64,000 bases of DNA from Cliona cf. orientalis (Eukaryota > Porifera > Demospongiae > Clionaida > Clionaidae). The stretch is taken from positions 31,804,235 through 31,868,234 of the forward strand of contig OZ005689.1 in NCBI GenBank assembly GCA_963930775.1. The letters run 5' to 3'. The position numbers were made by a program, and so were the translations under genes. This document shows positions 1 through 64,000 of this stretch, one piece after another. How positions within the stretch are numbered: the first letter of the stretch is position 1; each line of letters opens with the position of its first letter. The notes below the pieces were generated by a model, which saw only the letters and a program-made list of their open reading frames with translations, was not told the DNA's origin and did no database searches.

Positions 1-35
<35 letters not shown>

Positions 36-322
36 CTACTGTTTCTATCTGGATGACCATAACTACACAGCCTATAGTAAAACCTAGAAAATGTGTGTAT
101 TTGGTGAGAGAGAGAGAGAGAGTTGAGAGTGAAAATGTATTCCATATGTCTGCGTAGGTTGTAATGTGAACAGATAGGAGGATCTGGATTTCTCTGGCTT
201 AGCACCCTTCTCTTCAAGGACATATTTTTGACGGAAGTACTGATACCAGCAAATGACACAAAATTTACACAAACTCTTTTTCTCCCCCCCCCCCCCCCCC
301 CCCCATTCTCTCTCTCTCTTTT

Positions 323-366
<44 letters not shown>

Positions 367-505
367 CTACCTGTTTCTGTCTGGATGACCATAGCTACAT
401 AGCTTATAGTGAAACCTAGAAAACGTGTGTATTTGGTGAGAGAGAGAGGTGAGAGTGAGAACGTATTCCATATGTCTGCGTAGGTTGAAATGTGAACAAC
501 TAGGA
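1..505. repeat. Microsatellite-bearing tandem duplication, unit about 332 bp
   Basis: Two copies of one segment lie head to tail. Each has an (AC)n tract, then a shared block beginning ctgtttctrtctggatgacc (39 and 371), a GA-rich run and tattccatatgtctgcgtagg. The copies differ by scattered transitions and by GA-run length. Between them lie a poly-C run (about 285-304) and CT repeats. Short open frames here are products of low complexity. No gene is seen. Confidence 0.85.
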
Positions 506-1391
506 GGTCAAGCTCAAAAGTCGCCCAAGCACTCGAAAAGTATCTTGCTTTTGGCTAGTGGTTGTGTCTAGGAGGCTTAAATGAGGTACGTAAATCACTC
601 AAACGTTGGTTTTTGTCCCCTCAAAAGGCCGTTTAGCTGTGAAAACTGTCTTACCATGTTTTGTTTCTTAAGGGTTCGCGCATGCGCATGCAGTCGTTAC
701 CAGGCTCTATTTTCCCCTCCCCCAAGAGAGCCTGGGGACGAGGCTAGGTATGTAGCTGCTAGCATGGTAATAGACAGACAGAAAGATACAAACACACAGA
801 ACGACTACCATAACCCTACAATGAGGGGACCACATTGATTGGAATAGAACACATCCCAGAGTTATATGGCTCCGCTCTGGTGAGCAGCGGACAAGTTGCT
901 CCCAAATTCTTTTCTATTCTCTCTTCTTTATTCAAATCAAAGCACACACACACACACGTACAATGTGGGGACTTCCAATTATAAAACACATCCACACATC
1001 CAAAGAAATAACATTATCGTAGACTTACAATCCATCTAGTACTAGTAATGTGGATGATTTCGGGTAGCAGACCCAAACAAAAGCCTGTCGCAATGCTGTG
1101 GACAGGGACAAGGAGCCTCCAGAGCCAGGTGATCACGGATTCTAGTTAGAGCGCTTTTCAACCCGCTGAGTCAGCAAATCGGGGAATCTGATCCAATTGG
1201 CCGGTCTAGCGCTTGGCGCGCGCGGGCGCGTAAGCGCATGCATATCGCATGTACAATAATAATAATTACATGCGTGCGCGCGCACTTCAATCATAGCTCG
1301 AGGATCGAAGTGTAAACTTCTCAATTGCAACAAGGTCAGCTATTTCGTCAGTTCAGTGAAATTTCCCACTATCTCTCATTTTTTTTCCAGA
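506..1391. other. Intergenic stretch and putative 5' flank of the exonuclease gene
   Basis: No convincing coding region is seen. An NRF-1-like palindrome GCGCATGCGCATGC lies at 678-691, and 1207-1285 is very rich in GCGC/CGCG dinucleotides, as at CpG-type metazoan promoters. A small imperfect hairpin with ends like accaggctct and agagcctggg lies at 699-742. A pyrimidine tract ending in AG (about 1378-1390) sits directly before the chosen ATG of the next gene and could be a 5'UTR splice acceptor. Confidence 0.4.
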
Positions 1392-2156
1392 ATGTCAGCA
1401 ACTCCAAAGAAGAAGAGGAGCATGGAAGCCAGGAGGAGGAGAAACCAGAAGAAGAGAGAGAAGGCCGGGTCCAGGGAGGATTCCTCTCAACGGTCACATC
1501 TTCTGCCAACGCCATATTTAGAGCATGACGAGTCCTATGAGTACAGATGCCTTGCTCTCGATTGCGAGATGGTTGTGGTTGAGGCGAGCGTTACTTTGAA
1601 TAGGACTCGTCTTGCTTCGGTAGGTATCGTGGACATTAACGGTGTCCCCCTGTATGAGGTGTATGTACCTCCTCCTGGAGGTTGTCGCCTCAACAGTAGG
1701 TCTAGGAAGTACTGCCCTGTAACTGATCAGCAGTTGGCTATCGCCAGAGGCTGTAATGGTACAGACTTTGAGCGTGTTCGTAGTCACGTGTTGGGACTTC
1801 TTCGTAGGTGTAAATTTGTCATAGGTCATGCCATTAGAAATGATCTCACATGCCTGAGAATCAGCAAAGAGGTAGATCTGCCTGATCAGGTAATTATAGA
1901 TATCCAAAAGCATTATAAGCAAAGGGCGCGTGAGCATGACTTTAGTGTGTGGAGATTCCATCTTCCTCCCCTTAGAGAGCCTAGCCATGATTATAGCCTT
2001 AAAACACTAGCACGGCATCTACTGCATGAAGAAGTCCAACAGGGTGATCATAGCGCGATAGAAGATGCGCAAACTACTATGAAGCTTTACGCTTTAGATC
2101 ACTTTAAGATTGAAGAGCCTGAACGTCTGCGTAATATAGAGTGGTGGGGAGAGTAA
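1392..2156 (+). CDS. REXO4/ISG20-type DEDDh 3'-5' exonuclease
   Basis: Predicted 254-residue RNA/DNA 3'-5' exonuclease of the DEDDh superfamily, REXO4/ISG20/AEN branch, encoded in one uninterrupted exon. Visible motifs: Exo I ALDCEMV near residue 55, carrying the catalytic Asp and Glu; Exo II IGHAIRND near 145; Exo III HSAIEDAQ near 225, with the general-base His and final Asp five residues apart. The N-terminal ~35 residues are strongly basic (KKKR, RRRR, KKR clusters), suggesting a nuclear or nucleolar signal, as known for REXO4. I chose the ATG at 1392 because it follows a pyrimidine tract plus AG that looks like a 5'UTR splice acceptor; an in-frame ATG at 1356 would add 12 residues. All key residues are present and there is no stop or frameshift, so this is the best intact host gene here. 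An exact orthologue call among REXO4, AEN and ISG20L2 is not possible by eye. Confidence 0.88.
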   Translation: MSATPKKKRSMEARRRRNQKKREKAGSREDSSQRSHLLPTPYLEHDESYEYRCLALDCEMVVVEASVTLNRTRLASVGIVDINGVPLYEVYVPPPGGCRLNSRSRKYCPVTDQQLAIARGCNGTDFERVRSHVLGLLRRCKFVIGHAIRNDLTCLRISKEVDLPDQVIIDIQKHYKQRAREHDFSVWRFHLPPLREPSHDYSLKTLARHLLHEEVQQGDHSAIEDAQTTMKLYALDHFKIEEPERLRNIEWWGE

Positions 2157-2310
2157 GGGACTTAGGACTAGTGGGGTTGCGTGGGTTTGGGTCACGACCT
2201 GCGTAGTTGCATGCGAGAAGTCTGTATCCTCACAGCTCCTGGCGTTGCATTCTGTTTGTCCGAGTAAGCCGAGGCAGAGATGTGTGGAATGTGATTCCTA
2301 GGACTTGGTC

Positions 2311-2374
2311 GTTTCTCTTTATTCTGGAAGGTAAGTTGTTCTGTTTCTCTTTATTCTGGAAGGTAAGTTGTCTA
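2311..2374 (+). repeat. 32-bp perfect tandem duplication carrying a splice-donor consensus
   Basis: The 32-base unit beginning gtttctctttattctggaag and continuing gtaagttgt occurs at 2311-2342 and again at 2343-2374. Each copy contains AAG|GTAAGT, a near-perfect 5' splice site, 150-220 bp downstream of the exonuclease stop codon. It could mark a 3'UTR or downstream exon boundary or be chance. Confidence 0.7.
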
Positions 2375-3419
2375 TTTTTGGGCCTCCACTGCATCTCAAC
2401 GTCCACGTCGTGAGGCCTGGGAGTGTATTGCACATGCAGGGGTTCCTACACACTAGCCAAAGTAACTGTTTGTCTTCACTTTGCTCGCTATGTTTTGCTT
2501 ATAAGCCGCCTTTTAAGACTGGCACTGGTCAGAGCTATCTTTAGGTGAGAATTAAGTAATTTTTAGGAACCCCGGAACGTGTGATGCACTGCCAATGGAG
2601 ATGCTACAGTATAGCGGGAAACTTTTGTGAATTTTGAGGTTCGAGAGCCGTCTGCGCAAGTTTTCTCCACAAAATTTTGGGACACTTGTGTGGTTTCAAG
2701 CAATCCGTGAAATTTTCACTGGATTTTCAAAAGTTTTCCGCTACATATTAAAATTTCTGTTTCTGTTCATAGGTACACCCTTCTGACTTGTTTGTAACTT
2801 GTATTATTATATTTAAGGTGCCTTTCCGGACATCACTTATTTTTAAGCGGTGCCTATTCAATTGGAACATGTTGCCACATTCAATGTTGCAATGCCATTG
2901 ATCGCAAACTAAGCTGTCTCTTACCTACTGCTTTAATGTTCAAGTTCTGGAGCTAGAGACGACCATCTGATGGCTACAGTACCAGCAACTCAAGCATGAT
3001 TCAAAAAGAAAATGAAAGTAGAACCATTTTTTTGTTTCAGCTGCTGATATTCCCTGCCACTAAGTAGTATGGTTAGTGTTGGCGCTTTTGCTCTGATTAA
3101 ATTTCCAGAACTGTTCTAATTGCAGCTCTTAGGTGCCCTTTGACCTGCTCACGAATTTTTTGGTTCCAATTGTAACTGTATGTTACTGTGTATAACACAT
3201 TGCACACCTGGATATTTGCCTGACAGCTCATTCTTACACTGTTGAAAAAATTGAAAAACTTTATCCATATTAACTAACACTTGTTCATCCGTTGAGCAGA
3301 CAGTTTTGTGCAAGAGGATGCCTTCTTCAGTTTATGGCAGGCTTAAAGATATTCTGCCACACATCTGTGATGATGTCCAGTGTGTCTCTTTCTCAACCAA
3401 CTCGTGTAGAGCAGATATC
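2375..3419. other. No gene recognised
   Basis: AT-rich sequence without long open frames or obvious repeats. The 81-codon open frame starting at 3292 has no recognisable protein character and runs into the terminal inverted repeat of the next element. Confidence 0.5.
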
Positions 3420-3423
3420 ATAT

Positions 3424-4721
3424 GTGATAGGATCTGAGAAAAGGGACCACTTCGCGCTAAACGCAATTATTTGCTGTTTTTCAAACTGTCACCATTCCAA
3501 GGCCTCAAGAGCCCCAGGCTTCAGACTTGATTTGTAGGCAGGTTGGGCCTCCTACTTCACTTCACAAATCCAATGTTACCGTCAAGTGAGGCATACAACG
3601 GCGATTTTCAAACACAATCGATGCGTGTGCTCGCCTTGCCCACACCAGAAGTGGGCGGGGCCAGCGATTTGCAGTGAGTGTAGTAGGATGATGATGGAAG
3701 AATATTATTCTTACCAGGTTTTAAGTTCATAGCTGCTATGGTTCCAGAGATATACAGTCTATGCTAAGACCTTAAGTGGTACTATGGAATGTTATCATCA
3801 ATCAACCGCGGTTGACGTATGCGCACGCCACAGTCAGGTAGAGTGGTCTATGAATATAATTATTTGCGCATGCCTCGCGTAAGCTATAAGTGATTGAAGC
3901 CCTATGCATGACGTCACACCACTGGTCGACACGGCTATAAATTCACTCTTTTGAGATTTTGTGCAGCTATATCTGAACACGAGCAAGGACTTACCTGAAG
4001 CCAAGGCAGGCTACTGATCTATGGGATGGAATGTGTATGTGACCAATTAATCAAGCAGCCAGGACCGTTTGCTGCAAGTTGAACACTCGCTTGAACTTCG
4101 CTGAAACAGGGCAATCATTGGATATGGCTATGAAGATCGGTTCATAAATAACAAACGGGTATAGGTAGGGAGTTGAAACCTGTTACAGAAACTAGCAGTA
4201 AGGTAGATTAATTAGCCTCAGTTCAGTTTAGTTAGAACTACAGTATTGTGCATGAAGCTATTCTTTGTGAGAATTGTTGAATTATTTCTGATATTTGAGC
4301 TAGTGTTTCTGGAGGTAACGACAACGGTTTGTCTCCAGTATTTGTCAAGATACTTACCTGAAAGTTATCTCCCAGATTTGTAACTAGAACTGCTGGAGGC
4401 TGTTTGCTGCATGTTAAACACTCAACTGAAGTTGGAGGCGGCCAGACTCGCCTAAGGAGCGTTTGGCCTTGTTCTGCTCGAATGACTAGCCAGAATCTAT
4501 GATCTTGTACTTCCAGGTGTTCTATAATCCCTTTGCACTGTGTGTTTTAAGTGTGTAGCTTACATCTCTTATGTCTAGGTAGCTACGAAAATTTTAGTAC
4601 ATGCATTATTCTACCATGCGGTCGCCCATATACTACTGTACAGCTGCTCAAACCGCATTCCAGAGTCAAAACAAAAATTCGGAAATAGCGCAAAGTGATC
4701 CCTTCTCTCAGATCCTGTCAC
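3424..4721. mobile_element. 1.3 kb non-autonomous transposon, GTGA(T/C)AGG termini, 4-bp TSD ATAT
   Basis: Imperfect ~37-bp terminal inverted repeats are visible: left GTGATAGGATCTGAGAAAAG and right, reverse-complemented, GTGACAGGATCTGAGAGAAG. Both continue with GGGAYCACTT. The element is flanked by ATAT at 3420-3423 and 4722-4725. The terminus and the GAAAAGGGACC block match the TIR of the 3.6 kb autonomous element at 44304-47941, so that lineage probably mobilises it. No coding region is evident inside. The right TSD abuts the next element, so that one inserted at or next to this end. Confidence 0.8.
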
Positions 4722-4725
4722 ATAT

Positions 4726-5255
4726 GTGACCGGATTTGGGAAAACCCTCCATATGGGATTTTTTTTCTGAAAACTAAGTTTGATGCATGGTTGATAAGCT
4801 CTACCATAGAGCTAACCCGCGTTCAAGTCTTAGGCCGATCACGCGCTTCGTTATGGAGATACAGCGCTTTGTTTGCGATCGCGCCACACCCCCAATAATG
4901 GAGAAATTACGGTCTAAAGGTGTTGCTATGCACAGTATGGCTCTTCCGCATACTACGTGTGAACTGGAAATCAATTAAATGGCTCTGGGCGTAAGGATAA
5001 AGCAAGAGTTGAATTTCGTCGTCCAATACGACTACTGATTGTGCCCAAGGAGCTTAAAAGGTGAGCGAACCTACAGTAGTTCGATGACTCTAGCTGTATC
5101 TAGATAGCCCACTGGCGGGAATTCTAATTAGCGCCCATAGCAACAGGCTCCGGGTATGGCAGCTGTGCCGACTAGGAGGGTCAAAATGAAAACTTATTTC
5201 GCCTTTGTATAGCACAACTAGCCTCCGTAGACGACAGCAACAGTTAGAACTACGC
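4726..5255 (+). mobile_element. 0.66-kb MITE family, copy A, truncated at right
   Basis: The left TIR GTGACCGGATTTGGGAAAAC and the following ~520 bp match the family seen complete at 21370, 32571 and 56748. Similarity stops after the segment ending acagttagaa, and the right TIR is missing. It is more diverged than the other copies. Confidence 0.8.
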
Positions 5256-5549
5256 AAAAAGGGAGAAAGGGTCTGGTGAAAAGGGTCGCACTTCCGTGTC
5301 CCCACGTTGGAAATCATACATGGCCAATCAGATTTCAGAAGCGTAGTCACATGACCTTGCTGGAATGTGCTTGGCTCCAATTGTACTTCGTACTCTGATA
5401 AGTGATAGAAAGACTCGGAGTGATGGCCAGTGCTGCCTACAAGTGTCCGACAGGGTACTACATACTCCTGGGACATGTGCAATGCATTTATGTATAGCTA
5501 TACCTTCCCTAGTATTACATGCTCTCTACTCCTACACATGTCCAGTGCA
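5256..5549. other. No gene recognised
   Basis: Sequence between the truncated MITE and the minisatellite. Open frames here are short and have no recognisable protein character. Confidence 0.4.
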
Positions 5550-7350
5550 CTGAGGGTATGATCCCAAAGAGGGCGTATACACCTTTAACAGATCCCTAGA
5601 GGGACATCTGGGAGAGGATCCCATGATGTACCTCTCTAATATTACATCCAGAGCATCCCTTGAGGGACATAATAAAGAAGGATCCCAGTATGTACAATAT
5701 ATTGCCCCTCTAACTTTATGTCCAGGGGATCCCTCAAGGGACACCTTGGGGAGGATCCCAGGATGCACCACATACACAATACATGCCATATACTTATCTA
5801 ACTTTATATCTGGAGGATCCCTCAAGGGACATCTGACGGAGGATCATATACACAATATTATGTTATACGTACCTTCTCTAACTTTATGTCCAGAGGATCC
5901 CTTGAGGGACATGCTGGAGAGGATCCCAGGACGTACCACGTACATAATATACATCTTACTTTAACTTTATGTCTGGAGGATCCCTTGAGGGACATGCTGG
6001 AGAGGATCCCAGGACGTACCACGTACATAATATACATCTTACTTTAACTTTATGTCTGGAGGATCCCTTGAGGAAGGATCCCAGGATGTACCACATTCAC
6101 AATACATCTTGCTTTAACTTTATGTCCAGAGGATCCCTTGAGGGACATGCTGGGAAGGATCCCAGGATGTACCACATTCACAATACATCTTGCTTTAACT
6201 TTATGTCCAGAGGATCCCTTGAGGGACATGCTGGGAAGGATCCCAGGATGTACCACATTCACAATACATTAACTTTATGTCCGGAGGATCCCTTGAGGGA
6301 CATGCTGGGAAGGATCCCAGGATGTCCCACATACACAATTTAACTTTATGTCCGGAGGATCCCTTGAGGGAAATGCTGGGAAGGATCCCAGGGTGTACCA
6401 CATACACAATACATCTTACTTTAACTTTATGTCTGGAGGATCCCTCGAGAGACATGCTGGAGAGGATCCCAGGATGTCCCACGTACACAATTTAACTTTA
6501 TGTCTGGAGGATCCCTTGAGGGAAATGCTGGGAAGGATCCCAGGGTGTACCACATCAGGCCCGTACGCAGGGGGGGTTCGGGGGGTTTGTTCGAACCCCC
6601 CTTTTTGGCCACTTAGCATAGTATTGGAAACAATCTAGCTGCAACTTACATGCTTCTTTATAGCGTTGCTCTCCAAATAACGCACACCGGATATACAATA
6701 GCTACATGATCAGGCTATGGCAGTATGTATAGAGGTAGCTCTACCAGTTGGTATAAACTGTGTCAGTGCAGTGTATAGTACAGTACAGGGTGGGTACCGG
6801 GGGTATTTAGCTACTCATCATAAAGTTGAATTGAGGTGGCAGAGAGTGATAATGACTATCAGAATGTCTCAGAATCGCTCTCAAGGAGTCTAAATTTCCA
6901 AAAATGTCTGGGCGAGCATGCCCCCAGACCCCCCTAGGTGGGGTATGTGTTATTGCCCACAGCATAAATGCCAACGTAATCTGAGACACACCCCCTATGG
7001 AACCCCGCTTTGAGAAAGGCTGCGTACGGGCCTGCACATACACAATACATCTTACTTTAACTTTATGTCCGGAGGATCCCTTGAGGGACATGCTGGAGAG
7101 GATCCCAGGATGTACCACATATATACACAATTTAACTTTATGTCCGGAGGATACCTTGATGGAAATGCTGGGAAGGATCCCAGGACGTACCACATACACA
7201 ATACATCTTGCTTTAACTTTATGTCCGGAGGATCCCTTGAGGGACATGCTGGAGAGGATCCCAGGATGTACCGCATACACAGTACAACTTTATGTCCGGA
7301 GGATCCCTTGAGGGATATGCTGGGAAGGATCCCAGGATGTACCACTTACT
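5550..7350. repeat. Minisatellite, ~58-84 bp units, open on both strands
   Basis: About twenty degenerate units. A typical unit begins taactttatgtccggaggat, continues cccttgagggacatgctggg and ends with a block like atgtaccacatacacaatac. One clean spacing (5960 to 6043) is 83 bp; shorter units lack the terminal acatcttgctt segment. GGATCC appears on both sides of each unit, making it locally palindromic. Several frames on both strands stay open across many units, which accounts for the tiled 60-157-codon open frames here. I regard these as repeat artefacts rather than genes. The array is split by a transposon at 6556-7034. Confidence 0.9.
6556..7034. mobile_element. hAT-like MITE inserted in the minisatellite, 5-bp TSD CACAT
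   Basis: The 15-bp terminal inverted repeat CAGGCCCGTACGCAG is perfect at both ends, and CACAT flanks the element at 6551-6555 and 7035-7039. Removing the element and one CACAT restores a normal minisatellite unit. CAG ends with 5-bp duplications are shared with the elements at 24643 and 60404. 5-bp TSDs have been reported for a subgroup of hAT elements; that assignment is inference. No transposase is encoded. Confidence 0.88.
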
Positions 7351-8671
7351 TAGGGTCATGTATTCTCTGTATCTTCGTGTTTGGAGGATGTAGAGGGATC
7401 ATTGAGGGAGGAGCAAGTGATACCATGTAATTATTATACGATTTTCTGGACAATAATTATAATAGGCACACATGAATACATGATTCATGTATAATATGAA
7501 TTAGTACATAGCAGATATTAATCATTGTGAATTATTTTGAATTTCAAATAAGGAGAGTAAGTGATAGTGGATGATCAAATGAATGGTTAGCTAGGAGATA
7601 TTGATTAAGAATTTGAAAAAGGAGATTAAGTGATAGTGGATTATAATAGCATCAGAAAACTTGAAAAGTTAACCCAATTTGATATCCTTGTTGACTCCAT
7701 AACTATTGCTACTTTCTGGGTGATGATCTGATCTTGACTTGCCTAAAATTTAATGTTGAATAGCAATTTTCAGAATTAAAATAATACATGTCCCTACAGA
7801 GGTACAGTTAGATATATCTTCACACATGCAGCATCTCATTAGTCAAGGCAAATCGCCCACACGCTTCTCAGCCCCCCACTTTGGCCAAATATGAGAGAGT
7901 AGGGTGAAGGCTCCAGCCTAGCTCATATGCAGTTTGAAGATATGACTAATGCTAAACTAGTATGAACATACATAGTGCTATCTATCTGACATTCTTTTCA
8001 TGTAAACTTACCAGGGAACATCAGTATCTTGGAAAGCTTGTTTATATTCAACGATTGAAACATTGTACTTGGTCAGTTTGCACCTTAGCTCACATCATCG
8101 TCGTCAGCAGGAAATGGACTTTTCTTGAAGTTGTACAGCTGTATAAAGAGTATGGCTTAAAAGTATGGATTTCTAAAGTAATACTAGTATGTACGGTATC
8201 ACAATGCAGGTACAGTGTATGCATCTGCATCCATTTATACTTAACATTTGCACATACCTTAGAGTGTCCTGGGTAAGTGTCCATTTGGCCTGCATGGGCA
8301 CTTATCTGGGACACTGAAATTGCATATGTTCATGTACAAGCTGCATCGTTAACCTGGTACATGTACATGGGCGCTTACCTCTGAGTGTGCACCAGGGATA
8401 CTACGGTACTGTATAGTATTAGGATGTAGGATGTACCATCAGGCATGTAAATCAGGAAATTTAATATATATGTTGTAGGCAATATATTATTAAAAAGCAA
8501 GGTAGTGTCAAATTAATTATTATGTGTGCATATTGGTTGTGATCATATTGGGTCATTTATGATAATAAGGGTTATTTGTCCAATTATCATTATCATCCGG
8601 GTACAAATTTTCTATTCGGCATGTGTAACTTTTGCAACTCATGGCTTACTACATAATATACGTATAGCTAC
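7351..8671. other. No gene recognised; one hairpin
   Basis: AT-rich sequence with several short open frames that resemble no protein. A ~26-bp-arm inverted repeat lies at 8263-8315: agtgtcctgggtaagtg facing cacttatctgggacact. Confidence 0.5.
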
Positions 8672-8877
8672 CTTGTTCACTCCCCGTCCACCACAACATT
8701 CAAGGGTTCCAAGTTCATCTTCTTTGAGGGCAGAGAAACCACGGAGTGCTCCTGTTTTGTGACCATAAGAGCGGAACTTCTTATCCAGCAAGACGGAGAG
8801 GTTAAGGTGGCTACCAGGAAGTTTCAGGCAGTCTGCAGCAATGTCTTCATCCTTTCTGCCACTTTGTGGAGAGAAAG
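8672..8877 (-). CDS. Internal coding exon of unknown gene
   Basis: On the minus strand a 206-nt interval is bounded by an acceptor (cttcccag, AG at 8879-8878) and a donor (AACAAG|gtagct). Exactly one frame is open throughout and gives about 68 residues; the other two frames contain stops. The product is hydrophilic, with motifs DEDIAADCLKLPG and GALRGFSALKEDELG and a CC pair near the end. I do not recognise the family. No convincing neighbouring exon was found, so it may be a gene remnant carried among repeats. Confidence 0.4.
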
Positions 8878-9041
8878 CTGGGAAGTATATAAAATTTAAT
8901 ACTACTTAATTATAATTTATTCAACAGAAAGTGCTATCACAATATTATTATTATTATTATTATTAATGCTTTACAGCATAATAGCTGAAGGACTGCTAGA
9001 ATTGTAGCAGCCTTGACAAAACACTAAGAGATTAGAGCCTT

Positions 9042-9983
9042 CTATGATTTGAAAGTTTTTGATCTAGTCCTGGCAGCAATAGCTTCTACAGGATTAGTAC
9101 ATGCAGCAGCTTGAATTGGAGTCCATTCAACTGGTCCTCTGCGGTAGATATTCAGTCCAGGAATTTCATTGCGCTTCTCATATTCCACTTTTCTCGAACA
9201 AGATACATCCACTTCACTGCCACTCGTACTGCTCTTGTGCTCTGAACTTCTCACTATCTTTCTTTTCCTCCTTATCACTGGTGTCCACCCTTCTTCACCA
9301 TCCACTGATTTGTAGCTCACTCCAGGTATGTAGTCACGACTTTCGTACCTAACATCTTGACATTTGGACAGATCTAGACCCTGAGAGTGTGAAGATAGCT
9401 TAGCAGTTGTAGACTTCGATGGAGATGGTGATGGTAATAAGGGATGTTCAGTTGATGGTGATGAGTTACTTGCTCTATCATGGTGTTCATCGCTTGGAAG
9501 TAGCTCAGCTGTTGGTGGTAGTATACTAGATGACTCAATCAGCGATGGGGGAGGTTCGATCGATGGAGCAGATAGTGAAGAACTTGGTCTATCATGGCGG
9601 GCATCAATTGGAGCAGACTCTGAGCCCTTACTTTTAGCAAGTCTTAGGTAAGCTAGTTCCCTAGGAGCATCACTTCTAGAGATACGTAGATTGGAGGCAG
9701 GAGCACGTGGGGCTGAGATATGTACCGGTGTAGACTTAACTTTCACTCTCTTTTTCTTCACCTTTTTCACTTTCTTGGTTGGTTGTGGATTCTTTTCCAG
9801 GGCTGGCCAAAAGAAGGCGATGGAAAAACCACCCAGGGAGTTTCTGGCAGTCCATTGAGCCTGGTTTAGCTGTAATCCCAGTTGTTGCAAACGCAAACAT
9901 ACAGAAAATGGGACACCTTGGTCCACTAGGCAAGCATACTGGCCTTCTAAGACTGCAACTCGAATTCTAGGTGTCTCCACCAT
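9042..9983 (-). CDS. Unrecognised 313-residue Ser/Pro-rich protein with basic linker
   Basis: A single-exon open frame with start codon at 9983. The N-terminal ~65 residues are compact and end with WTARNSLGGFSIAFFWP. A strongly basic segment follows (KKVKKVKKKRVKVK, about residues 70-85), then a long Ser/Pro-rich disordered stretch. The C-terminal third holds two copies of a motif of the form Y(E)-x-R-x-x-IPG...WTP, near residues 205-235 and 265-295. This layout resembles ORF1-like proteins of retroelements, but I cannot name a family. An 18-bp sequence (tcatggcgggcatcaatt) occurs both inside the ORF (about 9593) and just upstream of the ATG (about 10001). There is no frameshift, so the gene may be functional or recent. 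Confidence 0.5.
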   Translation of the reverse strand: MVETPRIRVAVLEGQYACLVDQGVPFSVCLRLQQLGLQLNQAQWTARNSLGGFSIAFFWPALEKNPQPTKKVKKVKKKRVKVKSTPVHISAPRAPASNLRISRSDAPRELAYLRLAKSKGSESAPIDARHDRPSSSLSAPSIEPPPSLIESSSILPPTAELLPSDEHHDRASNSSPSTEHPLLPSPSPSKSTTAKLSSHSQGLDLSKCQDVRYESRDYIPGVSYKSVDGEEGWTPVIRRKRKIVRSSEHKSSTSGSEVDVSCSRKVEYEKRNEIPGLNIYRRGPVEWTPIQAAACTNPVEAIAARTRSKTFKS

Positions 9984-10067
9984 TTTGTTTATTTACACAT
10001 CATGGCGGGCATCAATTAACATCACACACATGTACATCTCCTAATAAATAGTTGTACATTCATTTCA

Positions 10068-10718
10068 CTAACTTGATAGTGGCTCCGTGATTGTCTTTCT
10101 TCCTCCAATTTTAGCTGTGTGTTCATTGCATGTTTCAACGAAGTTGACAGCTGCTTTAACTGAAGAAGTACTCAGTACGTTATCACTGAATGGATGATTT
10201 GGATCAAGGCTAAAGAGAGCGTTGAAGAAAGCAGCCAGCCAAAGGATCTGTCCCTTTGATTTACTTAATACACCAGTTAGGAGATCGTCAGTTCCACATA
10301 AATCTTGCAGTTGATCTTGAATATCATCGAACTTCTTTTGAAACACCTCACTGTCACGAGACAACACCCAAGTACGTACTTTAGGCCTATCCACACTCCC
10401 TTTAGTCCACATATCAGTGAAGAGTTTGACTGTTAAAATAATTACCAGTAAACATGATGTGGACCCGAGCATTAATGAGTACAATATTATTATTGTCTTT
10501 CTTACCTATGGAGTCTGTTATTTCATCAGGAACAGGAACAGGTTTAAGGCTGGCACACTTGGCAAAGGTTGGTTTCGGGAAAATCCAGAGGAAGCACTGA
10601 CTGAACCCACGTTGTGCTCCGGTGTGTTGCTCTATGATGGTTCTGGCTACCCCTGGTTGTGTAAATCCTCCTACTGTCAGAGCAGTTTGGTCCATTTGAA
10701 AATTCGCATGGCCAGTAA
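10068..10718 (-). CDS. Two 3'-terminal exons of a DUF3987-like protein
   Basis: Exon 10718-10506 has an acceptor tttatag and donor ATAG|gtaaga. Exon 10429-10068 has an acceptor attttaacag and ends in TAG. Phases fit (1, then 2 nt to complete the codon). The first exon reads FTQPGVARTIIEQ and QRGFSQCFLWIFPKP, the second WTKGSVDRPKVRTW and GQILWLAAFFNALFSL. The combination recalls eukaryotic DUF3987 (primase/helicase-associated) proteins; this is family resemblance from memory, not a search. Upstream exons are missing where the hAT pseudogene begins, so the gene is probably 5'-truncated by that insertion. Confidence 0.45.
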
Positions 10719-10899
10719 CTATAAAAAGGGTGTTATAACATATTAATATGATTATGACTCATGTAAAACCTACTAAACTACATCCATGTTGCACCAGATC
10801 AAGATTGGTATGTTTGTCATAGTTACACAACTCAACAAGTACGAACTACAGTGTTTGAATACCGACTCACTGATTTATAAATAAACGGTGGACCTAATG

Positions 10900-12170
10900 C
10901 CATTGGGGTGGGAAACTAATATAAAGTATATGGTCGAGTTGAAAGTTTGAGGGGGAATCTGAGTTAGGGATGAGAATTTCCAACAAAACATCATTTTGCA
11001 CTTTATAAAATCTCAAGACAACTAACTGTCCACCATGTTGGGCAAAGAACACGAAATCCAGCTGTTTCAGGGGCCAACTCATTCTTTATGTCGTGAAAAA
11101 TTGCGTCCCTCTTAGGAGACTTCTTTATGAGTTTAGATACTTCATTTACTGTATCCAAGGCAGATTTCATGATGGGAGATTGTCTGATGGTATCATTTAC
11201 AGCAAGGTTTAATGCATGACCGTAACAATGGGTGTAGACAGCACGAGGTTCCTCATCCAACAGATTCTTTGCAACTCCATTTCTTGTGCCACTCATGGCA
11301 CTGGCACCATCATAGCATTGCCCACGACACAAATTCAACTTCAGATTGAATCTTAGCAAAGTATCCTTGATCACACTGACTAAAGCCCCTGCATCAGTAC
11401 ATTTGGTTTGATATAATCCAACAAACTCTTCATGGGCACTCAATGCATTGTCCACCCAACGAAAAACCAGGACCACCCGTTCAGTATTCGAAATATCTGT
11501 TGTTTCATCGATCATGACAGTATACACTAATGACTGGAGCTGGCACACGATCTCACGTAAAACTTTTAAAGCCATAATAGATAGAATTTCATTTTGCATT
11601 TCTGGTGAGGTGTACTTGAAACGAGGCCTATCCAAAATTTCTGCCGAATTCTCACTACGAAGTAACACAAGTTGGTAGAAGTTGAAATCCTTGCTGTCAT
11701 TACCTCCCCGCAAAGGTAGTCCTTGACGAGCAAGGAATTGAATTGTGGATAAAACAGTCATGAGGTGATCACGGTTCACTTTTCTCTCTTGACTTACTTG
11801 CTTCGACAACATCTCAGCTATATCAACTCGGACATTGAGTGCAGCAACTGCTAATTATTTTATGAAATTCACAACTCTCATGTTTCGTGAATTGTCTGGT
11901 GGCATCTTTCCAATTGGTAAATCCACCAGTCAAGAAGGTGCTTTCAGTGATTTTAGTCACTCGAACTTTTCCAGCTTTTACTGCCTTACAACAAGAGAAA
12001 CAAACGACTGCATCCTCCTCGGTTTTGTAGTGGATCCATGAAAATCGATCAAACCAGCTTGGTTGAAAACAACGTCGAACAGGCTTAGTTGTACCAAAAC
12101 TTCTATATGGATAGTTATGTTTTCGGATGATTTGGTTCATCAGGAATATCGATCTGACTTGCAATAGAAC
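10900..12170 (-). pseudogene. hAT-family transposase pseudogene (TTF zinc finger + RNase H-like core)
   Basis: The N-terminal part (12164-11840) has a TTF-type zinc-finger signature: RSFGTTKPVRRCFQPSWF, W(I)HYKTEEDAVVCFSC. A one-base frameshift near 11850 separates it from the core (11812-11003), which carries MIDETTDISNTE (first catalytic Asp), CYDGASAMSG (second Asp region), and THCYGHALNLAV. The open frame ends after CPTWWTV where hAT proteins normally continue, so the C-terminal catalytic Glu and dimerisation region are lost. The family resembles the ZMYM1/DUF4371 type. The sequence atgtggtacggccatggccg to tagctacgcctatg around 12420-12465 looks like a hAT terminal region. Non-functional. 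Confidence 0.85.
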
Positions 12171-12479
12171 TTGAACTGCCCACAGAACTAACGAAACTAG
12201 AACTAGCTAGCTGACTCTGGCTCTCCATAGGGCTAGTGCAATAGCCGTCCCCACGTGTAAGTTTAATACAGGGGTAAGGAGGTTGACTTAAAATTTAAAA
12301 CTTAACCCCATGATTCACGGTTATATTTTGAGACAAAGCAAGCTGCCTACAAGTAAGTTTAATAGTCATACAATGAGTGAGCAAAGTCAATATAGACTGT
12401 GTCAAGGTCTAGGCTCAAAATGTGGTACGGCCATGGCCGTACTGGCCATATAGGTAGCTACGCCTATGTTGTTTACAGC

Positions 12480-13178
12480 ACTACAATCACCCAACACAAC
12501 AATAACTGAACTACATCATCGCTTCATAGAAGTAATCAGATCAACTATATGGGAACGAATAGTTTTCGAGGACAACTTAATCCCATCTCCTGATGCACTG
12601 AAGCTACACTACCGAAGAGCATGCTGGGTAGTAAACTACTGGAAGCAGTCTGCAATCAATGACATGCATGCACCCCCTCCCCATTACATCCTATGGTTGG
12701 AAAAAAGAGACCACAACGGTTCAAGTGGAATGGGACAGCACAGTGAACTTAAGAGAAATACGGGACAGAGTCACTTTTCTCATGACGGGCTGTGCTTGCA
12801 AGAAGTCCAAATGCAAAACCAAGCAATGTTCTTGTGTTAAAAATAATAAGCTATGTGGTCCTGGGTGCTCATGTTGTGACTACCACAACGGAGAAGGTAA
12901 ACACTATATGTCTGTATGCATGCATAGCATTACATTCTCACCTTTAATATTGATATGATAATTTCGGAGATCATTCTGAGAAAAGCAGCAGTAGCACATG
13001 TGACGTCGAGGATCCACCTCCACAATCAGCTGCACAGTTGGAAAAAGAAGATGAAGACACATGCACAGAATCTGATAGTGATTCTGATGACGAAGAAAAG
13101 TTAGAAGAGCTCATCTTCATGGACTTAGTCAGCATGAACATAGTAGAGACTTATGTTAGCTCTGACATGACTACCTAA
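12480..13178 (+). pseudogene. Cysteine-rich CRC/tesmin-like protein, C-terminal exons
   Basis: The first exon starts after an acceptor (ttgtttacag) and reads LKLHYRRACWVVNYW. A frameshift within a C-rich run near 12680 then leads to a frame with YGWKKETTTVQVEWD and the cluster GCACKKSKCKTKQCSC..., CGPGCSCCDYHN, a CRC-like zinc-binding arrangement. A 73-bp intron (12897 gtaaac to 12969 ggag) joins in phase to an acidic, Ser-rich last exon (DSDSDDEEKLEE) ending with TAA at 13176-13178. Similar YGW-plus-cysteine-cluster C-termini are, as I recall, common in repeated cnidarian and sponge genes. Function unknown. The single frameshift makes this copy a likely pseudogene. Confidence 0.6.
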
Positions 13179-13690
13179 GCTTTTCAGCTAATTTGACAAG
13201 TGGTATTGCCTTGCATAATAGCAAATCTTATATGATGTTTTCTACCTCCCCTTTCTTCCCAAAACAGGCATAGACAGATACAGATCTCTCTTACCAAGAA
13301 TTTCATCCTCAGTACTTGCAGTAGGCATCGCTCATCTATCGTCAATATCTTGCAAACTAATTTGTGCTCCTTTGGTAGAACAACACTCTTCACACGGCCT
13401 TACAACGAATGATGGTTTTATCCGCCATCATCTAACCAAATAAATGTTTTTCGCCCTTTTTGTAGTTTAGAGGTAGCCTAAGCTCACGAGAGCAACGTTT
13501 GAAGTGCTGGGAGTAGCGTTAACATAGCTTCTTTCGACGTTCAACTCAACCATGCTTACAGCCGCCATTTTGCACTTAGCACTGAAGGTCATGTGAACAG
13601 CGCGTGCACGGAAAAAGCACTAAGTATAGAACACTATGGCAATAGGATGACGTCACTCATTGTTGTCGGCTTGACTGTTCAAGCCAGTAA
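13179..13690. promoter_or_regulatory. Gene-free interval with YY1- and CRE-like promoter motifs
   Basis: No coding sequence recognised. GCCGCCATTTTG at about 13561 is a YY1-type site, often found at metazoan start regions, and TGACGTCA at about 13647 is a perfect CRE/ATF palindrome. They lie just upstream of the RecQ fragment. Confidence 0.35.
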
Positions 13691-13699
13691 TTGAAGAGC

Positions 13700-14218
13700 T
13701 TCAATAGGAGAAGATACGTATGGCAAGGACTATCATCTACTGTCAGCAGCAAGAGACATGTGCTTGACTGTATCTTCTCTTTCGCCTTCACTTGGGGTCT
13801 GGATTTACAGAACCTGATGGCTTTCCAGATCTCCCCCAGTTTCTACTCGTCGACATGTACACCAGTGGCACACACCCAACTGTGAAAGAGAAAATTAGTG
13901 AGTTATTTTCAAGGCCCTCATGCCTATGTGTTTTAATTGCCACAGTGGCATTTGGAATGGGTGTGAACCCACCAGATGTATGCCATATATATCATTGCAC
14001 ACCCCCTAAATGACCTAGAAATGTATGTACAAGAGATCGGACGTGGTGGCCGAGATGGTGGGAGTACTGTAGCTGTATTTTATTATGCCAAACGTTTAAA
14101 AAGGCATGTAGATAAGATGATAGCAACACTTTGCAGAAGAGATTTTTTATTCAAATATGTGAATGTAGGGTGTAGATGTTGTGATGTGTGTGCACTTGTG
14201 TGTAAATGTGATACATAG
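13700..14218 (+). pseudogene. RecQ-type helicase, C-terminal half (motifs V-VI), frameshifted
   Basis: Reading across frames gives RecQ helicase features in order: TIIYCQQQETCA; FLLVDMYTSGTHPTVKEKI; motif V IATVAFGMGVNPPDVCHIYH; a frameshift in the CCCCC run near 14006; then NDLEMYVQEIGRGGRDGGS (motif VI with the arginine finger) and a zinc-type CRCCDVC. A nonsense codon also interrupts the first segment. A RecQ N-terminal half lies at 26563-27690 on the same strand. Whether both came from one gene separated by insertions or from different copies cannot be told by eye. Confidence 0.8.
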
Positions 14219-14301
14219 ACAATTTAATAAGAACCTGCTAGTTAAAGCTTGACTGACAAGTTCAATTATGAGTCCTGCCATAAGAGCATACCATTTTCCT
14301 T

Positions 14302-14604
14302 TCAGCCATTCTGAAAAATTTTCATCGGTAACAGGCTAGCTTTCGGTACACTGATGTTTTGATGTTTTTTTCCAGGTACCATTACAAATGGATTGTGTCT
14401 AGTCAAAACGTCTTGTATGTCAATGTCTAGATCGTTGTCTTCAGATGCTTTAGTGTAATACCCAGACAGTCCATTTACTCCATGCTCATAATAATTTTCC
14501 ATTACATCTGATATGGTATTAACACACTTCGCCAATCGGATCATTGCTGTTTCTATTTTATTGGCACTAAGTCCTCGGATTCCATTCTTCACCACTCTGT
14601 TCAT
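14302..14604 (-). pseudogene. DUF6589-like protein, C-terminal part, cut by a transposon
   Basis: The minus-strand frame reads NRVVKNGIRGLSANKIETA and RLAKCVNTISDVMENY, resembling the C-terminal region of cnidarian and sponge DUF6589 proteins. The reading frame runs straight into the left target-site duplication (ATAT, 14605-14608) of the 5.4 kb element. On the far side (19996 onward) the same frame continues upstream with CDLHMEY. Deleting the element and one ATAT restores continuity. This fragment is therefore the 3' end of the gene at 20000-22740. Confidence 0.7.
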
Positions 14605-15418
14605 ATATGTGACCGCCTACGGGAAAATCCGGCATATGGGATCAACGCGTAATAGTGGCTACGGGTGTTTTTAGTGACTAAGGTCCAACTCGACCAAAAT
14701 CGAGATGACAGCAATGAATGAACTGACCTTCCCTCTCTATGATGCAGCGTTTGTAGGAGTTGAATCGCACCGAGGGCTGCAGAGAACGCTCAAACACACC
14801 ACCATGTCCGACGAACAGGCTGTCCCGGCCGTTGGTATACGGAGCACGTTGCTAAGGACGCTAATTAGAAAGCGCGCGCGGGCTCCTCCGTTTCACCTGC
14901 GCTCACTTGTTTTAAGACAGGTAGTGTACTTTTTTCACCATGTCCAAGGACAGAGAAGCCGCTCGAGCCCTCAATCGCTTCGCTCGCGAGTCACACTTTG
15001 TAGGTGGTGCCAATAGCTCCGCCTTCGACGACTTCCTGGAAGATTATTTTTGTGGGGATGACCCTGCCAATGATTCACCAGGTAATCAACACTACACTTT
15101 CTTATTAACCATACTTTACCATACCATTATTCATTATAGTTGAGGATGAGGAGAGTGATATACACTGTGACGGTAATGTGTATCATAATAATCATTACAG
15201 TATTCTAGCTACATATTATTGAAACAGCTTTTTGCTATGAAGAGGACAGCTGCGATGAAGATACTGGAGCAGATGAACCACTCATCAATGACCTGCAATT
15301 CAATGTAGATGATGCAGTCTCCCGTCTTCCAGCTGACCTCTAGGAACTCCCAGAGAACACCACCCAAGCAACTCTACAAGACAATCCTGCAACTGAGAAC
15401 AGTACAGTCAGTGAGGTA

Positions 15419-15915
15419 CCGTATTTCCTCGAATAAACGCCTCCCTCGAATAAACGCAGGCCCCGTTTATACGCCGGGGGTACAAGGCGCTGTGTACGTA
15501 ATAAACGCCGGGCTTCAAATAAACGCCGGGTCATTTACGGAGTGGGCGTGGCGCGAAGCAAACAGGGCCACGTGTACGCTTGTGGGTGTGGCAATATGCT
15601 AGTCTAGTCTCGGTATCTGGCTACATGTACGATGGCGCAGCAAAGAAAAAGGTGCTCGTACGACCTAAGCTTTAAGCTTAAAGCGATCGAGTCGGCCGAA
15701 AAGACATCTAAAGAAGCAGCAGCTCGTGCCTGTCCTCGCTAACGCTGCCCTGGCTCGCCATTCTGCTATTAATACATATGATTTCGTCGACCAGTACCAG
15801 CTGCGGTTTAGCACGTGCGAAGAACATAAACATTAAACGCCGGCCCCGATTTAACGCCGGGTCAGAGAACTTTGTTAATAAATAAACGCCCGGGCGTTTA
15901 ATCAAGGAAATACGG
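15419..15915. mobile_element. TA-flanked MITE nested in the 5.4 kb element, with transposase N-terminal remnant
   Basis: TIR CCGTATTTCCTCGAATAAAC and, at the other end, GGCGTTTAATCAAGGAAATACGG; TA flanks at 15417-15418 and 15916-15917, as for Tc1/mariner/pogo elements. The third copy of the host element (about 30990) lacks this insert at the equivalent place, giving an empty site. Inside, a plus-strand frame from about 15631 begins MAQQRKRCSYDLSFKLKAIE and continues ESAEKTSKEAAARA, resembling the Brinker/psq-type helix-turn-helix at the start of pogo-like transposases. It stops after about 35 codons. Confidence 0.85.
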
Positions 15916-16974
15916 TATATCAAACACTACTATTTCCATCTTTTTTTTTGGGGGGGGGGGGGTGCTAGATGTGTATAGTGTGGCCTTGACGTAACTTTTG
16001 TGCACCCCCCTTAAAGAAGTCCAAAATGCAGCCCAACCAACTTACTTTTCTTTTTTTGATAGGATGATCCAGATCCTGACCTAACGGTGTTCCTAGAGAA
16101 GGGATGTGGTTGCAAGTGAGCTAGTGGTAAACCTTGCAGCACAGTATTCCCCAGGGAGCACTATGAGAGCATGCGAATGCAGTGTGCTGAGCTCTCAAGG
16201 GACGAACTGGACCTTGTCATCCTGGGTCAGATCTCAGCTTTGCTGTCAGACACTCCCAACACCAAGTCCCACCGGCCAGTTGTATCACGCCAGAGATCTT
16301 CCATGGCCTTCCATCACAAGGGAGAACGAGTATGCAGGAACACGTTTCAAAAGCTGCATGGAATAGGTTAGCTACAAGTGAGCATTTTTTGACATGGGAA
16401 AATGAAACATACTAATACAGGAAAGGATCGCTTCATGAGCTTAAAAGCAAGCTACTCAGCCTCGGGATTGACTACCAGGGTACACGGAAACACCAAGCAT
16501 GCACCCAAGAATGCATTGAAGTTTGAGGAGATAAAGAATCTCGTATCCTTTATCAACAACTACGCCGAAAAGCATGCTATCCTGCTGCCTGGTAGGATTC
16601 CAGGGTACAAGAAGGACAACCTTCAGCTCCTTCCATCTAGTACAACTAAAAAGGTATCCCCACTTAAGAAACAACCACAATGTACATCGCAGTATGGATC
16701 CCACCTTTCAGTACATATCTTGTATTGTAGGCAGTGTGGGTGGAGTACAAGTTGTCAGCAGATGAAGCTGATCTAAAAGCTGCAGCTTATTCCACTTTCT
16801 GCATCATGTGGAGGAAGCTGACACCACACATCATGGTCATGAAGCCGATGACAGACTTGTGCTGGGTGTGTCAACAAAACGGTATGGCCATCATGAGAGC
16901 AGCCAATACCCCTGAATCGGAAGTCACAGGTAAACATGCAATACACTTGTAGGAAAGGAAACCGCCTTATAGGA

Positions 16975-18258
16975 GTGTACACTATTACACACGTTAACAT
17001 ACACATACAAACACACACATACACACTCTCACACATCCAATACACACACTCGCTTACATGTATGCAATATACACGCACACACATACACACTCTCGCACAT
17101 CCAATACATACGTACACACATACACTCTCGCACATCCAATACACACGCACACACATACACACTCTTGCTTACATGAATGCAATACACACGCACACACACA
17201 CTCCCGCACATCCAATACACACGCACACACATACACACTGTCGCTTACATGTATGCAATATACACGCACACACATACACACTCCTGCACATCCAATACAC
17301 ACGTACACACACACACTCGCTTACATGTATGCAATATACACACACACACATACACACTCTCGCACATCCAATACACACGCACACACATACACACTCCCGC
17401 ACATCCAATACACACGCACACACATACACTCGCTTACATGTTTGAAATATACACGCACACATACATACACACTCTCGCACATCCAATACACACGCACACA
17501 CAAACACACTCTCGCTTACATGTATGCAATATACACGCACACACATACACACTCCCGCACATCCAATACACACGCACACACATACACTCGCTTACATGTA
17601 TGCAATATGCACGCACACACATACATACACACTCTCGCACATCCAATACACACGCACACACAAACACACTCTCGCTTACATGTATGCAATATACCGCGCA
17701 CACACACACTCTCACACATCCTTACATGTATGCAATACACACGCACACACATACACACTCTCGCTTACATGTATGCAATATACACGCACACACATACACA
17801 CTCCTGCACATCCAATACACACGTACACACACACACTCGCTTACATGTATGCAATATACACGAACACACATACACACTCTCGCACATCCAGTACACACGC
17901 ACACACACACACTCCCGCACATCCAATACACACGCACACACATACACTTGCTTACATGTATGCAATATACACACACACATACACACTCTCGCACATCCAG
18001 TACACACGCACACACACACACTCCCGCACATCCAATACACACGCACACACATACACTTGCTTACATGTATGCAATATACACACACACACATACACACTCT
18101 CGCACATCCAATACACACGCACACACAATCACACTCTCGCTTACATGTATGCAATATACACGCACACACATACACACTCTCACACATCCTTACATGTATG
18201 CAATACACACGCACATACATACTTTCTCTCTCACATCCTTACATGTATCCATACACGT
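16975..18258. repeat. Intronic compound satellite (AC-rich, ~60-150 bp higher-order units)
   Basis: About 1.28 kb of alternating-purine-pyrimidine repeats built from blocks like acacgcacacacatacacac, tctcgcacatccaatacac and tcgcttacatgtatgcaata in varying order, filling the intron between exons 6 and 7 of the putative transposase. It produces long, wholly artefactual open frames of His-Thr and Cys-Val repeats on both strands. A much shorter version is in the equivalent intron of the third copy (28500-28640). Confidence 0.92.
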
Positions 18259-19999
18259 AGGTGATCAAGGAAGCTGAAGCACATCTCCTCTTAGCCACCC
18301 AAGAGAGGTCCAATTACACTTGCGTCATTGAGACTTCTAAGACCACGTTGAAGGACACATTCACTAAGGAGGGTCAGCTGAGAGTTCCACCGATTAATGC
18401 GTGCCTAGCAGCAAAAAGTAACACCATATCAATGCACTTCAGCTTTGACATGGCCCAAGTACGGTAACCACCATGCAAATCAGTGTACTAATTTAACAAA
18501 GTACTCTCATATCAATAGGTGCACTACCCCTCAGATCCGCAGCAGCCAGGGCCAATGTACTTTGTACTCCGCGCAAGTGTGCAATTTTTGGTGTATGGTG
18601 TATGTTGTGAGGCTATACCAAGACAGGTGGGCTTTAAATAGAAATACACCACGCACTTCCATTATAAATCCTTTTTACTAGGTAAATTATCTGATCAATG
18701 AGGCTGTGAACACCGGCAAGGGTGCCAACTCGGTGATAAGTATGCTTCACCCATTTTTTATACTCTCACAATCTTGGTGAGACTGACTTGCTCCTTCATG
18801 CCGATAACTGCTCGGGGCAAAACAAAAATCGTTTTGTCATGCAGCACCTCGCCAGCGGCCTGAAGAGTGCTAGGTGGTCTCAACAACAGCATCATTTCGT
18901 CATTTTTGATTGTAGGCCATACAAAATTCTCTCCCGACTGGTGTTTCGGGCTATTCAAGCAGCTGTATCGTCGCAGTAAGATCGGTTGCCTCGATGATAT
19001 AGCTCGAGTGGTTGAAGAGTCTGCTGTTGTAAACCATGCTCAGTTGGTGGGCACCCAAGATGGGACGACGTTAGTCCACACATACAACTGGGCAGAGTTT
19101 TTTAATGCACCATTTCGGCAGACAGCACTCAAGGGAATTAAAAGCATGCACCATCTCACCTTCACCAGCTCGAAGCCAGGCTCTGTAGTAGTCAAGGACA
19201 CAATCAACAGCCCTGAACGGGAGATAAACATGATTGTAGACAGCAAGTGGAGACCCAGGGCAGATCAGCTACCTCCCATTATTTCACCACCCGGATTGTC
19301 TAAAGAGAGGAAGCAGTATCTTTTTGAAAAGATCAGGGAACATTGCCCTCCCCACTGCCAAGACGTCGTGTGTCCAGATCCGGCTCTGGAGTATGAAAGC
19401 CCCCCGGCCCCTAAAAGATCAAGGCCTCAATAGTTTATTTTCAATCACATGCAGAAGCACATACACACTTAGATACGGCATCCATGCTATTTCATTTATT
19501 TTTCTGTACTTTATGTATACCGTATGTATCTGGACTTACCAGGTTATGCCATGTTCTAACAGCAGAAAATCTGTCAAACATTTCTCCACATCATGAATAC
19601 TTGACACGACCCTGTGTACGTTAGCACTGTCAAAAACAAACGCTGTGAGACGGTAAGATGCCATCCTTTCGATATTTCAGCCATCAAACCCTCGTGCTCG
19701 CCTTGGACAAGATCAGCTGATTATTGTGTAATCAAGCGCAATGCGCAATGCGCGCACGTATGCGAATAGTATACGGAGCCGTATTGCTACTTGCATAGCA
19801 ACGTGTTCAGGACGTAATTGCTCGAAATAATGTATTCGGGCACGGGTGGATAAGACGGGTCATAACTAAAAAAATAAGCGAGCGATCGCTCTTGAATTTG
19901 AACGGGAGGTAGTTCAAAGGTCATAGGGGCTATATACGTGATAACAGTGATTTGTCCAAAAATCCCATATGCCGGGTTTTCCCGTAGGCGGTCACATAT

Positions 20000-20770
20000 T
20001 CCATATGAAGGTCACATGGTATATTCTTCCCTACCATGTGTATTAATCAATCCGGACCACTGTAGTTGGTGTGATAGCCTTGGTGATAAGATAAAGCTAT
20101 GTTGAGCAAGTATACAAAATATTTCGCAGGCGTAATTGACTCAGTTGGAAGCCTTGAACATTGGAAGTATGTATTTAAAACATCGAAACTCTCGTGGCCC
20201 GCACCTTCCTTTATGGCATCTGAATATTCACTATATAGCACCCCAAGTGTAAGTAGTTCACATCCCTACCTAAAAACATTGGTGTATTTCTTTTACCACC
20301 ATTGCTCACCCCTTCAATTTCACCTGTATCGGATTCACCTTCCACTTATTTTCTTCTCCCACATCTTCACCTTCATCATCTGAAATAGTATTTTGACAAG
20401 CTTGCCCCTTGAGAGTAACTTCAGTATTTGAATCTGATGTCTTTAGTGTCTTATATTTGACAGTACTGATATCCACAGAAGTGTGAATAATTTATTCCCA
20501 ACCACATGATCAAGTACTTCCTTCCTCTCATCCTTGAAATGTTCGAGGACATCCGGAGGAATTATGATTTCACTGGGAGTGTCGGTTACGCTTTACATGC
20601 TCAACAGCTCCATTGAAGCAACCATGTTATGTGCAGAGAGTGCCAACATTAAGAAATTATGACAGGCATCAAATTATTTCTTTGGATAATTCGTCACATC
20701 ACGTCGTTTCAACAGATTCCTCAGCTGACAAAGCGTTGCACTATCTGATGCCGATGCAGTCTTGTATAGT
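20000..20770 (-). pseudogene. DUF6589-like protein, middle exons
   Basis: Minus-strand segments in order: LYKTASASDSATLCQLRNLL, RRDVTNYPKK, LMLALSAHNMVASMELL (about 20770-20600); IIIPPDVLEHFKDERKEVLD (about 20590-20500); an acidic linker (DDEGEDVGEENK); and LYSEYSDAIKEGAGHESFDV with CDLHMEY at the left edge (20000-20020). Stops and frame changes interrupt it. It joins the 14302-14604 fragment across the 5.4 kb element. In DUF6589 proteins the DHGTLHQLRNL-like and CDLHxE-like segments are typical, which supports the assignment. Confidence 0.65.
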
Positions 20771-21149
20771 TGTTTCCAAATAACCTATTACGGAGAGAAT
20801 GGGGGAGAGGTAGTCAAGGATTTTCGATTCGGGGGGAACAACTAGTGGGTTGCCTTGATGACCCAAGGGAATGGGAGCAGGTGCATAGGAGATATGCCCC
20901 TTCCTTCGAAAAGTGCAGGAAAATAAAGCAGTGTTCCCATAAAGCCACTTACGCAAAATTTTATGAACTTCAATTCTTTTTTTTGGGGGGGAGGGGGGGT
21001 GGTGGTGGACGGACACGTACACCTTGATGGGCTAAGTGGATAAACCCTGGGTAGTATTAGAGAATATATTATTATATTATATTCAGCAATGATTGGTATG
21101 AGCTTCAAAAAGAGAGAATAAAGGGAGTGCATGAAACTATGGTCTATGA

Positions 21150-22740
21150 TGCAAGTTGGCTGCAAAGTTTTTGTCTATCAACAATAAGTTAACTTGTACT
21201 TGTGTTGCCAGTCTTCTGAAGTGGGTACAAGACCACGTAATCAATCTAATGTGTCAATGAAGTTACATCTGATTCTCTGACTTCCTCTTGCTTTCTTTGC
21301 TGTCAACTGATCTCATCCTGTTTCGGTTTCCAAGCATTGATGGGTGTAGAAGTGAGAGGGTTAATAAATGTGACCGGATTTGGGAAAACCCTCCGTATGG
21401 GATTTTTTCAGAAAATTGAGTTTGATGCATGGTTGATAAGCTCTACCATAGAGCTAACCCACGTTCAAGTCTTAGGCCGATCGCGCGCTTTGTTGTGGAG
21501 ATACAGCGCTTTGTTTGCGATCGGCCACACCCCCAATAATCAAGAAATTGCGGTCTAAAGGTGTTGCTACGCACGCGTATGGCATTTCGGCATACTACGC
21601 GTGACCCGGAAATCAATTAAATGGACCTGGGCAGAGCCGTTCGAAATGAACGTAAAGATCGAGCAAGAGTTGAATTTCGTTGTTGACAACGACAGCCGAT
21701 TGTTCTTAGATGCCCAAGAAGCTAAAAAGGTGAGCGAACGTACAGTAGATCGATGAATCTAGCTGTATCTAGGTAGAGAATTCTATTTAGCGCCCATAGC
21801 AACGGGCTCCGTGTATGGTGGCTGTGCCAACTAGGTGGGTCAAAATGAAGGCTTATTTCACCTTCGTATAGCACGACTAGCCTCCCTAGAAGACGGCAAC
21901 AGTTAGAAGAAGGGTTGTTCGACATGTATATGACAAAATCTGGACTTTGACAAATTTGGACCTGAGCTACTAAAAACGCGCATTGCGCGAATCGCGCGCG
22001 GATCCCATACGGAGGGTTTTCCCAAATCCGGTCACAAATGAAGAGAATGATGAATTTGAGCTAAACGATGGCTATTCAAGATATTGACCTTCCATAGTGT
22101 CATCAAAATCCAATGGCTTGTCGATTCCACTCTGACCCACATCAGAAATCAAAATTACACATTATGCATACCTGTTTATTGGTGAGGGTACTATTTTTTT
22201 TCACAAACCTGAATGTGTGAACAAGCAATAGTTTTATCTATCATTTTTGATTTCCACTGCTTCACAGTAGCATCAAAATCCTTACCAAGATAATCCAGGG
22301 TATTTAGAGTGATCTTGTGTGATGTATAGAGGTGAAGTCTCTGGAACCTTCTGAAGACCTTAAAACAGAATATAGATCAAATTAATAAGCACTGGAGTAC
22401 AATATCCGGACTAATGAAATACTTACAATTTCAGAACAGCTGCCAGAAATAAGGATGGGGAGATAACCTTCTCTAAGAGTGACATAGCTGGGCATCGATA
22501 ATTGCAGAGTATGGCCATACAAATGGCAATGGTTAAATTTTGTCCATTTTTCAAAAACTGCTGTCGTGAAGCATGCGACTTCCTTAAGCACTCCCTTTTT
22601 CTTGGTTTATAATGTGAACTGACTCGGAGTATCTCCAGTAGGGTTGGTGCAGCTTCCTCCATCTCCTTGATTACAACATTGCATGAATAGCTCCGCGCAC
22701 ATTTCCTTTCTTCAAAATGGAGCCAAACTTATCTGAACAA
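21150..22740 (-). pseudogene. DUF6589-like protein, N-terminal exons, interrupted by a MITE
   Basis: From the N-terminus: AIHAML...KEMEEAAPTLLEILRVSS and AMSLLEKVISPSLFLA (22740-22430); FRRFQRLHLYTSHKITLNTL and DYLGKDFDATVKQWK ending at a donor (about 22365-22205); and DQLTAKKARGSQRIRCNFID...GLVPTSEDWQHKYKL (about 21320-21180). The GDQLT-type motif is characteristic of DUF6589; its Gly-Asp is damaged here and in-frame stops occur. The 0.66-kb MITE at 21370-22035 lies between exons. Together with 20000-20770 and 14302-14604 this makes one minus-strand pseudogene scattered over 8.4 kb. Confidence 0.7.
21370..22035 (+). mobile_element. 0.66-kb MITE family, copy B, complete, TSD AAAT
   Basis: TIRs GTGACCGGATTTGGGAAAAC at both ends, continuing CCTCCGTATGGGAT. 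AAAT flanks at 21366-21369 and 22036-22039. It carries the family's conserved 28-codon open segment, 21646-21729 (MNVKIEQELNFVVDND...), followed directly by AAG|GTGAGC, a splice-donor consensus. Confidence 0.93.
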
Positions 22741-22744
22741 AGAA

Positions 22745-24310
22745 CACATTATTATAACAATGCCATGTGGAAACTGCTTCCATGGTAGATGGAATGGTGA
22801 AGTAGGGCCCAATGTCAAAATCTGATGAAAGGTCCCTCCCCTCCACAGAAATTAAATCGAATAAGTTTTCTGAGAGTGCTCGTCCTCCACTAGATCTTCA
22901 TAAATATCGTAAAGACTTGAGAATTCATCAGATGACCTAGAAAAACCCATAATTGCCGATTTGGCACTGTTCCATAATATTATACAAGATTGCACCTAAA
23001 TTTGTATTATGGTATTTCAATTACTAATCGTAAATAAATAAGATACACACCTTAACTCTATCCCAAATTAGAACACCCTCCTGTACAGGAGCAAAGGAGC
23101 AAATCCTGCTTCAAATCTGTTGGCCTTGAATGCTGCAAACCTCTGTGCTGCTTGATACAAACTTTCTTCATTGATACCAGGAAAGGTTGAATATCGCTTC
23201 ATGTATCCTCTCAAAGTCCTATTGTAAGGTAATTGCAGTATTCCAAGCGACCTCACATCATAGTAGGCTGCAGGACTTCTTAACAGATGGCCATGGCTAC
23301 ATTGATCATAACTAAATTATTTTTACAGAATCAACAAATTTAATATTGCCAACCTATTTGTATTGCAACAATATGTGGCAGTCCCAGGTAGAAATCAAGT
23401 ATTATTCCTAGTCAATTTTGACCACTTTTTTTGAATTTGAAGCTTCATAACTCAGGAATGGTAGCATCCCAGAACTTCACATTAAATTTAGTTTAGAGAT
23501 AATACAATCACCCTAGAATAAGTATCTAAAATTTGGGACTAAACGATCAAGAGATGTTAAAAATATAATTGCTTTAATTAACCTAATTAAAAACGGAATA
23601 AGTCGATTTCTATCTGGGACTGCCATATATAACACTTGTTAGAAAAACGATGTATAAATGAATACAAGACATAGTTATGGAATGAACTAATACCCGAACA
23701 ATAAGTTATTTGTGCAAACTTGCTATTGTGGATTTATGTATGCTAATCTATTCTCGTGTATCTAAAGTCTTGTTTTGTCTTAGCATTTTATGTCAGAACT
23801 ATAGGCCTTCTATAAAAGGCCCCTGATTTCTGTATATTGTCATCATTCCCTAGTCTTATCACTATTGCTCAATCCTCATCTTGTCAAAGAACTCGCTGTT
23901 TAAATGTTGAACTGCAACAATATGTATGGTATTGTGTGTGTGTGCATGTGAGAGAGGGAGAGCGAGAGCGACTGAAATTGCATTTCAGGCCAATTCAGTG
24001 ACCAAAATTGGTGCTGTCAGACTTGCAATATTAAAGCAATCGAAGAGGTGAATCAATAAAAAATTGTCTTAAACTAATACTTACGACAATAGTATTACCA
24101 TTGGACTGTTGATCCGCAATAAACCGATTCATATCTGAAGCATCATTTTCCCACAGTGCTCAAAGTATAGCACCACGACCCTGCTCAGCTTCAGAGTAAA
24201 TACGTTGAAGTTCACTCTGGCCTTCACTTGAGCTCTGTATAAATTTCACAAGTTCAGAAATTTCGTAATAAATTTTTGTTCATCAGTCAATGATAGCGTA
24301 TCAATTCAAG
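22745..24310 (-). pseudogene. P-element-like transposase pseudogene (GVLIWDxVKV family)
   Basis: Exons in order on the minus strand. 24310-24099: SSEGQSELQRIYSEAEQGRG, ending DMNRFIADQQSN at a donor. 23296-23051: SPAAYYDVRSLGILQLPYN, RTLRGYMKRYSTFPGINEE, then VLIWDRVK at a donor. About 22990-22860: LWNSAKSAIMGF, SSDEFSSLYDIYEDL. About 22845-22745: SDFDIGPYFTIPSTMEA. The LIWDxVK Asp and the later DGxxxN motif (seen in the related fragment at 49656) fit an RNase H-like transposase of the P-element type as I remember it. Frameshifts and a TGA in the first exon show decay. A gene-free AT-rich gap lies at 23300-24090. Assignment to P rather than to another KDZ/P-like group is uncertain. Confidence 0.55.
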
Positions 24311-24464
24311 ACACAGTACGCTACACCAACATGTTCACATCACTAATAATTGCTCTACGTATTTGTTGGACTTTCAGTTGCTGGCTATTTGGACTCAGAT
24401 AGTGAAATGGATATTTTGAAGTAGCTTCTGATCTCAGCAGCACTTAAAGATTCATGTTCTCATG

Positions 24465-24640
24465 TACAAGCTGCTAGCGTCCACTATAACTGTGTACATG
24501 CTGTACAGAGGCCTGTAGCACTCTTGTGATACCAAAAGTGGCACTGGGTTCACATACCGTATTTGGCGGCCAGTTACGAACAGTAACACCCTTGATGTCG
24601 TAGCCAATGGCACTCTTAAAAGAACCATACTCACTCACTC
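24465..24640 (-). other. Possible exon remnant
   Basis: The minus strand reads EYGSFKSAIGYDIKGVTVRN followed by WPPN, which looks protein-like but is short and unassigned. It may be an upstream exon of the P-like pseudogene or another element fragment. Confidence 0.2.
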
Positions 24641-24642
24641 CT

Positions 24643-25085
24643 CAGGGGTGGATCTAGGATTTTTAGTATGGTGGGGTTGTAGATATAATTGTGCACAAAG
24701 CGCGCGAAACATTTCTTGTGACCACGCCCACTTTTAATGAGCCACACCCATTTTTAATCATCTTCTCGCGCCCCAGAGTGCCTAGTAAGGTACTGTAACA
24801 CTGTAGGTATAGAGCTTTACCACGCCTAGCACCACAGCTGACTCTTGTGGTCTACAGTAGATTATTCATAGCTGAAGCCATGTTCAGGGTGTACCACTAA
24901 CCACTGTGCACCACCTGTTGGTTTGAGGCCAATTATGTACTACACAGCTTGTCTGCTGCTAACCATACAGTGGCAACTGCTATAGTGAGCCTTGTATATA
25001 AGTGGGAGGGGCTGCTCAAAATCATTTGGGGGGGGGGGGGGTTTGCAACTCCCTGAACCCCCCCCCCCCCCTAGATCCGCCCCTG
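24643..25085. mobile_element. hAT-like MITE, 5-bp TSD CTCCT
   Basis: TIRs CAGGGGTGGATCTAGG and (reverse complement of the right end) CAGGGGCGGATCTAGG differ at one of 16 positions. CTCCT flanks at 24638-24642 and 25086-25090. Subterminal G- and C-runs make both ends nearly complementary. No transposase frame. Confidence 0.9.
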
Positions 25086-25332
25086 CTCCTGGACATATAT
25101 TATAGTCCATGATGGCTCATTCATCTGACTAAGTATTATGGTACATACACTTAGACTTTTGATGACACCCTCTTCCAATATCCTATCGTAGACCAGTAGC
25201 TTGTACTTCCTCCATAATCAGCAACCAATCGTACAGCATCATGGGACCCAATGAACTCGTGGTCTAGTTTCATGTTATGAGACAACTAAATAGGTGGACA
25301 TCATGTTCTCAGAAGGGGAACTACTGAAATAG

Positions 25333-25830
25333 GTGTCTAAAGAGTGTGGCAGCGAAGATATCAGAACCCAGCTGAGGTGTCTTGGATCAGTCTTCGTCAA
25401 CCATCGTGAAGTCAGTGCTCAAGAAGCAGTCTATAGAATTCTGTCATTGCCACTAGAGCAACTGAGTAGGGAGGTTATTTTTATTAACACAGCTGCGAAG
25501 GAAGACAGAGTATCCCTGTTAAAAGTCCATCAACCAGATTGAACACATGGATGAAGACTCAGAAGATATCTATCAGACCAGCCCGATAGACAGATATGCT
25601 GCTAGACTTTATCAGCTCAATTGTATATGCCTTGCAGAGTTTGCTGCCAACTACACCAATCACAGTGGACAAGAACTCAAAGATGATACCACCGATGTAT
25701 TGCCAATAATGGATTGTTCACTTTTGAGCATGTATGCAGCAATGTACATCACACATGCGTATGGATCTAGAATATACTGCAGATCCATGTTGGCTTTCCA
25801 TACTCGGGTGAAGTCTGGATTGTAGTGTTG
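25333..25830 (+). pseudogene. Helitron RepHel fragment (helicase-proximal region)
   Basis: Two adjacent plus-strand frames read RTQLRCLGSVFVNHREVSAQ, EAVYRILSLPLEQLSREVIF and then DSEDIYQTSPIDRYAARLYQ, LNCICLAEFAANY. This is the conserved segment between Rep and Pif1-type helicase in animal Helitrons (NREVSAQEAVYR and LIDRYxxRP-like motifs, from memory). A stop separates the frames and no helicase motifs follow, so it is a fragment. A Rep-domain fragment is at 53893. Confidence 0.7.
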
Positions 25831-25914
25831 ATCCATGACTCCGATGGTTTTCTACAGTTTCCTTTGGAACAAATCTTTAGTCCGCATAGGTACATGTCAG
25901 ACATTACTCTTGTT

Positions 25915-26040
25915 TCAGAAGATCATCCATGTTGACATCTTCAGGAGTATCATTGCCATCCAAAACATTCTGCATAGCAGCTAGAGCTTTCACTGCTTGC
26001 TCAGCTTGTTCTGGATATGTGGCAGCAGTGGACTGGCAAG
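25915..26040 (-). pseudogene. C-terminal coding remnant
   Basis: The minus strand reads ATYPEQAEQAVKALAAMQNV, then DGNDTPEDVNMDDLLKQE and a stop. The acidic end and codon pattern look like a genuine protein C-terminus. Family not recognised; it may belong to the opposite-strand partner of the Helitron remnant. Confidence 0.35.
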
Positions 26041-26046
26041 CAAATA

Positions 26047-26224
26047 CCGTAAATCGCGAATATTTCGTGTCTAAAATATTTCATGCGATAATTTTTCGCG
26101 TTAAATAATTTTCGGACAAACGACCCTGTACTGCATTGTCGTTAATATTGCGCATGTATTTCGTGCGTTTAATTTTCGCACAAGCCATGCTGTCCGAAAA
26201 TATTTTAACATTCACAATTTACGG
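26047..26224. mobile_element. Short TA-flanked MITE, CCGTAAAT termini
   Basis: CCGTAAATCGCGAATATTT at the left; AATATTTTAACATTCACAATTTACGG at the right is roughly its reverse complement. TA at 26045-26046 and 26225-26226. A/T-rich, non-coding. Confidence 0.8.
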
Positions 26225-26562
26225 TACTATCTTTGGGCTTGGTGGACGAGGATAGTGGAATCAACACTTGCCATGTCTCCTACATGTGGCTGAATGGCGA
26301 TGTTTCTGAACTTTGGAGACCACTTGAGCCAGCTCTTGATTAGTCTCGATACCAGACCACTCCCACCTCAGCGTTCAGTTCTTTCAGGATGAACACGCGG
26401 GGAGGGAGGGTTTGGGAGACTGCCTATACCGTTTTGAATCCGCGCGCACAGATCTTGGCGGTCAAATCAGACTGCAGTAAATGTTTGACGTCACGCGGTA
26501 TACATTGCATACTTCGCGCAGATTAACACCTCACGATCTACTGGAGTGATCAGCGATCAGCG

Positions 26563-27690
26563 ATGGAAGTGTCTATAGGCAATGCAAGTGAACGCTTAGG
26601 CTATTTGTCTTTGAAGAGTCAACAGAAAAGGGCAATCACAAGCTTTTTGGAGGGAAACAATGTCTTCATTAGTCTGCCCACTGGGAGTGGTAAAAGCCTG
26701 TGCTTTGCTTACTACCATTCGCTTTTGACAACCTTTTGAGGAAAGAAGGCAGCAGAGCTATTGTGTCACCACTGATCTTGCTTATGAAAGACCAGGTTGG
26801 CTTTCTCTCCCAGTTTAGATAGGCTTTCTGACCATTAGGCTATCCCTCTCTGGCTATTTCAGCCTAGTCTGATTTTGATCGGTAAAATTTATTAAGAATT
26901 ATGACCATCTGAAAAATATTTTTCAGATGGTCATTTTCCTTATATAGTCCGTGTCATTACATGAGGGCATGGATACACCCGGTTGCTATGAAAGTCTGCA
27001 CTATAAGGCTCAGTATTGGTCAGAGCTGTAGGGCCATGTGCACAAACAAGAGTGGCCTTAATGCCTCGGGCCATAGCTACAGCTAGAGACGCATGCCACA
27101 TTGTCGAACGATAGGTGTGAAAGCGCCGTGTGCTTCGAAAGGCCTGCTGGGCAGGCACTGGCGCTAGCCACCGAGCCTCGAGCAAAACGAGAGGTGAGAT
27201 CTACTCTTTGTCATACCGGTTAGTAGTCCGGTAGCAACGTTCGAGTACAGCGAGAACGTCGCCATTGCATTCTACTTGCTATGAGGGTTGTGGCCTCTGC
27301 AACTTCCATCTGCGCATGTGCATGGTACTAATGGGCAATCTTAGGATACTGTTTGTGCATGCATGAACTATATACGTCTCTATATTTGTGAGCATGTCCT
27401 GTTAATAGATTATCATGCATGCTAGCCACATTCCCATGATTGTGACTTGTATTTGACTATTAAAAATATTTTCGGTGAGCAGTCTAACTTCAAGGGGCTT
27501 GTCAACAGTGTATGTGAGCGGAGATTTATCTGATAAAAACAAAGGATGACACTTTCAAAGGGAGATACCAGCTAGTTCTCATTCATCCAGAGTTGTTGAC
27601 AAATCTCTATTGGAGAGAGATGATAACTGATGTTTATCAAAAGCACCTGGTAGCATGTATCGCGGACAAGGCTCATTGCATCATAAAATG
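26563..27690 (+). pseudogene. RecQ-type helicase, N-terminal half, broken
   Basis: First exon 26563-26795: starts MEVSIGNASERLGYLSLKSQ, Walker A LPTGSGKS, a frameshift near 26735, then RAIVSPLILLMKDQ at a donor (CAG|gttggc). Second segment about 27473-27690: SLTSRGLSTVYVSGDLSD, a disruption, then YQLVLIHPELLTNLYWREM and ACIADKAHCIIKW at a donor (gtaact). The DEAH motif (motif II) reads DKAH, so the Walker B Glu is lost, consistent with inactivity. The intervening 26796-27472 is an intron or insertion and includes a perfect palindrome. The third transposon copy starts just downstream. Confidence 0.8.
26901..26934. repeat. 34-bp perfect palindrome, no spacer
   Basis: ATGACCATCTGAAAAAT is followed at once by its exact reverse complement. 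It lies inside the intron-like gap of the RecQ remnant. Confidence 0.95.
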
Positions 27691-28099
27691 GTAACTATTA
27701 ATTTTAATATTGGTCTAAATAACATCCCATAATTTGCATGTAATTTACAACAGCACACTCTTCAACAACTCTAGCTATATCATCAAGGCAACCAATCTTA
27801 CTGCGACGATACAGCTGCTTGAAAAGCCAGTCGTGAGAGAATTTTGTATGGCCTACAATCAAAAACGACAAAGTGATGCTGTTGTTGAGACCAGCTAGCA
27901 CTCTCCAGGCGAGGTACTGCATGACAAACGATTCTTGTTTTGCCCCGAGCAGTTATCGAGCAAGTCTGTCTCACCAAGATTGTGAGTGTGTAGAAGGTGG
28001 TGAAGCATACTTAACGCCGAGTTGGCACCCTTGCCGGTGTTCACAGCCTCATCAATCAAAAGGATTTATAATGGAAGTGCGTGGTGTAATTCTATGTAA

Positions 28100-28180
28100 A
28101 ACCCACCTGTCTTGGTATAGCCTCACAACATACACCATACACCATACACCATACACCATACACCAAAAATTGCATATTTG
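28100..28180. repeat. (CACCATA)n microsatellite expansion inside exon 8 of the third copy
   Basis: On the plus strand accatacaccatacaccata repeats several times at the place where the other copies encode GVCCEAIPRQ; the 5.4 kb copy has only about two units. The 7-bp unit changes the frame, so this exon is inactivated. Confidence 0.75.
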
Positions 28181-28499
28181 CACAGATTTAAAAAGTACAT
28201 TGGCCCTGGCTGCTGCGGATCTGAGGGGTAGTGCACCTATTGATATGAAAGTACTTTGTGAAATTAGTATACTTATTTGCTTGGTGGTTACCGTACTTGT
28301 TGGGCCATGTCAAAGGTCAAGTGCATTGATATGGTGTTACTTTTTGCTGGTAGGCATGCATTGATCAGTGGAACTCTCAGCTGACCCTCCTTGGTGAATA
28401 TGTCCTTCAACGTGGTCTTAGCAGTCTCAATGATGCAAGTGTAATTGGATCTCTCTTGGGTGGGTAAGAGGAGATGTGCTTTGCATCTTTGATCACCGA

Positions 28500-28860
28500 C
28501 GTGTATGTGTATGTGTATGGATACATGTAAGGATGTGAGGGAGAAAGTATGTGTGTGCGTGTGTATTGCATACATGTAAGGATGTGTGAAAGTGTGTGTG
28601 TGCGTGTGAGGATGTGTGAGAGTGTGTATTGCATGCATGGGTTGGGTCATCATAAAGTATGCCAATGATGAACAGAGGTGAACTACCAATAAAATAGTTA
28701 TCTGACAGTATTTGTGGTGCATTCAACCGTGCATCTCATGCACCCCAACTACCATCAGATAACTATTGTGTGTTGTGTGTGTAGAGGTGTAGGTGTAGGT
28801 GTAGGTGTAGGTATAGGTGTAGGTGTATGGTGTATGGTGTATGGTAGGCAGAGGTAGATG
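28500..28860. repeat. Short satellite, then (GTGTAG)n tract
   Basis: 28500-28640 is a reduced form of the AC-rich intronic satellite in the 5.4 kb copy (reverse orientation). 28775-28850 is a run of gtgtag/gtataggtgt units grading into gtgtatg units. The hexamer differs from the animal telomere repeat TTAGGG. Confidence 0.7.
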
Positions 28861-28894
28861 TGTGTGTGCACATATGTCTGTACAGCTGCCATGC

Positions 28895-29231
28895 ATGGAG
28901 CCCGTTGCTATGGGCACTAATTAGAATTATCTACCTAGATACAGCTAGATTCATCGAACTACTGTACATTCGCTTACCTCTTTAGCTTCTTGGGCATCTA
29001 AGAACAATCGGCTGTCGTCAACAATGAAACTCAACTCTTGCTCGATCTTTACGTTCATCTCGAACGACTCCGCCCAGGTCCATTTAATTGATTTCCGGGT
29101 CATGCGTAGTATGCGGAAACACCATACATGTGCATAGCAACACCTTTGGACCGTAATTAGCTTATCAACCATTCTTAAAATGTAACTTTCACAAAAAATC
29201 CCATATGCCGGATTTTCTCAGAGATGGTCAC
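28895..29231 (-). mobile_element. 0.66-kb MITE family, partial copy
   Basis: On the minus strand the element begins GTGACCATCTCTGAGAAAAT (29231), continues with CCGGCATATGGGATT like the 5.4 kb transposon TIR, jumps to the middle of the family and includes the conserved open segment with a GTGAGC-like donor region. The far end is missing at about 28895. Confidence 0.75.
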
Positions 29232-29716
29232 ATATGCATGTGCAAAATATTATTGTATACCCCCACCCACACTCCTATAAAGGCGGTTTCCTTTCCTACA
29301 AGTGAATTGCATATTTACCTGTTATTTTTCCGATTCAGGGGTTTTGGATGCTCTCATGATGGCCATACTGTTTTGTTGACACATCCAGCATAAGTCTGTC
29401 ATCGGCTTCATGACCATTGTGTAGTGTCAGCTTCCTCCACATGATGCAGAAAGTGGAATAAGCTGCAGCTTTTAGATCAGTGTCATCTGCTGATAACTTG
29501 TACTCCACCGACACTGCCTACGATACGAGTTATGTACTGAAAGGTGGGATCCATTCTGTGATTTACATTGTGGTTGTTTCTTAAGTGGGGATACCTTTTT
29601 AGTTGTACTAGATGGAAGGAGCTGATAGTTGTCCTTGTACCCTGGAATCCTACCACGCAGCAGGATAGCATGCTTTTCAGTGTAGTTGTTAATGAAAGAT
29701 AGGAGATTCTTTATCT

Positions 29717-30382
29717 GTGACCGTATCTAGGAAAACCTGGCATATAGCGAATTTTATGATTTTTTAGTTAGCTACATATTAATTTTGATAAGCTCTACCA
29801 TAGGGATAACCCGCGTTCAAGTTTCAGAGAGACTGCGCTTCGTTGTGGAGATTCAGCACTTCGTTGGCGATCGCGCCACACCCCCAATAATCGAGAAGTT
29901 ATGGTCCAAAGGCGTTGCTATGCACGCGTATGGCGTTTCCGCATACCATGCATGACCCGGAAATCAATTAAATGGACCTGGGCGGAGCCGTTCGAAATGA
30001 ACATAAAGATCGAGCAAGAGTTGAATTTTGTTGATAACGACAGCCGATTGTTCTTAGATGCCCAAGAAGCTTAAAAGGTGAGCGAACGTACAGTAGTTTG
30101 ATGAATCTAGCTGTATCTAGGTAGAGAATTCTAATTAGTGCCCATAGCAACGGGCTTTGTGTACAGCTGCTGTACAAACTAGGTAGGTCAAAATGAAGGC
30201 TTATTTCGCCATTGTAACTTACGTTTAACCTCCGTAGGTGTTGGCAAAGGTTAGTAGAAAGGTTCTCTGATATGAATATGACAAAAACTCGACTGAGACA
30301 TTTTTGACCTGAGATACTAAAAGCACGCATTGCGCTGCTTGCGCGTTCTCGCAACATGCCGGGTTTTCCCAGATCCGGTCAC
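29717..30382 (+). mobile_element. 0.66-kb MITE family, diverged complete copy, TSD ATCT, inside exon 5
   Basis: Left TIR GTGACCGTATCTAGGAAAAC, right (reverse complement) GTGACCGGATCTGGGAAAAC; ATCT at 29713-29716 and 30383-30386. It splits exon 5 of the third transposon copy. The 5.4 kb copy has the uninterrupted sequence (tttgaggagataaagaatct) with a single AGAT, a direct empty-site comparison. The conserved 28-codon segment here has an in-frame 3-bp deletion and a terminal TAA. Confidence 0.93.
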
Positions 30383-31263
30383 ATCTCCTCAAACTTTAAT
30401 GCATTCTTTGGTGCATGCTTGGTGTTCCCGTGTACCCTGGTAGTCAACCCCGAGCCTGAGTAGCTTGCTTTTAAGCTCATGAAGCGATCCTTTCCTGTAT
30501 TAGTATGTTTCATTTGTCCATGTCAAAAATGCTCATCGTAGCAAACCTATTCCATGCAGCTTTTGAAACGTGTTCCTGCGTACTCGTACTCCCTTATGAT
30601 GGAAGGCCATGGAAGATCTCTGGTGTGATACAACTGGCCAGTGGGACTTGGTGTTGGGACTGTCTGACAGCAAAGCTGAGATCTGACCCAGGATGATAAG
30701 GTCCAGTTCGTCCCTTGAGAGCTCAGCACTCTGCATTTGCATGCTCTCCTAGTGCTCCCTGGGGAATAGTGTGCTGCAAGGTTTACTAGTAGCCCACTTG
30801 CAACCACATCCCTTCTCTAGGAACACCATTAGGTCGTTGTTGAAGAGGATAAGTAGTTGGTTGGGCAGCATTTTGGATTTCTTTAAGGAGGGGGGTGCAC
30901 AAAAGTTATGTCAAGGCCACACTATACAGCAACCCGCCCCCCCCCCTCCATAACAAAAAGAAATAGTAGTATTTGATATAACTCATTGACTGTACTGTTC
31001 TCAGTTGCAGGATTGTCTTGTGGAGTTGCTTGAATGGTGTTCTCTGGAAGTTTCAAGAGGTCAGCTGGAAGACTGGAGACTGCATTATCTACATTGAATT
31101 GCAGGTCATTGATGGGTGGTTCATCTGCTCCAATGTTTTCATCGCAGCTGTCCTCTTCATGGCAAAAAGCAGTTTCAATAATATCTAGCTCGAATACTGT
31201 AATGATTATTATGATACACATTACCGTCACAGTGTATATCACTCTCCTCATCCTCAACTATAG

Positions 31264-31647
31264 CAAGAATAAAAACAATTGAATAAAATTGAAGAATGAA
31301 GTAGGGATGGCAGGATCAAAAAGTGCACAAACGAGATAATCAGATCTACTATACATCCCTATGCTTGCTTTTCTCAACTAGTATTGTGCACCTATTAATC
31401 ATGGTTGACGTGTTTGTTGAGTGCGGTATGTGGGAGACATGATTCATGCAGGTTGTTCCCTAGTTGTCACGATGGTTCGGTTTATTAGTTTTGATTCAAT
31501 CGTATCACAGTTATTACTGGATATTTTTGCACCCCTCAAAAAGCAAGCGTAGGGATGTATAGATGTGATTATCTCTTGTTTGTGTACTTTTTGATCCTGC
31601 CATCCCTACTTCATTCTTCAATTTTATTCAATTGTTTTTATTCTTGT
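31264..31647. mobile_element. Foldback element with ~105-bp inverted arms
   Basis: The arm at 31264-31375 (including gaatgaagtagggatggcag) is repeated in reverse complement at about 31545-31647. A ~170-bp spacer separates the arms. It sits in what is intron 1 of the third transposon copy. Confidence 0.85.
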
Positions 31648-31979
31648 TTCTGTTCTTTTTTATTGCACTTAGTGTAATTTATCAATGCCATCTTACATGG
31701 TTTGCTCACAACTTCTGATTGAGTGGAAGATGAGAGGTACGCAAAATTCTTTGCCACGCCCCTCATTAACTTGCATTAATAATATTAATAATAATTATTA
31801 TGATGACGATGAACAGGATGACAAAGAAGGCTGCTTTAGGCGGCCCAAGTAGTGATGAGACTTTTCCGCTTAGGGAGAAAACCAAGTTCTATGTTTAACT
31901 GTTGGCAGCAGCTAGCTACCCGGCATAAGTTATGATCTGTACGTTTTGAGTATGTTTTAATACCGCTGTTCGAGCCTTG

Positions 31980-33274
31980 TTCCTTCATATCTATGACCGA
32001 TCCAGCGTAGCACTAGCGTTGCAAGCGCTAGCGAGTAGTTCGCCTATACCTAGCGCCTTACCGCTCCTCCAGCGCGCCGTTGCACGCACTAGCGATGTGC
32101 TAGCCTTGAACCCAGGCTCACTTAGCTCGCCTAGGACCCTTGCAGGCGCTGTCACATGACTTCGCCATGGCAACATATTCCAAGCATGCGCATTCTATCA
32201 CAAAATGGCGTATTAGACACACCCGTTCGATAATGCGCCGTACACACCCACTATTACGTAACAGTCGAGATAACGCCAAACTAGCGTGCCACTGCACTGC
32301 GCGCTACAAAATAGAGTGGATTTATACTCAAAGTAAGGTGAGCGGTGGAGGCAGTCTTGAGTTAGCCCTGATAATGAAAAAGAAAGAGAAAGAAACCTAG
32401 ACAAATGGCTATTTTTTGAACGTCTGGTTCTGACGTGTACAATTGTTTTGATGAATGATCTTGGTCTTGTTAGATGCACAATCTGCTGGTGATTCTGATT
32501 TTCACACTTAGAAATTTCACAAAATTACCTATTTTGAGATATTTGGGTATTTGTAATGTATTACATATATGTGACCGGATTTGGGAAAACCCTCCGTATG
32601 GGATTTTTTCAGAAAATCGAGTTTGATGCATGGTTGATAAGCTCTAGCATAGAGCTAACCCGCGTTTAAGTCTTAGGCTGATCGCGCGCTTCGTTGTGGA
32701 GATACAGCGCTTTGCTTGTGATCGCGCCACACCCCCAATAATCGAGAAATTACGGTCTAAAGGCGTTGCTATGCACGCGTATGGCGTTTCCGCATACTAC
32801 GCGTGACCCGGAAATCAATTAAATGGACCTAGGCGGAGCCGTTCAAAATGAACGTAAAGATCGAGCAAGAGTTGAATTTCGTTGTTGACAACGACAGGCG
32901 ATTGTTCTTAGATGCCCAAGAAGCTAAAAAGGTGAGCGAATGTACAGTAGATCGATGAATCTAGCTGTATCTAGGTAGAGAATTCTAATTACCGCCCATA
33001 GCAACGGGCTCCGTGTACGGTGGCTGTGCCGACTAGGTGGGTCAAAATGAAGGCTTATTTCGCCTTCGTATAGCACGACTAGCCTCCGTAGAAGGCGGCA
33101 ACAGTTAGAAGAAGGGTTGTTCGGCATGTATATGACAAAATCTGGACTTTGACAAATTCAGACCTGAGCTACTAAAAACGCGCATTGCACGAATCGCGCG
33201 CGGATCCCATATGGAGGGTTCTCCCAAATCCGGTCACATATGGCATATCCGGGCCATCCCTACTTGACTCTATG
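31980..33274. repeat. Repeat X, copy 2 (with nested MITE)
   Basis: About 600 bp shared, in opposite orientation, with 51046-51665: rich in gctagcg and ggcgctagg segments, then a block encoding KWRIRHTRSIM and NAKLACHCTARYKIEWIY ahead of an AAG|GTGAGC donor, then gatcttggtcttgttagatg and gggtatttgtaatg, ending ccatccctactt. The MITE at 32571-33237 splits it. The sequence 31648-31980 shows nothing recognisable beyond short repeats. Confidence 0.7.
32571..33237 (+). mobile_element. 0.66-kb MITE family, copy C, complete, TSD ATAT
   Basis: GTGACCGGATTTGGGAAAAC at both ends; ATAT at 32567-32570 and 33238-33241. The other copy of repeat X (near 51070) lacks the insert at the matching place. The conserved open segment is at 32848-32931, followed by GTGAGC. 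Confidence 0.93.
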
Positions 33275-33540
33275 ATTAATAATGGTATGGTAATAAGGAA
33301 GAGTAGTGTGTGAATCATTGGCAGGGTCGTCCCAACAAAATTAATCTTCCAGGAAGTCGTCGAAGGCGGAGCTATCGGCACCACCTAGAAAGTGTGACTC
33401 GTGAGCAAAGCGATTGAGGGCTCGAGCGGCTTCTGTCCTTGGATATGGTGAAAAAAGTACACTACCTGTCTTAAAACGAGTGAGTGCAGGTGAAACGGAG
33501 GAGCCCGCGCGCACGCTTTCTAATTTGCGTTATTAGCACG

Positions 33541-33985
33541 GTCAGTTACGTGTCCTAGAAACTTCTCTCAGCTCTTAGCAAACTCGCATTTCTCGGAGTG
33601 GAGTGTTACACCAGCGGCTTCGATCCATTTCATGGCTGCAATCAATATCTCATTGTGTAGTGGTTTATCACATCCAAAAATTAACACATCATCCATTTGA
33701 TATAACACTCACTCCAGCCCTTCCAATATCTAATTATTCTCCACTGGAACAGCTCGGGTGCGCTGAAGATGTCGAAAGGAAGCTTGTTGAAGCAATACCT
33801 CCCGAAGGGAGTTAAGAAGGCAGTGAGGGGTCTAGATTCTCGCGCTAGCGGGATCTGCCAGAACCCACTGTTGGAGTCAAGTTTGCTGAACATGGTAGCT
33901 CCAGAGACTTGAGCCAAGGTTTCGTTGACCTTTGGAATCGGATGGACTTCCCGATTTACAGGAGGATCATGTACTCCTGGAAAAA
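33541..33985 (-). pseudogene. Ty3/gypsy reverse transcriptase fragment
   Basis: The minus strand reads REVHPIPKVNETLAQ, GATMFSKLDSNSGFWQIPLA, TAFLTPFGRYCFNKLPFDI and, after damage, a degraded active-site segment around 33680. These are RT core motifs of Ty3/gypsy elements. No gag, integrase or LTR adjoins. It is joined directly to the 5' side of the third transposon copy. Confidence 0.85.
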
Positions 33986-34189
33986 GTTACTTTTAGTTGT
34001 TTATACGGAATAAAAAATCTCTTAAATAGCAGTAAAGTGGCTTCTAAAATAGCAACATTATTGTATTGGTTTGCTGCATCCTGTTGCGGATGATTGTAGG
34101 TGTGGTTTAACGTGACGTCGTTGAAGGAACGGTAAGGCGAGGCCCAGCACTACACGCGTATACACTACTGTACTGTCCAGCCTCTAGGT

Positions 34190-34435
34190 ATGGATCCTGA
34201 ACGTGGCAACAGTGATCTGTCTAGCGAGGAGAATACAACTGATCAGAGTGACTTGGACCTCTCTTGTTCTTTGTCGTCGTTTGATAATTCTGATGCAGTT
34301 GAAGAACCAGAGTCAGGGACTGTAGAACCGTACCATTATGAACCTGTTGCGAGTGATGTCAGTTCTACATCCGATGGCGAGGACTCTGGTGGCAGTGACG
34401 AGGGGGAACCTAGCAGACTAAGCAGCACTGACTGG
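34190..34435 (+). CDS. First exon of a P2X7-like (P2RX7 C-terminal domain) gene, putative
   Basis: Starts MDPERGNSDLSSEENT, acidic and Ser-rich, then EPYHYEPVASDVSS, GEDSGGSDEGEPSRLSSTDW, and a donor (TGG|ttagtt or G|GTTAGT). In invertebrate P2X7-like intracellular-domain genes a PYxFEPE-like segment and a final (S)TDWC at an exon boundary are typical, as I recall. No following exon with the cysteine-rich zinc region is seen. The 84-codon frame at 34510-34764 is not convincing. YGTGACGTCG-type CRE-like sequence lies just upstream (about 34110). Confidence 0.45.
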
Positions 34436-35532
34436 TTAGTTGTATCTATAAATATTAATATCAAATCCAAAAATCCAAACGTATGGCACCCAAAATTCCA
34501 ATCGGTTAAATGGCATGTGCATCTTCAGGAAATGGAATATCCAGCATGGAAAGAGCCATTGACACAGTGAGCGTTCGGGAAGCCATCTCGTGCAAGTGGT
34601 TGAAGGCGGGGCTGCTGCTGAGCACGCTAAGGATTCTTACTCGAACCACAAACCACCAGCGCTATCAACCAACGTTAGTTGCAGCTGCTGCAAACCAATT
34701 AAGGGTGGATCTGCCGCCTATGATTGTCAGGGGCTTCCTCAATCGCGATAGACATGCGTACTAGGCCACCACTACGCAACTGCGTATATATACGCATTCC
34801 GCGTTGAGATACGGGTGCGCATGCGCGTAGATATACGCAATCCGCGTTCAATGGGTTAATATCACCTTCAACTAAACAGCAACAAAAACAAATGTGAAAC
34901 AATAATAGCATTGTGTTTGTGTCTGTTAATGTTATTATTATCATAATTAATGATTAAGTATGACATCATCATTATGCCAAGTCCAGTCCAGAGTCCAGAG
35001 TCCAGATTTTACAGTTACCCTAAACAGGGAGAGTTTGTGTGCATGTTGAAGAGTGTGTGTGTGCATGTGCATGTTTGCGTACATGTACATGTATGATGTA
35101 CTTGTAGAAATTGGGGGGAGGGGGAAGGAGGGAAGGGCTTAAAGCTGGCGACAAACACGAGGAAGGAGAGTCGACTAGTCTTGCATGAGATCGTATACAG
35201 TGGGACAGGTATGCATCCAAGCTGGCACATTTGAGCTGGGATTTGTGTGGATGTCAACGAAGATAGTGGCTGTTGACTCAACAGTGGTTCTGAGACTGAT
35301 ACATTGACAAGATCTTCTCAGTAGCTGTTTATGAAGTTTGCTGCACAGGTACTAGTTCCTTCATCCTCATCCATAACTGTACAAGTAACATGCATATCAA
35401 ATTATCCGTGAATGTACATGTATGTCCATGTAATTTACCTCGGTATTTACCCTCTCTCTCTCTCCCCCCCCCCCCCCCCCCGGCCCCTTCCATCTATCTC
35501 TTTCTCTCTTCTCCCCCCTCCCCCCCTCTTAG
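34436..35532. other. Low-complexity interval, no gene
   Basis: Contains near-repeats of tatacgcattccgcgttgag around 34785-34855, a gtccagagtccag repeat near 34980, GT-rich sequence, and poly-C/CT runs at 35450-35530. Confidence 0.5.
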
Positions 35533-35636
35533 ATTCTGTGAGTCTTCAGACAGCTCAAGGCACTGTTGTGCTCAAGGCTGTGGGCTCCCTCAGGCAGGAC
35601 TGGGCTGCTGCTATTGAGCTCAGCTGGTCTACATAG
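35533..35636 (+). CDS. Possible terminal exon
   Basis: After a very long pyrimidine tract ending ttag, one frame reads SVSLQTAQGTVVLKAVGSLR then QDWAAAIELSWST and TAG. Codon use looks protein-like, but no upstream exon was found and the family is not recognised. Confidence 0.25.
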
Positions 35637-35639
35637 ATA

Positions 35640-37319
35640 GTTAGACATTGATATTGATTTTAGTAAACAATTCAATTCAGTATTATGACAGTGTATTGTA
35701 TGATTAGGGGGTGGGGTGGATGGGTGGGACTGTCTTCTTGATTGACTTCTGGTGCCGTCGATTGTGGAGACGAGGGTGAGCGGCTGCTCTTAGTACAGTA
35801 TGGGCAGTGTACGGTTGATCATATAAAGTGAGGGATGAGAATGAATTATAGGTAATGAACTAGCAGTATAATTGGCTGAAGCGGGTTTGGACATTATGAT
35901 AATCTTTGAACCTGTGTACGGCTGATTACATGCTGGTATACACCTGTAATTTCGTGTGTGTGTTTGATTTCATACTGATATAGAGGATGATTGAACCATA
36001 GGTACGTCGTGGCTAGCTAATTAAATATATAAGCTTTATGTTTAGAACTAGCACTGATTGGCTGAAACGGGTTTGGACAATAGTTTTTGAACCTGTGTAC
36101 GGCTGAATACATGCTGGTAAGCCTTTTGGTAGAATTAGAGTGGCTGAAACCAGGATGAATGAATGAATGAGGGCCTCCCCTCCCATTAAATGATAATAAT
36201 ATGTATATGCTATGTTTCAAGATGCATAAATTATTGGTGTTCGTGTTTGCAGACTGCCATTCATACTTCTTCTCTAGGCACTGAATACATGACCCTCATC
36301 TGGGGGAAAATGCCTCTCATTATTAAAACCTTGTTAGCACTAGGGGGTGATAGTGGGGGACTCAGTTAACAAGTCTCTGCATAAATTTATCCAATGATCG
36401 GCATCTGTATGATCATGATGCTCAGACAGTGATAATTAAAAAAGTATGCTGGCTTGTCATTACCCGGTAGTACTAATTGGCTCATCTGAGTGCACTACAA
36501 TAATACTGGTATACTATAAAATTCTACATACCATGGAGACTGGAGTCTCAGATGATCAGTTTGACAATATCCAGGTAGAGAATAATCGTCTTGCAAAGCA
36601 GGGACAGGTACTCAGAGGGTATTTCTATTAAGAGCACACCTATTCACAATAAGATGGATACTAAAACACTTGATGAATGTAATAGGCCGGCTTTCCGGCG
36701 AATCGGGCTGGATCATACCGTCATTGACTCCTGCGTGGATATAATGACAATGGTTGGTAGAGGTAGCTCAAAACATGGGGTGACTCGGGGGGGGGGGATT
36801 GAACCTGACTCGGCAGAGCAGCCGCGTCATTTAATAGCTGAGCCTCACTGGTGGTGATCAGATATCTTCTCTGTGAGTCTGACTGACGTCGACAGTATGC
36901 GTAGCGTCTGAATGCAAGAAAGATCTTCGTGAAGCGAAGGTAATGTCTAGTTTTAATGATGTCATAGCTCCACGAATGAAATTATAACCTAGCCCCACCC
37001 CCTCCCAGCTGGAGGGAGAGGGCGGGGCTAGGATCAGCAGGGAATGGGAGGGGCAGGTACTAGCTAATAAGGGTTTGATATAAGCATTTATTTATAGCAA
37101 GCATATACCATATGAGATTGAAATAAGAGTGTTATTGACTCCAGCTTATACCCTCTAACAATATAAGAGTGTTATTGGCTCCAGCTTATATCCTTCTAAC
37201 CATATAAGCTAGCTTAAAACAAGCTTATGTCATTATCACATATAAGTGGACTTATAACAGCAGAATAACAAACATATACTACCATACATATACTAGCTTA
37301 TACTGCCAGTTTTTTTACA
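35640..37319. other. No gene recognised
   Basis: AT-rich sequence with a duplicated phrase (attggctgaarcgggtttgg at about 35871 and 36056) and tandem-like aagagtgttattg(g/a)ctccagctta blocks at 37123-37195. Two short frames near 36446-36860 carry no recognisable domain. Confidence 0.4.
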
Positions 37320-37320
37320 G

Positions 37321-37940
37321 TGACTCTCACTCAGCTTACTGGGAGTTTTAATTTTACCATTACAGGGAACCAGAAAGAGTCTTTCAAAACAAATATCCAT
37401 AAGTACTTGCAGAATCTTATCAGTAACCTTGAAGATCGATTTTCTGACAGTGGTGTGTTGAGTGCACTCGCTAACATTTTTAATTCACAGAAAGCCATGT
37501 GTTGCCCCAGTGATCAATTTAATAACTATGGTAATGGAGAAGTAGCCACTATAAGTGCACACTTCACCACAACAGTTGCAAATGATATCTTGCTTCAAGA
37601 GTGGTCATGCTTCAAGCACCTTTTAATAGCTGAATTTAAGGAAGTGTCTACACGTGATATTATGTCAACACTATCAGCTAACACTACCTTTTCCTCTCTG
37701 TATCCCACTTTATCTAAGTTAGCAAGCATTGCTTTGATAGTTCCTGTCTCTACTGCTGACTGTGAGAGAGGGTTTTCGACAATGAACAGAATTAAGACAG
37801 ATCCAAGAAATAGACTCAAGACTGAGACAGTAGATAAACTCATCCGCCTTTCTTCAGAAGGTCCAGAGTTGGACCAGTTCAATTTTGAAACAGCTGCTAT
37901 GCTTTGGGCATCCAGAAGCAACCGTAGAATAAACATCTAA
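37321..37940 (+). pseudogene. hAT transposase C-terminal exon (dimerisation domain)
   Basis: An acceptor (tttttttacag) opens an exon of 206 codons ending in TAA. The C-terminal half reads YPTLSKLASIALIVPVSTAD, CERGFSTMNRIKTDPRNRLK and VDKLIRLSSEGP, the classic hAT dimerisation region of the ZNF862/KIAA1586-like group. The exon itself is intact, but no 5' part adjoins. The N-terminal part of a similar protein lies at 61208-63000, on the same strand but 24 kb away. Called pseudogene because the rest of the gene is missing. Confidence 0.85.
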
Positions 37941-38174
37941 CTCTTATCGTGCAACTCTTTTCTGCACCTTGTTCATTATCATGATAAATACACTTATTAT
38001 AGTACACATTTTTATAATGATTATGACTTCATCAAGTGATGACAGTGCATGAGCTTAAAATTGAAGATTGTTACTCCTCCCCCATAGCAATAATTTAATT
38101 TAATAAATTAATTAATTGAGCACCCGGTTTGAATTTAATCCTGCGGGAAACACTGAATACAGGCCCAGACAGAG

Positions 38175-41100
38175 ATGATGGCAGCACAAACTAAAGTGAT
38201 GGCTGCCCAGAGCCTACCTCCTCTTCCCCACTTCAGTGGCGAGGGTAACCTAGTGGGAGAGAATACCTTCGAGCGTTGGGTAGAGCATTTTGAGGAGCGG
38301 GCCGCGGTTGCAGGTTGGACGGGAGAAGAGAAGAAGTATCAATTGAAGATGCATTTAGATAAGACTGCATTTCAAACTTACTGCAATTTGCCAAAGGAGA
38401 CCCAAGGAAGTTATAGTGATGTAATATCTGCTTTACGTAAACGGTTCCAACCAGTTGATATTGAAGAGCTCAGAGGGGCAGAGTTTTACCAAATGATCCA
38501 AAATACTGAAACAGTAGAAGAGATGGGAATCAAGTTGCAGACTACATTGCAAAGTACTGCTTTAAGAAAGGTAGAAAGGGGGGTGGAGCTGAGGCCACTG
38601 GAAGTAGCCAGCCGAACAAAGTGTTGAGCACTGTCACAGATATGACTGACCAACAGCTAGAGCAAGAGTTAGCTAGTCGTAGACTGAACAGGGAACAAGC
38701 CTTGCTAACTGACCCTAAGCCTAGTGATGGGGGTAAGGTGAATGTTGTTAAGGGAGCTGTGGGGCCTACCCTAATGTTAGAGCTTTTTGTTGAGGGTTTG
38801 CAAGCTGCTGTTGTTGATACTGCTTCCAATTCCACTATTATTTCCAGACCAATGTTACATAGCATCAAGTGTCATTTAGAGTCTCTAGGCAAGCCTATTC
38901 CCAAGCTGGAGTTGCCTTGTATGGGAATGAAGGGACTAAGTGAAAACCCCTAGACATTACAGCCCAAGTTATGCTTCTTGTGATGGCCACAAGGTCACTG
39001 TCCCCACCTTTATCCAGCCCGATAGCGAACAACCCTGCCTTATAGGTATGAATGTCATTCTGTTCCTAGGCATTACAGTGAGGAGAGCGAATGGGAAGCC
39101 CCTGCATGCTGTAGCCGAGCAAGTAGTCCAAGTTAGGTTGTTACAGGCAACCACAATCCCTGGGCAGAAGGGACGGGTAGTTGAAGTACAAGTAGAGAGT
39201 GATGGGTGTGTGGGAGATCAGCTTTTATTTGAGTCTGAGCATCAGAAATTGAGTGAGTTAGGAATCTGGGCACAAGAATCCTTAATAGCAGGACAGCCTA
39301 GTGGGAAAGCTTTACTACCAATTCAGAATTTTCAAGTGATTTCTGTCAAGCCGGCAGAGGGAAAACAGTTAGGTGTAGCGAGTCTGTGTGACTTACCCAG
39401 ATCAGAAGAGCCTGAGCCTAATCCAGAGCCTACACTGGGTTTGTTCCGCAAGGGCAGCGTGATAGTCCCTGCACATGCATGCGTGAACGCATTACTCAAT
39501 ACTTCAGAGCGCTATGACACATTAATGAAAGTGTTGGACTTGCCAGATGATGTGAACCCTTCTGAAATGAAAGAATTTAATGAATTAATGGAAAAATCTA
39601 TAGATATCTTTGCTCTTGATGATAGTGAGCTTGGTTGTACCAATGTAACCTCTCACAGAATTGATACCGGTGATCATCAACCGATGAAACAGATGCCATA
39701 TCAAACACTCATTATTTACCGAGATAAGATCACCCAGATGGTGAACGACATGGAAAAACGAGGAGGAGTCCGGCCTTCTTCTAGCGCTTGGGCTAGCTCC
39801 GTAGTCTTGGTTTCTAAGAAGGATGGGAGCTTGCGCTTTTGCGTAGACTTTAGGAGGCTTAATAGTATCAAAAAGAAGATGTTTATCCACTTCCTCGTGT
39901 GGACAATATCCTGGATACTCACTCTGGGGAATGCCAGATTCTTCACCACCTTGGACTTAGCTTTAGGGTACTGGCAGGTACCACTTGATGATGCTATACC
40001 GAAGACTGCAAGTGTTTAACCGGCTGAGAACAGCTAACTTGTGACTAGAGCCTAAGAAGTGTAGATTCCTGTGCAAACAAGTGAAGTACTTGGGACACGT
40101 AATTTCCGTTCATGGAGTCCTTCCTGATCCAGAGAAACAAACCAGGTGAAATCCTTTCCTACCCCTACCGATGTTACGTCAGTTCGCAGATTCCTAGGCT
40201 TAGCATCCTATTACCGGCGCTTTGTGCTCAAGTTCGCAAAAATAGCTGCCCGCTTACATGCTTTGCTGAAGAAGGAGAATGCTTTTGAGTGGACTTCCGA
40301 ATGTATTACAGTTTTCAACTTGCTTAAGATGCTCTTACTTCATCACCAGTTCTTGTGTATCCGAAGTTTGGCCCTGACAGTGAGTTTATTCTTGAAACTG
40401 ATGCCAGTTATGTTGTTCTTGGAGCTGTCTTGTCGCAGCTAGGATGGTGAAGCATACCCGATAGCTTATGCTTTACAATCTTTAAATGTCCATGAGAAGA
40501 AGTATGGAGTCATGGAGCTTGAGACACTTGGCTTAGTGTGGGCTGTCCGATACTTCCGCCCTTACTTGCTTGGCCATAAAACAAAAGTCTTTACTGATCA
40601 CAGTGCTTGTCTATCTTTGCTAAACCATCCCAGACCTTCTGGAAAATTAGCCCGATGGGCTTTGACCATCCAAGAGATGGATTTATTAAGTTAAACATCG
40701 ACCTGGGAAATCCAACACTAACGCGGATGCGCTATCACATCACCCCGGACCCCAGTGTGCCGCTAGTGAAAATGCAAGCATTCCAAGCCCTAGTGGTGAT
40801 TGTAATGAGAGCCTCCCATGCGTAGGTACCCCTCAGCCCAGTAAATGTATTTCTAGGCAAAGCCCCAAAATATCTGTATGTTCTGTGAATTCTAAGAATG
40901 AAAATGAAAAAGAAATAAAAATAAAAATGATGAAATTATTGTGAATCCTAAAGAAATTATCTCTGATTGCAGTATGCAAAAAGCTACACGAGAAATTCAT
41001 GAGCTACAATTGAAAGACACCACCCTGACACCTTACTATAAATATCTGCAGGAGCATAGTCTTGGAGTGTGAGAAACTCGAAGTAATAAATGGAATTCTT

Positions 41101-41330
41101 CATCACGATAGTCCAGTGGACTCAAGTCAGTGGTGTGTTGTGGTTCCGAGTGATCTACGTCAGCTGTGGCTATCCGAAGCTCATTCTCAGAAAGGAAGAT
41201 TTACAAGCGACTCCGTCGACAGTACTGGTGGTGTGGGATGAGAGCTGATGTGAGACGATTTTGCCGAGCATGTATCACTTGCATGTATCACTTGCATCCT
41301 GTAAGGGACCTGGCAGAGCCGTAAGGCCCT
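38175..41330 (+). pseudogene. Ty3/gypsy retrotransposon body, degenerate
   Basis: In order: Gag-like frame (38175-38627: LPPLPHFSGEG, TFERWVEHFEERAAVAGW); protease-like VVDTASNSTIISR (about 38810, DTG reading DTA); RT N-terminal part (38940-40019) with SLRFCVDFRRLN and FFTTLDLALGYWQVPLDD; a deletion that removes the palm with the YxDD region; a thumb/RNase H part (40020-40700) with VRRFLGLASYYRRF, ILETDASY and FTDHSACLSLLN; and an integrase zinc-domain remnant (to about 41310) with YWWCGMRADVRRFC. Stops and frameshifts are frequent. No LTRs were found, and it ends at the copia-derived arm. Confidence 0.88.
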
Positions 41331-41335
41331 CTCTC

Positions 41336-41842
41336 AATCCTATTCCTGTGAAGAGTTTCGTGCTCACCCTGGGTAGTGCAGCTTCTGCCGGCAGGATTGC
41401 TCAAGGGCTACAGCCCCGCTCCTAATCCACAAGACCCCATCCACATCGTCTACGAGTGATGTCACTCCAGAGGATCGACGATTGAACTTTGACCCCATAA
41501 GCCATCCTCCTGAACTGCGATGCTATCAAGCCACACCCACAAACGCTTTCTAGCTAAGTAGATAAATTCATGCATTTTGCCTATTGTACGCTGAGTACAT
41601 TATGCAAGAGGTGCAACACATCCTTCAGGGTGCACTTTTGAGTGATCCCATTCGGCGATAACATCTCCATAACTATAAGGCCTTTGCCTATGGCTTGCAA
41701 AACATGGCCGTCTCCAAGAGATATCTCCTGTGTCGAAAGCATCGGAATTAGTAAGTTCAATAGCTCTGATTGTGAAATCCTAAATAAGAATAACGAAGTA
41801 ATAGCCTTTGGTACCAGAGTTAGAAGTCTCTATCACTTAAAA
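41336..41842. repeat. Inverted arm 1 (copia-derived, ~500 bp), partner at 48165-48663
   Basis: This sequence is the near-exact reverse complement of 48165-48663. Both arms contain the same internal rearrangement: a copia protease-region piece (LGDGHVLQAIGKG on one strand) joined head-to-head to the piece that normally follows it (SSDCEILNKNNEVIA on the other strand). The arms enclose about 6.3 kb. Confidence 0.85.
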
Positions 41843-41861
41843 TTTTGTCGAAACAAACAAA

Positions 41862-42740
41862 GTGCACAATGTCGAGGAGGAGGAGAGTAAAGAGAAGTTA
41901 TGGCATGGACAATATGGGCACCATGGTGAGAAAAGCCTTCGAAATTTGGACAAAGAGAAGCTTGTGCAACAATTTGACTACAATGAAATGAAAGCTATCG
42001 GATTCTGTGAAGCATGCGTAGGCGTAGGAGGAAAACATCAGCGTGGTCGGTTCGAAAACAGCGAAACTCAAACAAAAGAAATACTCGGTGCATTCCGACA
42101 TGTGCAGTAAAATGCATCATAGGTCGATAGGAGCTGAATATTATTTTGTTACGTTCACAGATGATAAGTCATGTTACTCTTGGGTCTATCCCATTAAGAG
42201 CAAGGACCAAGTGTTTAGCCGCTTATTAGAATGGAAAGCGCTAGTTGAAAAATCTAGTGGCAAGACAGTAGACGCTTTGCACTGACAATGGAGGTGAATA
42301 CACTTCAAAGAATTTTCGAAGAATACCTGAAGGAAGGTATACATCATGAATGCACTATTTCCAATACACTAGAGCAGAATGGTGTTGCTGAAAGACTTAT
42401 TCGATATCGTGTAATCAGCTCATTCGATGCTACTAGACTTTCACGTGAGTTTTGGGCAGAAGCTATCTCTACCGCTGTTTACCTTAGAAATCATCCAACT
42501 AAACAGTTGACAGTATGACCCCGTACAAAGCCAGGTATGGCTACACACTAAAAGAACAACACTTCACTTCAGAGTTTTTGGGTGTGATGCATATACACAC
42601 ATTCCAAGAGACGAGAGAGGAAAATTCGATTCGAAATCAAGAAAGTGCATCCTGCCAGGATATGGGCAGAAAACAAAGGGTTACAGGTTATTCGACCCAA
42701 GTCGAAGAAAAGTGATACATAGTCGTGATGTGAAATTTGT
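41862..42740 (+). pseudogene. Ty1/copia gag-pre-integrase and integrase, frameshifted
   Basis: Successive frames give KLWHGQYGHHGEKSLRNL, FCEACVGVGGKHQRGRF, YYFVTFTDDKSCYSWVYPI (first integrase Asp), a DNGGEY-like segment after a frameshift near 42285, EQNGVAERLIRYRVI, FWAEAISTAVYLRN and MTPYKARYGY. The order of motifs is that of a Ty1/copia integrase. At least three frameshifts. It continues directly from arm 1, which holds the preceding protease-region sequence. Confidence 0.85.
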
Positions 42741-43801
42741 AACGGCATGCAACCGTGCAAGCCAACCCCAGTGCTAGCTATCCCAGTACAATCGACTAGA
42801 ATCACAGCACAAGAGCACACTGTTTCATTTAAGGAAGTACATAAGCTTAAATACATAGCAAAGAATGTAATTAATGGTAATAATGTGACATGACACATCC
42901 CCCCACTTAAGGATGAACTTGCCCTCGAGTGGTTTACAAAAAGCAGAAACTCTACAGTCACAAAAATCAAATTCAATAATCCATACACAAAGGCTCAAAC
43001 ACATAATACCAAACAAAACAACCTTTATGTTAAACTCAGTACTGCATGACTAGTAAAATCACTCATGACTTGCACAAATCAATAAACCATAAATAACATA
43101 CTGTACGGACAGCAATGACTGAGATGCATTCATGACTTGCACAAATCACTAACAAACAATGCATAACTACTAGTCACTTGAAGTACCTATCTTGGCAGCT
43201 CGTGCCATTGATCTAGTCACAGGTCCTTCTCGACAAGGTAAGTTCTGTAATTGTGAGTCCGATCTCTCCTGTACTCGACCAGAATGGCGTTTTCGCTTAG
43301 CTTTCTTGTGTCGGCCTGTCCATGAAACGTTGCTGGAAATTTCAGGATAACATCTCAAATGGCTTATGGCAACAAACAGTGTAGGATCACTGGGCTTCTC
43401 TGTCAACTGAACTTCTGCATTAGTAGGAGTCAAGCTGATGATGCAGTATGGTATGGACCATGATACGGTCTTGCTAGATTCCAATCTTTTCCAGTGATAT
43501 CTCCAGGCATATAGGTCATCACTCTGTCACCAACTCGGAACTTTGGATTCTCACCCGCTCTGTCGTAGAACTCTTTCTGTTTACTTCGTGCTTTTCAAAT
43601 GTTCTCCAGTGCAAGTTTCTGAGCTTTGGCTAGACTAAGCAGGAATTCACTTCAACAGTCCTCCATGTCAACTAAATACTTATAGTTCCAAGTACGCTTT
43701 CTGTGGGCAAGCGAGGGTCGTGCCCATACAATAGAAAGAAAGGACTTTCTTTGGTAGATTCTTGAACCATAGATCGATATGTGAACAATAAAGTAGGTAG
43801 T

Positions 43802-44149
43802 CAGTGGCGTATCCAGGGGGGGTGCTAAGGCATGTTAGCACTAATTAATTATATACTTCTGAGCCTAAGGGGGGTGCTCGAATTTACATCAATAAATAAT
43901 GTCACTAGCATTTTACTAGATAAAAATGATATACTAAAGCTACAAAATCGCTAGCTAGTTCATTAGTAGCTGATCACCTGAACATTTTCATTGTTTTTGA
44001 GCGGTGGAGAGTGGAGAGCATGGGTGATTCGTAATAATGCACACCCAATAACGGGCGAAAATGGTGGGTGTGGTCGATAGTGGGCGTGGCTTCCAAATTT
44101 TCGCACGCAGATTGTTAAGCACCCCCCTTAAATCCTGGATATGCCACTG
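43802..44149. mobile_element. hAT-like MITE (CAGTGGCGTATCCAGG termini)
   Basis: TIRs CAGTGGCGTATCCAGG and (right, reverse complement) CAGTGGCATATCCAGG, one mismatch in 16. It interrupts the Ty3 integrase-downstream frame. A clean TSD is not evident (gtagt versus gttgc). Related in design to the elements at 24643 and 60404. Confidence 0.85.
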
Positions 44150-44810
44150 GTTGCTGATCCCATTCTAGAGTCTTACACTGAACATTTTGATATCATTCCC
44201 AATAACGTAGAGTTAAATTTCTCCACTAACTCATCCCTCTATGGGTGGTAGCCACTAGTGTTTAGCTTTTTGATGCTAAGGATACGACATCTCTCCAACA
44301 TTAGTGACCCGCTCCGGGAAAAGGGACCGTTCGCAATTTTTTGTCAATATCACGTTTTTGGTATGGATCGTTAGCGCTACAAGCGTAGAGTACAATGGTA
44401 CAAGTTTGGAGTTCTAATATTACTCTGGGACCGTGTTATGGCCGTTTCTAATTGACCGGGTCGCGTCGCCCGTTGCCAAGGATATCGATAGAAACGGGCG
44501 TTTAGTTTATTTCCTGTTTATTCCGTGTACGTTACGTGCACGTACGTGATGTTCGATGACGTCAGGTAAATAATTGATTTGCCAGGCCAAGCCAGAGAGG
44601 GGTCGCGCGCGCCTCGCAGAAAGAACAAAGGAGGTCGAAAAGGATCCTAGGAGGCGAGGAAGATGCTCTCTCTGTGCCACGTAGGTAAAAGGAGAAGGTA
44701 AGTACTCTCTTTAGTAGTCTACTACAGTATGAACCCAGTACAGTAGCTGTTATTCATGAACTGGTGTTGCCTACTGAAGGCAATTCTTTTTTCCCCCTGG
44801 ATTGCAGAGA

Positions 44811-44940
44811 CTATGACTCTGCCCAATTGAGAGATTGGGGGAGGAGGGGGGGGGGGGCAATGAAACGTACAGAGTGAGAGAGATACAGTAACAAAAATGG
44901 GGGGGGGGGGGGGGGGGTGTACAAAGAGTCAAAATAGCAG
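44811..44940. repeat. Poly-G / GA low-complexity 3' of the transposase gene
   Basis: Two poly-G runs (about 44845-44858 and 44898-44917) and GAGAGA tracts lie between the stop codon and the left TIR. They create spurious Pro- or Gly-rich frames. Confidence 0.8.
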
Positions 44941-44967
44941 AAAGTATGTGCAGGTGAGAGAGAGAGA

Positions 44968-47630
44968 CTACACTTTCTTTGGACACTTCCGTGCATTGTG
45001 TCCTTCCTCCTTGCAGATTCCGCAGAGCCGTGGCCGCTTAGCTCTCGTTTCACTGAGCTCTCCAGTGGTAGAGGCAGTGGCAGGAACTACTACAGTGGTC
45101 GTGGAAGTGGCTGCGGTAGTGGCAGGACTTGAAAGGACGGTAGTGGCTACAGCAGGAGTGACGTCTGGCTCAGTTGGCTCAGGACAGGTGGTGTCTTTGC
45201 ACTCGTCAGGACAATACATACTCGCGTATCTTAGGTACCACTGTCTGGTGAGAGAAAGTCCTGACGGCATGACTCGTTCCGGCAAATCTGTGGGGTCTGG
45301 ACTCCAGTCATCCTTTAGGAGCTTCATGTCAACTTCCAGGGAATCGGATTTGTGTCTAACGAAGACGTGACCCTTGTTATTCCCTGGAAATCTCAGATGG
45401 TGTAGTGACTTGATCCCCACACACTTGCCAATGTGCTCAGCAAGGAAGGAGGTCCAATCGTACGTTGGGACGATAACTGTCCCATCCATGTTGCCAACAG
45501 CCTGAGCAACGTTGACTGTTGCCGAACTGTTGACAACACTGGCAAGATCAGCTAGCCCCCCAATCTTCGTACGTCGATATCTGCATGTGGTATACACTGT
45601 ACATGTATGTATGTCTCTATCACTTACTTGTAGTACAGTATGTGATTGTATTACCTCTTCTTCATTAGGCCAAAGCACCAATCAGGGGAGAACTTGGTAT
45701 GGCCGGTGATCATGAAGGAGAGGGTGATGTTTTGGTGGAGTCCGGTGAGCACGCGCCACAGCAGGTATCCTACCATGGCGTTATTCTTATTTTGACCCCC
45801 ACAGTTGTCAGCGTGGAGGTGGACGTCCTGCTCTCCAAGCCCATGTACTTCGAAGAAGTGATGGAGCATGCTGATGATGGTGTTCGCTCCCTTGCCAGTA
45901 TCAACTGACTCGTCAATAAGGTAATTGACTTGACGCGGGATAGCCTCACAGCATACTCCAAAGATGGCACACTTTCTTGGGATAAGGAAGTACATGGGCC
46001 CTGGCTGTTGGGGGTCATTCGGGTAGAATACCTGCTGGGCCATGTCGAAAGAGTAGTGAGCTGTGATGAGCCTTGAGCTGGGTTGTGACTTGCACTAAAG
46101 ACACCGTCAGAAGAGAAGAACTGCCAGATGGACTGTTTGGCAGTGTCAATGGCCGTCTTGTATAAGGAGCGCTCTTTGGTGACCTCTTCTAAGTGTTGCT
46201 CGGCTTGACGAATGGCCTGAAATGATGTCACAATCTCACGTAAATTATATTTCTCTCTTTCTGTCACACATCCCTTTTGCATGCACAAAAGCATGTGGAA
46301 AGAGCATTTGCACACATACGACATGTACATGCACAGAATAGTTGCTACAATACATGTACATGTACATGCACGCCACACATACAAGCATTCATACAAGCAT
46401 TCAGTATGCACACCATTGTTTTCTCTTCTATAGAGCGGTTGGAGTACTTTGCAAGAGCAGCACCATTTTGTTGACAGAGCCAGCAGAGGTCGGTCATCGG
46501 CTTCATGACAACAATGTATGGCAAAAGTTGCCTCCACAACCATGTGAAGGTGGAATAGCCCACAGGTCTCATGGAACTCTCTGTCGCAGACTCCTGGTAG
46601 AGCTCCCACACCTTGTGCTTGGTTGTGCTGCTGGGGAGAAGCTGGACGTCAGCACTCTTATACCCGGGAACTCGTCCGGGAAGTACCATTGCGTTTGTGT
46701 CTGTATGAGAGCAAGGTAAATTCTTGCCTAATGATTGCTATAGAGTTTGATACCTGTGTAGTTTAAGATGTATTGAACTACATCCTTGACCTCTTGCAGT
46801 GAGAGTGTCTTCTTGGGTTTCCTCCCCTTGTTGCCATGCACTCTTGCTGCTGGTCCGTTGCGCAAATAGCTCGCCTTTATATGCTTGAAGCGCTTGATTC
46901 CGATGGTGTGCAGGAATAGAAAGGTTGGCTGACACACACGGAGGCCTGCATGAAAGAATTTCATGGGTGTGTGCACCTCTATCTTTTCTGCAGGACTAGC
47001 GCTGGGACTGGGGGCTGAGGGGGAGGGGGAACAGTGAGCCATGATCTGCCCCATCACCATCAAGTCAAGCTCATCTTTAGTCATCTCGCTGAGAGCTCCA
47101 CGGACAGCGAGGTAATGGTCTTCCGAGAACTGCTTGCAGCAAGGGGACTTGTGGGGACCAAACACGCACGTGCAGCCATGATCTGCGAACGTCTTCACCA
47201 GCTCCTCCTCGTCAGTATCGATGGATCGCATGGTTACTGACACATCGCAAATGTCGGTGAGGGAACCACTCTCAAGACTCGCGGAGACGATCTCTTCGGC
47301 TGACGGAGGATTACTCTCCTCCAGCTCATTTATCTCCTCGAGGGGGTCCTCCTCCACACCATCCATGCCCTCATCGCTAGCCACTAATGTATTGTTGTTA
47401 TAATTATTGTTAAATCCTGATATTAGTGTATGATGTAGTATGTATTATTCTTTGTGGGGGTAGTGGTGTAATAATGTATTTTTAAGTGGGTACTTGGGTG
47501 GGGTTTTACCTGGAGGGTCGTCATCGTCGAGGTAATCGTCCAGCAAGTCGAGTAGGCCGTCCGTGTCGGTGGAGAGAAGGTCCGCGTCTTCACCTAAGCG
47601 GTTGAGTGCCCTGGCGATTCTGTCCTCCAT
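44968..47630 (-). CDS. Putative transposase of the 3.6 kb element (DUF7869-like, CCHC knuckle), one frameshift
   Basis: Five exons with consistent phases: 47630-47510, 47383-46754, 46700-46414, 46216-45655, 45580-44968. Their sum is 2213 nt, one base short of a 737-residue frame; the missing base lies in exon 4 near 46090-46110. N-terminus MEDRIARALNRLGEDADLL, then an acidic region; DHGCTCVFGPHKSPCCKQF with a Cys cluster; TKDELDLMVMGQIM; VLPGRVPGYKSADVQLLPSS; MKPMTDLCWLCQQNG. The core has YPNDPQQPGPMYFL, GVCCEAIPRQVNYL, HADNCGGQNKNN and HTKFSPDWCFGLM, then YRRTKIGGLADLASVV and NMDGTVIVPTYDW; the tail has CPDECKDTTCPEP and a CCHC knuckle CGICKEEGHNARKC just before the stop. Intron positions differ from the 5.4 kb copy although the protein is collinear, so the lineages are old. 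The Asp of HADNC and that of SPDW are candidate catalytic residues (inference). Confidence 0.85.
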
Positions 47631-48164
47631 TGCATGCAGTACTGCTAATAGTATGCAGCCACATCAAGATCGATAACTACTTTGGCGGGAATCGGCTTAT
47701 CACTCGCCGATCTTATAATACAGTTGCCCGTATATTTATGCAAGTAAGTGAACTGTTCATCTTATTTTTATTTTTTTACATACTTATAATTGCTTAGAAT
47801 ACAAGCAAAGCATACCAAAATGAAGAGAAAAGAATATAGATTCATATGGTGTAAAAAAAATTATAAAAATACTTGATTCGGCCCTTTTCGGGCTCGTACT
47901 ATTTATTCTCGCGAACGGTCCCTTTTCCTGGAGCGGGTCACATTAGATCAGACAAGAAATTGGATCCTCGATCGGATAGAAGTTCCTCTGGCACTCCATG
48001 TCGGCAAATTATGTTATCCACCAGCAGTCGCGCAATAGTTGGGGCTTGTTGATCGGATACTGCGAAAGCTTCAGCCCACTTACTGAAATAATCCATAAAT
48101 ACGACTATGTACCTGTTTCCTCGGGAGGTAAGTGGCATTGTTAGTACATCAACAGCCTAAGTGA

Positions 48165-48663
48165 TAGAGACTTCTAACTCTGGTACCAAAGGCTATTACT
48201 TTGTTATTCTTATTTAGGATTTCACAATCAGAGCTATTGAAATTACTAGTCTTTCCAAATTCCGATGCTTTCGACACAGGAGATATCTCTTGGAGACGGC
48301 CATGTTTTGCAAGCCATAGGCAAAGGCCTTATAATTATGGAGATGTTATCGCCGAATGGGATCACTCAAAAGTGCACCCTGAAGGATGTGTTGCACGTAC
48401 CTAAACTCTTGCATAATGTACTCAGCGTACAATAGGCAAAATGCATGAATTTATATACTTAGCTAGAAAGCGTTTGTGGGTGTGGCTTGATAGCATTGCA
48501 GTTCAGGAGGATGGCTTGTGGGGTCAAAGTTTAATCGTCGATCCTCTGGAGTGACATCACTCGTAGATGATGTGGATGGGGTCTTGTGGATTAGGAGCGG
48601 GGCTGTAGCCCTTGAGCAATCCTGCCGGCAGAAGCTGCACTACCCGGGGTGAGCACGAAACTC
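48165..48663. repeat. Inverted arm 2 (copia-derived), partner at 41336-41842
   Basis: Reverse complement of arm 1. The plus strand 48263-48431 reads LGDGHVLQAIGKGLIIMEML then VLHVPKLLHNVLSV, the protease-region piece of a copia polyprotein. The preceding 48165-48262 is its natural continuation in the opposite orientation (VSKASEFGKT...SSDCEILNKN). Confidence 0.85.
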
Positions 48664-48800
48664 TATTAATGATTAAAAATCAGTGGTGGGTGGGGATCAC
48701 TCGCGCAGAGGCACCTTTCTGGGCATCCAAGGTCCTGGTTGAGAAAGGTGTGTTGGATCGACTGTTGGCTCCTCTCGGCACCATTCCTCTGGATTGGGGT
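48664..48800 (+). other. Possible exon of unknown gene
   Basis: The open segment IKNQWWVGITRAEAPFWASK and VLDRLLAPLGTIPLDW ends at a good donor (TGG|gtgagtg). It looks protein-like but is unassigned and starts at the edge of arm 2. Confidence 0.25.
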
Positions 48801-48899
48801 GAGTGTGGTTTTGTTATTAGTTTTTGTTTTGTGTATATGGCATGTATGATGGCGTGGCTAGGTGTAGTTGCACGATCAAGCATGGCTAGGGGTCAATGG

Positions 48900-49655
48900 T
48901 GATTCTGGTGATTGTTTAGGTATGGCCCTCAGGTTTGGTTATCTGGTTAGTATGATAACTTTTTGTTGTCTGGTTTTGATGTATGATAAAGTCAGTTTAA
49001 TTTTACTTTTATATATGAGGGATCCGGTTTGGTTTTGGTTTCGGCAGTTCAGTATGAATGGCTAAGTTTTAGGTTTTAGGATAGGGGTTGATAGGTTTCG
49101 ATAGTTCGATGCATAGTATTACATCAATAGATTTCAGTGTGTCAGGATAATGTGTGTTTATTGGTATTTTGTTTTCCCTTCAGGTGAGGGCAAATGTGGC
49201 TTGGATAAGAATTGATTAGACGGAGATCTCCTTGGAATTTTTTTTAATTTTTGGACATTTGGATAAGAAATGTGTGTGACTAAGTTTTGTTGTGTTTTTG
49301 GCATGTTTAGATTCATGATTGTTTGATTTACTGAAATTTAAATAGTGATGATTGAAATCATCCAACTATGGATGAATTTAGCCAGTACTGTCGCTATATT
49401 ATAGAGAAAGATGTGCTAATATCTTTCAAAAAGTGATAAAATGCATGTCATTGCCATTAAAATATCCCATTGTGGATGATAATTTATGGGCCATTTTCAT
49501 CACATAATAAATGAAATTCCACTATCAGTGATAATATCAAATAATGGATGTTTTTCTATGGGTCATTATCATCCATATTTGCAGTCAGACTATACCTGGG
49601 AATACTGCTAACTCAACCATAATGGGATTTTCCATGTGCTCTGAAGACTGCCGTC
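48900..49655. other. No gene recognised
   Basis: AT-rich. Repeated words such as aatcatccaactatggatga, ccattgtggatgataa and caaataatggatg at 49385-49560 suggest a decayed AT-rich repeat. No coding signal. Confidence 0.4.
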
Positions 49656-49960
49656 TTGGATGACTTGAAGATGAACGGTCAAAAAAGACTATGTAGAAGG
49701 AATCTATTATCTGAGTTTGATGTGATCGGCCCTTACTTCACTATCGATTCTACAATGGAGGCAAAGTTCCTTTATGGTATAGTGGTGAGAACTATGCTTT
49801 TACATAGCGTACAAACTCTTGTATCTGATGGTGAGAGTGCAAACCTTTCACTAATGAAGGTTATGTTGATGGAAGTACAGGTGCTATTTCTCCTTGGTTT
49901 ACCTCCCGGTGTGATGGTGGTAAGGTATACCTTATTGTGTTCCTGTCACATCAAGTAAGT
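49656..49960 (+). pseudogene. P-element-like transposase fragment
   Basis: The plus strand reads SEFDVIGPYFTIDSTMEAKF, LYGIVVRTMLLHSVQTLVSD and GESANLSLMK. It matches the SDFDIGPYFTIPSTMEA segment of the minus-strand pseudogene at 22745-24310 and extends it to the DGxxxN motif. Single exon remnant ending near a possible donor (AAG|taagttg). Confidence 0.5.
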
Positions 49961-50037
49961 TGACTACATGTACATACCGAGTTACTATTTATTGTACCTA
50001 CATGTATATCAGTAAGATTGACTGAGAAGGCAAAGGA

Positions 50038-50510
50038 GTTGGAATATTTATCTACGACCGCTGGAATACATGCCTAGTGACCCATCCGCACCATGGTTCT
50101 ATGCTTCACCAGTGGGAGAGCACAAGCTTGGAGGTATGGTGAAAGATATGTTCACTAAAATCGGAATACCTGGGAAGTCTAACCATAGCCTTAGGGCAAC
50201 AGGTGCAAGCATTTTGTTTCAAGCTAATGTTCCCGAAAAATAATACAAGAGCGTACAGGGCACAGATCTGTAAAGGCCCTTAGGCTATATTAGCGTACAA
50301 GTGGCGAGCAAAATCCACAGGTTTCTCACATTTTCAAATGTAGCAGCAATCCATATTAACTGAGATTCTCTGCAGAAATGCACAATCAATGTGAACTATG
50401 TAACTAGCACAATAATTAATTCCCAGCACCAAGCTCCTACTTATGACAAGGTTGACTTCCCTCCAGAAGTTGAAATGAAACTAATTGTTATTGACATTTA
50501 GTTCTCCTGA
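50038..50510 (+). pseudogene. Crypton-type tyrosine recombinase, C-terminal fragment
   Basis: Reads PSAPWFYASPVGEHKLGGMV, FTKIGIPGKSNHSLRATGAS and ILFQANVPEK, then a stop/frameshift and a degraded GTDL..KAL.LYKWR-like end. NHSLRATGA with the H-x-x-R and the downstream GHRSxxALRxYER-like segment are hallmarks of Crypton/DUF3504 recombinases. Truncated and inactive. Confidence 0.7.
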
Positions 50511-51045
50511 AGTCAAAGCATTTGAAAGTGTATGCATGTACTTCCTTGTGTATAACAGCTTTTTTTATGACAAGTTGTACAGTTGTACAGCTGTAGTCTA
50601 ACTACCCTTAATTGGCAGTTACTAACTACTCTAAATTGGTACTTTGACTACTCCCTGTGGTTTATGCTACATGGACACGTCGCGGTGCTTTTGATACACC
50701 CACGCACTGTAGTACAATATAATATATTAAAAAATATACTGTCACTTATACTATGCGGAAATTGGACACTCCTTTCCCTCAGTGTCATTTATTTTCATAT
50801 CCAGGCCCAGATCACTTATGTAGTTCACAGCCTCCATTATACACATGGTATATCGTATAAATGGTATAGGGGTTCGTTTGGGGTCAAAGACATGGAGGAG
50901 TGTGGAAATAGTGTCCAATTTTCGCCTGTGTAATATTTTAGTAGACAGTATTCATAATATAAACAATTTTAATAATCAGTTCGTAGTTGCAGTAAAATTA
51001 ATAGAATCTGATATCACCTGATTATCATAGAGTCGGTAGACTCTA
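50511..51045. other. No gene recognised
   Basis: A 116-codon plus-strand frame at 50583-50933 has unusual composition and no family resemblance, and is not called. The rest is AT-rich. Confidence 0.35.
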
Positions 51046-51665
51046 TAAGTAGGGATGGCCCGTATATGCCATATTATATGTAATACATTATAAATACCCA
51101 AATATCTCAAAATAGGTAATTTTGTGAAATTTCTAAGTGTGAAAATCAGAATCTCCACCAAATTGTACATCTAACAAGACCAAGATCATACATCAAAACA
51201 ATTGTACACATCAGAACCAGATGTTCTTTCTTTCTCATTTCCAGGGCTTCCTCAAGACTGTCTCGACTACTCACCTTAGTTTTTATATAAATCCACTCTA
51301 TTTTGTAGCGCGCAGTGCAGTGGCACACTAGTTTGGCATTATCTTGACAGTTACGTAATAGTGGGTGTGTATGGTGCATTATCGAATGGGTGTGTCTGAT
51401 ACGCCATTTTATAATATAATGCGCAAGCTCGGAATGTTGCCATGGTGAAGTCATGTGACAGCGCCTGGTCCTAGGCGCCTAGCTCAGATGCATGATCGAT
51501 GATTACTAGCTCGGTACACATGGTACGTCGCTAGCGTGTGCAACGGCGCGCTGGATCAATCATGGATATGAACGTTCAAGGCTCGAGAAGCAGTAAGGCG
51601 CTAGGCATAGGCGAGCTACTCGCTAGTGCTTGCAGCGCTAGTGCGCTATGCTGGATCGATCATAG
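51046..51665. repeat. Repeat X, copy 1
   Basis: Reverse-oriented relative of 31980-33274, without the MITE. It holds the same RYKIEWIY-coding block with a following gtgag donor-like site on the minus strand (about 51280) and the gctagcg-rich end near 51530-51660. One end carries gagtcggtagactct, a small inverted repeat. Confidence 0.7.
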
Positions 51666-51716
51666 CCTCGTACCCAGGCCTTTGAGGAGGAGGAGAAAGG
51701 GTCTGGGTACGAGGGC
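51664..51716. repeat. Short hairpin repeat
   Basis: cctcgtacccaggcc faces gtctgggtacgagg with ~22 bp between. A looser relative is at 699-742. Confidence 0.75.
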
Positions 51717-51839
51717 AAGGGCAAAAATTTCCATGTATACGATACAATACCATGTAACATAATACACTCACACCTGTTTGCTGCATGCTCCCTGTATCAT
51801 CAGCACTAGTATTGTGTGTGTGCTTGCATGTGTGTGTGC

Positions 51840-52562
51840 ATGTGGATTTGTTGGAGCAAAGCACCTGTACAATAATGTAATCAATATAATAAATGAGCAA
51901 CATGTATCAATACACAATAGGGGGGACTCACTCACAGTCCAACAAGGAAGTGTTACAGCATCAGCCTGGAAGGACAGAAAAGTGGTCACCGTGTTATCTA
52001 CCACCACACAGGCCACAGCAAATGGCACAGTCCTTCGGAGACAAAAGGATGGATCCCGAATTCCAGTGCCATCATCTCTTAGAGTGAGTTCATGGGAGGG
52101 GTGGATCGTGAAGACCAGCTCAGAGGGTACTACAGGTGCCGCACAAAAAGTAGAAAATTTTATAAGTATATATTCTACTTTCTACTCGACGTTGCGATTA
52201 CCAATGCATTTGTATTGTACAAGCACTATGCTACCTGCTCCAAGTTCAAGAACATCAGAGATTTTTGTGTGCAGTTGGCAAAGGAGCTTATCGGCGACTA
52301 CTGCAGTCGTCGGAGGGTTGGTCGGCAGGGGTCCGTCCTGAAGAATCTGCCACTTCGCCACTTCGCCACTTCCCAGTGAAGCTGGAATCAGCGGATGCCA
52401 CCCGTCACAATCGACACCGGTGTACCCGGTGTCTAGATAAGTATGGCAAGCGTACGGACACCCAATGGTTTTGCCAGGAGTGTGCTGTTCCTCTCTGCCA
52501 TACTGGCAAACCATCGACGGACTGTTTCCTTCGGTGGCACAAGAACATGGACCCACACCAAT
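51840..52562 (+). pseudogene. piggyBac-type transposase C-terminus with zinc finger
   Basis: Frame 1: RGDSLTVQQGSVTASAWKDR, KVVTVLSTTTQATANGTVLR. A frame change near 52085 follows, then EFMGGVDREDQLRGYYRCRT, KYIFYFLLDVAITNAFVLYK and QLAKELIGDYCSRRRVGR. After another change near 52375 comes a Cys/His-rich end: HRCTRCLDKYG, WFCQECAVPLC and CFLRWHKN. This is the C-terminal half of PGBD4-like piggyBac proteins, with the GGVDxxDQL signature. The upstream catalytic region is absent and TTAA termini were not found. Confidence 0.88.
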
Positions 52563-53352
52563 AATATTGTATAGTAACCTTGCTAAATGATATACGATGA
52601 GATTTCACAGGTGCCATTGTATGTGGCAACCCATACACTTGACTGACAAAATGGGCGGGTTTTTTTATACCTATTCTTGAATCTACATGCAATACAAAAC
52701 TATCCTAAAGCAATGTTAGTAATATCTTTTTCACTAAGCTAACACTACGCAAGCAGTGTATATATTTTTAGAGTTATTTATCTACTATTACTAAGACTTA
52801 CCCCTTCAAATTTAGCAGTGGATCATTCGCGTACTTCCTATAATCGAAATTGACATTCAGTGTCGTCTCTTTTTACTTATTTTAGTCACGTACCTTGCTC
52901 AACGTGATCGAACCACCTCCAGAACAACTCGTAGTGACACAGTCAATCTGGTCGACAGCGACGAGGTCTGATTGAGGATAACAGAAACAGGTAATCGCTG
53001 ACGAGCGATGTACAATAAAACAGCTTACCTTCCCGATTGTTCACCGTAACTTCGCCGAATTCAACGCTGCAGACGCGATCTTGGCACCAACGGAAAGCTC
53101 AAGAACTGCTCGTTCTGGTAAGTACTTTCCTATATCGATCTTCTACACACGAGGTGTTGTGGTCAGTTTTATCACATGATTTTAATATTAGCGTTTGACG
53201 TTCAATTAATCTCGTCCCGCGAACTCCGCCCATAATCTTCAGTTAAGGTGGTAACTCATGGCCAGTATGCAAAAATCAGATTGATGCATGCTGATCCTAG
53301 ATGGCGTCATGACAAAGTATGGCCTTTTTGCATATGATTGGGTCATGAAATT
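52563..53352. other. No gene recognised; possible 5' exon end
   Basis: Mostly non-coding. At 53104-53125 the sequence ctgctcgttctg|gtaagtac forms a strong donor after a GC-richer segment (53040-53118), so a 5'UTR-type exon is possible but unsupported. Confidence 0.3.
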
Positions 53353-53890
53353 CCGTAAAGTCTGATTAATAAGCGCACATGCTTATTAAGCGCATATTTT
53401 TTAATAAGCGCATGCTTCCTTCCTGTTATTAAGCATTGTCTAATAAGCACATGCGCCCAATAAAGACGACAGTAATGGTCATCGTTCGATCAGCAGTGTT
53501 CCATGCTCCACATGGCTAGAACTAATTTACCAACCTATTTTCGGACAGCCAGCTGCACGAGATTGGCTATACTCAACACTGCAATGTTCCACTGAGACGG
53601 GTTCGGACTCTTGACCTCGACCGAAGCGAGTCTCGCCAAAGAAATTGGCGCTTTTTCCACTGTTTTCTTCCAGCAATGGCTTCCGATCATACTCTCATGA
53701 AATACTACAGAGCTTAGTCCAAGAATCGCTGTGTTCATAACTTGCTAGCTTTATGATTGAGCACTCGAACGTGCTGGCAGTGGGCGCGGCCAAAACTTCA
53801 CTCTCTATTAAGTGCACATCGTCTAATAGGCGCATGTTTCCTTACCACCGAGAGTGATAAGCGCATGCGCTTATTAACCAGACTCTACAG
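53353..53890. mobile_element. TA-type MITE with AAGCGCATGC termini
   Basis: Left CCGTAAAGTCTGATTAATAA, right (reverse complement) CTGTAGAGTCTGGTTAATAA, both then AGCGCA(T/C). TA follows the right end; the left has TT. Internal repeats of taataagcgcatgc near both ends. Same design as 63367-63715. Confidence 0.8.
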
Positions 53891-53892
53891 TA

Positions 53893-54970
53893 TGAAATGT
53901 CCTATGATTGCCATTGAGAACGATAATTGTGACTTACCACTTACAAAAGAGTATGTTTTATCAGATTTGGGTAGTGGTGAGAAAGTGCATAACAATCTAG
54001 GTCAGTATATCCCCCCAACTCTACCAGGAACAAAGAAGTATTGGGCCAAAAAATATTTGGATTTAGCTGCATTTTGTGAAAGATGTGGTGTGCCAGATTT
54101 TTTTGTTACATTAACGGTAAATGACAATTGGCCAGAACTGAAGAAGTTCCTTAATGGTGTAGCTCCACATTTTCGACCTGTGGAAACCACAGTCCTTTTC
54201 ATGCATGCATGCAAATGCATGCAACGGTATAGGGCTTTGAAACCTCTGCTATGGGGCAATAAAGTGTATTTGGACATGTTACTGATCACTGGCAGAGTAT
54301 AGAGTTCCATAATAGGGGGGCTCTTCACATCCATATGCTTTTGTGGGTGGATAATTCTGAATCGAAAGAAGGTAAAGTGGCGGCAGTTGTTCCTAGCGAG
54401 GTTGATGACGTCAATTTAAGAGAAATGGGTTTAAAATACCAGATTCATAGCTGTCGACCTGGCCGTTGTTTCAAGAAAGATGCCAAGCATACATTGTGCA
54501 AGTATGGTTTTCCTTATGCCTTATTGAAAGAAGATGGCCTAGATGACTCTGGCATTCGATATAATTATGCCAGATTCAAAAGTGAGGATGCCAAGGTAGT
54601 TCCGTACAATAGGGAGTTGTTGAAGGCATGGGATGGACACGTTACTCAGTTGGGTTTAGTGAGGTATTTGGTCAAGTATGTTGCTAAAATTGAGCCTACA
54701 TTCACACTGAGTGTAAAGCAAAATAAGACCGAAGTTGACAAGTACTTTACAACCAGACTAATTGGAGTACCTGAGGTAGCAACCACTTTGCTGTCGTTTC
54801 AAATTGCTGGTGGTACCAGGCAAGTTTCTTTCTTGGATACCAATTCTGTTGAAAAAAGGAGGAAGCTGAAGAGTCTAGAGGAAATCAGTGAACTAGAAAA
54901 TGGAAGTAGTAATGTGTTGTGATTCATTGAGGGAAAAATATGTGGATAGGCCAGTTGAACTAGAGGATGT
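53893..54970 (+). pseudogene. Helitron Rep (HUH nuclease) region, frameshifted
   Basis: Frame 1 reads YIPPTLPGTKKYWAKKYLDL, FCERCGVPDFFVTLTVNDNW and FRPVETTVLFMHA. After a frameshift between 54190 and 54330 the second frame reads GALHIHMLLW (HxH metal-binding motif), IHSCRPGRCFKKD, CKYGFPYAL and LVRYLVKYVAK (catalytic-tyrosine region), then FQIAGGTRQVSFLDTN. Order and motifs are those of animal Helitron Rep. It ends where the LINE fragment starts, so no helicase follows. Confidence 0.82.
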
Positions 54971-54989
54971 GAAGTATCTTGATTATTTA

Positions 54990-55790
54990 GCAAAATGAAA
55001 TGTTTAGCAACTATAGCAGCATTCCCCAAAGTAGACGTCTGCAAGTATACACTGTCAACTCACTTACAAAATGGATAGGTGATCACAACTTGTCGCTCAA
55101 TGTTCGTAAATGCAAGTCACTGCTTGTGTCAAGAAAACATACTCTCTTGAGTGGTCAATCTGTTCAAATTGGCGATGAGCCCTTAGAGAAGGTTCAGTCA
55201 TACAAATACCTAGGAGTGGTAATTAATTCTAACTTAACATGGAGTGATCACATTTCCAGACTTTGCTCAAAAGCCAAGCAGTAACTCGGTCTACTCTACC
55301 GCCAGTTTTACAAAGATTGTAATACCTCTACACTCCGAGCCCTTTACATCACACAGGTGCGCCCCCATCTAGAGTATGCGATTCCTGTCTGGGACCCTTA
55401 CTTGTCCAAAGACATTGAGGCCACTGAATCTGTACAGACGTTTGCATCCAAAGTTTGCACCAAGCAATGGCATGGCACGAGCTACCAGGACAGACTCAAA
55501 GCATTGAATATTGGAACCCTACAATCCAGGCGACAACATCAGAAACTCTGCTACCTATATAGGATTATTAATGGGCAGTCTTTTTTTGTTAACCCACCAC
55601 TTTTCATCTGTTTATAACACCCGGTCCCATGAACTCACATTAAATAATATTATACCATTCACTCAATCTGCAAGTTCATTTCACTCCTTTTTTGTGACAC
55701 AGCTAGACTGTGGAACCATTTACCATATGAAATTGTTTCTATCCCAACATTATAAGAGAGCTGTAAGTATTTATTAAACTCTTAACTGCA
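54990..55790 (+). pseudogene. LINE reverse transcriptase, C-terminal fragment (Jockey/CR1-like)
   Basis: Frames read LTKWIGDHNLSLNVRKCKSL, YKYLGVVINSNLTWSDHISR, a TAA, then LYRQFYKDCNTSTLRALYIT, VRPHLEYAIPVWDPYLSKDI and DRLKALNIGTLQSRRQHQKL. These are post-catalytic RT motifs of non-LTR retrotransposons. It is 5'-truncated at the Helitron junction, the usual fate of LINE insertions. No poly-A tail is visible. Confidence 0.85.
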
Positions 55791-55933
55791 TGTCTTTACC
55801 ATTGTATCAGGAATTATTTTTCTCCTTCAACCTTATCTAATACATTATGGGTGCTCACTTGTATAAGCCAGAAATTTGTGCTACTTGTGCATCGTATGAC
55901 ATCTTGTATGGACATAAAATTTTATATACATTA

Positions 55934-56306
55934 CACACTAAGTAGAAAAAAAACAATATTTTAAATAATTAATTCAGGGGGGAATTGGGAGCACTTGAGG
56001 ACATAATTTTTGCACGGGCACGCAGAATGGATTAAATCTAGAGATTTGACCTTTAGGAATTTTGATTCACGCCTTAGAATTAAAGTTACAGCCACTTAAA
56101 ATTTTCCCATATGTTTGTATAGGGAAGCCATACGTTTGCAATGTTTTCCGCCCACGCGCTACGTGAAAAACGGGGAATACCCGTGGTGTGTGTTATTTAG
56201 AAACTTTCTCAAACTTGGAGTATAGGTTGTTTGCTTTGTATGGCTCTACTGTGCATCCTAGGTGTATAATGGGGTTTTCTGGACAATTTTTTTTCTGCTT
56301 AGTGTG
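55934..56306. mobile_element. TIR element with CACACTAAGTAG ends, copy 1
   Basis: Begins CACACTAAGTAGAAAAAAAA and ends TTTTTTTTCTGCTTAGTGTG. The adjacent copy 2 shares its internal order (gggcacgcagaatgg, gattcacgcc, tagaattaaagtta, tgtatggctctact). No coding sequence. Confidence 0.75.
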
Positions 56307-56321
56307 CACGCTAGCTTGTTA

Positions 56322-56671
56322 CACACTAAGTAGAAAAAAAAAGATTTTAATTATTGGGACCGTAAGTTTTATATGGGCACGCAGAATGGCTCAAATTACG
56401 AACTTTGATCGAGAGACTTTTTTGATTCACGCCCTAGAATTAAAGTTATGGCTCTTGGAAGTTTGTATAGGAAGCCATTCACTTGCAATGTCTGGCAAAA
56501 AATTTTTACGGGCAAACGGGATAAATTTTACAGGCGTGCGGGGTACGTTAACGACCCTTTACCGAACATTGTGCATATTGCTGTTTGGGTGCCTGCTTGC
56601 ATTGTATGGCTCTACTCTGCATCCAGCTCGACTGTGTGGTGGTTTTCGGACCATTTTTTCTGCTTAGTGTG
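56322..56671. mobile_element. TIR element with CACACTAAGTAG ends, copy 2
   Basis: Begins CACACTAAGTAGAAAAAAAA and ends CATTTTTTCTGCTTAGTGTG, 15 bp beyond copy 1 and in the same orientation. Whether the pair arose by tandem duplication or repeated insertion is unclear; no clear TSD is visible. Confidence 0.75.
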
Positions 56672-56747
56672 TGGTCCCCTTGAAAAAAAAAAAAAATTAG
56701 CACCAACTAAAATTTCCCACTATACGGTAATCCAATTACTGATAATT

Positions 56748-57411
56748 GTGACCGGATTTGGGAAAACCCTCTGTATGGGATTTTTTCAGAAAATTGAGTT
56801 TGATGCATGGTTGATAAGCTCTACCATAGAGCTAACCCGCGTTCAATTCTTAGGCCGATCGTGTGCTTGGTTGTGGAGATACAGCGCTTTGTTTGCGATC
56901 GCGCCACACCCCCAATAATCGAGAAATTACGGTCTAAAGGCGTTGCTATGCACGCGTATGGCGTTTCCGCATACTACGCGTGACCCGGAAATCAATTAAA
57001 TGGACCTGGGCGGAGCCGTTCGAAATGAACGTAAAGATCGAGCAAGAGTTGAATTTCGTTGTTGGCAACGACAGCCGATTGTTCTTAGATGCCCAAAAAG
57101 CTAAAAAGGTGAGCGAACATACAGTAGATCGATGAATCTAGCTGTATCTAGGTAGAGAATTCTAACTATCGCCCATAGCAACGGGCTCCGTGTACGGTGG
57201 CTGTGCCGACTAGGTGGGTCAAAATGAAGCCTTATTTCGCCTTCGTATAGCACGACTAGCCTCCGTAGAAGACGGCAACAGTTAGAAGGGTTGTTCGACA
57301 TGTATATGACAAAATCTGGACTTTGACAAATTTCGACCTGAGCTACTAAAAACGCGCATTGCGCGAATCGCACGCGGATCCCATACGGAGGATTTTCCCA
57401 AATCCGGTCAC
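56748..57411 (+). mobile_element. 0.66-kb MITE family, copy E, complete, TSD AATT
   Basis: GTGACCGGATTTGGGAAAAC at both ends; AATT at 56744-56747 and 57412-57415. The conserved 28-codon segment is at 57025-57108, followed by GTGAGC. Confidence 0.94.
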
Positions 57412-58660
57412 AATTAAGGGGCAACAGAAAGATACACTGGGAGTGCAGGTACAGTTACCTTAATAACAATATGTGCTCGCCCCCATAATTAACATTAATA
57501 ATACAAATTGCGGGAGCCTAAGAATAATTAATGAGTGCATGTGTGCGGCCTGGGACCCTGTATACCCACCAAATCAACCACTTTCCAAATGGTCAGTGAC
57601 TTGTTGCATGGTGTAGATACGTAATGACATGGTTAATTGCTCGTTATTACATGTACAATAGTACTGCAGTCGACCACGCCCATCGTTTGACCTTTCGAAC
57701 TCTTGTATCTTGGAGTGGTAGCTGCCTCGCTTAGCAGCTATCATGCTATGTGTCTGAACGAGCTTAAAATAGTAAGTATAGAAACTTATCCTTAGTGTTT
57801 TATATCATTTTAGTTACAAACTTTATTATAGTTTGTCATGCAGCTTCAGCTTGTCAGGCCAAGCTATTGTATATCCATGGACAGTGGGCCCACTCACTGA
57901 GCCCACCATGGGAAGACAAAGGGGGGGCTCGAGCCCTCTGAGCCCTATGCTGGCTACGCCCCTGATGCTAGCTTGCTAAGCGCGGGTATCGTCATGGTGA
58001 TCGACCGTGACTTGTAGATTATAATAGATTATATCCCTTTTATATACTTTTCTAGAACAATTATTCTTAATATCGCACTGCTAAGTGTGCGATATTAACC
58101 CCCTTAGGGTGTACAGTGCGATATTAATTCCTTTAGGGTGTACTAGTACTGTATACTTGATAATGAGGTAACAGTTAGGAATATAGGTGTAGGGAGGGAA
58201 TAGGTGACCAAGAATGCAGCCAGCTGGCTGTGTGCATACACACCAACAGACCACACTGGTTTACACAGGTACGGGAAGCATACGCGCACTAATTGATAGG
58301 ATACAATTTAGCAATCATTCAATTGATACTTGCCACGTGCAAGAATTAGCTAGCTAGTTGGTACAGTGAATGGCGCTTCTCTCAATCGAGAAGCTAAAAG
58401 GATGCCACTATTGTTGACCGAACTGACGCTGGACTATTATTGGCTAGTTGTACAGATAGATAGCTATTCAAACACTCGTAGCTAGCTAGCTAGGCTACTC
58501 ACAGTCAACACTGCGGCTAACCTCACTCAGTCAGCGATTTCGAGTTGGATGAATTGGATGGTTCTTTGTCTTGTCACTATCAAAGTTGAATTTGTTTCTA
58601 TGGAGCGGCCTGTTTCCATGGAGAAGAGCCATTGACAACACTGCGGGGGCCACTGTTTAC
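57412..58660. other. No gene; small repeats
   Basis: Holds one end of a hAT-like MITE at about 57917-57963 (ending ggctacgcccctg) and the tandem hairpin repeat described next. No coding signal. Confidence 0.5.
58067..58144. repeat. Inverted/tandem repeat of TTAATATCGCAC
   Basis: TTAATATCGCAC (58067-58078) faces its exact complement GTGCGATATTAA (58087-58098) over 8 bp. The 29-bp unit starting at the second arm repeats at 58116-58144 (gtgcgatattaa..., ttagggtgtac). Confidence 0.9.
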
Positions 58661-58677
58661 TTCCTCGGGATATAAAT

Positions 58678-58798
58678 TAGTTATATCACGTGCACTCGGG
58701 ATCTATGGCGACATATTGCACTCAGCCCTCGGGCGCAAAGCGCCCTCGGGCTTCGGTGCAATATATCGCATAGATCCCTCGTGCCCGTGATATAACTA
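58678..58798. repeat. ~120-bp near-palindromic hairpin
   Basis: Left arm TAGTTATATCACG..., GGGATCTATG, CATATTGCAC, GCCCTCGGGCGC. The right arm is its reverse complement with few mismatches and a loop of about 3 bp. This is the largest near-perfect hairpin in the window. Confidence 0.92.
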
Positions 58799-58939
58799 TT
58801 ACTTGATAACACTGTAGGTCCGTTCACGTAGCTACCTAAAACTGAATGCCATTCTTTCGAGCGGTACACACACTGAACAAGCTCGGATCATGTCTATAAA
58901 TGGATGGGCAAAGGACTATACTTTCAGAATATCCCAACA

Positions 58940-59035
58940 AAAAAAATCGAAAAAATAACGTTGAGTCGAGTATCGAACCCCCTACTGCAAAATCATGTTT
59001 TAGTGCGAGTGGTCGGTTTTTCCATAGCGGGTGAC
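58940..59035 (-). other. tRNA-like or SINE-like remnant (low confidence)
   Basis: The minus strand contains GGGGGTTCGATACTC, resembling a polymerase III B box, preceded by CACTCGCACTAAAACATG, which could be an anticodon-arm-like segment. No full cloverleaf can be drawn. Confidence 0.2.
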
Positions 59036-59131
59036 ATAATATAGCAGCTAGCTTGGCAGACCTTATGATAAACTTTTTGTATGGCCAGTCAAAATATCGG
59101 ATCAAAATGAAATTTGACTGCATTAAAATTT

Positions 59132-59766
59132 GTGACCGGATTTGGGAAAACCCTCCGTAAGGGATCTGCGCGCGATTCGCGTTCTTAGTAGCTCAGGTCA
59201 AAATTTGTCAAAGTCCAAATTTTGTCATATACATGTGGAACAACCCTTCTACGGAGGCTAGTCGTGCTATACGATGGCGAAATAAGCCTTCATTTTGACC
59301 CACCTGGTTGGCACAGTCGCTGTACACGGAGCTGTTGCTATGGGTGCTAATTAGAATTCTCTACCTAGATACAGCTAGATTTATCAAACTACTGTACGTT
59401 CGCTCACCTTTTTTTTGCTTCTTGGGCATCTAAGAACAATCAGCTGTCGTCAACAACGAAATTCAACTCTTGCTCGATCTTTACGTTCATTTCGAACGGC
59501 TCCGCCCAGGTCCATTTGATTGATTTCCAGGTCACGCGTAGTATGCGGAAACGCCATACGTGTGCATAGCAACGCCTTTAGACCGTAATTTCTCGATTAT
59601 TGGGAGTGTGGCGCGATTGCAAACAAAGTGCTGTATCTCCACAATGAAGCGCGCAATCGGCCCAAAACTTGAACGCGGGTTAGCTCTATGGTAGAGCTTA
59701 TCAACCATGCATCAAACTCGATTTTCAGAAAAATTCGTTGCGGAGGGTTTTCCCAAATCCAGTCAC
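59132..59766 (-). mobile_element. 0.66-kb MITE family, copy F, complete, inverted, TSD ATTT
   Basis: Orientation is opposite to copies B, C and E. Left GTGACCGGATTTGGGAAAAC, right (reverse complement) GTGACTGGATTTGGGAAAAC. ATTT at 59128-59131 and 59767-59770. In the conserved segment (59490-59408) an A-run expansion breaks the frame before the donor-like GTGAGC. Confidence 0.93.
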
Positions 59767-59770
59767 ATTT

Positions 59771-60398
59771 TACACCAAATGCCGTACACCAATATACAAT
59801 AATTCTTTTTCATTATTAATGGGTATGTTGTGCAATATTACAGTATATTATGTAGCTCAGATGTACAGCTGCTGAGTAAATGTGGTCAATATAGTTGGGT
59901 GCTAGGCCCACCCTAAGCCAGCCTCCAAAACCCTAGTTGACACAGTGACAGCTACTACGGCGCAGCCTAAGCCAGTAAACAGGATGCTTATCAGACATTA
60001 GTGCTTGAACTGCCCTATTGAATGCTGCATTGATTGAATGGAATGCACTGGAGGATTAAACAGTCAGCCATAATGCATAAAGTAGCAAGCTTTTTCAACA
60101 GATTCATTATGCTCATAAGGAGTTGCTTAGATGTCAAGATCTAGTATATTCACGAGGACAAAGATAGAGACAGAAGATGGCAGACAAAACCGACTGATTT
60201 ACCTCTTTCTGTGGATGCATACATGTATGTACATGGGGTAACAAATTCCAGGAGCTACTACATGTACATGTACATATAGGAGGTAATGTACAAGCTGAGG
60301 CCTATACACTGAGAAAATTATATTAGAGGGCCTGATATGGTGTCCAGAGGATGTTTCAACCTAGGAGATTGCTACCCTTGGATACGATCAAGTTTGTC
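59771..60398. other. No gene recognised
   Basis: AT-rich sequence without coding signal or clear repeats. Confidence 0.5.
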
Positions 60399-60403
60399 TA
60401 AAG

Positions 60404-60721
60404 CAGTGCCGGATTTAGGGGGGTTTCGGAGGTTTCAACAGAACCCCCCTTTAGGCTGCACCTAGTTGTAAAAAGTACTGATAGGCTAACTGGAACCCCC
60501 CTCTCTGGCTACAGAACTAAGAAAACTGCTGCTATGGCTCACCTTAGCATGCTTTAGTAGAAAATTGGTTCAAAATCCATCGATTGGACTAGTAGGGGCT
60601 GGTTGTTCTGAAAACGATCGAAAATGGGCGTGGTTTTAGCCTAAAGTGGGTGTGGCTTCTATAATTTCGCGCGCAAGAATAGAACAGAACCCCCTTTCAA
60701 CAAATCCTAGATCCGCCACTG
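60404..60721. mobile_element. hAT-like MITE, 5-bp TSD TAAAG
   Basis: Ends CAGTGCCGGATTTAGG and (reverse complement) CAGTGGCGGATCTAGG; TAAAG at 60399-60403 and 60722-60726. Non-coding. Confidence 0.88.
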
Positions 60722-60847
60722 TAAAGTGTCCCATTTCATTTAGGTCAGTCCTGGAAATACTGCCATAGACATTCTTTAAAGTCATTAAACGGGATATGCT
60801 CATTGAATGGTATAGTCAATTACATAACTCCACTCCTATTGCTAATT

Positions 60848-60912
60848 GTGACAGGTTATGAGAAAAGGGACCACTGCACATTTCCGAATTTTCATTTAAA
60901 CCGCTTAATATC
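60848..60912 (+). mobile_element. Solitary lineage-B type terminus
   Basis: aatt|GTGACAGGTTATGAGAAAAG followed by GGACCACTGC matches the left end of the 1.3 kb element at 3424. No matching right end was found downstream; the sequence passes into the hAT element. Confidence 0.6.
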
Positions 60913-61207
60913 ATAGGTGCCAACTGTCGCAGAACGTCCGGGACAGTTCCGGAATTGGAGCCTTTGTCCCGCGTCCCGCACGGAACTTGCTCTTTAGCTT
61001 AAATGTCCCGGAAAATTTTGCTACAAGCTAATTAATAATTATAGCTTACCGACTGCACTGGTAAAATTAATGGTAGATCAATTTTCAGTCGCTACTAAAT
61101 CGCTAAGTCTTGGATTGGCAATGGTTGTCGATTATGAATGCCAAACGGATCACGTAGCTGTCTTGTGGGTGGAATTAACCATTAATGATGCTAAGGTCAC
61201 GTACTCG

Positions 61208-63000
61208 AGTTGATAACATTATGGCTGAAAGTTCTATGACTCCCCCAAGACCAAAGAAGGCCAAAAGGCAATGTCACTTCGCGGAAATTTGGTCCAAGGA
61301 GTATCCTGAATTGTAAAGAGCAGGAAAGGTAACTATTGAATTTTCAGTATACCGTAAATCTGGAAATTTTCGTTGTAAAAATATTTTCGTAGTTGATGGT
61401 GGCTACGAAAATTAATCTTACAAAAATTAGCATGCACTATTAATTAATGCTAGTGTGGTAAGGGGTCGTTCCTACGAACATTTTTTTACACGAAAATTAC
61501 ATACAAAAGTTTCTTTCCACGATAATTTCCAGATCTACGGTAGCTAGTAATATATTAAACTAGATTGTAGCTTTTAAGAAAAGAATACTGCTGATCACTT
61601 TTATATTGGAGCTTGATATTATAAACTATGTAGATAGCTATAGCTACATTTTGATTCTATGCATATTTACATTGACTTAATAGTAAATTAAAAGCTTTTG
61701 TTGTTACTTGCTTATTAACAGGAGATACGTTCGCAAGGTGCAACATCTGTTTAACAGATTTCAGTATTGCTCATGGTTGTGACAACAATGTCACTACTCA
61801 CATTAACGGGAAACAGCACAAAAGAGGTGCTTCAGCAGCCTCATCATCAGTGAGTGCTATGTTTCAATCACAAATGCAGGTGTCCGAGGCTCAAATAGGA
61901 GCAGAAGCTTGCTGGAGTTTCTTTGTAGCCAAGCATAACATTTCATTTAGTGGCCATTCTGCTAAACGTTTCTCTAAAATGTTTCCTGATTCTCAAATTG
62001 CGAAGTTTGCATGTGGGCGTACGAAAATCACAGCTATAATCAAGTAAGTTTTATCTCCTCATTTCCTTAGCAAGGTCATATCAAATATGACAGCTAATCC
62101 ATTCTCCGTCATGATGGATGAATCAAACGACAAAACCTATAAATCATGCATAATTCTAGTACGGATTCTTGATTCAGAGAAGGGGGAAACACGTAACCAA
62201 TTTCTAGATATGCCAGTAGTCAACATCAGCAATGCCACTAACTTGTGTACAGCTTTAAAATCATCACTCAGCAAGCATGGCTTAGACTTCTCTAAAGCAG
62301 TGGCATTTATGTCGGATACCACGAACGTTATGAAAGGTGCTATATATATCTGGTGTCCAAAAGTTGATTAAAAGAGAGCATCCTTCCCTGTATGTAGGCT
62401 GCATTTGTCACCTGGCTAACCTTACAATCAAACCAGGCTTGGATAGTCTACCCATTGACATTTATCAACTATGTGGATATCTTCTATCACTTTTTTCATA
62501 GCAAAAGAAAGCAAGAATTTCATGACAACTGGTGCTCCCTATTTACATCTGAGCCTGGTACAATACATACTTAAACATTGTCCTACACGATGGCTTAGTC
62601 TACTTCGATGCGTCAATCGGTACCTGCAGCAGCTTGACGGGCTTATCTCTTATTTTCTCTCCTGTAATGAGCAAGATGACATGAACAGTTTATAGCATCA
62701 CACGTCTACAGAATCCACTAACCAAGCCAATTCTTTTCCTTTCCTACTTCCTCCCTGCTATGGATAAATTCAACCGTATATTCCAAAAATCAAATGAAAA
62801 CACAACATGCATGTTATTTTCTGAAACCTGTAGGCTCTTAAGGTTATATGCAGCAAACTTGCTTAAGAGTGATGTTATGTTAGCTGCAGGTGATAATCTC
62901 AAAAATTTAAGTCTGGAGAGGAGAGGGCAGCTAGGTGAGATTACAGTTAATGAGGATACACCCCTCTTAAGCAGCACTGTTGCTATAAATGATTAGAAAT
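61208..63000 (+). pseudogene. hAT transposase (ZNF862/KIAA1586-like), N-terminal two thirds
   Basis: First exon from ATG about 61220: MAESSMTPPRPKKAKRQ, HFAEIWSKEYPEL then TAA. An intron holding a MITE follows, then an exon at about 61722 with CNICLTDFSIAHGCDNNVTT (BED/zinc-finger-like) and FFVAKHNISFSGH, to a donor at 62043. After a short intron: ANPFSVMMDESNDKTYKSCI (first catalytic Asp), MSDTTNVMKG (second), VGCICHLANLTIKPG, HCPTRWLSLLRCVNRYL (CxxH and W motifs). The last part is FQKSNENTTCMLFSETCRLL. Several stops and frameshifts. Upstream ggtgccaactgtc at about 60917 looks like a hAT terminus. The dimerisation domain is absent; a similar one is at 37321. Confidence 0.85.
61352..61540. 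mobile_element. TA-flanked MITE in the hAT intron
   Basis: CCGTAAATCTGGAAATTTTCG and (reverse complement of the right end) CCGTAGATCTGGAAATTATCG; TA at 61350-61351 and 61541-61542. Confidence 0.88.
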
Positions 63001-63214
63001 TCCCACCCCCTCCTACATATTTAAAATGGAGGCAGGAATCCCTTACTAATTGTACTTGTTTACTGTCCACTTAGCTAACTGCTACAATTTCCCCCATACA
63101 TCCCTGAATCATGGTCAACTGCCTAATACACAAATCTAGAATATGATTGAGAGCACCCGATAAAATCCCTATACCCCCTACAGATCATATCTATCTCTAT
63201 TCCGAAAAAAAAAC
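63001..63214. other. No gene seen between hAT remnant and next exon
   Basis: Short AT-rich interval with a poly-A/T run at about 63204-63213. It is part of the intron following exon 2 of the minus-strand gene. Confidence 0.5.
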
Positions 63215-63847
63215 CTGTACAAAATTCTGATTTAGAACCACGAACCTCTTTTTGCAAGGCATGTAAGGGGGCGGACATGGCTCTTCCTTCTGGTCCACAT
63301 CATCATCACTGCAAATACGACAAAGTATTGAAGTGCAATACTTTTTCAATTTGTAACTGAATAATACCATAGAAATTGGTTGTTAAGCGCATGCGCTTAT
63401 AACACGCGGCAGCAAAAAAGTATGCGCTTAATTAAAAGTGCTAAAACACGGTAGGTGGGGCGTGCATAAAGAACGTGTCGAGGGTAGATAGACCTACGAT
63501 GGCCAAGAAGCGACCAGAGAGCGTAATTCTCGATGTTTTCTTCTCCAGTATACTTCTATCCTTCTTTCTGGACTCATTTAACCGATCGCTCGTCGTTCAG
63601 GTGGCATGCTGGACATATGCGCCTAACAAAGAGCGGTAAGGCTTGCACAAAACAATGCGCTTAATAAAAAGTATGCGCTTAACAGCGAGCAGCGCTTAAC
63701 AACCAGTTTCTACGGTATTATTTACCTATTTTTATCACTCAAGTCAGGACTGGGTGGTCGTTTGGTTGGGGTGAAAACACAAACGGAATCATTCTTCACT
63801 TCATCATCAGCTTCACTATCGTTAGAAATGATGATAAACTCCTCCAT
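63215..63847 (-). CDS. 5' end of an unknown acidic protein with SIM-like start (two exons)
   Basis: Exon 1 (63847-63726) starts MEEFIIISNDSEADDEV and ends with KRPPSPDLSDKN at AG|gtaaat. Exon 2 (63308-63215) starts after tatttgcag with SDDDVDQKEEPCPPPYMPCKK and reaches a donor ACAG|gttttt. The split codon AG|T joins in phase, and both exons are open in this frame only. EFIIISNDSE is a hydrophobic core followed by acidic residues, as in SUMO-interaction motifs (inference). The intron contains a TA-flanked MITE (63367-63715). The gene would continue to the left; no further exon is evident before the hAT remnant. Family unknown; with its promoter motifs it looks like a host gene. Confidence 0.6.
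63367..63715. mobile_element. TA-flanked MITE with AAGCGCATGC repeats in an intron
   Basis: Left CCATAGAAATTGGTTGTTAA, right (reverse complement) CCGTAGAAACTGGTTGTTAA, both then GCGC; TA at 63365-63366 and 63716-63717. Internal tatgcgctta repeats. Confidence 0.88.
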
Positions 63848-63954
63848 TTCTAATCAACAAAACTTGGGCCAGGTTTCGGATTAAAGATTTAAAGGATGAA
63901 AAATGGAGCTCAGCTAGAGAACACCAGAAGCAGAACACGAGGTGAATGGGTGCA

Positions 63955-63976
63955 GAGTTGCGCATGCGCCATTTAA
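63955..63976. promoter_or_regulatory. NRF-1 palindrome overlapping a YY1-like site
   Basis: TGCGCATGCGCC at 63959-63970 is an NRF-1 consensus, and GCGCCATTT overlaps it as a YY1-like core. It is about 110-130 bp upstream of the minus-strand start codon at 63847, a common arrangement in metazoan housekeeping promoters. Confidence 0.5.
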
Positions 63977-64000
63977 AAATCGGTAATGGTTGTCATAACT

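Follow-up and report, generated by a model that had tools for sequence, protein, structure and literature searches.

Elements and their ends in the window

The sponge DNA analysed here, a 64-kb stretch that we call the window, contains two long elements. E1 occupies 5,387 bp on the forward strand (14609..19995), has ends GTGACCGCCTAC and is bounded by target-site duplications of ATAT at 14605-14608 and 19996-19999. Its terminal inverted repeat (TIR) arms of 38 nt match at 97%; because this length takes in the ATAT flank, 34 nt of each arm represent the element proper. E2 spans 3,638 bp (44304..47941), with coding on the reverse strand, and has ends GTGACCCGCTCC and a TIR of 31 bp (arms of 31 nt, 97% match). 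It is flanked by ATTA on the left (44300..44303) and on the right (47942..47945).

Shorter, non-autonomous elements lie at 3424..4721 (1,298 bp, duplication ATAT), 21370..22035 (666 bp, AAAT), 29717..30382 (666 bp, ATCT), 32571..33237 (667 bp, ATAT), 56748..57411 (664 bp, AATT) and 59132..59766 (635 bp, ATTT). Their ends are those of the long elements, while internal similarity is undetectable. The insertions at 29717 and 32571 reside within a fragmented, older E1-type copy on the reverse strand (27744..33538), and for the 29717 element E1 provides a clean paralogous empty site. An initial annotation had named eight elements in the window with GTGACC-type inverted ends and exact 4-bp flanks, and all eight were confirmed, including the one at 59132-59766, whose right end reads GTGACT. 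Six of the eight window flanks fit the pattern AWWT.

GTGACC alone is not enriched in the window (33 occurrences versus 25.9 ± 5.8 expected, with 12 of 100 shuffles reaching 33). The signal resides in long paired ends with equal flanks: 35 such pairs qualify in the window, whereas dinucleotide shuffles passed through the same paired-end filter gave no pair in 19 of 20 cases and one pair in the remaining case. Five of the claimed elements are among the 35 pairs, and the other three of the eight fail this stricter filter. Judged by their coordinates, most of the other 30 pairs appear to arise where the register is shifted or where copies in opposite orientation match each other.

The gene inside the ends

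The gene within E2 is predicted to run on the reverse strand through exon 1 (47510..47630, placed with GT..AG), exon 2 (46754..47416), exon 3 (46414..46700), an exon with the putative catalytic core (45655..46216) and a last exon (44968..45580), which would hold the final part of the DUF7869 domain together with a C-terminal CxxC..H..C stretch. A zinc-knuckle model scores 10.2 bits on this last exon, below its cut-off of 20.8. E2 has a frame break near 46060, a position at which 15 of the 16 other copies stay in one frame. The proposal that both long elements encode a protein of about 740 residues thus fits the family, but not the E2 copy, because its coding part has introns and the frame break.

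When spliced and read through the frame break, the E2 protein matches Pfam PF25273 (DUF7869) with 63.2 bits against a cut-off of 26, which bears out the earlier description of it as DUF7869-like and makes it a member of a family for which Pfam states no function. Single pieces fall under the same cut-off (22.3 bits for 18867-19433 of E1, 11.4 bits for E2). Relatives at E ≤ 0.001 number 316, and those that are named carry only the labels 'uncharacterized' or 'DUF7869 domain-containing'. A sequence search of the PDB returned a single irrelevant match (E 0.67) and a search of BFVD nothing at E ≤ 0.001. In viral contigs a pattern was matched by two stretches, neither of them a relative, and a literature search for 'GQNKN' gave, by title, nothing on this subject.

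The predicted model of a relative adopts the RNase H fold of integrases and transposases, with three conserved aspartates at the positions of DDE/D residues, and the DUF7869 domain maps onto the DDE/D-type catalytic core of this model. Conservation and the model together point to D323, D402 and D444 of protein P0001 as a D-D-D set, whose codons in E2 are 46044-46046, 45807-45809 and 45681-45683. The aspartates of the DNC and SPDW motifs, proposed previously as active-site residues, are consistent with this arrangement, in which catalytic roles are predicted. Foldseek is weak by itself: two matches reach E ≤ 0.001, both to CAST transposition complexes with TM-scores of 0.15-0.22, and the VIA lists re-examine Foldseek's own ranking and cover only the families listed there. 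Identity to retroviral integrases and to the Mos1 and Sleeping Beauty transposases is about 10%, and the ends, target and duplication length of these systems differ from those of the sponge family.

Moreover, the copies are under purifying selection (dN/dS, with 19 of 20 loci used and L021 dropped), as measured on loci drawn from those listed without internal stops, a choice biased toward intact copies. The RNase H fold, the conserved D/D/D, the location inside the ends and purifying selection agree with the original view of the gene, whose product is very probably the transposase. We hold with high confidence that a transposon family exists whose transposase is a DUF7869 protein.

Genomic copies and target preference

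The E2 family has 17 full-length copies including E2, and 13 of them keep identical 4-bp flanks. The left end GTGACCCGCTCC is present in all 17 copies, and the right end is GTGACC in 16 and GTGACT in one. End conservation among the 16 fetched copies is partly a selection effect, because they were picked for BLAST matches reaching both ends; their flanks are free of that selection. Among the short elements, a 4-bp duplication is found at 19 of 22 paired ends and a 3-bp repeat at none of the 22. AWWT occurs at 85 of the 100 flanks listed for short elements and TTAA at none of the 100.

The ends, the flanks and the genomic copies support a family of TIR DNA transposons that duplicate 4 bp of A/T-rich target, and these duplications do recur across long and short genomic copies. 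The earlier description called them nearly always A/T-only; of the 100 listed genomic flanks, 90 are. Two copies are identical across 3,717 bp and sit at unrelated sites. Joining the flanks of the E2 site with one copy of the duplication gives a frame recognised by eye as Gypsy-integrase-like. Open frames over joined flanks are uninformative alone, since at least 90 residues are open at six of eight joined sites; only the E2 and 29717 sites read as something recognisable.

Relatives in bacteria

Twelve bacterial loci encode relatives, with protein identity of 28-38% over most of the length at eight of them. Six (L059-L063 and L067) show IS-like inverted ends in a shared register that delimit elements of 2.1-2.7 kb; the sources of the IS-like elements are Desulfocicer vacuolatum, Desulfobacterales, a Deltaproteobacteria MAG, Thiomargarita and a Legionellales MAG. 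All six carry AAAA at terminal positions 16-19, as the sponge elements do, and AWWT flanks 11 of their 12 ends, although identical 4-bp flanks occur in only two of the six. Their outer boundaries were set by eye at the first G, and that of L059 is not fixed by sequence alone because the inverted match continues into the flank (AAAT/ATTT). The bacterial gene is one uninterrupted ORF, in contrast to the intron-containing gene of E2, and the outer bases are GGGG or GGCG rather than the GTGA of the sponge family.

Ends in the shared register were sought in L065 and in L079, which came from a separate search, and none were found. L064, L066, L068, L069 and L070 have no convincing end pair; several of these loci are partial or broken or lie at a contig edge. 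A sponge-symbiont MAG is the source of L066 and L068, L068 being 73% identical, and both may be sponge DNA. DUF7869 proteins are also present in the gastropods Gigantopelta and Lottia.

Placement of the family

Elements of the Chapaev, piggyBac and Kolobok groups also generate 4-bp duplications, and Zator could be considered because DDE_Tnp_ISAZ013, which we take to be a Zator-type model, weakly matches 2 of 59 relatives (best E 0.0013). However, Chapaev has CACT-type termini, unlike the sponge ends (GTGACCCGCTCC on the left in 17/17, GTGACC on the right in 16/17), and piggyBac and Kolobok use a TTAA target, which is seen at 0/100 flanks. Zator makes a 3-bp duplication, which contrasts with 0 of 22 pairs here against 19 with 4 bp, and the DDE_Tnp_ISAZ013 score in Pfam is 18.3, under its cut-off of 26.9. 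We regard the chance that the family belongs to any of these groups as negligible. It is also very unlikely that another protein mobilises the elements and that the DUF7869 gene merely travels with them as a passenger or in an accessory role. Catalysis by the DUF7869 protein is a prediction from the model, and excerpts of published work describe accessory or acquired genes elsewhere in Sola (PMC3627910 for Fanzor1 in Sola2, PMC12477816 for a Sola1 with a ParB/methyltransferase gene). Nevertheless, all E2 ORFs of at least 150 aa overlap the transposase exons, the relative's gene is the sole ORF of at least 150 aa within the ends of L059 and the sole one of at least 180 aa within those of L062, and the protein combines a modelled RNase H fold with conserved aspartates.

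The published descriptions, here represented by excerpts, that come closest are those of Sola. Sola2-type elements have 4-bp, A/T-rich AWWT duplications (PMC3627910, excerpt), as the sponge family does, and Sola in general is described as having a DDD transposase, 4-bp duplications, hosts including bacteria and metazoans, most elements between 2 and 9 kb and TIRs of 11-1124 bp (PMC10741241, excerpt). The sponge family corresponds in its 4-bp duplications (13/17 long and 19/22 short copies, plus the empty site), in AWWT at 85/100 listed and 6/8 window flanks, in a D-D-D core predicted from conservation and the model, and in the bacterial and metazoan range of the relatives found. Its TIRs of 31-34 bp differ from those of slime-mould Sola2, given as 12-21 bp (PMC3627910, excerpt). 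We estimate a probability of roughly 75% that the family is a cut-and-paste TIR transposon with a DUF7869 transposase and belongs to Sola2, the likeness being drawn from published descriptions. Most likely, it is a member of a known superfamily masked by a DUF label. The initial annotation had raised a new branch as one possibility; a new branch as the probable reading is unsupported, because the 4-bp AWWT preference has already been published for Sola2-type elements (PMC3627910, excerpt) and the Sola description fits (PMC10741241, excerpt).

On a different placement, DUF7869 would form a separate, unnamed superfamily in bacteria and animals whose likeness to Sola2 is confined to the choice of target. 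Pfam offers just a DUF name, no NCBIfam model reaches its cut-off (the best is an ISNCY-family transposase model, which aligns with 51 residues of one relative at 19.4 bits, the cut-off being 250), and the term 'DUF7869' has no match in the literature searched. Also, a mollusc survey with Sola profiles, as excerpted, places Sola in bivalves only (PMC10294476), whereas DUF7869 occurs in gastropods. Against this, the excerpted Sola and Sola2 descriptions agree with the family in the targets preferred, the length of the duplication, the D-D-D core and the range from bacteria to animals, and we consider such a separation unlikely. It is similarly doubtful that DUF7869 defines its own superfamily, distinct from Sola2 and common to bacteria, sponges, molluscs, corals and echinoderms, in which a terminal architecture (the first G and AAAA at 16-19) and the AWWT target have been retained between bacteria and eukaryotes.

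Proposed mechanism and implications

In the explanation that we favour, the product of the DUF7869 gene would be a DDE/D (D-D-D) transposase in which an RNase H-like core is combined with a probably DNA-binding N-terminal region and a cysteine-rich C-terminal tail. This protein may bind the 31-34 bp inverted ends, whose conserved core is AAAA at 16-19, and excise the element by cut-and-paste. Integration would then take place in an A/T-rich target (AWWT, best ATAT) by joining to both of its strands, 4 bp apart, and repair of this stagger would leave the 4-bp duplication. The shorter elements, which share these ends, would be mobilised in trans.

A function is thereby proposed for DUF7869, a domain annotated without one, and the genes of the 316 relatives should accordingly be classed with transposons and not with the genes of the host. 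The near-identical copies make the sponge family a candidate recently active Sola2-type element, if it is Sola2 at all, and comparison of the bacterial and animal elements, whose ends and target are similar, could reveal which terminal bases are indispensable to the transposase.

Inverted ends and target duplications

The window occupies positions 31,804,235-31,868,234 of contig C1, in a genome of 216.8 Mb and 149 contigs. All eight elements that the initial annotation had described as carrying exact 4-bp flanks were found there: two long copies, E1 (14609-19995, plus strand, flanked by ATAT) and E2 (44304-47941, minus strand, flanked by ATTA), and six short non-autonomous copies starting at 3424, 21370, 29717, 32571, 56748 and 59132, the last with its right end at 59766. 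The hexamer GTGACC is not more frequent in the window than expected by chance. Unlike this bare hexamer, pairs of long inverted ends bounded by matching 4-bp flanks are beyond chance: the window has 35 qualifying pairs, whereas 19 of 20 shuffles had none and the remaining shuffle had one. The described elements make up only five of these pairs, and most of the others look like shifts of register and copies in opposite orientation.

The E2 family was traced in 20 fetched genomic stretches (L039-L058), 16 of which contain a match spanning both ends; L048 and L058 hold truncated copies, and L056 and L057 show no E2 match at E 1e-10. Adding the window copy brings the full-length representatives to 17, all of which have the left end GTGACCCGCTCC, while the right end matches exactly in 14 and deviates by one base in three. 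The genome contains 583 perfect 25-bp ends of the short family (298 and 285), and a reversed-pattern control yielded none. Among 100 of these ends, which are the first on C1 and not a random sample, the flank is ATAT in 57, conforms to AWWT in 85 and consists only of A/T in 90.

The proposed duplication length of 4 bp is borne out by genomic copies. Flanks of 4 bp are identical in 13 of the 17 E2 copies and differ in four, and 19 of 22 short-family pairs (neighbouring opposite ends) have a 4-bp repeat. The other three have 6-bp repeats, and repeats of 3 or 5 bp were not found in any of the 22; repeats of 2 bp were scored in 17 because ATAT repeats itself. Moreover, the element at 29717-30382 is inserted within an older E1-type copy (minus strand), and its flanks, minus one ATCT, join without a gap when aligned to E1 (14609), which is uninterrupted there (identity in 564 of 604 columns). 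Joining the E2 flanks with a single ATTA produces a 91-residue frame, by eye a Gypsy integrase. Open frames of at least 90 residues also occur at five other joined sites, and openness alone is therefore of little weight.

The DUF7869 gene and signs of recent movement

The DUF7869 gene is very probably the transposase, as first proposed. Joining the E2 exons by eye at GT..AG sites and reading through one frame break gives a 747-residue protein that scores 63.2 bits against DUF7869 (cut-off 26), in line with the initial annotation. At the break, near 46060, 15 of the 16 other full-length copies continue in one frame, the exception being L051; L054 is three residues short, and L055 has a different residue at the first aspartate.

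A protein search returned 316 relatives at E <= 0.001 (7,994 scored candidates), and the named ones among the best 120 belong to sponges, corals, a sea urchin and a snail. Searching again with bacterial queries brought up 51, with oysters, a mussel, a limpet and a Desulfobacterales bacterium among their sources. When 59 of the 120 were aligned, conservation was complete at D323 and D402 and at least 90% at D444 (numbering of the relative P0001). All 59 match DUF7869; weak matches were to DDE_Tnp_ISAZ013, HTH_28 and HTH_29 (two each), and in one relative 51 residues align with the N-terminal portion of a model for ISNCY-family transposases (E 0.00049, 19.4 bits versus a cut-off of 250). A much diverged relative, P0177 (874 aa), has a C-terminal stretch that by eye resembles a SAP motif.

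Over a 229-residue core in 19 of 20 stop-free loci, 28 of 171 pairs had usable dS (142 were saturated or failed, one was too close), and the median dN/dS of these 28 is 0.164 (range 0.029-0.625). One aspartate is altered in three of the 19 loci (L017, L034 and L035). Two E2 copies, one on contig C8 and one on C10, match base for base over 3,717 bp, yet their flanks differ, as do their duplications (AATT versus ATAT), which favours recent transposition over segmental duplication. A blastn comparison (E 1e-5) of E1 and E2 with the interiors of the window's short elements gave no match.

Bacterial relatives

Scanning bacterial and archaeal genomes yielded 43 pattern matches, of which 12 encode relatives; eight of these loci show 28-38% identity across most of the protein. 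One locus, in a Desulfocicer vacuolatum isolate, is truly bacterial, since it lies on a 148-kb contig with a sigma-54 activator as its neighbour, as well as an integrase-type ORF that extends into the element's left end. Seven bacterial genomes tested had one match each, and 11 of 389 genomes drawn from the same class had any match, several being mere fragments.

Inverted ends surround the ORF in six of the 12 loci, five spanning 2,056-2,339 bp and L067 about 2.7 kb. Aligned on the first G, all 12 bacterial ends carry AAAA at positions 16-19, as do 14 of the 16 window ends (AGAA in two). Bacterial flanks conform to AWWT in 11 of 12 cases, but left and right flanks are identical in only two of six loci (L060, AATT; L061, AAAT), a weaker pattern than in the animal genome. 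Two distant elements, L062 and L067, share the eight bases ATTTGTAA directly outside the right end, which may be coincidental or stem from target preference or from a misplaced boundary.

A tree built from 44 proteins has an arbitrary root and some long branches; in it the eight bacterial rows do not mix with the ten named animal rows, rows of unknown origin falling among both. The window transposase groups with sponge sequences from Halichondria and Dysidea (96/99), which hints at a sponge host.

Genomic surroundings

DUF7869 matches and short elements are crowded at about 17.5-37 Mb of C1, which includes the window at 31.8 Mb. C1 is 37.5 Mb long (2.5 times C2, 17% of the genome) and holds 36 of the best 40 short-element matches, query included; the first 100 listed ends all fall on C1, ten of them before 17 Mb and 90 at 17.5-20.9 Mb. 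The crowded part could be a non-recombining or heterochromatic region.

Within E1, a minisatellite at 17065-18189 (some 30 copies of about 37-bp units, 67-74% alike) gives rise to long, T- and H-rich ORFs that are spurious. Elsewhere in the window are a Helitron_like_N match (53757-54299, E 3.7e-14), two matches of hAT-related look, to DUF4371 (11006-11812, E 1.1e-20) and a hAT dimerisation region (37320-37937, E 3.8e-14), and an RNase_T exonuclease-like ORF (1356-2153, E 2.4e-7) that is perhaps a host gene. A weak gag-like match at 38175-38624 (Retrotrans_gag E 0.00094 and PNMA E 0.00011, neither of which reaches its cut-off) is followed by an ORF at 38940-40019 that by eye resembles a reverse transcriptase piece.

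Classification

Sola elements in general are described as mostly 2-9 kb long, with 4-bp duplications, a DDD transposase and hosts that include both bacteria and metazoans (PMC10741241). The closest description that we found is that of Sola2 elements of slime moulds, with 12- to 21-bp TIRs and the same A/T-rich 4-bp AWWT duplications (PMC3627910). The initial annotation had also raised the possibility of a new branch, which is not supported in that form. That the DUF7869 family forms a new superfamily, separate from Sola2, is unlikely, although, in a survey of a fixed species set with Sola profiles (E < 1e-5), bivalves were the only studied molluscs with Sola (PMC10294476), while gastropods are among the listed sources of DUF7869 proteins; this speaks mildly against Sola2 membership. 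For non-autonomous elements, the Repbase rule as given in PMC4455052 requires agreement in duplication length and in the first 11 bases. A family of cut-and-paste DNA transposons with short non-autonomous partners is well supported, and, judged by its anatomy, it is most likely a member of Sola2 rather than a new superfamily.
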